In this document: positions 1 through 36,833 of the stretch, piece after piece
Numbering within the stretch: the stretch's first letter is position 1
Layout: each line of letters starts with the position of its first letter
Origin: Pseudoflavonifractor sp. AF19-9AC
GTDB lineage: Bacteria; Bacillota; Clostridia; Oscillospirales; Oscillospiraceae
Assembly (NCBI RefSeq): GCF_003478995.1
Contig: NZ_QUGI01000011.1
Location: 9,728-46,560 of the forward strand
Reading direction: 5' to 3'
DNA length: 36,833 nt
Translations under genes and position numbers: made by a program
The notes under the pieces: model-generated
The model's database searches: none
The model's input: only the letters and a program-made list of their open reading frames with translations
What the model was told of the DNA's origin: nothing

Positions 1-67
1 GTACCCCCTTGCCAAATCACTTGTCGTCTATTTTATTTTACCAGAGTTCTTTCCACCCGGGGTATAG

Positions 68-97
68 TCAGTTAGGAAGAAAACCTGTCGAGTTAGG
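68..97 (+). promoter_or_regulatory. LytTR-type direct repeat upstream of the kinase gene
   Basis: Two copies of AGTTAGGAAG begin exactly 21 bp apart (70-79 and 91-100). In the nine-base frame used for AgrA-like LytTR regulators, the first copy TCAGTTAGG (68-76) fits the family consensus at every position, and the second, CGAGTTAGG (89-97), fits at seven of nine. The 12-bp gap puts both on the same DNA face, as expected for a LytTR dimer. The repeat ends 20 bp before the candidate -35 box. The nearby LytTR regulator (1867-2577) is the natural candidate to bind here; that link is inferred. Confidence 0.6.
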
Positions 98-117
98 AAG
101 ATCAAGGGGTCTTGGCC

Positions 118-146
118 TTGCGTCAGTCCCTGTTTTCTGATACAGT
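118..146 (+). promoter_or_regulatory. Candidate promoter of the kinase gene
   Basis: TTGCGT (118-123), a 17-bp spacer and TACAGT (141-146) make a weak sigma-A-type promoter about 30 bp before the kinase start. The -35 box is poor, which fits an activator-dependent promoter with the LytTR repeat just upstream. This is read by eye only. Confidence 0.35.
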
Positions 147-175
147 TGGAGCAAACAAAAAGGGAGGTGCCATCC

Positions 176-1828
176 ATGAAACGGCTGACAAAAGTGCTAT
201 ACGCCCTCACTTTCCTGGCGGTGTGCGCCGGAGCGCTGGCCTTCCTCCAACGATTTACCCAGGCGGAGAGCGCCTTTCTCTACCCCACCTGGGAGACGGG
301 GGCGGTGGTGACTGCCAGCGGGGCGGAGACGCCCTTTGACCCCGCCGTTCTCCCGCCGGAGCTGGAGGAGGGGGAGTGGTACCGCTACGCCCTGACCCTG
401 CCGGAGGGTCGGGCGAACGGAACGCTCCTGATCTTCGAGACCACCGGGTTGGACGCCGCCGTCTTTCTGGACGGGGCGGAGCTGTGGTACTCCGCCGTCA
501 GTCAGCCGCCGGAGACGGCCAACCAGAGCCAGGCTCAAATCGCCCTGCCCGCCGGGGGCGGGGAGGCTCTGACCATAGACCTGCGGCCCCTGTCGGACAC
601 GGCCATCGTGCCGCCCCTGCTCCGGCTCTCCACCGACCCCACGGATCAGGCGGGCACCATCGCCTACGCCAACTACTACGGCCTGTCCGCCGGGGCCTCC
701 GCCCTGGCTGCGGTGCTGCTGTGGGGGCTGTTTTTACTGGGGCTGGCCCACGGAAAGCGGAACTGGCCCCTGCTCCTGCCCACCCTGGCGGCGGCCCTGC
801 TGACCGTCCACCGGCTGGCGGTGGGGTACGGGGCCTATTTCCTGCCCCAGGCCCTCCAGGGGCCGATCTCCAGCCCGTGGCTGGAGGGACTCACCGCCCT
901 GGCCCTGGCCGCCTATCTGCTCCTCCACCGGGAGCGGGCCTTCTGGAAGGCCCTGGGGCTGGCCGCCGCCTGGAGCGCCGGGGCGCTGGTTCTGGCGGCG
1001 CTGGTTTCCCATCTGCGGGGCGGGTATGCGGCCCAATATCTGACGTATCTGGCCGCCCAGCTCCAGGCGGGGGTGTGGAGCGGCACTCTGTACTGGCTGA
1101 TCTGGTGGCTGGTGCTGGTGTGCGCCGCCCTCTCCGCCTGGGATTTGGCCCGATCCATCGTCCGCGCCCAGGGCGCGGCTCAGACCCTGGCCCTGAAAAA
1201 TCAGCTGATTATGGACAACTACCGCTCTATGGAAGATAAGCTGCGGGAAAGCGCCCGGCTCCGCCACGGCTTTTCCGCTCAGGTGGCCGCCTTGGACGCC
1301 GCCGTCCAGGCCCGGGACTGGGCGGGGGTGGAGCGGTATATGGCCGCCTGGAAACAGGACACCAACCAGGAGCTGGCTCGGTTTACCGAGCACATTGCCG
1401 TCAACGCCATCCTTCAAGACGCTGCAGGCCGGGCAAAGGCGGCGGGGATTGTCTTTGAAGTGGTGGTGATGCTCCCGAAGTCGCTCCCCATTCCGGACGA
1501 GGATTTGTGCGCCCTGCTTATCAACCTGCTGGACAACGCCCTGGAGGGGGCGGAGCGCACCCCGGAGGGGCGGGAGAAAATCATCCGTTTCCGGATGCGG
1601 GTGGATGGGGAGTTTGTTCCCATCCTGTGCGAAAATACCTTTGACGGCCATGTGGAGACAGACGAAAGCGGGGCCGTGAAAACCACGAAAGCGGACTCAG
1701 CCTCCCACGGTTTCGGCATGGCCCAGATGCGGGCTGTGGTGGAGAAGTACGACAGTGTCCTGAGCGTAAGCTGGACGGACGAGTGGTTTACCGTCCAAAC
1801 CGCTCCGCAATTCCCGGAGAATAGATGA
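176..1828 (+). CDS. Sensor histidine kinase, GHKL type (AgrC-like), with extracellular domain
   Basis: Membrane sensor kinase of 550 residues. The ATG at 176 follows the ribosome site AAGGGAGGTG. A first membrane segment (about residues 5-25) leads to an extracellular beta-rich region of about 140 residues that resembles the 7TMR-DISM or carbohydrate-binding sensor domains. Several hydrophobic segments follow (about 165-335). The cytoplasmic part has a degenerate H-box, LRHGF (near 361), an N-box, LINLLDNALEGA (near 450), and a G-box, HGFGMAQM (near 511), typical of GHKL kinases paired with LytTR regulators. It converges with its likely partner at 1867-2577. The ligand is unknown. Whether this pair is ICE cargo or chromosomal cannot be settled here. 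It lacks the dispersed palindrome that marks the ICE. Confidence 0.88.
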   Translation: MKRLTKVLYALTFLAVCAGALAFLQRFTQAESAFLYPTWETGAVVTASGAETPFDPAVLPPELEEGEWYRYALTLPEGRANGTLLIFETTGLDAAVFLDGAELWYSAVSQPPETANQSQAQIALPAGGGEALTIDLRPLSDTAIVPPLLRLSTDPTDQAGTIAYANYYGLSAGASALAAVLLWGLFLLGLAHGKRNWPLLLPTLAAALLTVHRLAVGYGAYFLPQALQGPISSPWLEGLTALALAAYLLLHRERAFWKALGLAAAWSAGALVLAALVSHLRGGYAAQYLTYLAAQLQAGVWSGTLYWLIWWLVLVCAALSAWDLARSIVRAQGAAQTLALKNQLIMDNYRSMEDKLRESARLRHGFSAQVAALDAAVQARDWAGVERYMAAWKQDTNQELARFTEHIAVNAILQDAAGRAKAAGIVFEVVVMLPKSLPIPDEDLCALLINLLDNALEGAERTPEGREKIIRFRMRVDGEFVPILCENTFDGHVETDESGAVKTTKADSASHGFGMAQMRAVVEKYDSVLSVSWTDEWFTVQTAPQFPENR

Positions 1829-1862
1829 AAACAGAGGAGACGCACAGCGCCTCCTCTGTTTC
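1827..1862. terminator. Bidirectional terminator between kinase and regulator
   Basis: AAACAGAGGAG (1829-1839) pairs with CTCCTCTGTTT (1851-1861) across an 11-nt loop. It overlaps the last codons of the kinase gene and lies 5 bp beyond the regulator's stop. A-rich and T-rich flanks on the two sides suit termination in both directions between convergent genes. Confidence 0.7.
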
Positions 1863-1866
1863 ATCC

Positions 1867-2577
1867 TCAGCCATTCAGTCGGTGTACGATTGCGTTTTGG
1901 AACTCAGTATAGAAGGTTCGGCTCATGGGGAGCCGCTCGCCATCCTTCAGCAGCACCCCGGCGTGGGTGGCCCGCTCTACCCAAGTCAAATTGACCAGAT
2001 AGCTCCTGTGACAGCGGCGGAAGATCCCGGCGGGCAACAGCCGTTCCGCCTCTGTCAGCGGGACAGAAAACGCCTGCTCACCGTCTCCCAGGTGGACCAC
2101 GACACCGTGATTCAGGCTCTCCAGATAGCGGATTTCCTCTACCAGGAGGGGGACAGCTTGCCCGCCCCGCTGGAACAGGACGGCCTGGGCCCCATGTTTC
2201 TCCAGCGCCCGCCCCAAGGCGGCCTCCAGCCGTTCCCGGCTCACCGGCTTGAGCAGGTAGTGAAGGGGGTGGGCTTCATACCCGGCCAGAGCGTATTCCG
2301 GGTTGCCGGTGATGAAGATGACCCGATCCCGGACGCCCTGGTCGTAGAGCCACTGAGCCAGTTCTAAGCCGGTGGTGCCCTCCATTTGGATGTCCAGGAG
2401 ATAGAGGTCAAAGGCAGCCCGTTTTTCCTCTGCCGTCTGCCGCAGCGCGTCCGCTGAGGAAAAGGGCACGATCTCCGTCTCCACACCCTGGGCGGCAAAA
2501 ATATCCCGGCACATGGCGGTAATTTGACGGCACTCCACGGCCTCGTCCTCGCAGAGCGCCACCCGGTATGTGGACAT
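1867..2577 (-). CDS. LytTR-family response regulator
   Basis: Response regulator of 236 residues (AgrA/LytR type) that takes phosphate from a sensor kinase and binds DNA. The N-terminal receiver shows the acidic pair E10-D11, the phospho-acceptor D62 in LLDIQM and the conserved K110 in LLKP. The C-terminal LytTR domain (about 140-233) shows RYLESLNHG and FRRCHRSYLVNL. The ATG at 2577 follows AAAGGAGGGATTTCC. It sits convergent to the kinase rather than in an operon with it, so the two are separately transcribed. The direct repeat at 68-97 is a plausible binding site, implying control of the kinase gene. Confidence 0.9.
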   Translation of the reverse strand: MSTYRVALCEDEAVECRQITAMCRDIFAAQGVETEIVPFSSADALRQTAEEKRAAFDLYLLDIQMEGTTGLELAQWLYDQGVRDRVIFITGNPEYALAGYEAHPLHYLLKPVSRERLEAALGRALEKHGAQAVLFQRGGQAVPLLVEEIRYLESLNHGVVVHLGDGEQAFSVPLTEAERLLPAGIFRRCHRSYLVNLTWVERATHAGVLLKDGERLPMSRTFYTEFQNAIVHRLNG

Positions 2578-2840
2578 GGAAATCCCTCCTTTAAAGTCTG
2601 TTCTATTGTAGCAGGTTTCAGGCGGGGTTGCAAATCACCCTTGAATTGTCATGGCAAAGTGATCCAATCTCTGTGGAAATGGACAGAGCCCTGTGGAACC
2701 GCCGCAAACAGAAATCGAGCGTTAGCCCTTCCGCCTGTTCCCCCGCAGGGGAAATCCAGCGGGACAGCGCCCCGCCTCCGCCGGAGTGCGCAGCCCCCGG
2801 AATTGCACCCATTTTCAGGGGAGCGCGAAACGGCAAGCTG
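2578..2840. other. Non-coding stretch before the oriT-like repeats
   Basis: No convincing gene on either strand. The open frames here are short, lack ribosome sites and overlap one another. The left part must contain the promoter of the minus-strand regulator gene. The right part leads into the inverted repeats at 2841-2915. Confidence 0.5.
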
Positions 2841-2915
2841 GGCAAGTGTGGACACACTTGCCACTTTCGCGCCGCCGGGGGCCCCGCGAAAGTGCTTGTT
2901 GGGGAACCTCCCCAA
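2841..2915. other. oriT: Putative oriT of the outer ICE (three nested inverted repeats)
   Basis: Three inverted repeats lie in series next to the relaxase gene. They are GGCAAGTGTG/CACACTTGCC with a 2-nt gap (2841-2862), CACTTTCGC/GCGAAAGTG (2862-2870 and 2886-2894), and TTGGGGA-ACC-TCCCCAA (2899-2915), the last flanked by TTG and CCC. The last motif recurs, inverted, beside the nested element's mobC gene (23894-23913) in the context TTGTTGGGGA...TCCCCAAACCC. Because the two relaxases are related, this shared motif is the likely relaxase-binding hairpin. The nick site cannot be fixed by eye. Confidence 0.6.
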
Positions 2916-2926
2916 ACCCGGCCCTA

Positions 2927-2943
2927 TGGGACAAAGTGTCCCA
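2927..2943. repeat. Dispersed palindrome, copy 1
   Basis: TGGGACAAAGTGTCCCA, exact match to the family core with an AAG spacer. It is intergenic, 23 bp beyond the relaxase stop codon and just after the oriT-like repeats. Confidence 0.95.
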
Positions 2944-2958
2944 AGGGATAGTCTGCGG

Positions 2959-2980
2959 AACAGGCCCTAACGGGCCTGTT
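2959..2980. terminator. Hairpin over the relaxase stop codon
   Basis: AACAGGCCC (2959-2967), TAAC loop, GGGCCTGTT (2972-2980). It is a strong GC stem spanning the end of the relaxase gene. No T-run follows on the minus strand, so it may stabilise the 3' end rather than terminate. Confidence 0.45.
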
Positions 2981-4394
2981 CCTTATCGGCGCGTCCGCCG
3001 GTAAGCCCCAGAAGATGGTCAATGTTGCCCTTCACCGTGACGATCTCCCGCATCTCCTTTTGTGCGGTGCGGTATTGTGCGGTGAGGGCTTTTTTCTGTT
3101 CGGCCAGCTCCCGGCGCTTTTTCTTGAGGGCGTCCATCTTGGGGAGCTTTTCGCCGTCCAGCAGTTCATTCATGGTGGCCTTGGCCGCCCGGTAGTCAGC
3201 CAGCTCCGCCTCGTGCTGGGCCAGATACTTTTTACTGTACCGGGCCGCCTTGTAGCCATCGAAAACGGGCCGGGTCTTGGCGTACTGCACCACGGCCCCC
3301 ATGAGCTCCGACGTGCGGCCCAGCTCCCGCTCCACCGCCCGCAGCTCCCCAGCCAGAGTGTGGGCGCGATCCACCGATGTGTCCGTCTTGGCGGCAAGCT
3401 CGTCATAATCGGTCAGGCCGTTCTCCTGGAGAAATTGCAGGGCGGCGGCCATCTGCTTGATGTTGTAGACCTTGGCCCACCGCTCATAGCCAGGGCCCTT
3501 GCCCTGGGCCATGCGCTGCTGGATGTCAATAACAAGGTTGAACCGCCGCGCCTTGGGCCGGGCGTCGCCGCCGCCCCCGGCCCGAGCCGGAGCTCTGCCA
3601 TCCAGGACGGCCTGGACAGCCTCGGGGCCGTAGCCTTCCCCCAGGGTGGAGCTCCGCCAGCGGGCGGGCCGTTCAAAGCCTGGGAGCTGGAATGAGAGGA
3701 CGCCGCCCCGCCCGTGGAGCACCTGGACGCCAGCCGCCTCCAGCGCGGCGAGGAAGGCCGGGAGATCGGCAGGGGGCTGGGTCAGCACCTCGTCGATGAT
3801 GGCCCGGAGCTGCTCCTTTTGCGGGGGCCGCTTTGCGTCCCCCAGCCATTGCCCGTAGTGACGGAAGGGGCCCTGGCTGGGCAGCTTGGGATTTTGAATG
3901 ACAGACAGCTCATGCTCGATGCACACCCGGTCAGAGAGCCGCCGGAGCGCCCGCCCGGAGCGGAAGAAATCTCTATATTTCCGGGTGCAATCCAGGGAAG
4001 TGGAATTGTAATAGATGTGGTTGTGGATGTGCTGGCGGTCTGTGTGGGTGGCGACGAAAAAGGCGTGGTTGCCCTTCGTCCAGCGCATGGCCGTTTCATA
4101 GCCCACCCGGTTTGCCTCCTCGGGGGTAATCTCCCCCGGCTTGAAGGACTGGCGAATCTGATAGCAGAGCACATCCGCGTCCCGTTTCTGCTCCCGGCCC
4201 GTGACGGCCTTGTACTTGGCCTTGGACAGCAGGAACTCGGCGTCGGCTGTCATGTGGTCGCACTGGTAAGAGGAAATCAATTCCCCGCCCTGGGTCTTGT
4301 CAGGATTTTTCCCGTAGTCCAAACGGTCTTTGAGGGATTGGGCGATGGTTTCCCCCTTGCTGATGTGGTGGACAATCAGGCGCGTGGTAGCCGT
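2967..4394 (-). CDS. MobP-type relaxase of the outer ICE (apparent ACG start)
   Basis: DNA relaxase (Relaxase/VirD2 family) that nicks oriT and leads the strand into the recipient. Read from ACG at 4394 it is 475 residues. It has a conserved Tyr near residue 27 in the DYGKNP motif, the metal-binding histidines HIHNH (about 122-126), and a C-terminal coiled region with KGPGYERWAKVYNIKQMAA and VKGNIDHLLG, which the nested relaxase shares. The start is odd. Relatives begin MATTRL; here the codon in that place is ACG, 7 nt after a perfect AGGAGG (4405-4400 on the complement). No ATG or GTG is in frame upstream; only TTG codons inside the ribosome site or palindrome region are available. It lies downstream of SLOG, with palindrome copy 2 between them. 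Confidence 0.88.
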   Translation of the reverse strand, partial: TATTRLIVHHISKGETIAQSLKDRLDYGKNPDKTQGGELISSYQCDHMTADAEFLLSKAKYKAVTGREQKRDADVLCYQIRQSFKPGEITPEEANRVGYETAMRWTKGNHAFFVATHTDRQHIHNHIYYNSTSLDCTRKYRDFFRSGRALRRLSDRVCIEHELSVIQNPKLPSQGPFRHYGQWLGDAKRPPQKEQLRAIIDEVLTQPPADLPAFLAALEAAGVQVLHGRGGVLSFQLPGFERPARWRSSTLGEGYGPEAVQAVLDGRAPARAGGGGDARPKARRFNLVIDIQQRMAQGKGPGYERWAKVYNIKQMAAALQFLQENGLTDYDELAAKTDTSVDRAHTLAGELRAVERELGRTSELMGAVVQYAKTRPVFDGYKAARYSKKYLAQHEAELADYRAAKATMNELLDGEKLPKMDALKKKRRELAEQKKALTAQYRTAQKEMREIVTVKGNIDHLLGLTGGRADKEQAR

Positions 4395-4428
4395 GGCAGC
4401 ACCTCCTTTCAAACGGCAGTAGGCGGTA

Positions 4429-4445
4429 TGGGACAAAGTGTCCCA
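4429..4445. repeat. Dispersed palindrome, copy 2
   Basis: TGGGACAAAGTGTCCCA, exact, AAG spacer. It lies between the SLOG stop codon (9 bp away) and the relaxase ribosome site. Confidence 0.95.
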
Positions 4446-4454
4446 TAGGCCGGT

Positions 4455-4916
4455 CTAAATAGAAATCACCCGGACGTCCCGCCCCAGCGTGTACGCATAG
4501 CGCATGGTGAACAGGGTGCCGCCCTTTTCCCGCCCGTCGTAGACAGCGATTACCCGCTGGGACTGGCTTACCATGTAGCGGTTGCGCGCCATGTAACAGG
4601 ATGGCGCGTAGGTCTGGCTCTCCACCTTTACCCCATCGCAGAGCCGGAGCAGTTCATGGAACCGCTTGTCCTTGGTTTTTACCCTCCCCGCATAGGGCAG
4701 CGCCGCCTCCAGAAACAGCTCCGGGTGCCGCTCCTTTTCCTCAACTACCAGGGCGGCGAACATCAGGTCGGCCCCCTCCGCAAAGCCGGAGATGAAACGG
4801 GTATAGCCGTCGGCCACCGCCTCTGCCAGCTCCCGGCGGAGCTCCTGCTCCACATAGCCCAGCTTGTCCGCCGGAATGTCCCGGTGGCCCGTGACGCAAC
4901 AGGTTTTGCGTACCAT
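4455..4916 (-). CDS. SLOG-family (YpsA/DUF1273-like) protein
   Basis: Protein of 153 residues with a Rossmann-like SLOG fold. It has CCVTGHRDIP near the N-terminus, SGFAEGADLMFAALV in the nucleotide-binding loop, and a basic ALPYAGRVKTKDKRFHELL stretch, as in YpsA-like proteins. Such proteins bind nucleotide-derived ligands and are common in conjugative elements, but their role there is not established. I place the start at the ATG at 4916, 7 nt after GGATGGG; an ATG 12 bp upstream is possible but sits on top of the ribosome site. The gene is divergent from the XRE regulator and leads into the relaxase gene. Confidence 0.82.
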   Translation of the reverse strand: MVRKTCCVTGHRDIPADKLGYVEQELRRELAEAVADGYTRFISGFAEGADLMFAALVVEEKERHPELFLEAALPYAGRVKTKDKRFHELLRLCDGVKVESQTYAPSCYMARNRYMVSQSQRVIAVYDGREKGGTLFTMRYAYTLGRDVRVISI

Positions 4917-4952
4917 AAAATATCCCATCCTTCCCGAGAGATGAAATCCTTT

Positions 4953-4973
4953 TCCTTTATTAAAAATAAAGGA
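4953..4973. promoter_or_regulatory. Palindromic operator candidate between slog and xre genes
   Basis: TCCTTTATT-AAA-AATAAAGGA is a perfect 9-bp inverted repeat with a 3-nt centre. It sits in the AT-rich divergent region between a minus-strand operon and the plus-strand XRE gene, so it is a natural operator for that regulator. Binding is inferred from position only. Confidence 0.5.
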
Positions 4974-5066
4974 TTAAATATCGTATGTCAAGAATTACAC
5001 AGGATTACACATCGCATTTTGAACATAGGCACAGGATAGAATAGTGCGAGAAGGGAGGACGTTTCC

Positions 5067-5381
5067 GTGTACGAGGAATTTACCCAAAACCGTATCGCAC
5101 AACTGCGGATGCAGAAGAATGTTTCCGCCCGTGATATGTCCCTGTCACTGGGCCAAAACAACAGCTACATCAATCAGATTGAAAACAAAAAGACCCTGCC
5201 CTCGCTGCAAGGTCTGTTCTACATCTGCGAATATTTTGGCATCACGCCGCAGCAGTTCTTTGACGAGGGGGACGCCTACCCCGCCCAGCTCGCGGAGCTG
5301 GTGGAGGACTTGAAGAAGTTAGACGCCGCCTCACTGGAGCATATTGCCGCCGTGGTGAAAGAGATGATACGCGAGAAGTAG
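5067..5381 (+). CDS. XRE-family helix-turn-helix regulator
   Basis: Small DNA-binding protein (104 residues) and the only plus-strand gene of the ICE part. The helix-turn-helix spans about residues 8-62 (RIAQLRMQKNVSARDMSLSL, then NNSYINQIENKKTLPSLQGL), the Cro/C1-type layout. An acidic helical tail follows. The start is GTG at 5067 after AAGGGAGGACGTTTCC. Divergence from the SLOG-relaxase genes and the perfect palindrome at 4953-4973 suggest that it represses the mobilisation operon, itself, or both. This role is inferred. Confidence 0.88.
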   Translation: MYEEFTQNRIAQLRMQKNVSARDMSLSLGQNNSYINQIENKKTLPSLQGLFYICEYFGITPQQFFDEGDAYPAQLAELVEDLKKLDAASLEHIAAVVKEMIREK

Positions 5382-5398
5382 GCCGCACGGCAAAGAAA

Positions 5399-5422
5399 AA
5401 CCGACGGCCCAAAGGCCGCCGG
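5399..5422. terminator. GC-rich hairpin after xre
   Basis: CCGACGGCC-CAAA-GGCCGCCGG follows the XRE stop by about 20 bp. The stem is strong but has no T-run, so terminator activity is uncertain. Confidence 0.4.
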
Positions 5423-5429
5423 TCAGGTA

Positions 5430-5446
5430 TGGGACACTTTGTCCCA
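5430..5446. repeat. Dispersed palindrome, copy 3
   Basis: TGGGACACTTTGTCCCA, exact, CTT spacer. It lies between the convergent ends of the XRE gene and the small Cys-rich gene, 14 bp beyond the latter's stop. Confidence 0.95.
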
Positions 5447-5460
5447 AAGGTCAGCGATAT

Positions 5461-5631
5461 TTACGGTTGCTCCTGCGGGGCCCACTGGTCGCAGGACGGG
5501 CGTATGTTCATGCTTTCCCGGGCCTCCGGCACCATATCGTCCCGGCCCGTGGCGATGAACAGGAAGAAGATGGCTGCGTCCCGGCGCAGGCATCCATTTT
5601 TATGCTTGCAGTTCACGCAGGACTCCTTCAT
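5461..5631 (-). CDS. Small cysteine-containing hypothetical protein
   Basis: I do not recognise this 56-residue protein. From ATG at 5631 it starts MKESCVNCKHKNGCLRRD, so four cysteines can be considered in total, three of them in a C-x2-C-x5-C cluster near the N-terminus. A hydrophobic stretch, AIFFLFIATG, follows. The start lies 4 nt after the stop of the CD1845 gene, with GGGTGAG as ribosome site inside that gene's end, so the two are probably translationally coupled. A TTG start at 5643 is the alternative. Confidence 0.55.
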   Translation of the reverse strand: MKESCVNCKHKNGCLRRDAAIFFLFIATGRDDMVPEARESMNIRPSCDQWAPQEQP

Positions 5632-5635
5632 AGGC

Positions 5636-5923
5636 TCACCCAAACACTACGCCGCACAGGACGTCCGCAAGAGAGGTCAGGCCCCCGGCAACGGCATCGG
5701 CCAGCAGGCCCAGCACCACAAAGAACACGGCGATGCCCAGCATGAGCAGGGCGGCAGAGTTATCGCCCTGGATGAACCACGCGAACAGGGCGCAGAGCAG
5801 GCAGAGCCCGCCCAGGGCCTCCAGGAGTGCCCCGGACATTCCAGCCGCCAGCCTGACCACGGCGGCAAGGACAATGCAGGCGATGGCAAAGGGGAACACG
5901 ACGATCCGCAGCAGAAAACGCAT
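5636..5923 (-). CDS. CD1845-family small membrane protein
   Basis: Protein of 95 residues, almost entirely hydrophobic, with about three membrane segments (residues 5-28, 32-52 and 58-80). The start MRFLLRIVVFPFAIA and its position near mobC and the relaxase match the CD1845 family of conjugative transposons. The function is unknown. The ATG at 5923 is preceded by GAGGAGGTTTTCACC. The next gene overlaps its end closely. Confidence 0.7.
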   Translation of the reverse strand: MRFLLRIVVFPFAIACIVLAAVVRLAAGMSGALLEALGGLCLLCALFAWFIQGDNSAALLMLGIAVFFVVLGLLADAVAGGLTSLADVLCGVVFG

Positions 5924-6015
5924 GGTGAAAACCTCCTCAAAAGTTCTGTATTTTCTGTTGTTTTCCCTCTATATGTATATTATAACTCTGCAAAAATAGG
6001 GTGTAAAGGATGCCT

Positions 6016-6086
6016 CCGGCTTGCCCCGGCCTGGGACATTTTGTCCCGAACTCGGGCAAGCCGGGGAGCGGCGCACCGCTCCCCGG
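6016..6086. repeat. Compound hairpins after mobC enclosing palindrome copy 4
   Basis: An 11-bp repeat CCGGCTTGCCC (6016-6026) / GGGCAAGCCGG (6054-6064) encloses palindrome copy 4. The right arm overlaps a second hairpin, CCGGGGAGCGG-CGCA-CCGCTCCCCGG (6061-6086), that starts 4 bp beyond the mobC stop. The two stems share bases, so they are mutually exclusive, as in an attenuator. That use is speculative. Confidence 0.7.
6032..6048. repeat. Dispersed palindrome, copy 4
   Basis: TGGGACATTTTGTCCCG has exact arms, a TTT spacer and a variant last base. It is 41 bp beyond the mobC stop, in the loop of a larger inverted repeat. Confidence 0.93.
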
Positions 6087-6089
6087 CCT

Positions 6090-6437
6090 TTACATTTCCA
6101 CCACCTGGGTCAGCTTTTTCAGCAGCTCGGACAGAGGGCCCCACAGGTCTGCATAGTCCTTTTGCAGCAGGGCGATGTCCTGGGGGTAGATGCCCCCGTA
6201 GGTGTTGGCCTGGATCGCCACCTGATTGAGATTGTTGGAGCACCGGCGCTGGAGCGATACCAGCTCCCGCACCGGCCCCAGGTCAACGTGGAGCACATAC
6301 CCATTGAGGGCCATCTTCCGCACGAAAGCCCCCATGTTCCGCACCCCGGCCTCGGCCATGCGCTCCTGGAGCTGTGCCAGCTCCTCCTCGGACACCATGA
6401 CGTGCAGGTGGATGGGGCGGCGGCGTTTCCGGCTCAC
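6090..6437 (-). CDS. mobC: MobC-like relaxosome accessory protein
   Basis: Protein of 115 residues that should bind oriT DNA and help the relaxase. It opens with a basic stretch (SRKRRRPIHLHV), then a ribbon-helix-helix-like segment (SEEELAQLQERMAEAG). The typical MobC motif SNNLNQVAIQANTYG follows, and a coiled C-terminus. The start is GTG at 6437, 9 nt after GGGAGGAG. The GTGA at 6437-6434 overlaps the upstream gene's stop, so translation is coupled. The compound hairpin region follows its end. Confidence 0.82.
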   Translation of the reverse strand: MSRKRRRPIHLHVMVSEEELAQLQERMAEAGVRNMGAFVRKMALNGYVLHVDLGPVRELVSLQRRCSNNLNQVAIQANTYGGIYPQDIALLQKDYADLWGPLSELLKKLTQVVEM

Positions 6438-7390
6438 CGGGACGGCTCCTCCCGTTCCCGCCGGGCAAAGGGCTGGAGCCGGACGGGGCTCTGGCCGTCC
6501 TCCGTGCGCAGGAAGTCTATTCTGCCTGCCGCGAAGATGGCGTTTCGGTTGAGCTGCCGCTGCCACGCCCCCTGGCTGGGGGCCCACTTGAATCCGTTGT
6601 GTTTCATCTCCTGGCGCTGCTCCTCGGTGGGCTTTTCGTCAAAGAACAGCTGCAGTCGGTTTTCCCCCTCGTTGATCTCCGCCCTGCCGCCGGGGAACTC
6701 CCAGCCCACGAAGTCGCCCCGGTTTTTCAAATCGTCAATGCGCTGCTGCACTCGGCGGATGTTGGCGTTGTTGTTGGAGAGATGGAAAGAGGGATAGGGC
6801 ACTGGGTCTTTCCGCCAATCCCGCTCCATAGAGGCCCGGAGCTTGGCGATCCCCTCGTCGGTCAGGCCGGGGCAGCCCTCCAGGGTCTTGTGTTTGCGAT
6901 AGTAGGCGTTGACTGCCTTCATGTGCTCCTGGTCGGCCTTCAGCCCCTCCAGCTTGGCCTCCAGCTTTTCCACCGCCTGCCGGTCATCGGCGGAGATGCC
7001 CGCCGTGCCGGTGGAGCGAATTTTGTCCAGCAGGCCCTGGATATGCTGATACTCACCCATATTCTTGTCCCGCGCCGCGTTCTGCTTGTGCTTTTTCTGC
7101 ACGGGGAAGTTGGAGCCCCCGGCAACCAGGATCGAGGGCACACGGGCGTCGATGGCATGGGCCTGATTGAGATTTTCCGCCAGCTTGCGGGCATAGAGGT
7201 CGGCCAGATAGTCAATCTTCTCATGGTACATGGGATCGACTTTCTGTTTCTGTTCCTCCGCCAGTTGGTAGGCGGCATCTACCTGAGCCTGATAACTGGC
7301 GGTGGCGGAACCGGGCTTGTAGTCACGGTAGCTGTTGAGGTCGTTTGCCCGCCGCGCTGCCTCTTCACTGATGGGATAATACTTCGGCAT
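6434..7390 (-). CDS. Conserved ICE protein of unknown function
   Basis: Protein of 318 residues, mainly helical and charged. The N-terminal part (YYPISEEAARRANDLNSYRDY) and a C-terminal segment, GFKWAPSQGAWQRQLNRNA (about residues 268-286), resemble proteins found beside MobC in Clostridia conjugative elements. The C-terminal GFxWxPxxxxWxR pattern recalls the DUF3560-like families. I cannot assign a function. The ATG at 7390 follows GGGGGTGG. It begins 12 bp after the preceding gene and ends in a GTGA overlap with mobC, so it probably belongs to the same transcript and may serve DNA processing. Confidence 0.7.
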   Translation of the reverse strand: MPKYYPISEEAARRANDLNSYRDYKPGSATASYQAQVDAAYQLAEEQKQKVDPMYHEKIDYLADLYARKLAENLNQAHAIDARVPSILVAGGSNFPVQKKHKQNAARDKNMGEYQHIQGLLDKIRSTGTAGISADDRQAVEKLEAKLEGLKADQEHMKAVNAYYRKHKTLEGCPGLTDEGIAKLRASMERDWRKDPVPYPSFHLSNNNANIRRVQQRIDDLKNRGDFVGWEFPGGRAEINEGENRLQLFFDEKPTEEQRQEMKHNGFKWAPSQGAWQRQLNRNAIFAAGRIDFLRTEDGQSPVRLQPFARREREEPSR

Positions 7391-7401
7391 CCGGCCACCC
7401 C

Positions 7402-8187
7402 CTAACGCCCGCCCCGGTCAGGGGCGTCCTTCTTGGGAGCCGCCGGGCCCCGGTCAGCCTCGGCCTGGGCCTGGGCATCCCTTATCTGCTGGGAGATAGG
7501 GGCAGGCTTGCCCCTAGCCTCCTTGCGGGCCTTGGCCGCCTCCATGCGTTCAATCTCCCGCACACATTCAGCTATCTCCTTTGGCGTAACAGAATTGACG
7601 GGGACATAGCGGCCAAGGTCAAAGTTATACAGTGTCAATCGTGCCGTCGCAGGGGTGCGGTGGGCATCCTCCCATTTTCCCACCACCTGGGCTTGGGCGT
7701 CCATCTGCCGCCGGATGTCCAGATTGTCACGGGATGGGCGCAGCTCATAGTCCCGTATCTCCTGTTCCGTCAAGGGCTGGGCGTAGAGAATTGCGCCCCA
7801 TGCCTGGAACGCCTCGCCCGGCACCTGCTGGCGGCCCGGATAGATGTCCATGTGGATGGGGCGGTTGAAATAGCTCTTGGGGTATGTCCCCACGTCTATG
7901 GGCCGCTGGGTGGAATAGTATTTGTAGGTCTCCTTGTCGGGGGCCTGCTCTACTTCAAACACATGGTAGCGCCGCTGGTAGTCCTCGGCCCGGTTGTGCA
8001 GATCGCGCTCGGCCATATCCGGCTTGTCGTGGTAATGGCCCCAAAAGTAATCCCGGTGGCCGTCCTGCTCATTGAACTGCCACGTCACATAGGGAGATGG
8101 GGCCTTGGGATTTTCCCCCAGGGCAAAGCCGCACTTGTTGTCAAACAGGATCGTGCGGCGAATCACATAATCCGCATTGATCTCCAG
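7402..8187 (-). CDS. Conserved ICE protein of unknown function (apparent CTG start)
   Basis: Soluble protein of 261 residues. It starts at LEINADYVIRR, has an aromatic-rich N-terminal half (PYVTWQFNEQDGHRDYFWGH) and ends in a charged helical tail. I recognise it as a type that recurs in Clostridia ICEs, but know no function. No ATG, GTG or TTG lies at the expected start. The codon at 8187 is CTG, exactly 7 nt after AGGAGG (8200-8195). Frames open further upstream to a TTG inside palindrome copy 5, but that start has no ribosome site. The gene is followed 12 bp later by the next ICE gene. Confidence 0.68.
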   Translation of the reverse strand: MEINADYVIRRTILFDNKCGFALGENPKAPSPYVTWQFNEQDGHRDYFWGHYHDKPDMAERDLHNRAEDYQRRYHVFEVEQAPDKETYKYYSTQRPIDVGTYPKSYFNRPIHMDIYPGRQQVPGEAFQAWGAILYAQPLTEQEIRDYELRPSRDNLDIRRQMDAQAQVVGKWEDAHRTPATARLTLYNFDLGRYVPVNSVTPKEIAECVREIERMEAAKARKEARGKPAPISQQIRDAQAQAEADRGPAAPKKDAPDRGGR

Positions 8188-8217
8188 AAGTAAGCCTCCT
8201 TCCACACGCCCGCCCCC

Positions 8218-8234
8218 TGGGACAAAATGTCCCA
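8218..8234. repeat. Dispersed palindrome, copy 5
   Basis: TGGGACAAAATGTCCCA has exact arms and an AAA spacer. It is intergenic, about 20 bp upstream of the ribosome site of the 7402-8187 gene and 119 bp beyond the VLP gene's stop. Confidence 0.94.
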
Positions 8235-8315
8235 AAGGAGCGCGGGCGCAAAATGTTTGATTTATCGTGTAAAATGGGGGCCGGACGTAAAATCATACCG
8301 GCCCCCTCCAGAGCG

Positions 8316-8352
8316 GCCCCGGAAAGCCCCGTCAGCAGGGCGTTTCCGGGGC
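8316..8352. terminator. Hairpin after the VLP gene
   Basis: GCCCCGGAAA (8316-8325) pairs with TTTCCGGGGC (8343-8352), immediately after the stop of the minus-strand VLP gene. There is no T-run, so this could be a terminator or a 3' stabiliser. Confidence 0.5.
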
Positions 8353-8353
8353 T

Positions 8354-8731
8354 TTAATCGTAACGCTTGCACCCCTGTTTCCGGCGATGGTTCCGCATCC
8401 GCTCCCGGCTCCTGCGGCGGTTGGCCTCGGCCTGACACGCCGGGGAGCAGTAGAGCTGCCGCCGCTTGGGAAGAAAGGCCCGCCCGCACAGGGGGCAGAT
8501 GCGCAGCTCCTCCACCGGCCCCTCCTGGGCAAGCTGCACCGCCAGGGCCGGGTCAATGGGGAGCATGGCGTCTCGGAAGTAGCGGCACATGGGGCCCGTC
8601 CAGCATTTTGTCAACATATAGCACTCACACTCCAATGGCAGACATCCGTAGTCCCGGTCATAGTTGGCGCACCATTTTGTCACCAGGGCCCGGATGGATT
8701 TTTTCTCCTCACGGGTCAGCTCACGGGGCAC
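8354..8731 (-). CDS. Cysteine-rich VLP-domain protein
   Basis: Protein of 125 residues of the cysteine-rich VLP family that recurs in Clostridia conjugative transposons. It starts MPRELTREEKKSIRALVTKW, has a first cysteine group (YGCLPLECECYMLTKCW) and, after about residue 85, a zinc-ribbon-like pair CPLCGRAF...YCSPACQAEANRRRSRER, which resembles a C-x2-C/C-x3-C zinc site followed by a basic helix. It may bind nucleic acid; the function is not known. The start is GTG at 8731 after GGGAGGTAATGCG. That ribosome site overlaps the stop of the 44-residue gene before it. Confidence 0.78.
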   Translation of the reverse strand: MPRELTREEKKSIRALVTKWCANYDRDYGCLPLECECYMLTKCWTGPMCRYFRDAMLPIDPALAVQLAQEGPVEELRICPLCGRAFLPKRRQLYCSPACQAEANRRRSRERMRNHRRKQGCKRYD

Positions 8732-8735
8732 CGCA

Positions 8736-8870
8736 TTACCTCCCGCGCCGCAGCAGGGCGCGGAAACAGGTCATACAGCGGATGCCGCGCCAGTAGGGAC
8801 ACCCGGCGCACCGTGAGCCACAGGGGGCCTGGGGCGGAACCGGAGCATCCTGCCGGGGCCTGCGTTTCAT
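8736..8870 (-). CDS. 44-residue cysteine-rich small protein
   Basis: A short gene just upstream of the VLP gene. ATG at 8870 follows GGAGCGGGAA, and TAA at 8738-8736 lies within the ribosome site of the next gene. The product has an N-terminal basic, proline-rich part (MKRRPRQDAPVPPQAP) and then C-x4-C-x2-C and C-x2-C groups (CGSRCAGCPYW, CMTCFRALLRRGR), so it could bind a metal. I know no family. Tight coupling to the VLP gene and a full set of translation signals support it as real. It fills what would otherwise be a gap. Confidence 0.6.
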   Translation of the reverse strand: MKRRPRQDAPVPPQAPCGSRCAGCPYWRGIRCMTCFRALLRRGR

Positions 8871-8899
8871 TTCCCGCTCCAGCCGATTATCGGTAAAAT

Positions 8900-9685
8900 T
8901 CAATTATTTTCCTCCGTTTCCTCCTCGTCGCCGTATTCATCCTCCCCATAGGGGTCATAGTCCTCCGACTCCTCATAGGGATCGGGCTCGTCGTAGTCCT
9001 CCTCGGCCTGGGCTGCTCGCTCCTGCTTGGGACGGTAAATCTTGAAATACCACCCGGCACCGCCGCAAATCACCACCGCGGCCAGCACCATCGCCAGCAG
9101 CCCCAGGGAGCCGCCCCCGGCCTCGGCCTCCGGTTCGGGATCTTCCGCAGGCTCCGGCTCCGGTTCGGGCTCCGGCTCCACCCCCGCGCACTCGGTCATG
9201 TTGGTGGCGCAGACGGGGCAATCCGTGTTGACGGCCCCCGCCGCACACTTCTCCGTGCAGGAGCAGGCGGGCAGCTCCCCGCCAGCGGCCTCAAACGCGG
9301 CCAGCAGGTCGGCCTCGTCCACTACCCCTAAAAAGTAGGTTTCATACTGTTCGCCCTCCTCGTCCACGGGCTTATCGTAATCAATGACGATGTAGAAGGT
9401 GCTGCCGCCGCTGGTCTGGACAGTGATAAACTGCTTGTTGGTGTGCTTGTCATAGAGCAGGTCGCGGGTCACAAGATTGCCCTCTTCCGAAAAGCCCTCG
9501 CCTGGCTCCAGAGTAGGCTCCGGCGTGGGGGCCTCCTCCACGGTGGTGTCCTCGACGGTGGCGGCGGGGTCGGTTTCCTCATAGCCCCCGGTGGGCTCGT
9601 CCGAGTAGGCATAGGCCGGGGCGGTCATGCCGCACAGCAAAAAGGCGGCGCACAGCGCCGCCATCAGGACACGGTATTTTTTCAT
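8900..9685 (-). CDS. DUF4366-family membrane-anchored surface protein
   Basis: Extracellular protein of 261 residues. The signal peptide covers residues 1-26 (cleavage after APAYA). An acidic, Pro/Glu-rich linker follows, then a folded domain (about 70-135) and a cysteine-rich segment with CSCTEKC and CPVCATNMTEC. Next come a Glu-Pro repeat, one membrane helix (GSLGLLAMVLAAVVICGG) and a short, very acidic cytoplasmic tail. DUF4366 proteins sit beside DUF4315 in many Clostridia conjugation modules and are thought to be part of the transfer machinery at the cell surface. The start ATGA overlaps the stop of DUF4315, so the two are coupled. Confidence 0.82.
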   Translation of the reverse strand: MKKYRVLMAALCAAFLLCGMTAPAYAYSDEPTGGYEETDPAATVEDTTVEEAPTPEPTLEPGEGFSEEGNLVTRDLLYDKHTNKQFITVQTSGGSTFYIVIDYDKPVDEEGEQYETYFLGVVDEADLLAAFEAAGGELPACSCTEKCAAGAVNTDCPVCATNMTECAGVEPEPEPEPEPAEDPEPEAEAGGGSLGLLAMVLAAVVICGGAGWYFKIYRPKQERAAQAEEDYDEPDPYEESEDYDPYGEDEYGDEEETEENN

Positions 9686-9945
9686 TCAGACACTTCCTCC
9701 TCGTCAGGTTTGGGGGCGTCCTTTGGGACACTTTGTCCCATAGGAGCGCCGGAGCGGATGGCCTGGAGCAGCACCGGCAGCTCGTCCAGGGTGATGCTCA
9801 GGCCCCGCACAATGTCCACGATCTCGGTATTTTCCGCCTCCAGCTTTTTCTGCTCCAGCTCCTTCAGCCGGGCCTGCTGTTCGCTGATCTTGGCCTTGAC
9901 CTTTTCAATTTCGGCTTGGATTTTCGCGCTTTTGCTGGTTGCCAT
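9682..9945 (-). CDS. DUF4315-family coiled-coil protein
   Basis: Protein of 87 residues. Residues 1-45 form a charged coiled coil (AKIQAEIEKVKAKISEQQ and LKELEQKKLEAEN), followed by a short helical domain (IVDIVRGLSITLDELPVLLQAI). The family is a regular part of Clostridia conjugation operons; its role is unknown. The ATG at 9945 follows GGAGGTTTTAC. Palindrome copy 6 lies inside the gene and is translated as MGQSVP in the C-terminal tail, after the conserved domain. Confidence 0.82.
   Translation of the reverse strand: MATSKSAKIQAEIEKVKAKISEQQARLKELEQKKLEAENTEIVDIVRGLSITLDELPVLLQAIRSGAPMGQSVPKDAPKPDEEEVSE
9724..9740. repeat. Dispersed palindrome, copy 6 (inside DUF4315 gene)
   Basis: TGGGACACTTTGTCCCA, exact, CTT spacer. 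On the coding strand it is read as M-G-Q-S-V-P in a disordered C-terminal tail. Confidence 0.95.
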
Positions 9946-9964
9946 GTAAAACCTCCATTTCTAA

Positions 9965-12157
9965 TCAGGGTAAACGGCCATAGGCATATAGGTGAGATTG
10001 CCAATAGCTCGTGTTCAAATTTGCGTAGCCGATGGGATCGCCCGCGTGGAGCATCATCCCGTCGCCCAGGTAGAGCCCACAGTGGGAGATGCCCGTGGTG
10101 TCGTAGGTTCCCACGAAGAAAACCAGATCGCCGGGCTTGGGGTTGCTGGTGGGGGTGCAGTAGTTGTAAAGGCCGGTGGCCCCCAGGCGGCCCACATTCC
10201 AGCCGCACTGGTTGAGCACCCAGGACAGGTAGCCGGAGCAATCAAAGGACGTGGCCGGAGAGCTGCCGCCCCACACATAGGGATAGCCCACATATTTCTC
10301 CGCCTCGGTGAGCAGGGCGGCAAACTGCTCGTCGCTCAAATACTCGGTGGGGACTTCATAGCGGTCCACGGGCTGGGTGTACTTGTCCACATAGCCGGAG
10401 CCAGGGAACAGGTCAGGCCGGTTTCCCAGGGACGCCATGTAGAGGGCGTACCGCGCCATCTGCTCCTCGCCCATCATGTAGATGGGCAGATGGGACAGGT
10501 TGAAGTTCTCCAGGGTCACATAGCAGATATAGTAATCATAGGGCACCTGTGTCGTGGTCGTTTCTCCGGTTTCCGGGTCGGTGGATGTTTCCGTCCGGTA
10601 GCGGGTTTCCACCACCACTTTCTCGGTGAGAATGTACTGGCGGTCAAAGAGGTCGGCCAGCGTACCCTCCACGTCGGCCAATGTCCATTCCCCCTCGTGG
10701 AGCGCGGACAGGATGGAGATGAGCACATAGGGGTCGTGCCCGATCTCGTCCAGGTCGAAGTGGTACTCGTCATAGCTGTGGGTGGCGGTGTAGTTGTCCA
10801 GATAGGCTTGCAGCTCCGCCTCCATGTCGCAGTAGGCCGCCTCCGCCGCCAGAATGTCCTCGTCCTTGGCGGCATAGGTGGTGGCCCCGATGCCGCCGCC
10901 CGCGCCGCTGCCCAGGGGGGCCAGGGCCGAGGTGCAGGACTGGAACAGGAACACGATGAGCAGGCAGGCCAGGGCCAGCAGCACCCCCACGGGATGGCGT
11001 TTGATAAAGCCCACCGTCCGGGCGGCCAGCTTTTCCGTGGTGACTGCCGTTTTCCTGGCCGCCGCCGCGCCGTACTTGGCCGCCTCCTTTGCACGTTTGC
11101 AGTACTGCTGTTTCAGCCTCCGCTTGTATAGAAAGCGTTTCCAGGCGTTCATAGCCAGCTCGGGCTGTTCCTGAGCGGCCCGGTGGAGATGGTAATTTGC
11201 CGTGGCCTTGGTGAACCTGGACTGCGCCCGCCGGACGGCCTTGGCCGGGTGTTCCCGGATTTTGCGTCTGGCAAAGCGGTACAGTTTCCGGCCCCCGGCC
11301 TCCGCCGCCAGCTCGGAGCGGTGGGCCCCCTCGATGCCTACATTCTCATGCTCATTCTCATAAATCTTGCTGTGGACAAAGCCGTGGGCCGTCCACCCGG
11401 CGGCCCCGGCGATCTTCCGCACCGGCCCTTTGGGTTTGGGTGGTTTCTGCTTTGCCAGCTTGTCCCTGGCCTTGTCCAGCTTGGCCTCCCGTTTTTCCAT
11501 GCGGAATTTTGCGCGGTTGACCTGTTCAGAATTGCTCTCCGTGCGGAATTTCCCGCCGCCGTCCCTTGGGACACTTTGTCCCATAGGGTCAGCGCCCCCG
11601 GCACCCTGGGAAGGGCCGGGCCCCCGGCCAGCAGGCCGGGGGCCCTTGGGAGCCGCCTTGCCCGGCTGGGAGCCGGGGGCGGCGTCCTCGTCCTCAAAGC
11701 GCAGGCGGGCCGCCGGGCCCTCCCGGAGAGAGGCACGCTCCGGCCCACGGGGGGCCGGGGCCTCCCGTGTATCGTCCGGGGGCTCCCCATGCTCCGCCGG
11801 GGGCACCGACTCCGCCGCCCGGTCAGGGGGAAACAGGTCTGCCCGGCCCTCCAGCGGGTCGGGGCGGCCCGCGTTTTCCGGCACCGCCCCAACCTCGGAC
11901 GCGGGCTGGTGGCCGTCCCCCTGGGGCGCAGCCTCCACCCGGCGCTCCGGCTCCGCCGGGGCCGGGGCCTCCCGCACCTTCCGGGCGGACGCCTTTTTCC
12001 AATCCGGGCGGCGCTGCTTGGGTGTATCCACCTTGGGCTCCCGTTCCGGCCCAAACCGTAAGGGGTCAGAGAGCTTGCCCGCCTGCTCCTGGTCGGAGAT
12101 TAAACGAGAGGCCGGGTCTTTCCTGGGCTCCCGGCCCCCGTCAAGTTCCCGGCTCAT
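9965..12157 (-). CDS. CD1108-type conjugation protein with NlpC/P60 peptidase domain
   Basis: Protein of 730 residues that probably opens the peptidoglycan for the transfer channel. Residues 1-200 are disordered, rich in Pro, Arg and Glu. A basic helical region (about 205-385) follows, then one membrane helix (388-406) and an extracellular middle domain. The C-terminal C40 peptidase (about 615-730) has YPYVWGG, catalytic Cys640 in FDCSGY, His692 in SHCGLYLGDG and His704. The N-terminal half should stay in the cytoplasm. Palindrome copy 7 lies in the disordered region as MGQSVP (192-197). The ATG at 12157 overlaps the end of virB4 by 17 bp. Confidence 0.88.
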   Translation of the reverse strand: MSRELDGGREPRKDPASRLISDQEQAGKLSDPLRFGPEREPKVDTPKQRRPDWKKASARKVREAPAPAEPERRVEAAPQGDGHQPASEVGAVPENAGRPDPLEGRADLFPPDRAAESVPPAEHGEPPDDTREAPAPRGPERASLREGPAARLRFEDEDAAPGSQPGKAAPKGPRPAGRGPGPSQGAGGADPMGQSVPRDGGGKFRTESNSEQVNRAKFRMEKREAKLDKARDKLAKQKPPKPKGPVRKIAGAAGWTAHGFVHSKIYENEHENVGIEGAHRSELAAEAGGRKLYRFARRKIREHPAKAVRRAQSRFTKATANYHLHRAAQEQPELAMNAWKRFLYKRRLKQQYCKRAKEAAKYGAAAARKTAVTTEKLAARTVGFIKRHPVGVLLALACLLIVFLFQSCTSALAPLGSGAGGGIGATTYAAKDEDILAAEAAYCDMEAELQAYLDNYTATHSYDEYHFDLDEIGHDPYVLISILSALHEGEWTLADVEGTLADLFDRQYILTEKVVVETRYRTETSTDPETGETTTTQVPYDYYICYVTLENFNLSHLPIYMMGEEQMARYALYMASLGNRPDLFPGSGYVDKYTQPVDRYEVPTEYLSDEQFAALLTEAEKYVGYPYVWGGSSPATSFDCSGYLSWVLNQCGWNVGRLGATGLYNYCTPTSNPKPGDLVFFVGTYDTTGISHCGLYLGDGMMLHAGDPIGYANLNTSYWQSHLYAYGRLP
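11567..11583. repeat. Dispersed palindrome, copy 7 (inside CD1108 gene)
   Basis: TGGGACACTTTGTCCCA, exact, CTT spacer. It is read as M-G-Q-S-V-P in the disordered N-terminal region of the hydrolase. Confidence 0.95.
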
Positions 12158-14441
12158 TTTTCAAATCCTCCGGGCGGGTGGTGAGCAGGTTGTAAATCTC
12201 GCCCTTGGGGAACCGATCCACAAAGGGGATCGTCGTGCTGCCGTAGAACAGCAGCCCCTCGCCGGGGTTGGAGTGGGTGATGTAGGAAAGCTGGTGCTCC
12301 GAGATGCCGAGCTGCTTTGCCAGGATCGCCCGGTCGCTTTGGGCCTGGGCCAATAGCACCATGAAGTCGGTGTTGTCCAGAATGGCCTCGATCTCCCGGC
12401 TGGCAAGCAGGTCTTTCACGTTCTGCGTCAGAGCCGAGGGGACACAGCCCTTTTTACGGAGCATCTTCCACACGGCCACAAAGTAGCTGGCGGTGAGCGC
12501 GTCCCGGAGCAGGATATGAAATTCATCGAAGTAGCACCACGTCGCAATCCCGTTGTGGAAGTTGGTATTCACCGCCGAGGTCACAAAGTCGTTGGTAATG
12601 TGCATGGCGATCTTCCGCAGGTTTTCCCCCAGCCCCTTGAGCACGATACACACCACACGAGAGGTCAAATCCACGTTGGTGGGGTGGTTAAAGAGGTTGA
12701 GGGAGCCGGTGCAGTAGAGCTCCAGAGCCGTCGCCACCCGCTGGGCCTCCGGCTCCGGCTGCCGGAGCAGCTCTTCATACAGGTCTTGGAGCAGCGGGGG
12801 CTTGCCGTCCCCGAGCCCCAGGGCCAGCTCCCGGTAGACCTGCCGCACACAGCGGTCAATGACGGTTTTCTCGATGGGCTGCAAGCCGTCCTTGCCGCCC
12901 ACCACCAGCTCGCACAGGGAGAGCAGGAAGTCGGCTTTCATGGACAGGGGGCTCTCGTCCCCGCCCAGGTCAAGCTGGATGTCCATAGGGTTGATGTGGT
13001 GGGGGCTGTCCGGGGCGATCTCAATGACCTGCCCGCCCAGCCGCCGCACCAGCGGGGCATATTCCCCCATTGGGTCTACAATGATGATGCGGTCTTGGGT
13101 CGCCAGGAACACGTTGATAATCTCCCGCTTGGCGGAAAAGCTCTTGCCGGAGCCGGTGGAGCCCAGGTAGAGCCCGTTGGCCGATTTCAGTTTCTTGCGG
13201 TCAGCCATGATGATGTTGTGGGAGAGGGCGTTCATACCGTAGTAGAGGGCCTGCCCGCCCATGCGCAGCTCCCGGGTCATAAAGGGCACAAAGATGGCGG
13301 TGGAGCTGGTGGTCATGCCCCGCTGGATTTCCACCTCGTTATAGCCCAGCACCAGGGAGGACACAAAGCCCTGCTCCTGCTGCCAATCCAGCCGCTTGAT
13401 GGCGCAGTTGTACTTCTGCGCGATGCCGTTTACCGTGAACACGTCGTTTTCCAGCCGCTGGCGGGTGGGGGCCAGATTGATGATGGTGAACGTCAGCAGG
13501 AACATCCGCTCGTTGCGGGACTGCAGGTCGGCCAGCAGATCGGCGGCGTCCTTGGAGAACGTGATGAGGTCAGGGGGCAGGATGTCCGGGTCATACCCGG
13601 CCCGAATTGCCTTTTTCTGCTCCTCCACCTTCATTTTGTCGATGTCGCTGACCTTGCCCTTGATGGTCTTAATGGCCTTGAGCTGATCTACCGTCTGAAT
13701 GTGCATGGTGACGGTCAGCTCCGCGTCCAGCTCCAGGATCTCCCGCAGCAGCTTGTCCGAGAGCTCGGAGGCCAGAATCTGCAAATAGGACGCCGCGCCC
13801 CAATAGCGGCCCACCCGGAACAGGCGGGGCTGGGAGAAGTCAAAGCCCTCGCTGGGGGCGATGGCGTCCTTGGTGCCAAGGCCGGTGCGGGGAATGTCCC
13901 CCCAGGAGAACCGGAACGGCTCCCGGCTGCCGGGATGGGTCTGGCCGTGGAGCACCGCCAGCCGCTCCCGTCCGTCCAGGGGCTGGGACTGCACCCCCAG
14001 CCGGTGCAGGTTTCCCACCACGTCGGCCTCCACCCGCTCCAGCCGGGGCCGGGCCTCGCCCAGCGAACCGGCGGGAACGCCGAAGGTGATGTATTTGGCC
14101 CGGTCAATGCCGTTGTTGCTCTTGGCGATCTGCCGTTTGAGCATGGACACGAACTCCCCCCGGATGCTGTCATAGGCATCCTGCTGGGCCGGGATATTCA
14201 CCTTGTACCGGCTGGCGCTGTGGGCCCGGCGGTTGACAAAGGAGAGCTGGAACGGCAGGGCGCTGTCAAAGTAGTTGAGAAAGGCGCTCCACCCGTTGAA
14301 GATGGCGGATTGATCCTCCGAGGACGCCACCGAGTAATTGATGTCCTCATATTCCACGGTTTTAGTGAACAGGCCGCCGGGGAGCTGGCACACCCCGTCC
14401 GGGTACATCGCCACATAGGGGATGGTCTGCTGGGCGGACAC
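12141..14441 (-). CDS. virB4: VirB4-like conjugation ATPase
   Basis: Cytoplasmic ATPase that powers type IV secretion, 766 residues, normal for the Gram-positive VirB4 family. The Walker A motif GSTGSGKS is at 427-434, and Walker B, IATWCYFDE, ends at 640. The N-terminal half carries the usual VirB4 region that contacts the channel. I place the start at GTG 14441 (product MSAQQTIPYVAMYPDG), with a GGAGG 3 nt before it. The open frame runs further upstream, but that part is the prgI gene in another frame. It starts about 20 bp after prgI and overlaps the CD1108 gene. Confidence 0.93.
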   Translation of the reverse strand: MSAQQTIPYVAMYPDGVCQLPGGLFTKTVEYEDINYSVASSEDQSAIFNGWSAFLNYFDSALPFQLSFVNRRAHSASRYKVNIPAQQDAYDSIRGEFVSMLKRQIAKSNNGIDRAKYITFGVPAGSLGEARPRLERVEADVVGNLHRLGVQSQPLDGRERLAVLHGQTHPGSREPFRFSWGDIPRTGLGTKDAIAPSEGFDFSQPRLFRVGRYWGAASYLQILASELSDKLLREILELDAELTVTMHIQTVDQLKAIKTIKGKVSDIDKMKVEEQKKAIRAGYDPDILPPDLITFSKDAADLLADLQSRNERMFLLTFTIINLAPTRQRLENDVFTVNGIAQKYNCAIKRLDWQQEQGFVSSLVLGYNEVEIQRGMTTSSTAIFVPFMTRELRMGGQALYYGMNALSHNIIMADRKKLKSANGLYLGSTGSGKSFSAKREIINVFLATQDRIIIVDPMGEYAPLVRRLGGQVIEIAPDSPHHINPMDIQLDLGGDESPLSMKADFLLSLCELVVGGKDGLQPIEKTVIDRCVRQVYRELALGLGDGKPPLLQDLYEELLRQPEPEAQRVATALELYCTGSLNLFNHPTNVDLTSRVVCIVLKGLGENLRKIAMHITNDFVTSAVNTNFHNGIATWCYFDEFHILLRDALTASYFVAVWKMLRKKGCVPSALTQNVKDLLASREIEAILDNTDFMVLLAQAQSDRAILAKQLGISEHQLSYITHSNPGEGLLFYGSTTIPFVDRFPKGEIYNLLTTRPEDLKNEPGT

Positions 14442-14460
14442 AGCCCTCCGGCCCCGGCGG

Positions 14461-14862
14461 TCAGCCCTTGCGGGCTTTTTTCTTTGCGTGTTTGCTTTTT
14501 GCAATCGCATCCTCCTTTTCCATCGAGCCCCGCAGGGTAAAGGGGGCGTAGAGATTTTCGGTTTTGTAGGGCCTGGGCCCGGAGCGCAGGAACTTGGCCC
14601 GGATGATATTCCGGGCCACCTTCTCCAGCGGCAGGCCGTCCCGCTCATACATCGCCAAAAGAAACGCCGGGAGCATGACACCCAGCATGAGGAACAGGCC
14701 GCCGGTGTTGCCGATGACGTTCCGGGCCAGCAGGTAGGCCGGGATGCCCACCGCAGCCCCGCAGCCGAAACAGATGAGTTGGCGCTTGGTGAGATTGAAC
14801 GCGATTTTGGTCTTGATTTTAGAAAGGTCGTTTGGCACGTTTACATAGGGAATTTCAATCAC
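14461..14862 (-). CDS. PrgI-family membrane protein
   Basis: Protein of 133 residues of the PrgI family (VirB3-like role), an inner-membrane partner of VirB4. The conserved start is VIEIPYVNVPNDLSKIKTKI. Two membrane segments follow (about residues 28-45 and 50-70: ICFGCGAAVGIPAYLL and LFLMLGVMLPAFLLAM), then a cytoplasmic tail with ERDGLPLEKVARNIIRAKFL. The start is GTG at 14862 after TAAGGACG. The longer open frame upstream overlaps the methyltransferase gene and is not coding. The gene overlaps the MT-A70 gene's end by a few bases. Confidence 0.85.
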   Translation of the reverse strand: MIEIPYVNVPNDLSKIKTKIAFNLTKRQLICFGCGAAVGIPAYLLARNVIGNTGGLFLMLGVMLPAFLLAMYERDGLPLEKVARNIIRAKFLRSGPRPYKTENLYAPFTLRGSMEKEDAIAKSKHAKKKARKG

Positions 14863-15442
14863 CGTCCTTAGAAATTGCCGCAGCCGGGCCCCCTTGGGAC
14901 AAAGTGTCCCATAGGCTCGCCGAGGGCTCCACCTCGTTGCCCCACACGTCCCAGCCGGGGGGAGATTGCCGGGCGAACAGCTCCACACGGGGCACGTCCC
15001 CCATGAGGGCCACGATCTTCTCCCGGGCCTCGTCCGGTTTCCGGCTGTGCTCCCGGATGGGGGAGATGATGAACTGGTGGACGTTGGCCGCCTGCCGTTT
15101 CGGGTGTCCCCGCGTTGCCAGCAGGCACACCTCCGCGTTGCCCCGCGTCCAAAAGCCCAGGCCGTAGAACCAGCCCCCGGCCTTGCGGTTTTGTTTCAGC
15201 CAGACAAAGGCCACAGTCTTGTAGACAAAGCCCCAGGCCCGGATGAGCCGCAGGGCCTCCGGGAGCTGGGGGAACGTGGCCCACAAAAAAAGCGCGCTGT
15301 CTGGGGCGGCCAGTTCCGCCACCGGGAGCGCGCACAGCTCGTCAATGCTCATGGTGGGATAGTGCTGCTCCGCCGCCCCCTGCAAGCCCTTTTGGGCGTA
15401 GCGCCACGGGGGATCGGCGTAAATCACAGGATATTGTCTGAT
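14855..15442 (-). CDS. MT-A70-family DNA adenine methyltransferase (apparent ATC start)
   Basis: Putative N6-adenine methyltransferase, about 195 residues. The catalytic motif DPPW lies near the start (VIYADPPWRYAQKG), with LFLWATFPQLPEALRLIRAWGF and the C-terminal GWDVWGNE typical of MT-A70 enzymes. Relatives begin a few residues before VIYADPPW. Here those codons follow the upstream stop directly, and the best-placed initiator is ATC (15442), 8 nt after AAGGAG. The GTG at 15427, just before IYADPPW, is the fallback but has no ribosome site. Palindrome copy 8 lies in the C-terminal tail (WDTLSQ). No restriction enzyme is nearby, so it may protect the transferred DNA. Confidence 0.82.
   Translation of the reverse strand: MRQYPVIYADPPWRYAQKGLQGAAEQHYPTMSIDELCALPVAELAAPDSALFLWATFPQLPEALRLIRAWGFVYKTVAFVWLKQNRKAGGWFYGLGFWTRGNAEVCLLATRGHPKRQAANVHQFIISPIREHSRKPDEAREKIVALMGDVPRVELFARQSPPGWDVWGNEVEPSASLWDTLSQGGPAAAISKDGD
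14895..14911. repeat. Dispersed palindrome, copy 8 (inside MT-A70 gene)
   Basis: TGGGACAAAGTGTCCCA, exact, AAG spacer. It is read as W-D-T-L-S-Q in the tail beyond the conserved domain, in a different frame from copies 6 and 7. Confidence 0.95.
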
Positions 15443-15445
15443 AGT

Positions 15446-16246
15446 TCACACTCCTTTCCCGCCCCGCGCCACCGCCTCCCGCGCCTGTTCCACGCGCTGG
15501 ACGGCGGTGCCGAAGATGGCCGGGGCCGTTTCAAAACAGATGTAGCGGCGGCCTGTGTTGACGGCGGCCACCGCCGTGGTGCCGGAGCCCGCGCAGATGT
15601 CCGCCACCAGCTCGCCGGGCCGGGTGTAGGTACGGATAAAATACTCGCACAGCTCCACCGGCTTTTGCGTGGGGTGGATGGTGTGCTGGACAGACGCAAA
15701 GGCCAGCACATTCCCAGGGAACCGCCGCCCGTCCGGGGAGCCGTTCCCGCTGGGGATATATTTTCCGTAGTTGGAGCTGAGAGAGCCCTTCTTGCAGATG
15801 CGCTCATAGGGCTTGCCCTGCTCGAACTGCGGTTGATACAGCGGGAGCTTTTGGTAGAACACCAAAATATTCTCCGTCTTTTTCAGCGGGGCCCGCCGGG
15901 CGTTGAGAAAGCCGGTACACCGGCTCTTGTACCACACCCACTCGTAGCGGAGCATTTTTAGGTTGGACGCCCCCAGGATTTTGTCATAGGGGCACTGGGC
16001 GAAAAACAGGATGGCCCCGTCCGGCTTGACCGCCCATTTCACCGCCTCCCACAGCTCGGGGAGCGGCAGGGGCACATCCCAAAAGTTGCGGGTGGTGCCG
16101 TAGGGCGGGTCGGTAAGCAGCAGGTCAACCGAGTGCTGGGGCAGGGAGCGCAGGCCCGCGATGCCGTCCATGAGATAGATGCCGGACTCCACCGGGGCCG
16201 CCGGGCCGCCTGGGACACTTTGTCCCAAAGGGGCCCTATCTGTCAT
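15446..16246 (-). CDS. DPPY-type site-specific DNA methyltransferase
   Basis: Putative DNA amino-methyltransferase of 266 residues (beta-type order). The catalytic motif DLLLTDPPYGTTRNFWD comes near residue 45. A recognition region follows (about 110-190), then the AdoMet-binding motif VADICAGSGTTAVAA near residue 225, just after the HPTQKP signature. The ATG at 16246 follows GGAGGCCAGGG and overlaps spoVG by 11 bp. Palindrome copy 9 lies in the N-terminal tail (LGQSVPGG), before the domain. With the MT-A70 enzyme it forms an orphan methyltransferase pair inside the transfer operon. The target sequence is unknown. Confidence 0.88.
   Translation of the reverse strand: MTDRAPLGQSVPGGPAAPVESGIYLMDGIAGLRSLPQHSVDLLLTDPPYGTTRNFWDVPLPLPELWEAVKWAVKPDGAILFFAQCPYDKILGASNLKMLRYEWVWYKSRCTGFLNARRAPLKKTENILVFYQKLPLYQPQFEQGKPYERICKKGSLSSNYGKYIPSGNGSPDGRRFPGNVLAFASVQHTIHPTQKPVELCEYFIRTYTRPGELVADICAGSGTTAVAAVNTGRRYICFETAPAIFGTAVQRVEQAREAVARGGKGV
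16211..16227. repeat. Dispersed palindrome, copy 9 (inside methyltransferase gene)
   Basis: TGGGACACTTTGTCCCA, exact, CTT spacer. It is read as L-G-Q-S-V-P in the N-terminal tail. Confidence 0.95.
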
Positions 16247-16790
16247 CCCTGGCCTCCTTGCCCTTCTCCGGGGCGGGACGGCTGGCGTTGGCCTTGTCCG
16301 CCTCCTGCCCGGCCCGCGCCATCTGCTCCCGGATGGGGGCGGGGCGCAGGGCCTCGGCACGGGCCACAAGCTGCTCCACCGCCGCGTTGTAGGCGTCCAC
16401 GGTCAGGGCGTCCAGCCGCTCCTGCAGCGCCTGGCTCGTCACCCGTGTGGTGGCCCGGTAGCCGCTGCGCGTCCGGTTGGACTCCTTGCTGGGGGGACTC
16501 AAGAACATACCATTCTTGCCATCCACCACCTTAAAATCGTCCACCACGATGCCGCCGATATTGACACTGGCATAGCCCCGCAGGGAGCCCATAGGCTCGA
16601 TGGGCCGTACCATTACCTCGATAGGCAGCGGGGCGGCCTCGATGGATTTTTCCACCCGGAGCTTTACCGCCTCGTCAATGCTGATGCCCTGGCTCTCCGC
16701 CAGCTCCGCGATGGGGGCCTCGAACAGCAAACGGTTCATTTCCTGGATGGCGGCGTCCTGGGTAATGGGGGCCGCCTGGTTTTTTGGCAT
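16236..16790 (-). CDS. SpoVG-family protein
   Basis: Protein of 184 residues with a central SpoVG domain (about 55-110: PIEVMVRPIEPMGSLRGYAS, then GGIVVDDFKVVDGKNGMFLS). SpoVG proteins bind nucleic acid and act as regulators in Bacillota. Copies carried on conjugative elements are common and uncharacterised. The N-terminal helix (about 10-50) and the C-terminal helical tail rich in Ala, Glu and Arg are extensions beyond the usual 85-100 residues. The ATG at 16790 follows GAAGGAGGATTGATTT. Confidence 0.85.
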   Translation of the reverse strand: MPKNQAAPITQDAAIQEMNRLLFEAPIAELAESQGISIDEAVKLRVEKSIEAAPLPIEVMVRPIEPMGSLRGYASVNIGGIVVDDFKVVDGKNGMFLSPPSKESNRTRSGYRATTRVTSQALQERLDALTVDAYNAAVEQLVARAEALRPAPIREQMARAGQEADKANASRPAPEKGKEARDDR

Positions 16791-16812
16791 AAATCAATCC
16801 TCCTTCAAAAGT

Positions 16813-17679
16813 TTAATGGGCCCCGAAGATACTCCGGGCGATACTGCCCGTTTTGAACAGCATGAAACACAAAAGCACCGTGTAGCCCATAGCACCCCAA
16901 ATGGAGCCGATGGGGTCGCCGCTGGTGGCGATGCCCTGGACGAGCACCGCGTAGATCGCCACGCATACCAGGATGAGCAGCCCCTGGAATCCGATGGCGA
17001 ACAGGGACTTGATGTAGTTCTGCCCCATGCCGCCCAGCTCCCGGTTGGCGAGGGTCGCCATAGGGATGGGGGCCAGACTGGACATGACGTAGATTTCCAG
17101 CATACGGCCATACACAATGACGAAAATGACGATGTTCAACGCAAACATACACACCTGGATCAAGATGGACTGCATGAACAGCCCCAGCAGGGAGCCGATG
17201 CCCATGCCCTCCAGCGTGGCCTCCAGGTCGGCCAGCATATCCGCCGTAATATCCGTGGAGCCCTGAACGAGCCCGGACGCGCTGGCAATCACGCTCTGCG
17301 ACACGTCGAACACCGCCATGACAATATTAAAAGTGTTGGAAAGAATCAGGATGGCGATGGCCGTCTTGAACATCCACTTGTAGATGTTCGCCACGTCAAC
17401 CTCGTGCATATTGTTCTTTTCCAAAAGCATCTGAATGAGCTCATAGGTGGCGACAAAGGTCAGCACCATGCCCGCTATCGGCAGGATCACCGTCTCGGAG
17501 AGCTGCCGGATCAGGGAGAACACCCCGGCGTTCCACGCCGCCGGGGTGGTTCCCACCTGTGCCGCTACGTCCCCGACTGAGCTGTTCACGTTGTCAAACA
17601 GCCCGCTCAGATTTCCCATGATGCCGTCAATGAGCAGGTCTTTCAGCCAGCCTGTGAGCCAGTCGGTGAGAAAATCCAT
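16813..17679 (-). CDS. VirB6/TrbL-like polytopic membrane protein
   Basis: Protein of 288 residues with about six membrane helices, for example VILPIAGMVLTFVATYELIQ, AILILSNTFNIVMAVFDV and VCMFALNIVIFVIVYGRML. It is the likely channel platform of the mating apparatus (TrbL/VirB6 group). A loop near residue 195 (SSLAPIPMATLANRE) is characteristic of the ICE family members. The ATG is at 17679 with only a weak ribosome site. It follows the 3' remnant of maff2 by 12 bp, so before the nested insertion it was expressed from the VirD4-Maff2 transcript. Confidence 0.82.
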   Translation of the reverse strand: MDFLTDWLTGWLKDLLIDGIMGNLSGLFDNVNSSVGDVAAQVGTTPAAWNAGVFSLIRQLSETVILPIAGMVLTFVATYELIQMLLEKNNMHEVDVANIYKWMFKTAIAILILSNTFNIVMAVFDVSQSVIASASGLVQGSTDITADMLADLEATLEGMGIGSLLGLFMQSILIQVCMFALNIVIFVIVYGRMLEIYVMSSLAPIPMATLANRELGGMGQNYIKSLFAIGFQGLLILVCVAIYAVLVQGIATSGDPIGSIWGAMGYTVLLCFMLFKTGSIARSIFGAH

Positions 17680-17691
17680 AGGCGGCGAGCC

Positions 17692-17781
17692 TTAAAACAG
17701 GGTGCTCAGAACAGGGATCAGGGTGGTGCCCAGCAGGATGATGCCGCCGCCGGCCATGAGCTGCTTAATTCCCTGACTTTT
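17692..17781 (-). pseudogene. maff2 gene, 3' part (separated by the nested element)
   Basis: Last 29 codons plus the stop of a Maff2-family small membrane protein: KSQGIKQLMAGGGIILLGTT, then LIPVLSTLF. It has no start of its own. It joins in frame with the 5' part at 27020-27144, which ends YGSDNPGS, to give a complete 70-residue protein with the family's continuous GYGSDNPGSKSQGIKQ core. The break is at the TT core at 17780-17781. It is functional only if the nested element excises. Confidence 0.9.
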
Positions 17782-17814
17782 TACTGATGTGCGATAAAGA
17801 AGTAATAGAAGTGT

Positions 17815-17863
17815 AAAAAATTTTGCCGTTCCTATCCGGCACTTAGCTCTTGTGTCGGATAGG
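17815..17863 (-). terminator. Terminator of the recombinase gene
   Basis: CCTATCCGGCAC (17831-17842) pairs with GTGTCGGATAGG (17852-17863), 8 bp beyond the recombinase stop. On the minus strand it is followed by an A-rich stretch and then a run of T, so it is a normal intrinsic terminator that separates the element from the host operon. Confidence 0.7.
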
Positions 17864-17871
17864 TCGGGCGG

Positions 17872-19482
17872 TTATTCGGGCAAGTCCACCTTGCCAACAA
17901 AAGAATAATAAATCTCAATGTCCTGTCTGCGGGTCTTGTTCTCGTCATAGCTGCACTCATGTACAACGATTTTCTCTACAAACTCCCGCAGCAGAGTAGG
18001 GGTAAGTTCTTCAAAGCTGGTATGCCGCCGAACAACATTCATAAACTTTTCTGCGTTCACGGTGGCTTCCTGTGCTTTGGAAAGCTCCGCTTGGATAGCG
18101 GCGGCTTTTTCTTTCAGTTCCCGTTGCTCTGCTTCATAGTCTGCCGACAGCTCTGTGAAACGCTCGTCTGATATGCGCCCGGTCACGCTGTCCTCATACA
18201 GCCGCTTGAAGATAGCGGATAACTCGGCTATGCGTTTCTCGGCGGCTTCCAGTTCCTTTTTCTTGGCGGCGTTCCTGCGCTTGCCCCCGTCCTCGTTCTG
18301 CTCAATCAAGAGCTTTATAAACCGGGCTTCATGCTTTGCCGCATAGCTGGTCACTTTCCGCAGATTGGATAGTACACCAGCGGTCAAGAGGTCGGTGCGG
18401 ATAAAGTGCGCTGTACAGTCATGGGTGCGTTTCTTGTAGTTGCCGCAGATATAACAGTCCTGCTTGCGCTTGTCCGTCTGGTATCGCTGCTGATACATCA
18501 CACTGCCGCAGTCTGCACAGAACAGTATGCCGGAGAACAAGCCCACTTCATCATAGCGGTTGGGGCGTTTGCGCTGCTTGCGAAGCTCCTGCACCCGTTC
18601 CCATGTTTGGGTGTCTATGATAGGCTCGTGGTGGTTCTCGAATATCGCTTGCTTTTCCTCCGGGTTTTCTACGCTGTGCTTGACTTTATAAGAGAGTTTT
18701 TCCGTCTTGAAGTTTACCAGGCAGCCCGTGTATTCCCGGTTTTCAAGGATATGCACAACGGTATTGGTTGCCCACTTGCACTCATAGCCGGGGTGGTAGC
18801 GGCGGGTGCTGCCCGTCCTGCGGTATTCCAGCGTCCCCGGCGTGGGGATTTGCTGCTCTGTGAGCATACGGGCTATCTTGGTCGGACCATTCCCGGCAAG
18901 GCAGAAATTGTATATCTGCTTGACTACGGGTGCAGCTTCCTCGTCAATGATGAAATTTTCGTCCTCGTCCATGAGGTAGCCATACACAGGCTTGCTTGTG
19001 ATAGGCTTGCCACTCATGCCTTTTGAGCGTTTCACTGCTTTGATTTTCTTGCTCGTATCTCTCACCAGCCATTCGTTAAAGATATTCCGCAGCGGGGCAA
19101 AATCATTGTCGCCCTGTGCGCTGTCCACTCCGTCATTGATAGCGATGAAGCGGACACCTTTCTGTGGGAAAATCATTTCCGTGTACATTCCCACTTGCAG
19201 GTAGTTTCGCCCTAACCTCGACATATCCTTTACGATAACTGTCCCGACTTTTCCGGCTTCAATGTCCGCAAGCATGGCTTGAAAACCGGGTCTTTGAAAG
19301 TTCGCACCAGAATAACCGTCGTCCGTGTACCAGCGCAGATTGGAAAAGCCGTTCTGCTTTGCATAGGTTTCAAGGATACGCTTCTGATTGGAAATGGAAT
19401 TGCTTTCGCCTTGCAGCTCGTCCTCATGGGATAGTCTTGGGTAAAGGGCGGTAATTGGTTGTTGGTTGGTCTGTCTTAACAT
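17872..19482 (-). CDS. Large serine recombinase (TnpX-like, DUF4368)
   Basis: Site-specific recombinase of 536 residues that excises and integrates the nested element. The N-terminal resolvase domain carries catalytic Ser18 in LYPRLSHEDE, and DMSRLGRNYLQVG. The recombinase domain (about 165-280) has YGYLMDEDENF. A zinc ribbon follows (CADCGSVMYQ ... CYICGNY), then a long coiled coil (about 390-470) and a C-terminal DUF4368-type segment (LLREFVEKIVVHE). Length and order are standard for TnpX/Tn4451-like enzymes. It is the first gene inside the left end. The start is at 19482 (MLRQTNQQPITALYPRL). Confidence 0.93.
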   Translation of the reverse strand: MLRQTNQQPITALYPRLSHEDELQGESNSISNQKRILETYAKQNGFSNLRWYTDDGYSGANFQRPGFQAMLADIEAGKVGTVIVKDMSRLGRNYLQVGMYTEMIFPQKGVRFIAINDGVDSAQGDNDFAPLRNIFNEWLVRDTSKKIKAVKRSKGMSGKPITSKPVYGYLMDEDENFIIDEEAAPVVKQIYNFCLAGNGPTKIARMLTEQQIPTPGTLEYRRTGSTRRYHPGYECKWATNTVVHILENREYTGCLVNFKTEKLSYKVKHSVENPEEKQAIFENHHEPIIDTQTWERVQELRKQRKRPNRYDEVGLFSGILFCADCGSVMYQQRYQTDKRKQDCYICGNYKKRTHDCTAHFIRTDLLTAGVLSNLRKVTSYAAKHEARFIKLLIEQNEDGGKRRNAAKKKELEAAEKRIAELSAIFKRLYEDSVTGRISDERFTELSADYEAEQRELKEKAAAIQAELSKAQEATVNAEKFMNVVRRHTSFEELTPTLLREFVEKIVVHECSYDENKTRRQDIEIYYSFVGKVDLPE

Positions 19483-19593
19483 AAAATCCTCCGTTTCCGA
19501 CAGCCAGCCCCACTATTCCGTACCTTGATTGTACCACATGGGGCGGCTGTCTGTATAGCGGCAAAAGCGTCAAATCTGCTTCTTTATGGTCGG

Positions 19594-19782
19594 TCAAATC
19601 GCCGTTTTTTGTGTAGCAGCTTCCGCTTCCAGCACTTTCATCATCTTGTCGGCTGCGGTGTCGGTTGCGCCCTGCTTGAAGAAGCCGGAAACGGTAAGGA
19701 CGGAGTTGCCCATGCGGATTTCCGTTACACAGTCCGGGCGGCGGTCTGTTTTGGTGGTGCTTGTCTGTTTGGTTTCTGTCAT
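19594..19782 (-). CDS. TnpW-family transposon protein
   Basis: Protein of 62 residues, MTETKQTSTTKTDRRPDC at the start and then VTEIRMGNSVLTVSGFFKQG, a pattern I recognise as the TnpW family found in Tn4451-like elements. The function is unknown. The ATG at 19782 overlaps the DnaC gene's stop (ATGA) and has AAAGGAGAGCCT before it. The open frame extends upstream, but that part is the DnaC gene in another frame. Confidence 0.75.
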   Translation of the reverse strand: MTETKQTSTTKTDRRPDCVTEIRMGNSVLTVSGFFKQGATDTAADKMMKVLEAEAATQKTAI

Positions 19783-20633
19783 AGGCTCTCCTTTCGCTGC
19801 TTCATCAGTTGCTTTAAGCGTTCCAGCTTTTCCTGTGCGGTTTCCTTTCGGAAGTTGCTGCCCGTGAAGCGGACGGGGGCGCACATGGAAGTCAGCCTGT
19901 CATAGATACGGGCGTGGGGCGTGTCCTGCGGGTGCTGCAATTCCTCCAGCGTGAGGTTGGTCGTGGCGATCAGCGGCTTGCCGCTTCGGTAACGGCTGTC
20001 AATCACGCTGTAAACCTGTTCCAGCCCGTATTCTGTCCCTCGCTCCATACCAAAATCATCAAGTATCAGCAGGGGGTAGCTGCAAAGGCGGGAAATATAT
20101 TCGTTCCTGCCCTCAAAGCTGGCGGCAAGGTCACCCAGTATCGTTGCAAAGTTTGTCATGCACACCGGGACTTCCTGCTCCATAAGGGCGTTGGCGATAC
20201 AGGCGGCAAGGTAGCTTTTTCCCGTCCCCACGCCTCCCCAAAACAGGTAGCCGATATTTTCAGCCTGCATGGTTTCCCAGCTCTCCACATAAAAGCGGGC
20301 GGTTTCGGTCTGTGGGTTTCTGCCGTTGTCATGCTCAAATGTCCAGTTCCGCATAGCAGGGTCAGTAAAGCCCCGGCGTTTCAAGTCCTCTACTTTTTCA
20401 AGGTGCTTCTGTCGGCTTTCGGCGGCTTGCTGCTTTTCACGGGCTGCCCGCTGGCAGTCGCAGTCTGTTGGGTGGCGGTCACGCCCGAAACAAGTCTTTC
20501 CCTCTGCAAAATAGGCTTCTTTGGGCGTATGGCACTTACCGCAGTATAAAAGCCCGTCCTCGCCTGTGTAATCCTCCGCTTCGGTGGTAGTGGTTGTAAT
20601 GTCCGTAATCATAGCTTCAATCTCGTTTTTCAT
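19779..20633 (-). CDS. DnaC/IstB-like replication ATPase
   Basis: ATPase of 284 residues resembling helicase loaders (DnaC/DnaI). The N-terminal zinc-binding part has CGKC (31-34) and CDC (58-60). Walker A GGVGTGKS is at 133-140, and Walker B LLILDDFGME follows at about 188. The C-terminus has the SNFRKE arginine motif region. With the replisome organiser just upstream (ATGA overlap at 20633-20630) it would allow the excised circle to replicate. I chose the ATG at 20633 (MKNEIEAM); the longer frame upstream lies inside the neighbouring gene. Confidence 0.88.
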   Translation of the reverse strand: MKNEIEAMITDITTTTTEAEDYTGEDGLLYCGKCHTPKEAYFAEGKTCFGRDRHPTDCDCQRAAREKQQAAESRQKHLEKVEDLKRRGFTDPAMRNWTFEHDNGRNPQTETARFYVESWETMQAENIGYLFWGGVGTGKSYLAACIANALMEQEVPVCMTNFATILGDLAASFEGRNEYISRLCSYPLLILDDFGMERGTEYGLEQVYSVIDSRYRSGKPLIATTNLTLEELQHPQDTPHARIYDRLTSMCAPVRFTGSNFRKETAQEKLERLKQLMKQRKESL

Positions 20634-21379
20634 AAGCTCTCGCCCTCCTTGCATGAATAATCGGGTATGCCCTGTTTCGGGGCAGCCTTGCCTTTGGCAG
20701 CGTCCTCCTGCGCCCACTTGTAAATGGTGGCTGCATGGCTGTGGTACTGCTTCCCGGTGGAAGCGATATGGCAGGAAAGCCGGTCAAGGTAATACTCCCA
20801 CTTGTCGGGCAGCTCTGTTTTCAGCCCGGAAAGCTCTGTATCGGTCAGTATCACATTGTTGTATCTGCCATAAGCAGCGGGGGCGGGGTGTCCCGTTTCT
20901 CCCTCTCTCTCTTTTTCTATCTCTATCTCTTTCTCTAACTCTATCTCTATCTCTGGTGGACGAATGTCGGACAAATGTCCGCCTTTTGTCCGGGGCGGTA
21001 AAAGTGCCTTGTTTTCCAGCCTTGCAGCCCGTTTCCTCTCGGCTTCGGTAGAGGACTGTCCTATCATCAGCTCAATATCGGTCATATAAAAAGCCCCGCT
21101 GTCAAGCTGCTCCACAAGCCCCAACTGCCGGAAAATCTCTAAAGCCCTCTCAACCGTCCCTATCTGGTGGCGGGTCAGTGTCGCTATCATCTGCGCTGTG
21201 TAGGGGATATGCTCGTCAAGCTGCAATTTCCCGCCGTTTTTCAGCGATTTTAAGTACAGCTTCAAGAGGATATTGGAGTATAAAATCCCGTCTTTCATAT
21301 CTTCCAGCAGCACAATGGAGTCGCTGTCAAAAAAGTTCTCTTTCAGCTTGAGGTAGTAATACTTGCGGTTATCTGCCAT
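20630..21379 (-). CDS. Phage-type replisome organiser protein
   Basis: Protein of 249 residues with an N-terminal replisome-organiser domain (MADNRKYYYLKLKENFFDSD; LKLYLKSLKNGGKLQL; a winged-helix-like TAQMIATLTRHQIGTVERAL). A highly charged Glu/Ile/Lys repeat follows (about residues 150-170), and then a C-terminal helical domain ending YSHAATIYKWAQ-like. It likely binds the replication origin and recruits the DnaC-like ATPase encoded next. The ATG at 21379 follows AGGAGGACAGGGACA and overlaps the small upstream gene by 11 bp. The simple GA-rich repeat in the gene (about 20900-20960) encodes the charged stretch. Confidence 0.82.
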   Translation of the reverse strand: MADNRKYYYLKLKENFFDSDSIVLLEDMKDGILYSNILLKLYLKSLKNGGKLQLDEHIPYTAQMIATLTRHQIGTVERALEIFRQLGLVEQLDSGAFYMTDIELMIGQSSTEAERKRAARLENKALLPPRTKGGHLSDIRPPEIEIELEKEIEIEKEREGETGHPAPAAYGRYNNVILTDTELSGLKTELPDKWEYYLDRLSCHIASTGKQYHSHAATIYKWAQEDAAKGKAAPKQGIPDYSCKEGESL

Positions 21380-21581
21380 TGTCCCTGTCCTCCTTTTTCC
21401 GGCGTTTGGAGTAGTAGCGGGGGCAGAGTATGATAACCGCCCGGAAGCTCTGCTTGCAGCTATGGGTACAGCCCCGGCAGAGGTCGTTGTATGTGATACG
21501 GTCGCAGGTGGTATTCCCAACTTTCACTTGCCGCAGGAAAAAAGACCATTCCAGCCGCCGTTTCTTGCTCATTCTTGGCAT
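21369..21581 (-). CDS. Small cysteine-rich, basic protein of the nested element
   Basis: Protein of 70 residues, MPRMSKKRRLEWSFFLRQ at the start. Four cysteines lie in the middle (TCDRITYNDLCRGCTHSCKQ) and one more near the end, with a basic C-terminus (KRRKKEDRDNGR). It looks like a small zinc-binding, nucleic-acid-binding protein. I know similar ones only as hypothetical proteins of mobilisable elements. The ATG at 21581 follows AAAGGAGCGCACCC. It leads into the replication genes. Confidence 0.65.
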   Translation of the reverse strand: MPRMSKKRRLEWSFFLRQVKVGNTTCDRITYNDLCRGCTHSCKQSFRAVIILCPRYYSKRRKKEDRDNGR

Positions 21582-21765
21582 GGGTGCGCTCCTTTCTGCC
21601 GTTTCCGCTGGTGTGGCGGTATCGGCGGTAATTCTGTATCATCTCGGTATCATTTTCGGGGTTTTTCTGCCCTGTAAGCCCGTTAAAAAACCCTTTGGTA
21701 TTGCGGATAGGGTACGGGGCAGCCCCCTTGTTCTGTATAGGTTCGGGTACATTTTGGGGCGGTTT
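21582..21765. other. Short gap between relaxase and replication genes
   Basis: No supported gene. It should hold the promoter for the minus-strand replication genes. I see no clear promoter or strong repeat by eye. Confidence 0.4.
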
Positions 21766-23388
21766 TTATCGTTCCTGTTCCTGCCTTTTCACAGGCTTGC
21801 GTTCCCGGCGTAAAATCTGGTCGATATTGCCCTTGACAGTCTGTAAGCGGCGGTATTCCTCCCGTTTTGCCCGGTAATCGTTGTAGCCGCTGTTTTTCTC
21901 TTTGATAAGGGCTTCAATCTCTGCTTGCAGGGCTTTATAGCTTGGCAGCTTGGAAATGCCGTTCTCCCTAAAATAACGGGCGGCTGCGTCTGCTATGATA
22001 AAGTCGCTTTCGTGCTTCTGTCGGTAGGCTGCTTTTGCTTTGGCGTTTTTCTGCTGTTTCAGCCCGTCCCGGACAGGGCGGGTCTTGGAATAGGCAAGCA
22101 CCTGCCGTTGCAGCTCCTTTTTCCCGTCCAGCGTCTTTTCCACCTGCTTCAGCTCTGTAAGGCTTTCCCGCATGGCGGTATAGGCGGCAGAACAGGCTTC
22201 GTCCAGTTCCTCCGGGGAAGAAAAGCCGTACTGCTGATAGGCGGTAACGGTAGCCGCCATTTGCTTTAGATTGTACTTTGCCGCCCAGCGGTCATAGCCC
22301 ACGCCCTTGCCCTCGGCTCGCTTAGCTTCCCGGTCAACCATGCGTTGCAAGGTGTTGTCTGCCGGGGTGGTTTTTGCGGCTTTTTCCTCCTGCAAGCGTC
22401 CCTTTTGGGTATGTGGGTATTCCGGTATGGCTTTGGGCTTTTCGGCGGCTCTGTGGGCGTTCTGCGTGAGCAGGGCAAGGACAGCAGCCTTGTCAAAATC
22501 GTCCCCCAGCTTCCGGGCTGTGATAGGCTTTGTCCTGTCCGGCGTGAGGTAGGAAAGCCGCCCCCGGCTCTCCTTAACGGTCACACCCTCCCGCAGCAAA
22601 AGGGAAGAAAACTCGTCAAAGCTGGCGGCTTGGGAAAGTGCCTGCCGTATCGTCCGGCGCAGCTTCGCCTTGTCCGTTTCAAACTTGGTAGGCTTGGTCG
22701 GCTGTCCGGCGGCTTCTCTGGCGGCATTCTCTTTATCAAGGGCAAGCTGCCCTTTCTTTGCCGCCCAGTATTCCCGTTCCGTTATCCGTTCCTTGCTGCC
22801 GTTCAAGAGGTCGATTTGGTAAAGCCCCTCCCGGTGGCACATCTCCATGACTTCACTCTTGAAATATTCCATAGCGGCATTGGTGCAGCGGTGCTTGCAG
22901 CCCTCCCTTGTGTCGGCTGGTCTGTCCATGTAGGGCAGAAGCGGGACTTCATAAATCCGCAGGGAGTTGATGACGATATGCACATGGATATTCCCGCTGT
23001 GGTTATGCCCGTCCGGGTGGGTGCAGATTAGGGCTTGGTGTCCGGGGAAATGTGCCTTGCAGAACTGTTCCCCCAGTTCCTGCGCCCGGTCTGTGGTCAA
23101 GCCGTTGTCTGTCCCGTCCCGTGGGTCAAAGCTGATGATATAGTGGTGGCTTTTCACATCTTCCCGTTTTTGGTTTTTCTCATAGCGGAGATTAGCCCGC
23201 ATACAGGCAACAGCGAAATCCTCGCCCCCGCAGTTAAGGGAAGAAATGCGGTAATCCTCCCTCGGTATCAGCCGCCCGTTTTCATCAAGGGTGGGCTTCA
23301 TGGTAAACTCGTCATGCTCAAATGTGAGGTAGGCTTCCGCTGCGCCATAGTCCGCATTTTTAGAGCTGATATGTTTGAATGTTGCCAA
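21766..23388 (-). CDS. Relaxase of the nested element
   Basis: DNA relaxase of about 540 residues (Relaxase/mobilisation nuclease family), responsible for mobilising the nested element. The N-terminus reads (M)ATFKHISSKNADYGAAEAYL. The metal-binding motif is HVHIVIN, preceded by THPDGHNHSGNI. The C-terminal third (KGVGYDRWAAKYNLKQMAA; LAYSKTRPVRDG; TVKGNIDQIL) is clearly related to the outer ICE relaxase. I prefer the TTG start at 23388, which gives MATFKH after GTAGGTGA; the GTG at 23397 lies in the ribosome site. It overlaps mobC by about 29 bp. Confidence 0.88.
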   Translation of the reverse strand: MATFKHISSKNADYGAAEAYLTFEHDEFTMKPTLDENGRLIPREDYRISSLNCGGEDFAVACMRANLRYEKNQKREDVKSHHYIISFDPRDGTDNGLTTDRAQELGEQFCKAHFPGHQALICTHPDGHNHSGNIHVHIVINSLRIYEVPLLPYMDRPADTREGCKHRCTNAAMEYFKSEVMEMCHREGLYQIDLLNGSKERITEREYWAAKKGQLALDKENAAREAAGQPTKPTKFETDKAKLRRTIRQALSQAASFDEFSSLLLREGVTVKESRGRLSYLTPDRTKPITARKLGDDFDKAAVLALLTQNAHRAAEKPKAIPEYPHTQKGRLQEEKAAKTTPADNTLQRMVDREAKRAEGKGVGYDRWAAKYNLKQMAATVTAYQQYGFSSPEELDEACSAAYTAMRESLTELKQVEKTLDGKKELQRQVLAYSKTRPVRDGLKQQKNAKAKAAYRQKHESDFIIADAAARYFRENGISKLPSYKALQAEIEALIKEKNSGYNDYRAKREEYRRLQTVKGNIDQILRRERKPVKRQEQER

Positions 23389-23758
23389 CAGCGTCACCTA
23401 CTTTCTGCAAGACTTCAAACTTTAGGGCAGCAAGGTCGGAAACCACCGCCCGTACCTCCCCGGCAAGCTGCGGGTAGGGGCTGTGCCACTCGTTCAGCGT
23501 CCGGGCTATCTGGTTTAAGTTGCCGCCGATCCTGCCGTATTCGGCGGTCAGTTTCCCGACAGCGGCAAGCAGCTCGTCATTGACAGGAGAAACGGTTATG
23601 ATGGGGCGTATGGCTGCCCCGGTTATGGCTTGCCGGATAAACTCGGCTTGGCTCATGTTGTAAGCAGAAAGCCGTTGGGCAAACTCGGCGTATTCTTCCT
23701 CGGTCATGCGTGTTTTGACTACCCGGCTGCGGTGCGGTGTGTTGTATCGTTTTCGCAT
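23360..23758 (-). CDS. mobC: MobC-like protein of the nested element
   Basis: Protein of 132 residues with an N-terminal ribbon-helix-helix-like part (VVKTRMTEEEYAEFAQRLSA, then MSQAEFIRQAITG) and the MobC motif GRIGGNLNQIARTLNEW. It is the relaxosome partner of the overlapping relaxase gene. The ATG at 23758 follows GAAAGGAGGTTTTACC. The open frame continues upstream through the oriT-like region, but without family similarity, so the ATG is the proper start. Confidence 0.87.
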   Translation of the reverse strand: MRKRYNTPHRSRVVKTRMTEEEYAEFAQRLSAYNMSQAEFIRQAITGAAIRPIITVSPVNDELLAAVGKLTAEYGRIGGNLNQIARTLNEWHSPYPQLAGEVRAVVSDLAALKFEVLQKVGDAVGNIQTYQL

Positions 23759-23868
23759 GGTAAAACCTCCTTTCTGTGCGTGGTGTCCTCTCACTAATAG
23801 GAGAAAAACGGGGTGTGAAGCGGAACTGTTTTTGAAAAATCCGAAAAAATATTTTGAAGGATTTTTAA

Positions 23869-23913
23869 GCGGCGCAAGCCGCATAAGCAGGGTTTGGGGA
23901 AGGCACTCCCCAA
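23869..23913. other. oriT: Putative oriT of the nested element
   Basis: A hairpin GCGGC-GCAA-GCCGC (23869-23882) is followed by TTGGGGA (23894-23900) and TCCCCAA (23907-23913). Read on the complement it gives TTGTTGGGGA...TCCCCAAACCC, the same motif as in the outer ICE (2896-2919). It lies about 110 bp upstream of mobC. Confidence 0.6.
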
Positions 23914-24288
23914 CAAGATTCCCGCAGGGGCAAAATGAGCGAAAAGCGAATTTTGGTACTGCGGTAGAATCTTGCTCTAAAAAACTACCGCTTTCCTCGG
24001 CGGCTCTGGTTTGCGGATATACTGGCTTGCTCCACCAATATAGCGATTGCGGCGGCGTGTTCTGCCCGCTGTTCACCACTACAACGGTGAAAAGGGGGCG
24101 TTTTGGCAAACGCAGCGAAAATTTTTTTATTTTCCCTGTCTGCTCCCTACAACAATCCGGCGGTGTGGTTTGCCAAAGATTTTTGAAAATGGGCGCAAAA
24201 AAAGCAGTAAACCTTTTCAAGATTTACTGCTTATCTTCCGCTGTGATGGGCGGCGGTATTAAATTGTCAGCCGTTTTTCAAATGGAAT
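23914..24288. other. Non-coding stretch upstream of the nested oriT
   Basis: No gene is supported on either strand. Open frames here lack ribosome sites. The region should contain the promoter of the mobC-relaxase pair and the 3' flank of the cargo gene at 24289. Base composition drops towards AT to the right. Confidence 0.4.
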
Positions 24289-24699
24289 TTATCTGCAATC
24301 GCTTTCTTTCCGCTTTCCAATTCCTTTTCTGTAATCTTCCATAATCCTAACGCAATGATCTGCTATCTTTTGCATTCCGAGTTCTTCAAAAAAGGCAATT
24401 TGTATTTTCATCAGTTCTTCACAAACAGTCAACTTCTGCTCATCCATATTGCTAATAGCAAGCCATGGGAACGCTTTATATTTCTTAGTGTCCCCAATGA
24501 GAAAATTGTACCCTATCAACTCATTTTCACGGAAAACGAAATAGAATTGTGGGCCTGAACCTGGAACTGACTTTTCCATAATTTGCTGCATTGTTCTCAC
24601 GCCGCCGTATGCCGGAAAAAAACCTATTCGCTCAAGAGCATTTAATATGTCAATCCTTTTATCTGTGGGTATGTCTCTATAATTGATAATCTGTTCCAT
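24289..24699 (-). CDS. Unknown cargo protein, AT-rich
   Basis: Protein of 136 residues that I cannot assign. It starts MEQIINYRDIPTDKRIDILN and has a middle part, FYFVFRENELIGYNFLIGDT, whose beta pattern resembles acetyltransferase (GNAT-like) folds, followed by a helical end. The ATG at 24699 has AGGG about 9 nt upstream; an ATG at 24714 has no ribosome site. The gene is more AT-rich than its neighbours, so it probably came from another source. It stands alone between the mobilisation and sigma-factor genes. Confidence 0.55.
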   Translation of the reverse strand: MEQIINYRDIPTDKRIDILNALERIGFFPAYGGVRTMQQIMEKSVPGSGPQFYFVFRENELIGYNFLIGDTKKYKAFPWLAISNMDEQKLTVCEELMKIQIAFFEELGMQKIADHCVRIMEDYRKGIGKRKESDCR

Positions 24700-24756
24700 T
24701 TGCTCTACCCTCATTGAAGTTTAATTTGTCAGGCTCTAATTATACAACTTTTCTGT

Positions 24757-24954
24757 TTAGCGGTCAAAGCGGAACTTCAACAGGCTTTCTATCAGTTGCC
24801 TGACGATATGCTCCTGCATATCCGTGTTAATCTGTCCGTCCATTTTCGCACAAGAGCGGACATATCCCGCATAATGGGATAGGACGGCGGCAACAGCTTC
24901 CGGGTCGCCCTCGCTTGCCTTAACGATTGTCTCATAGGGAAGTAGCTGGCTCAT
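24757..24954 (-). CDS. Small helix-turn-helix-type element protein
   Basis: Protein of 65 residues (MSQLLPYETIVKASEGDPEA ... LIESLLKFRFDR), of the Tn916 ORF8-like kind that regularly follows the small sigma factor in Bacillota elements. It is annotated elsewhere as helix-turn-helix domain; function unknown. The ATG at 24954 lies inside the sigma-factor gene (23-bp overlap), so the two are expressed together. Confidence 0.7.
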   Translation of the reverse strand: MSQLLPYETIVKASEGDPEAVAAVLSHYAGYVRSCAKMDGQINTDMQEHIVRQLIESLLKFRFDR

Positions 24955-25390
24955 AGGACAAACCCTCCAACTCTGCCCGTAGCCGCCGTAAAATCATCTG
25001 AATACGCCGCCCGGTTGTGTTGCCAGCCCGTCCATATCTCCGTCCAATCTCCCTATGCGTCAATCGTTGGAAGTAGTACAAGAAAATGATTTCCTGTTCC
25101 ATCTGTGATAGTGCGGACAGGGCTGCGGCAAGCTCTGGACTTTCCAAAAGCACCATCTGACCACAGACGAAAAGCGGATAGCTGGTCATGCCGGATTGCT
25201 CCGCAAAGTATTTATCTGTGGTACTGAATGGATAGTGTTTTTCTTCTATCAGATATTCAAGCGAGATTTCCCGCTTGCGGCGGCTCCGTATGCTCCGGGC
25301 TGCGTCTATGGCAGCGTGGCGAATAACAGTCTTGCAAAAGGCATCGTGTGTATGCCGGATATGTTCTTGATACTTTTCGTGTTCGGTCAT
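24932..25390 (-). CDS. Element-type sigma-70 family factor
   Basis: Protein of 152 residues. The C-terminal region 4 helix-turn-helix is clear (ALSALSQMEQEIIFLYYFQR, then LTHREIGRRYGRAGNTTGRR). The N-terminal part is shorter than in ECF factors, as in the ORF7-like sigma factors of Tn916 relatives, which control transfer genes. The ATG at 25390 follows AAAGGGGGATTTTCC. It is the first gene of a pair with the 65-residue protein. Confidence 0.82.
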   Translation of the reverse strand: MTEHEKYQEHIRHTHDAFCKTVIRHAAIDAARSIRSRRKREISLEYLIEEKHYPFSTTDKYFAEQSGMTSYPLFVCGQMVLLESPELAAALSALSQMEQEIIFLYYFQRLTHREIGRRYGRAGNTTGRRIQMILRRLRAELEGLSYEPATSL

Positions 25391-25480
25391 GGAAAATCCC
25401 CCTTTCTGAATAATGGCAGAGGGCGGCAGCATCTTGTGCTGTCGCCCTCTTGATTACCGAACAGCAAAGACGGGCGGGGC

Positions 25481-25524
25481 TGTCAACGGCGGCGCATTTG
25501 CGCCGTTCATCTTGACCGTTGACA
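25481..25524. repeat. Cruciform-forming inverted repeat between sigma operons
   Basis: Outer arms TGTCAACGG (25481-25489) and CCGTTGACA (25516-25524) enclose a perfect GGCGCA-TT-TGCGCC hairpin (25491-25504). It sits 24 bp beyond the anti-sigma stop and upstream of the next sigma gene, so it could be a terminator or an operator. No T-run is seen. Confidence 0.7.
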
Positions 25525-25548
25525 GGCTCGGCTGGGTTTGCTATCTGC

Positions 25549-26253
25549 TCACGGCAATTCACTCTCATTGATAGGAATTGCCTCAAGTTCCGTATTCAAA
25601 TTGTTCCAATAAGAGCCGATATCCGCACTTGTGAAATACTTAAAACCGCCTGCTGCTGACTTCAATTCGCCGTTTTTAACCCCATAGCAGGCGTAAATCA
25701 AATCGTAGCTTGTTCCATCTGAGAGGTTAAATCTAAAGCTGGTCACATCTGCTCCGGCAGTTTCCTCAGTCGTTTTGTCTTTTAGGGATAAGCCCTTGAA
25801 CTTATCATACAGGGTCTTTATATCATTTTCAGCAACAACTACTTTCTTTTCTGCTGATTCAGGCACTCCGTCATAGTGGTACATTTCAACGTTTTCGACA
25901 TCTTCAACCTCAAATGGGAAGTCGATTTTGACAGGCTCATAAGCAATGTTTATAGGTAACAGAAAGAGAGCTGTAAAAATTGCAATGATACAAAGAGCGA
26001 TGGAAACGAGAACAGCAATCGTTATCTTTTTTCTGCCTCTCTGCTTTTCTTTTGCCTCATGGCGCATAATAACGCTTTCGCTTTCTTCGTGAAGAACATC
26101 TTCGCTCGTGTGAGAAAGCAATTTCTGATAAATTGCGTTACAGTCAGCACAGGCGTTCAAATGCTCTTTTACCATCTCTGCGCTTGCTTCGCTGCAAGCA
26201 CCGTCAACATACAGCGGAAGAATATCTCGAACAATATCGCATTGTTTACTCAT
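25549..26253 (-). CDS. Zinc-finger anti-sigma factor with membrane anchor
   Basis: Protein of 234 residues, probable anti-sigma partner of the ECF factor encoded just upstream. The N-terminal zf-HC2 domain has CSEASAEMVKEHLNACADC (His and two Cys near residues 32-42). A membrane helix follows (ITIAVLVSIALCIIAIFTAL, about 78-100), then an extracellular domain of about 130 residues with no recognised family. The start ATGAGTAA overlaps the sigma stop, so translation is coupled. AAGGA lies 8 nt before. An ATG 9 bp upstream is possible. No target operon is beside it. Confidence 0.82.
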   Translation of the reverse strand: MSKQCDIVRDILPLYVDGACSEASAEMVKEHLNACADCNAIYQKLLSHTSEDVLHEESESVIMRHEAKEKQRGRKKITIAVLVSIALCIIAIFTALFLLPINIAYEPVKIDFPFEVEDVENVEMYHYDGVPESAEKKVVVAENDIKTLYDKFKGLSLKDKTTEETAGADVTSFRFNLSDGTSYDLIYACYGVKNGELKSAAGGFKYFTSADIGSYWNNLNTELEAIPINESELP

Positions 26254-26731
26254 GCTTTTCATCCATCCTTTCTTGAATTTTTAGCTTTGCACGATGATAA
26301 GTAACTCTCGCCCATGATTCTGTTTTTCCAAAAATTGCAGCGATTTGTGAAAAAGATAGTTCCCCGAATACGCGAAGCTGAAAGACTTCTTTGTATGGTT
26401 CTTCCAAACGGTGAAGAACGAGGTGTATGCGGAACGCCATGTCAGAATCTGCAACTGAGTTCTCAACATTTTCATTTGATGGCAAGTCATTGATTTCACT
26501 CACATCAGCTACTCGCTGACGGCTTCGCATTTCATCATGGTAAAGGTTTTTTGCTATGGAGCAGAGCCATGTCAATTCATCTGACTTACCTTTGAATTGT
26601 GATGTTGTAGAAACAGCCTTATAGAATGTGTTCTGCGTGATTTCCTCTGCTATCTCACGATTTTTGGCAAGAGAAATAGTATACGAGTATACCTGTAAAT
26701 AGTAGGCTTTATAGAGCTTTTCATAGTCCAT
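26246..26731 (-). CDS. ECF-type sigma factor
   Basis: Sigma factor of 161 residues. Region 2 (YSYTISLAKNREIAEEITQN, then TFYKAV and WLCSIAKNLYHDEMR) and region 4 (LEEPYKEVFQLRVFGELSFS, then QIAAIFGKTESWARVTYHRA) are complete. It is the usual partner of a zf-HC2 anti-sigma factor, encoded next with an overlap. I chose the ATG at 26731 (MDYEKLYK), 11 nt after AGGAGG; an ATG at 26740 lies too close to that site. The pair is AT-rich and may be cargo of the nested element. Confidence 0.85.
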   Translation of the reverse strand: MDYEKLYKAYYLQVYSYTISLAKNREIAEEITQNTFYKAVSTTSQFKGKSDELTWLCSIAKNLYHDEMRSRQRVADVSEINDLPSNENVENSVADSDMAFRIHLVLHRLEEPYKEVFQLRVFGELSFSQIAAIFGKTESWARVTYHRAKLKIQERMDEKHE

Positions 26732-27019
26732 ACTTGTCATCACCTCCTTCAGCTTCATAGGTTAGACGGAGAAATCGGAATTTCGTTACAAAGAAGTTTG
26801 AAATTTTTATACCTTTACGCTACTCTTGCTTTCTGCGGACTATTGGTAGACGCGCATTAACGGCAAGCAAAGAGATTGCTGTGTCAGCTTGATATGTTCA
26901 AATGCTAATTAAGTATAGCATACAGCTATGAATTTTTCTATTGCGTTCCCCTGACTTCGGAATAGTGGCAGGACTGGCTGTCTTTGTTTTGCTTTGTGCT
27001 TCTCTACCGTACATGAGCA
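26732..27019. other. Right end region of the nested element
   Basis: No gene is supported. It holds the promoter region of the sigma-factor gene and the right attachment arm, CGTACAT at 27008-27014, next to the TT core. Confidence 0.5.
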
Positions 27020-27144
27020 TTGGAGCCGGGATTGTCGGAACCATAACCTTCCAGCAGGTTCACGACGCCCCACACGCCAAGGCCAGCGCCCAGGGCCACA
27101 ACAAGAGTCTGCAAAGTAGTGATTGCGGAACTGAAAAACTGCAT
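27020..27144 (-). pseudogene. maff2 gene, 5' part (interrupted by the nested element)
   Basis: First 41 codons of a Maff2-family small membrane protein: MQFFSSAITTLQTLVVALGA, then GLGVWGVVNLLEGYGSDNPG and S. The ATG at 27144 follows GGAGGTTTT. At 27020 the sequence runs into the nested element and reads five foreign residues before a stop at 27004. The missing 29 codons are at 17692-17781. Maff2 genes normally lie between virD4 and the VirB6-like gene, exactly where this one was. Its role in transfer is not established. Confidence 0.9.
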
Positions 27145-27210
27145 AAAACCTCCATTCTCCGGGGATTGCCCGGCCATAAAATAAACCGCCGTTTCCGGCG
27201 GCGGGTGGTA

Positions 27211-27227
27211 TGGGACACTTTGTCCCA
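27211..27227. repeat. Dispersed palindrome, copy 10
   Basis: TGGGACACTTTGTCCCA, exact, CTT spacer. It lies between the VirD4 stop (24 bp away) and the maff2 ribosome site. Confidence 0.95.
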
Positions 27228-27251
27228 AAGGAATTGATGGGGGAATCTATC

Positions 27252-29081
27252 TTAAAAGGCGTCCGGGTCGTCCACATCGTCATAGTTGAGGATGTCCTCG
27301 TCCTCTTCCGTGAGAGGGATCGGCTCGTCCACCTGGAACACCTCGCACACCTCGTCCAGACCGGGCCGCCGCCTGCGGCGGATCAGCTTGTCCAGGTCAA
27401 AGGCGTTGCGCTTTTTGTCCGCCTCCGCCGTAAACTTGTAGTTGGGGTGGCGTTTCAGATCGTACTTGGGGGAATAAAACGGCGGCAGGCCCCGGAGCTG
27501 CAGGATGCACTTGTCACCGGGCATGGTGGCAAGCTCGCTGGGGGTCATCAGCTCCCGGCCCAGCCGCTGGGTATTGAGGTTGTAGCTCTCGGACTGGCCC
27601 TTGGAGCGCCCGTCCGTCTGCATATAGATGGTAGCCTTACCCAGCCAGTTTTCCGAGATTTCCTTGATGGTGGAGCTCTCCCGGCCCCCCAGGAATACCA
27701 CGGAATCCATATTGCCTAAGATGGTTTCCGCGTGTTTGTCGTAGATGGCCTTACACTGAGCAAGCTGCTGGTAAAAGAGGGTCAGGCTCACCTCCCGGGA
27801 ACGGATGACGGCCACCAGCTTTTCCAGGTTGGGCACCTGTCCCGTGTTGGCCGCCTCGTCCCACAGCACCCGAACATGGTGGGGCAGGCGGCCCCCATAC
27901 TTGTTGTCTGCCCGCTCACACAACAGGTTGAACATCTGCGAGAACGCCAGCGCCACAAGAAAATTGTAGGTGCTGTCCGTGTCGCTGATGAGGAAGAAAG
28001 CAGCCGTTTTCCGATCTCCCAGCTTGTCCAGCTCCAGCTCGTCATAGGCCATGATCTCCCGGAGCTGGGGGATGTCAAAGGGGGCAAGGCGGGCCCCGCA
28101 GCTTATCAAAATGCTCTTGGCCGTCTTGCCGCTGGCCAGCTTGTACTTCTTATACTGCTTGACGGCAAAGCAATCCGGCTTGCGCTTTTCCAGGCCCTTG
28201 AACATATAGTCCACAGCGTTCATGTAGTCCTCGTCGTTCTCCTTCACCTCCATGCCGGAGATCATGTCCACCAAAGTATTCATGTTTCTGTCCTCCGGCG
28301 GGCCCTCGAAGATGATATAGGCGATGAGGGCGCAGTAGAGCAGGGTCTCGGATTTCGTCCAGAATGGATCGCTCTCCTTGCCCTCGCCCTTGGTGTTGGA
28401 AATGAGGGTGTTGACGAACTTCAAGATGTCCGCCTCGTTGCGGACGTAGGCCAGGGGGTTATAGTGCATGGACTTGGAGAAGTCGATGGAATTGAATACC
28501 TTGATTTTGTACCCCTTCCGCTGGAGAAAGCGCCCTACCTGGGACAAGGTGCCGCCCTTGGGGTCTACCACCACATAGGACGAATGAGCCTGGAGCAGTT
28601 GGGGGGTCAGCCAGAACCGGGTCTTGCCGGAGCCGGACGAGCCCACCACACAGGCGTTGAGGTTGCGGGCGTTGGCGGGGTTTTTGGGCCGGGTGTTCAT
28701 GGTAAGCAGCTCCGTCCCGGTGAGAATGACGTTGTTCTCGAACTTGGGGTCGGTGAAAGGCTTTATATCCTCCGCCGTGCCCCACCGGGCGCTGCCGTAC
28801 TCTTCATCCCGGCGATATTTTTTCGCCTTCTTTGCCTTGGCGTAGACCACCAGCCGGAGCGCCGCAGCCCCGGCGATCCCCACCAGCCAGTCAAAGGGGT
28901 GGAGCCCAGGGGCGAAGTCGGCAAAGGCCGGGCCGATGGTCTGGCCCAGGCCGATGAGTTTATGGGCGAAGTCCGCGCCGGGGGCCAGCCGGTAGGCGGT
29001 GCCGAGTTTCAGAAAGGCCCACAGGATGAACAGATAGGGCAGGTTGGGTAAAAGGATTTTCTTGACGTTACCGATCTTCAC
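27252..29081 (-). CDS. virD4: VirD4/TraG-type coupling protein
   Basis: Membrane ATPase of 609 residues that delivers the relaxase-DNA complex to the channel. Two N-terminal membrane segments (about 11-27 and 62-80) precede Walker A GSSGSGKT (147-154) and Walker B VRVLWDEAAN (about 400). The TraG-type motifs YVVVDPKGGT and LQLRGLPPFYSPKYD are present. The C-terminal tail is very acidic (EEDEDILNYDDVDDPDAF). The start is GTG at 29081 after GGAGGCGGCGC, overlapping the PcfB gene by 14 bp, the usual pairing for this coupling protein and its accessory factor. Confidence 0.93.
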   Translation of the reverse strand: MKIGNVKKILLPNLPYLFILWAFLKLGTAYRLAPGADFAHKLIGLGQTIGPAFADFAPGLHPFDWLVGIAGAAALRLVVYAKAKKAKKYRRDEEYGSARWGTAEDIKPFTDPKFENNVILTGTELLTMNTRPKNPANARNLNACVVGSSGSGKTRFWLTPQLLQAHSSYVVVDPKGGTLSQVGRFLQRKGYKIKVFNSIDFSKSMHYNPLAYVRNEADILKFVNTLISNTKGEGKESDPFWTKSETLLYCALIAYIIFEGPPEDRNMNTLVDMISGMEVKENDEDYMNAVDYMFKGLEKRKPDCFAVKQYKKYKLASGKTAKSILISCGARLAPFDIPQLREIMAYDELELDKLGDRKTAAFFLISDTDSTYNFLVALAFSQMFNLLCERADNKYGGRLPHHVRVLWDEAANTGQVPNLEKLVAVIRSREVSLTLFYQQLAQCKAIYDKHAETILGNMDSVVFLGGRESSTIKEISENWLGKATIYMQTDGRSKGQSESYNLNTQRLGRELMTPSELATMPGDKCILQLRGLPPFYSPKYDLKRHPNYKFTAEADKKRNAFDLDKLIRRRRRPGLDEVCEVFQVDEPIPLTEEDEDILNYDDVDDPDAF

Positions 29082-29544
29082 GCGCCGCCTCCTTCACCCG
29101 TTCCTGCTCACGGTGGGGCTGCTGCCGCACCTGCTCCTGGGCATTTTTGAGCTGCTCCAGGATGGGCGTCTTGTGGGATTTCCCACGGCGCAGCACCAGA
29201 TGGGAATACTCCGAGAAACAGGCGGAAATAGCGTCCGCCTGACCGGATTTGAAGAACAACAGGTATTTTCCCTCTTTGGTCTTGTAGAAAGCGTAGTCCA
29301 CATTCATTTTGCGGGCCACCCGGTCAAAGAGGGCCGGGGCCTCCACGGGGGCGCTGTTCGTGTTTGCGCCGTGGGCCATCAGTTTCCGCACCGTCTGCCT
29401 GCCGTGGGGTGTTTGGTGGGCTTGGTGCGCCTTGCGAATCTGCCGCCCAGCCGCCCGCAGCGCCAGGGCCAGCGTCCGGGTCGTCAGCTTGCCCGCCTTG
29501 AAATAGACCGCTATGGTGCGCCGGGACACTTCCTCGTCTACCAG
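29068..29544 (-). CDS. PcfB-family relaxosome accessory protein (apparent CTG start)
   Basis: Protein of 158 residues of the PcfB/DUF3801 family, which in pCF10 helps dock the relaxase to the coupling protein. Its core is SRRTIAVYFKAGKLTTRTLA, with VARKMNVDYAFYKTKEGKYL and a C-terminal basic helix. The frame from its in-frame stop reads CTG GTA GAC GAG GAA GTG. The CTG (29544) lies 7 nt after a full AGGAGGTGAT-type ribosome site. The later GTG (29529) lies too far from it. The natural reading is a CTG start. It overlaps virD4. Confidence 0.8.
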   Translation of the reverse strand: MVDEEVSRRTIAVYFKAGKLTTRTLALALRAAGRQIRKAHQAHQTPHGRQTVRKLMAHGANTNSAPVEAPALFDRVARKMNVDYAFYKTKEGKYLLFFKSGQADAISACFSEYSHLVLRRGKSHKTPILEQLKNAQEQVRQQPHREQERVKEAAREDR

Positions 29545-29578
29545 TCAATCACCTCCTCCAGATATGACAAAAGCCCCT

Positions 29579-29595
29579 TGGGACAAAGTGTCCCA
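29579..29595. repeat. Dispersed palindrome, copy 11
   Basis: TGGGACAAAGTGTCCCA, exact, AAG spacer. It is 5 bp beyond the ArdA stop and just before the PcfB ribosome site. Confidence 0.95.
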
Positions 29596-29600
29596 TAGGG

Positions 29601-30314
29601 CTACCGCTCCTCCCGCCCCGGCTCCGGGGCGGGCTTGCCGCGCTGGGCAGCGGCCTTGTCGCTCACCTCCTGATAGGCCGCCATCTGTTCGCGGATCGAG
29701 AGCTTGGGCAGAGAAAACACGCGATGTTCGTCCGGGATGTCGTCCAGACCGGAGTAATGCTCCACGAATGAACCGTTATTGTTGATTACATAGCCGCCGG
29801 GGCAGAAAGAACCGCCCTCATTGATCCGGGCGTCCCGCCCGTATGCCTCATAGTCAATGTAGTCCACCAGATGCTCCGGTATCTGGATCGCCTCAAATTC
29901 CTGGAGATACATACGCCCCAGCTCCTCCTCGCTGTCAATGCCTGGGTATAATTCGTAGCAATCCAGGTTTTGCGTCAGATTGATTAAATCTTTGACGCCG
30001 CCGGAAAACTCTCCGCTGAATAGAACCGCCTTGAATTTCTCCAGGTCGCCCTCATCCAGCTCGGAGATCAGGCAGGCCAGATGGTTGAGTTCGTCGATGT
30101 TCTCATACTCGCCCATGTAATCGGTCAGATCGTCTATATCGCTCTCGAAGTCGGTGAGGAAAAATTCCTCATACCGCACCCCGTCCACACCAATACGCTT
30201 AAAAAGAGCCTGCACCTCCTCAGTGGTGGTGGGGAATTTCAGATATTCGCCCACCAGCTCGCCCTCATTGTACTTGCCCAGGTTGGTGACATACGCCTCG
30301 AAAAGTACGTCCAT
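29601..30314 (-). CDS. ardA: Antirestriction protein ArdA
   Basis: DNA-mimic protein of 237 residues that blocks type I restriction in the recipient. The very acidic composition is typical (DFESDIDDLTDYMGEYENID, ISELDEGDLEKFKAVLFSGE), as are AYVTNLGKYNEGELVGEYL near the start and PEHLVDYIDYEAYGRD. The C-terminus has a short extension rich in Ala, Glu and Arg. The ATG at 30314 overlaps the preceding stop by one base (TGATG). Position before pcfB-virD4 fits early expression at transfer. Confidence 0.9.
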   Translation of the reverse strand: MDVLFEAYVTNLGKYNEGELVGEYLKFPTTTEEVQALFKRIGVDGVRYEEFFLTDFESDIDDLTDYMGEYENIDELNHLACLISELDEGDLEKFKAVLFSGEFSGGVKDLINLTQNLDCYELYPGIDSEEELGRMYLQEFEAIQIPEHLVDYIDYEAYGRDARINEGGSFCPGGYVINNNGSFVEHYSGLDDIPDEHRVFSLPKLSIREQMAAYQEVSDKAAAQRGKPAPEPGREER

Positions 30315-30655
30315 CAGCGTTTCCCCTGGCCCTTCACCGTCAAAATGCCCTCCAGGGTGGTGGCGGTGATGCCAAGCCGCTGGGCGATGGCAATATCGTT
30401 TTTCATTTCCTCGGTGACGATATGGCCGCAGACCACCAGCACGCGGGAGCGCCGGAGCAGGTCGCGGCCAATGTCGATGCCGTCCTTGTGCTCCTGGGGC
30501 ACCGGATCGTTGAGGAACAGGGGCAGGAACAGCGCCGGGCAGATGGGGGCATAGCCCGCCTCATAGACGGCCCGGCAATACTGCGCCGCCTGCTCCGCGT
30601 TTTCCGCAATGTCGCCCTTCCAGGGGGCGGTGATATAAGCAAGGGGTCTTTTCAT
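30314..30655 (-). CDS. DUF4406/DUF7768-like nucleoside-binding protein
   Basis: Protein of 113 residues with the start MKRPLAYITAPWKGDIAENA, the pattern RRSRVLVVCGHIVTEEMKND and a Rossmann-like alternation, similar to nucleoside deoxyribosyltransferase-like families (DUF4406, DUF7768) that are common on phages and ICEs. No activity is known for these. The ATG at 30655 follows GGAGGTTTTGCAAC. Its stop overlaps the ardA start, so the two are coupled. Confidence 0.75.
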   Translation of the reverse strand: MKRPLAYITAPWKGDIAENAEQAAQYCRAVYEAGYAPICPALFLPLFLNDPVPQEHKDGIDIGRDLLRRSRVLVVCGHIVTEEMKNDIAIAQRLGITATTLEGILTVKGQGKR

Positions 30656-30717
30656 GTTGCAAAACCTCCGTATTCTATAATGTAGATGTTCCTGTGAATC
30701 GTTCAGCCCACCCCCAT

Positions 30718-30740
30718 CCCCGCCCATTCATGGGCGGGGT
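30718..30740. repeat. GC-rich hairpin beside the large stem-loop
   Basis: CCCGCCCAT-T-CATGGGCGGGG spans about 30719-30739 and lies directly left of the 161-nt imperfect stem-loop. Confidence 0.6.
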
Positions 30741-30744
30741 GTGG

Positions 30745-30905
30745 CTCTGGAGGATATACCCCCGCCGCGCCGCGTGAGATAGCACAGCCGGGGCGGGCCG
30801 TCAAGGGCAAGCCGCCGCAGAGCGGCGGGGCGTTCCGCCCCCTTGACCGCCCACTCCCGCCTGTGCCGGGATAACGGCGGCGACGGGGGATATATACCGC
30901 CAGAG
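30745..30905. repeat. Long imperfect stem-loop (about 160 nt) upstream of the ardA operon
   Basis: The two ends of this non-coding stretch are complementary over most of their length. CTCTGG at 30745-30750 pairs with CCAGAG ending 30905. The GATATACCCCCGCC region pairs with GGGGGATATATACC. GCACAGCCGGGGCGG pairs with CCGCCTGTGC, and CGTCAAGGG pairs with CCCTTGACCG. A smaller hairpin CCGCCG-CAGAG-CGGCGG sits at the tip. There is no open frame with a ribosome site. It could be a structured RNA leader, a single-strand origin or a second transfer site. The function is unknown. Confidence 0.65.
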
Positions 30906-30933
30906 CTCCGGGATAGACGCGCACAAAAGCCCT

Positions 30934-30950
30934 TGGGACAAAGTGTCTCA
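30934..30950. repeat. Dispersed palindrome, copy 12 (one mismatch)
   Basis: TGGGACAAAGTGTCTCA, AAG spacer with one arm mismatch. It is 7 bp beyond the SLH gene's stop. Confidence 0.88.
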
Positions 30951-30957
30951 GGGCTGC

Positions 30958-33900
30958 TTATTTCTCCTGCCAGACCTCGGGATCGCCGGACACGTCCGCC
31001 TCGTGGTGGTTGGACGCCTCCAGAATGTCATAGTAGGCCCAATGGCCGCTGGACACGTCCGGGAACCGCACCAGCCCACGGGGGCCGCTGGCGATATAGT
31101 CCTGGTCGGCCTCGCGCCCCAGCAGGCGGTTGACGATGGTAACGACTTCAGCGCGGGAGATTTCATCCTCCGGCTGGAACGTGCCGTCCCCATAGCCTAC
31201 CACCCAGCCGTGCCGGGCGGCGTCCTCGATGTACCCAGCCGCCCAATGGCCGGGGGACACATCCCAAAAGTCCTGGTAGTCCTCCATGATCTCCTGGTCG
31301 CCGTCCCCGTAGGCGTCGAAGAACCGAACCGCCATCGCGGTGAACTCGGCGCGGGAAATGGGCTCGTCCCCGTGGAACAGGCCGTCGGTGTAGCCCACGG
31401 CGATGCCGTAGCGGGTCAGGTAGGACACATACCCGGCGTACCATGCGTCGGGGGACACGTCCGGGAAAGTGGCCGTCGTGGGGGCGGAGATGGGTTCGCC
31501 CAGGCGCTGGGAAAGCAGGCGGGCAAAGATGGTGGCCGCCTCGCTGCGGCGCATACTCCGGCCCGGCCCAAAGGTGCCGTCGGTATAGCCCACCACATAG
31601 GCCCCGTGGGTCTCCAGCTCCGCCACCTCGGGCACGGTGAGCTGGCCCGCCTCATCGGTTTCGCCGCTTTCCCGCTGGCCCAGGTCGCCCTTCACGATGA
31701 CGGAAAGACCCTCCTGGGGCTGGCGCTCATGGTCGGTAACGGTGACGGTGATACGGTTGGCCTCGTCCATGTCCTCGCCGTCCGGCAGGGTGACAGTGAT
31801 ATTGCCCGTGGAGCCGATGGAGATACCGGCGTCAGGTATGGGACGTTTTGTCTCATAGTCCTCCACCTTCACGGTGAGGGTGTGGCGGTTGCCGTCGGCG
31901 TCCTCCCAGCCCACGGTGCCCTTGCCGTCCTCATTGGTGGAATCCGAGCCGCCGGGGACAGTGAGCTGCCCGGCGGAATCCGTCTTGCCGCTGCTGGAAT
32001 TGCCGTTGCGGTCAGTGACGGCGATGCCCATACCTACCACCGGGGACTCGTCCTTGACGAGCTGGACGCGGATGGTGGTCTGGTCGGCGTAGTCCAGCAG
32101 GCGGCCAGAGGGCAGCCGGATGGACAGGGACTCATCCGCGTGGAGCGTGACGGTGGCCCCGGCCACGGGATTTTTGGTATCGGTGTCGCTGACCGTCACC
32201 AGATAGCCGCCCACAATGGCCTCGCCGTGTTCGTCCGTGGTGGATTGATTGTAGATTTTCTCGATTTCCTCAGTTTCCAGCGTTTCCCCGCAGACCTCGC
32301 ACTCCTTATGCCGGGAACCTTCGGAATCTGTGGTGGGCTCCTTGTCCACGATCCAGTCGCTGGGGGTGTGGCCGGTGGGGTCGGTATAGTCCCCCTCATA
32401 GCTGTCCCCGCAGCGGGAGCAGGTGTAGGTGGTATGGCCCATGCCCTCGCAGGTGGGCGCGATCACTTCCTCCTGGTAGTCGTGGCCCAGGGCGTTGGCA
32501 ATCACGGCCCCGCACTTCTCGCAAAGCTGGGGCTCGGTGCAGGTAGCGGGAGCGCCGGGCACATGGCCCGCCGCCGCATCGCCCTCCAGACGGGTGGCCC
32601 CGCAGCGGACACAAGTGTACTCGGTCATACCCTCGCCGGTGCAGGTGGCATCGGTGATTTCCTTGCCCTCGTCCCAGCTATGGCCCAGGGGGTCGGTGTA
32701 GTCCGTGATAAAGCTGGAGCCGCAGCCCTCACAGAGATGGATGGTCTTGCCGCCGCCCTCACAGGTGGCCGGGGTGGTCTTGCTCACATAGTTGTGGGCC
32801 AGGGCCGGGGTGATGTCCTCGATATGGCGCTCCCCGCAGACCGCGCACTCCCGCAGGGTGTAGCCGGGGCTGGTGCAGGTTGCGGAGATGGTGGAAATAG
32901 AGAACTCATGCTCCCCCTGGGGGATGGAGGTCTCCTTGGTATCGCCGCACCGCTGGCAGATGTCCAGGGTCTTGCCGGGCACCTCGCAGGTGGCCTCCCG
33001 GATGACGGAACTCTGGTAGGCGTGGCCCAAGGCCGCCTCATAGTCCCGCTTTTCAATCATGCCGCACTCCACACAGAGATAGCGGTCATAGCCCAGGGTC
33101 AGGCAGGTGGGGTCTACGCTATCCAGCAACGTCCAGTTGTGGTTCTCGCCGCAACCCTTGTCCTCGCAACAGCAGCCGTCACAATCCGGGTCTTGGCAGC
33201 CGCAGTCGGGATTGCCACAGCCGCAGGAGCAGGAGCCGTCCTCGGTGGTGGTTTCGTCACGGAGATGTACAAAGGCCACGCCGTCCTCCACCATATTGGT
33301 GTCCTTAAAGGTGTAGGTGATTTCATAATACACGGGATAATCCCCCGCCTCCGTGTAGTTGGGGGCCGAAGTCAGGGTGCAGGAGCCCGCCTCGTTGCCG
33401 TAGCGGATGGCGGTGGTAACGCCCGCGTCGGAGAGGTCTGACACGGTGACGGTGTGGGGCTGGCCGTCCACCACGCCGAAGTAGTCCGCCACGACGCTCT
33501 TTGCGGCGGTGTAGGCGGTTTCGGAATAGCCGCAATCGGCGCAGGTGTCCATTTCCACAAAGCGGTCATGGGCCAGCTCCGGGCGGATACTGCCCTCCAT
33601 GTGGTGGCGCTCCAAGGTGGAATTTTCCTCCTTGAACGTGCCATAGCAGAACGCGCAATACTCCCCGCTGGTAGTGGTGACGTGGTGATACTCGCTGTCC
33701 ACCTGCTCGATGGCCTGCGTTTCCGGCAGTTCCTCAAAGAAATCCGCTGCGCAGTCATAGAGCCAATACACATTTTTACCACAGGAGTAATTGGTGGCCC
33801 CCATGTTGGTATTGAACGTGCCGCAAGTCTGGCACACCGCTTTCGTCCAGTGGTAGCCGGTGTAGTAGGCATCCTTGCCGGGGGTGCCGTCCAGCAGGTC

Positions 33901-34227
33901 GCCCTTGCTCTCCCCGTCCAGGCAAGTGCCGTCTGAATACTTGACGTTGCGGGTCAGGGCTGTTTCCCTGTTGCGGGTGTACTCCGGCACGCGGAACACT
34001 TCAAACGAAGTGGCCTGCCCGCACTCGCAGCAGTTAAATGTTTCAATCGTCACCACCGAATTGGCGTCCAGTTCGTTGGTACGGTTGAGCGCCTCCATCC
34101 AATTCTCTGCCGGATCGTGATAGTTGTCCTCCTGAGCGGCAAAGGCGCTGGGCACCATGCCGATGCACAGCACCAGGGCCAGCAGCAGCGCCATGAGCCG
34201 CCGGGGGGTATGATGATAAATGTTCAA
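30958..34227 (-). CDS. Secreted SLH-domain surface protein with zinc-ribbon-like repeats
   Basis: Exported protein of 1089 residues. The signal peptide covers residues 1-30 (cut after SAFA). An N-terminal part with scattered C-x2-C pairs follows, then a very dense cysteine cluster (about 340-375, ten Cys within roughly 30 residues). Next come about eight tandem units of the kind C-x2-CG...GH-x-Y (about 385-650) and two Ig-like or carboxypeptidase-like beta domains (about 660-860). The C-terminus has three SLH domains (about 875-1040) and a partial fourth that would attach it to cell-wall polymer. The start is TTG at 34227, 7 nt after AGGAGG. It is the largest cargo of the ICE and probably acts in adhesion or mating contact; that role is inferred. 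Degenerate palindrome copy 13 lies in a linker. Confidence 0.85.
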   Translation of the reverse strand: MNIYHHTPRRLMALLLALVLCIGMVPSAFAAQEDNYHDPAENWMEALNRTNELDANSVVTIETFNCCECGQATSFEVFRVPEYTRNRETALTRNVKYSDGTCLDGESKGDLLDGTPGKDAYYTGYHWTKAVCQTCGTFNTNMGATNYSCGKNVYWLYDCAADFFEELPETQAIEQVDSEYHHVTTTSGEYCAFCYGTFKEENSTLERHHMEGSIRPELAHDRFVEMDTCADCGYSETAYTAAKSVVADYFGVVDGQPHTVTVSDLSDAGVTTAIRYGNEAGSCTLTSAPNYTEAGDYPVYYEITYTFKDTNMVEDGVAFVHLRDETTTEDGSCSCGCGNPDCGCQDPDCDGCCCEDKGCGENHNWTLLDSVDPTCLTLGYDRYLCVECGMIEKRDYEAALGHAYQSSVIREATCEVPGKTLDICQRCGDTKETSIPQGEHEFSISTISATCTSPGYTLRECAVCGERHIEDITPALAHNYVSKTTPATCEGGGKTIHLCEGCGSSFITDYTDPLGHSWDEGKEITDATCTGEGMTEYTCVRCGATRLEGDAAAGHVPGAPATCTEPQLCEKCGAVIANALGHDYQEEVIAPTCEGMGHTTYTCSRCGDSYEGDYTDPTGHTPSDWIVDKEPTTDSEGSRHKECEVCGETLETEEIEKIYNQSTTDEHGEAIVGGYLVTVSDTDTKNPVAGATVTLHADESLSIRLPSGRLLDYADQTTIRVQLVKDESPVVGMGIAVTDRNGNSSSGKTDSAGQLTVPGGSDSTNEDGKGTVGWEDADGNRHTLTVKVEDYETKRPIPDAGISIGSTGNITVTLPDGEDMDEANRITVTVTDHERQPQEGLSVIVKGDLGQRESGETDEAGQLTVPEVAELETHGAYVVGYTDGTFGPGRSMRRSEAATIFARLLSQRLGEPISAPTTATFPDVSPDAWYAGYVSYLTRYGIAVGYTDGLFHGDEPISRAEFTAMAVRFFDAYGDGDQEIMEDYQDFWDVSPGHWAAGYIEDAARHGWVVGYGDGTFQPEDEISRAEVVTIVNRLLGREADQDYIASGPRGLVRFPDVSSGHWAYYDILEASNHHEADVSGDPEVWQEK
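31839..31855. repeat. Dispersed palindrome, copy 13 (degenerate, inside SLH gene)
   Basis: TGGGACGTTTTGTCTCA has two arm mismatches and a TTT spacer. It keeps the GGTA left flank and TAG right flank of other copies. On the coding strand it is read as Y-E-T-K-R-P between beta domains. Confidence 0.7.
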
Positions 34228-34268
34228 AATCGCACCTCCTAATATAATGTAGAAATGAAAAAAGCCCT

Positions 34269-34285
34269 TGGGACAAAGTGTCCCA
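34269..34285. repeat. Dispersed palindrome, copy 14
   Basis: TGGGACAAAGTGTCCCA, exact, AAG spacer. It is 5 bp beyond the parB stop and upstream of the SLH ribosome site. Confidence 0.95.
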
Positions 34286-34290
34286 AAGGC

Positions 34291-36024
34291 TTACTTCTCC
34301 AGTCCCGCCTTCTTCTCGGGCGGTTGCTTTTCCTTCCACTCGTCCAGCAGGGCCATGATCTGATCCTTCATCTGCCGGGGTGTGACTTCCTTGCCGAAAT
34401 ACTTATTGAGTTCCTCTGTGCTGATAATCACTTGATCGACCTCCTTCTTTTCCTCACTTAAAATCCCATCAATGACATCTCCGTTGAGCAGGCCCTTTTC
34501 ATCCAGCTCACGGAGCTTTTTGGCCTGAGATACAGAGGGGGACGCCTGCTCCCCCTCAATGGACACCGCGATGAGCCGCTGGTTTTTGGGCCGGATATAG
34601 GATAGCTCCACAGCGGGGGTAAAGCCGATTTTCTTTGCAGGCTTGCCGTCCGCGTTCATCGCAGTGCCGTCCACCATATCTTTCAGTTCCTGTACCAAGT
34701 AGTTCAAGCGGATCAGCCGTATGACCTTTTTATAATTCAGGCCGTTTCGTGCTCCCACAATTTCCGTTGACCGCTTTCCAATATCGCCCTTGGCAACATT
34801 TTGGAGTTTAACCCCCCGGTGGGAAATGGCATCCACCTGCTGTTGGAGTGCTTTGGCTTTCTCCGTGGGGAGGATATGATCCCGGTGCCGCAGGTTATCG
34901 TCTGTCATGGCGAGAATGGCCTCGTCATCCGTCATTTCACGGACAATGCAGGGCATATTCCGAAAACCGGCCAGCTCACTGGCCTTCTGGCGGCGGTGGC
35001 CCGCGATGATCTCATAGCCGCCACCCTCACGGGGACGGACAAGGGCGGGCTGGTTCACGCCGCCGGTCTTGACGCTCTCCACCAGGGATTGCATCTCCGT
35101 ATCCTCCCGCACCTTGAAAGGGTGATCCTTAAAGGCGTGAAGCTCAGAGAGGTCAAGGTAAACAACCTCCTCCTTGGTAGCGCGGGTAGCGTCCTTCAGC
35201 CCAAAGGCGGCCTCTACATCTGCGGTAGGGGTATCCACCTCAACAGCAGGAGCACCGGCGGCAGCGCCGCCCCCGGGAGTGTCCCGCTCAGGGGCAGCCT
35301 TGCCGCGCTTGCCTCGGGACACTTTGTCCCGAACCTTGCCCGATGGATCATCCTTATCCTGAGTGGCCTCCTTGGGCTTACGGCCACCACGGCGGGGCTT
35401 GTCCGCCTTTTCCTCATGCTCCGGTCTTTTCTCCTTGGGGGGACGGTTCTGGCGCTTGGGGGCAGGCTCCTCCTGGGCCGGTTCCTCCGGGCTCTTGTCC
35501 ATACCTTCTGGCTGTGGAGTGGCGGCCTTCTCCTGCTCGATGGCCGCCCGCGCCTCCTGGTTGCGCTTGGAGATGAGTTCGCTGATTTGCTCAAAGGACA
35601 CTACTACCTCGCCCTCCTCGCCGGGGGCAGGGGGCTCCGGCTCAGGTTCAACCATAGCGGAATCACCAGCAGCGGGCTCCGCCGGTTCCGGCTGCTCCGG
35701 CTCCGAGATGTCAACTTGGGGCGGAGTGTCCCCACCGGGGGCCTCCAGCACAGGTTCAGCCACAGCGGGCTCGTCAACGGCGGCATCCGCCACTTCCGGC
35801 TGTTCCGGCTCCGGGCCGTCCACCTGGGGTGGGGCGTCCCCGTCGGGGGCCTCCGGCTCAGGTTCAGCCACAGCGGGATCACCAGCAGCGGGCTCCGCCG
35901 GTTCTACCACTTCCGGCTCCGGGGCAGCGGCCTCGGGCGAGGTGTCCACGGCGGCCTGTTCCATGACCTCGGGCTCGGCGGCATTGACCTCCTCCGTGCC
36001 GCCATTCACTTTTTCGTCTGCCAT
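34291..36024 (-). CDS. parB: ParB/Spo0J-family DNA-binding protein with long acidic N-terminus
   Basis: Protein of 577 residues. Residues 1-285 are disordered: an acidic Pro/Glu-rich region with 36-residue repeats, then a basic stretch (about 185-245). The ParB domain (about 287-375) has DLSELHAFKDHPF and the CTP-binding AGHRRQKAS (341-349). A helix-turn-helix region follows (about 395-450: VGARNGLNYKKVIRLIRLNY). Such proteins partition DNA or, as with KorB of RK2, act as global repressors. No parA gene is visible beside it. It is the first gene of the visible ICE operon. The ATG at 36024 follows GAGGAGGAATTGA. Palindrome copy 15 lies in the basic linker. Confidence 0.88.
   Translation of the reverse strand: MADEKVNGGTEEVNAAEPEVMEQAAVDTSPEAAAPEPEVVEPAEPAAGDPAVAEPEPEAPDGDAPPQVDGPEPEQPEVADAAVDEPAVAEPVLEAPGGDTPPQVDISEPEQPEPAEPAAGDSAMVEPEPEPPAPGEEGEVVVSFEQISELISKRNQEARAAIEQEKAATPQPEGMDKSPEEPAQEEPAPKRQNRPPKEKRPEHEEKADKPRRGGRKPKEATQDKDDPSGKVRDKVSRGKRGKAAPERDTPGGGAAAGAPAVEVDTPTADVEAAFGLKDATRATKEEVVYLDLSELHAFKDHPFKVREDTEMQSLVESVKTGGVNQPALVRPREGGGYEIIAGHRRQKASELAGFRNMPCIVREMTDDEAILAMTDDNLRHRDHILPTEKAKALQQQVDAISHRGVKLQNVAKGDIGKRSTEIVGARNGLNYKKVIRLIRLNYLVQELKDMVDGTAMNADGKPAKKIGFTPAVELSYIRPKNQRLIAVSIEGEQASPSVSQAKKLRELDEKGLLNGDVIDGILSEEKKEVDQVIISTEELNKYFGKEVTPRQMKDQIMALLDEWKEKQPPEKKAGLEK
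35315..35331. repeat. Dispersed palindrome, copy 15 (inside parB)
   Basis: CGGGACACTTTGTCCCG has exact arms, CTT spacer and matched C/G outer bases. It is read as R-D-K-V-S-R in the basic linker, a third reading frame among the in-gene copies. Confidence 0.94.
35625..35877 (-). repeat. 108-bp tandem repeats in parB
   Basis: About 2.4 copies of a 36-codon unit, each beginning PAVAEP (or SAMVEP) and containing GDxPPQVD and EPEQPE. They are at 35877-35770, 35769-35662 and a partial third unit. They encode the acidic disordered N-terminus of ParB and may vary in copy number. Confidence 0.8.
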
Positions 36025-36053
36025 TCAATTCCTCCTCGTTTTTTGATTTTTGG

Positions 36054-36120
36054 AGTGTTGCACAAATTTTTGCCCGAAAATTTTATACCTACTTTTTCTG
36101 ATTTTCACCTCCTCAGACCT
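36054..36120 (-). promoter_or_regulatory. Candidate promoter of parB
   Basis: On the complement, GTAGGTATAAAAT gives a good -10 box (TATAAA) about 60 bp before the parB start. The -35 region (GGTGAA) is weak. The region is AT-rich compared with the ICE. It is read by eye only. Confidence 0.35.
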
Positions 36121-36128
36121 CTCCCGCC

Positions 36129-36173
36129 ACGCAGAAACGCCGCCCGAAAGTCTCCTCGGACGGCGTTCTGCGT
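36129..36173 (+). terminator. Strong hairpin with T-run upstream of parB
   Basis: ACGCAGAAACGCCG (36129-36142) pairs with CGGCGTTCTGCGT (36161-36173), followed on the plus strand by a T-rich run near 36187-36198. It looks like an intrinsic terminator on the plus strand, yet no plus-strand gene precedes it. It may be left over from a lost gene or insulate the IS remnant. Confidence 0.5.
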
Positions 36174-36241
36174 AATGTGATAGGTCTTTTTTATTTTCTT
36201 AGGCCCGCAAAGCCTTGATATTGCAGGGTTCCTATTATGAT

Positions 36242-36721
36242 TTAATCATACGGATACCGCCCACCTTGCAAAGGACGGTTACGCCAATCTTCAATGTGGA
36301 CATACGCCTTCTTGTTCAGCTCACTGATGGTGGAGGGAGACACCTTGCTACCCCACAGAGCCTCGGTAATATCCTCTACACGCCGAACGGATACGCCTGC
36401 CAGGTACATCTCAATGAGAGCCTCTTCTACACTGCTTTCCCGGCGGCGATACCGCTCGATGATGGCAGTTTCAAAAGAGATACCCTTGAGCTTAGGCACC
36501 TTCAAGGTAACATCCCCGGAAGTGGTGGTGAGGTTTCGGCTATAGTGGCCGCTGCGGTAGCCCTGCCGCTGCTCATTACGCTCGTACCGAGCAGCCTGAG
36601 TCAACTTCTCCGCCTCGGCCTCCAGCAACTCGTTGAGGGTTTCCTCTACACTGCCTCGCACCAACTCCTTGAGCTGCCCCTTGATAACTTCCTCGTTTAG
36701 CTGTACAATCTTCTCGGACAT
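36242..36721 (-). pseudogene. IS256-family transposase, 3' truncated
   Basis: N-terminal 159 residues of an IS256-type transposase: MSEKIVQLNEEVIKGQLKEL, VRGSVEETLNELLEAEAEKL, GYRSGHYSRNLTTTSGDVTL, SVRRVEDITEALWGSKVSPS. The full enzyme is about 400 residues. The frame ends at RPLQGGRYPYD where relatives go on into the first DDE aspartate region, and sequence beyond 36242 shows no IS similarity. The catalytic core is therefore lost. The ATG at 36721 is intact. The remnant marks a recombination or deletion edge just upstream of parB. Confidence 0.82.
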
Positions 36722-36833
36722 GGTTTGCTGTCTCCTTTCAGAATGGTGTGTCGCAACTTCATTCTACCAGAGACCTGCAAACCATGTCTCTTTTTATCCA
36801 CTTTTCAATTTGCGAAACTTATTCTACCTTATC
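36722..36833. other. Non-coding end of the window beside the IS remnant
   Basis: AT-rich sequence upstream of the transposase start, with its ribosome site (AAAGGAGA on the complement). The outer inverted repeat of the IS should be here or just beyond, but I cannot identify it with confidence. Confidence 0.4.

Follow-up and report, generated by a model that had tools for sequence, protein, structure and literature searches.

Palindromes dispersed along an ICE of Pseudoflavonifractor sp. AF19-9AC and an orphan ParB encoded by the same element appear to form one system, in which the ParB loads at the palindromes along the element; we put the probability of this reading at roughly 0.8. That ParB reads the palindromes is, on sequence grounds, almost certain, and a CTP clamp behaviour of the protein is probable by homology. 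The preliminary description of this DNA knew of no described family with such a sequence and had missed the link to the protein: the palindromes are sites of the ParB/parS kind, and one of them lies inside parB.

Sites and ParB in the window

The window, i.e. the whole stretch of DNA analysed, comprises 36,833 nucleotides. A search with the pattern TGGGACANNNTGTCCCA, allowing up to three mismatches, gave 19 matches in it, compared with a mean of 1.93 and a maximum of 5 in shuffled sequences. All 15 palindromes reported previously were recovered, with zero to two mismatches to TGGGACA-N3-TGTCCCA, and the remaining four matches have three mismatches each. The sites (no strand assigned) and the gene of their proposed reader are as follows.

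2927..2943: past the relaxase gene; exact
4429..4445: between the YpsA-like and relaxase genes; exact
5430..5446: between the YpsA-like gene and ORF 6434-7390; exact
6032..6048: downstream of ORF 6434-7390; 1 mismatch
8218..8234: DarA_C ORF, 5' end; exact
9724..9740: ORF 9682-9945, near its end; exact
11567..11583: within the NlpC/P60 (CD1108-type) gene; exact
14895..14911: MT-A70 gene, 3' end; exact
16211..16227: start of the N6_N4 methyltransferase gene, past the SpoVG-like gene; exact
27211..27227: past the coupling-protein gene; exact
29579..29595: past ardA; exact
30934..30950: past the SLH-protein gene; 1 mismatch (GAGACA half)
31839..31855: within the SLH-protein gene; 2 mismatches
34269..34285: just past the parB stop; exact; terminator-like when taken alone
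35315..35331: within parB (N-terminal extension); 2 mismatches
34291..36024, minus strand: parB, 577 aa, proposed reader of the sites; ParB_N protein with a disordered N-terminal extension and an HTH
34699..34773, minus strand: parB codons 418-442, running from the putative specificity residue R418 through the recognition helix that opens with Y431 (computed from residue numbers)

A recount upheld the exact GGGACA/TGTCCC arms of 13 copies and the spacers, AAG/CTT in 12 sites and AAA/TTT in three. The nested element is free of sites, as had been noted, with no copy of two or fewer mismatches between 16227 and 27211, and at the same threshold the search found none before position 2927. The previously noted extension of the symmetry to about 25 bp was also seen, but the CCTWT flanks of the window turned out to be a lineage variant; in relatives the palindrome reads roughly RCTTYGGGACA-N3-TGTCCCRAAGY. 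The claimed absence of an orientation bias holds for the core and fails for the GAGACA half-site, which across type A loci lies on the 5' side of the coding strand in 82 cases and on the other side in one. The array runs along the whole element with a site about every 1.5 kb, and its spacing is more even than expected by chance. Scans of the window with Rfam (gathering scores) and for tRNAs gave no match.

The protein encoded by parB matches PF02195 with an E value of 1.3e-17 (64.1 bits; cut-off 26.3) and TIGR00180 above its cut-off, and its fold, with the N-domain and the HTH present, matches those of Noc, ParB-parS and KorB. A GxRR motif (G342-H343-R344-R345), which we take to be the nucleotide motif of the ParB/Noc/KorB family, is invariant in 13 sequences. 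The presence of one site within parB and of another directly after it counts in favour of ParB as the reader.

Arrays in related elements

Relatives of the element were found through VirB4, at 80 loci, three of which (L024, L030, L036) were untyped and were dropped before counting; the VirB4 tree was built without L071. Carriers of such elements include the commensal Roseburia inulinivorans DSM 16841 (L033). The same arrays recur in these relatives, mostly at gene junctions, with 46% of the sites located 0-60 nt 3' of a stop codon. Confinement of the palindromes to the ICE was borne out in five genomes searched whole, where the home element holds 43 of 48 exact copies; the five others all belong to one genome (G012), where four sit on a different contig and one lies some 16 kb upstream of parB. 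For type B, the home element holds 25 of 27 exact copies (two genomes). A density on the host chromosome equal to that within ICEs was not seen, and related ICEs have kept the positions of their sites, also where the site sequence has switched: in other lineages the entire array has turned to TGGACA or GGGCCA at corresponding positions. The site types, designated A, B, C and U, each correspond essentially to one clade of the VirB4 tree.

The CD1107 and DarA_C families are candidate alternative readers and, to the detriment of the case for ParB, also diverge from type A to type B (median identity of 42% between the types and 57% within A for CD1107 proteins, 47% and 73%, respectively, for DarA_C proteins).

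Covariation of ParB residues and site bases

Residue 418 of ParB is Arg where the first base of the half-site is G and Leu where it is T, and residue 431 is Tyr with A and Val with C at the fourth base. The two residues track bases 1 and 4 in 25 type A, 9 type B and 6 type C ParBs, and in the U lineage Leu and Val in the protein go together with T1 and C or T at base 4. In a structural model, residue 418 lies on the first helix of the HTH and residue 431 opens the recognition helix. Because the types are essentially single VirB4 clades, and the long ParBs of the different site types are told apart by 26 alignment columns and not by two alone, the pattern in the long ParBs alone could reflect ancestry.

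Base rules were fixed before 60 held-out ParB genes (40 and 20 from two match sets) were fetched; these were drawn roughly in list order and are thus a non-random sample. The rules covered 34 genes, 14 had a gap at residue 418 or no site found, and in 12 residue 418 was T, G or A, for which no rule existed; Trp, which was mixed in the discovery set, had been excluded from the rules. Of the 34 genes, 31 had base 1 predicted correctly on both arms, two on one arm, and one had it predicted wrongly (25, 2 and 1, respectively, among the 28 genes left without near-duplicates), and the observed fit of the residue-base rules was never reached in permutations. Among residues lacking a rule, T went with T in seven genes and with G in two, G with T/G in two, and A with G in one. 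The helix-start rules were partially successful: (K/R)NQ was right on both arms in 10 of 17 genes and on one arm in two, Y-K in 2/2, D-T in 2/3, G-R-Q in 4/5, and V-K-Q in a single gene on one arm only. Pairs that break the rules include L261 (R with T/C) and L187 (I with G), besides Trp, which is mixed, and T, which goes with G in two of nine cases. Distant short ParBs with matching residues share the cores, GGGACA in L178 and L231 and TGGACA in L249. On this covariation, the HTH of ParB would read a palindrome. Beyond the genes used here, 3,208 ParB relatives at E values up to 1e-40 were counted among 7,998 candidates scored.

Possible roles and comparison with known systems

No ParA (PF13614) was found within 30 kb of nine long ParBs in six genomes, all outside the window, which ends 0.8 kb past parB. 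By comparison, ParA adjoins six of the seven short ParBs counted (scores above 100 bits, six genomes), the exception, G012:C47:2973-3794, having no PF13614 match next to it, and a single site, inside parB, was present in 15 of the 16 loci examined out of 20 short-ParB loci. The short cousins are ParA-ParB pairs with one site, which makes a partition system the probable ancestor. The long ParBs examined lack the ParA next to ParB of a ParABS system, and their sites are spread over the length of the element rather than clustered near parAB. ParB relatives are also encoded by a Subdoligranulum circle and an E. faecalis plasmid, neither of which has a family of at least three exact copies; around the parB of the circle lie three sites, each with no more than one mismatch.

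A ParB dimer would contact each half-site GGGACA through its HTH, with residue 418 pairing with base 1, and Y431 and its neighbours with base 4 and its neighbours. Once loaded at a site, ParB probably closes as a CTP clamp and slides, as homology suggests, and loading sites about 1.5 kb apart would maintain ParB along the full length of the element. Control of the transfer genes across the element by ParB on its sites, as by KorB on RK2, would by this analogy be the most likely purpose. A regulatory role of the ParB-site system, as opposed to any other, is tentative, at slightly less than even odds, and it counts against silencing that the sites are found at the ends of genes and not at demonstrated promoters. 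We see an even chance that a ParB devoid of ParA, mostly with AT-hook-like tails and loaded at evenly spaced parS-like sites, is a sliding-clamp coat that silences or organises a widespread family of Bacillota ICEs, and that it arose from an ordinary single-site ParABS through loss of ParA and scattering of the site from within parB to most gene junctions, the arrays being re-tuned site by site with the protein by a simple residue-base code that makes many orthogonal pairs predictable.

There is very little chance that the sites are RNA hairpins or transcription terminators between genes, despite the frequent location just after stop codons and the terminator-like appearance of the site at 34269. 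Imperfect pairs on the coding strand are G.U in 394 and A.C in 390 cases, pair 7 is A.C in 82 versus G.U in 2, and TTTTT follows 20 of 646 sites versus 19 of 646 random places; on these pair statistics and T-run counts we rejected this explanation. REP- or MITE-like repeats are typically dispersed palindromes at gene ends, a description that the sites fit as well, but a mobile repeat without a role is just as improbable: the letters of the sites track ParB residues, and the near absence of sites outside the elements in the genomes searched and the positions kept across lineages while specificity changes both disfavour it.

The ParB might also act at a spread-out centromere, segregating the excised, replicating element with the help of a ParA supplied by the host or by a different element. 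Membership of the ParB family and the short cousins with their ParA and single site speak for this; we nevertheless consider it unlikely, given the lack of PF13614 within 30 kb of the nine long ParBs searched, and an even spread over all genes would not be needed. To the same degree we doubt that ParB coats, compacts or protects the DNA or brings host condensin to the element while leaving promoters untouched. Even coverage by sites is consistent with such DNA organisation, as are motifs resembling AT-hooks (RGRP, KGRP or RGRK) in the extensions of 36 of 40 long ParBs, but the window's own ParB has none of these motifs, and KorB is reported not to have condensed DNA in vitro (PMC11790492). The joint switch of the protein and all its sites resembles that reported for phage repressors and stoperators (PMC6550527, PMC9283540), and ParB loci of mixed type co-occur within single genomes (G003, G006, G008, G014, G015), which might point to superinfection immunity or incompatibility governed by site type, in the manner of mycobacteriophage stoperators. 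This is improbable, however, as in seven of the eight genomes that have two typed VirB4 loci both loci are of one type, and strict immunity by type is unsupported.

With a ParB loading at the palindromes as the preferred reading, an otherwise unexplained dispersed repeat gains a cognate protein and a readable code, and the transfer modules of a large family of gut-Bacillota ICEs may be under a ParB clamp as RK2 is under KorB. The many natural ParB-site pairs of predictable specificity bear on how about 15 sites and a protein can change together while function is kept, and could be turned into orthogonal tools for DNA labelling or clamping. Such ICEs can moreover be delimited and typed by their arrays.

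Within the open-licence papers (not print at large) on ParB with ICEs, parS, Tn1549, conjugative transposons, BisD or orphan ParB, no such array is described, and among the matches listed for the literal palindrome arms in open-licence literature none is related. ParABS modules with a site inside parB have the ParB family, the site architecture and the residue-base code in common with the system described here, whereas their ParBs of about 300 aa, mostly beside ParA and with one site, are unlike the 577-aa ParB of the window. Noc is a chromosomal cell-division protein with sites off mobile elements, unlike here (PMC7383237). KorB on the IncP plasmid RK2 likewise has several dispersed operators (OB), but it has a ParA partner, IncC, and a further, clamp-locking partner, KorA, and the core sequence and the even, element-long array in Bacillota ICEs differ from it (PMC11790492). 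Cluster A mycobacteriophage stoperators are many, dispersed, mostly intergenic and co-changing with their regulator, as here, yet they are asymmetric and bound by an unrelated monomeric repressor (PMC9283540, PMC6550527); in place of the asymmetric, transcription-oriented sites of phage L5 we found palindromes bound up with ParB, in a subset of which the GAGACA half is oriented. ParR specificity groups of Clostridium perfringens plasmids show diversified partition specificities among related conjugative elements, as here, although they belong to ParMRC rather than ParB systems and are without an element-wide array (PMC9426499). BisD, a ParB-like CTP protein, is likewise encoded by ICEs, those of Pseudomonas, and is reported to regulate gene expression (PMC12704722, PMC7423338).

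The palindromes and their genomic setting

A nested mobilizable element sits inside an outer, conjugative element whose genes lie on the minus strand:

34291-36024, minus strand: parB (ParB_N protein)
after parB, minus strand: genes for an SLH protein, DUF7768, ArdA, DUF3801, coupling protein, TrbL, SpoVG-like protein
continued, minus strand: genes for two methyltransferases, VirB4, CD1108/NlpC-P60, CD1107, DarA_C, YpsA-like protein, relaxase
within 16227-27211: nested mobilizable element (serine recombinase, IstB-like, relaxase, NikA-like)

When as many as three mismatches were allowed, TGGGACANNNTGTCCCA matched the window 19 times (1.93 expected). All 15 palindromes named in the preliminary description, which span 2927-35331, were recovered with 0-2 mismatches each, and the remaining four matches have three mismatches each. 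As had been claimed, 13 sites carry exact GGGACA/TGTCCC arms, and the nested element is devoid of named sites (16227-27211 is empty). No other 6+6 inverted repeat detected in the window is as common as that formed by these arms. One site lies in parB and another directly past its stop codon. Flanked by trbL and the gene for the coupling protein, the site-free region 17872-26758 contains the nested element and sigma/anti-sigma-like genes and is consistent with a later arrival.

The proposed confinement to the integrative conjugative element (ICE) was also seen in five whole genomes with 8, 8, 8, 15 and 9 exact GGGACA palindromes, 43 of these 48 copies being located in the home element and all five others in a single genome (G012). 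Exact TGGACA palindromes were inside the element in 14 of 15 and 11 of 12 cases in two genomes. In element layouts read from joined neighbourhoods of 55-74 kb (sites with at most one mismatch), the first site lies within parB in genomes G001, G003 and G008, and 0.1 kb, 0.9 kb and about 16 kb before parB in G017, G010 and G012, respectively; the last site in G001 falls within a serine recombinase gene adjoining a host DAP epimerase gene. Among 566 sites from 72 sources, 46% are found 0-60 nt past a stop codon (5.5% at random) and 20% inside gene bodies (67% at random). Spacing is evener than chance (median gap 1505 bp; CV 0.43 versus 0.85, 56 loci), also when compared with randomly chosen gene ends (0.42 versus 0.71, 54 loci).

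Site types and ParB residues

A VirB4 search retrieved 80 loci from other genomes, mostly Bacillota. Most contain the same palindrome (longer consensus about RCTTYGGGACA-N3-TGTCCCRAAGY), and its positions relative to VirB4 are kept among related loci, in agreement with the conservation check suggested earlier. Where the GGGACA array (type A) is missing, corresponding positions are occupied by a different array with the same architecture, made of TGGACA sites in type B and of GGGCCA sites in type C; TGG[C/T]CA is a fourth type (U). By our count, the 80 loci comprise 56 A, 12 B, 5 C and 4 U, with three short contigs untyped. On the VirB4 tree (77 rows including the window), three changes, the minimum possible, explain the four types, and type B is a single clade grouping with the small type A clade of the window (SH-aLRT 93). 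Hybrid A/B sites, three in B loci and one in A loci, are what site-by-site conversion would leave. At L028:2207-3332 a stop splits parB into two open frames, and the site array is still there.

Within one class, 75 of the 391 genomes searched encode ParB relatives (E values up to 1e-60), most of which measure about 300 aa. Just ahead of the helix-turn-helix (HTH) region, nearly all fetched genes contain a palindrome that is constructed alike but varies widely in its core. Among the short ParBs of Clostridia elements at loci L161-L187 and L208-L267, nearly every one has such a private palindrome within its own gene. Alignment of the fetched short ParBs suggested rules linking the residue at position 418 (R418 in the window) to the first core base: R=G, Q=A, E=C, L/N/K/S=T; L178 (R, Y-K helix start) has the core GGGACA. 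These rules were fixed before 60 further genes were fetched; in 59 of them such a palindrome is present, with 9 or more of its 11 positions paired. Where the residue had a rule (34 genes), base 1 was correct on both arms in 31, on one arm in two and wrong in one; after removal of near-duplicates (28 genes) the numbers were 25, two and one. Left arms fitted in 27 of 28 genes, the best of 100,000 permutations reaching 22. L249 (L, Y-K) has TGGACA, like type B, and L231 (R, Y-K) GGGACA. Rules for the start of the recognition helix (Y431 in the window) fared worse: by our reading, of 17 genes with (K/R)NQ, 10 had xTCCCA on both arms and two on a single arm, Y-K held in 2/2, D-T in 2/3, G-R-Q in 4/5, and V-K-Q in one gene on one arm. 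The comparison shows that sites and ParB residues covary as they would under direct reading. With their many different cores, the Clostridia short ParBs constitute a large natural collection of ParB-site pairs.

Several viral contigs (L089, L103, L093, L082, L094, L091, L086) have three to six dispersed similar palindromes, mostly GTGGGACA-N3-TGTCCCAC, possibly arrays of another regulator. On another (L081:3758-3838), four are arranged in tandem at a distance of 22 bp, reminiscent of a cluster of operators or of a centromere.

Possible role of the arrays

No arrays were found around short ParBs at 20 loci (some surroundings being only 4-6 kb), and 15 of 16 surroundings tested contain exactly one copy of the own core. 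A PF13614 ParA adjoins six of seven short ParBs (>100 bits) in six genomes, and none occurs within 30 kb of nine long ParBs in these genomes; arrays therefore go with the absence of ParA. The N-terminal extension of long ParBs is rich in proline and charge, and in 36 of 40 it includes RGRP/KGRP/RGRK motifs, which resemble AT-hooks; they are missing from the ParB of the window and from three type C ParBs.

We consider regulation the first choice of role, with a probability of roughly 0.45. A ParB dimer would load at each palindrome, take up CTP and then slide; with sites distributed over the entire element, one protein could act on all transfer genes. A GAGACA half-site, seen in type A loci mainly at the sites close to parB (30934-30950 in the window), occupies the 5' side of the coding strand in 82 cases and the opposite side in one; speculatively, this could be a variant of lower strength with an autoregulatory function. 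That the sites and ParB serve segregation seems improbable to us, and a role in DNA organisation equally so. Superinfection immunity by site type is disfavoured: ParB loci of mixed types in five genomes would suit it, but seven of eight genomes with two typed VirB4 loci have the same type twice. Action at the RNA level, as hairpin or terminator, is countered by imperfect pairs being G.U and A.C about equally (394 versus 390) and by T-runs after the sites at chance level.

An evenly spaced ICE-wide array that lacks ParA and combines concerted switches of specificity with a predictive code did not turn up in the literature searched, nor in passages of a ParB-fold survey (PMC12704722) in which orphan ParBs are described from mobile elements. 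ParB as a kind of protein and dispersed operators, as for the RK2 regulator KorB, are already known. By sliding, KorB acts on promoters as distant as 1.5 kb (PMC11790492), a reach close to the median site gap observed here.
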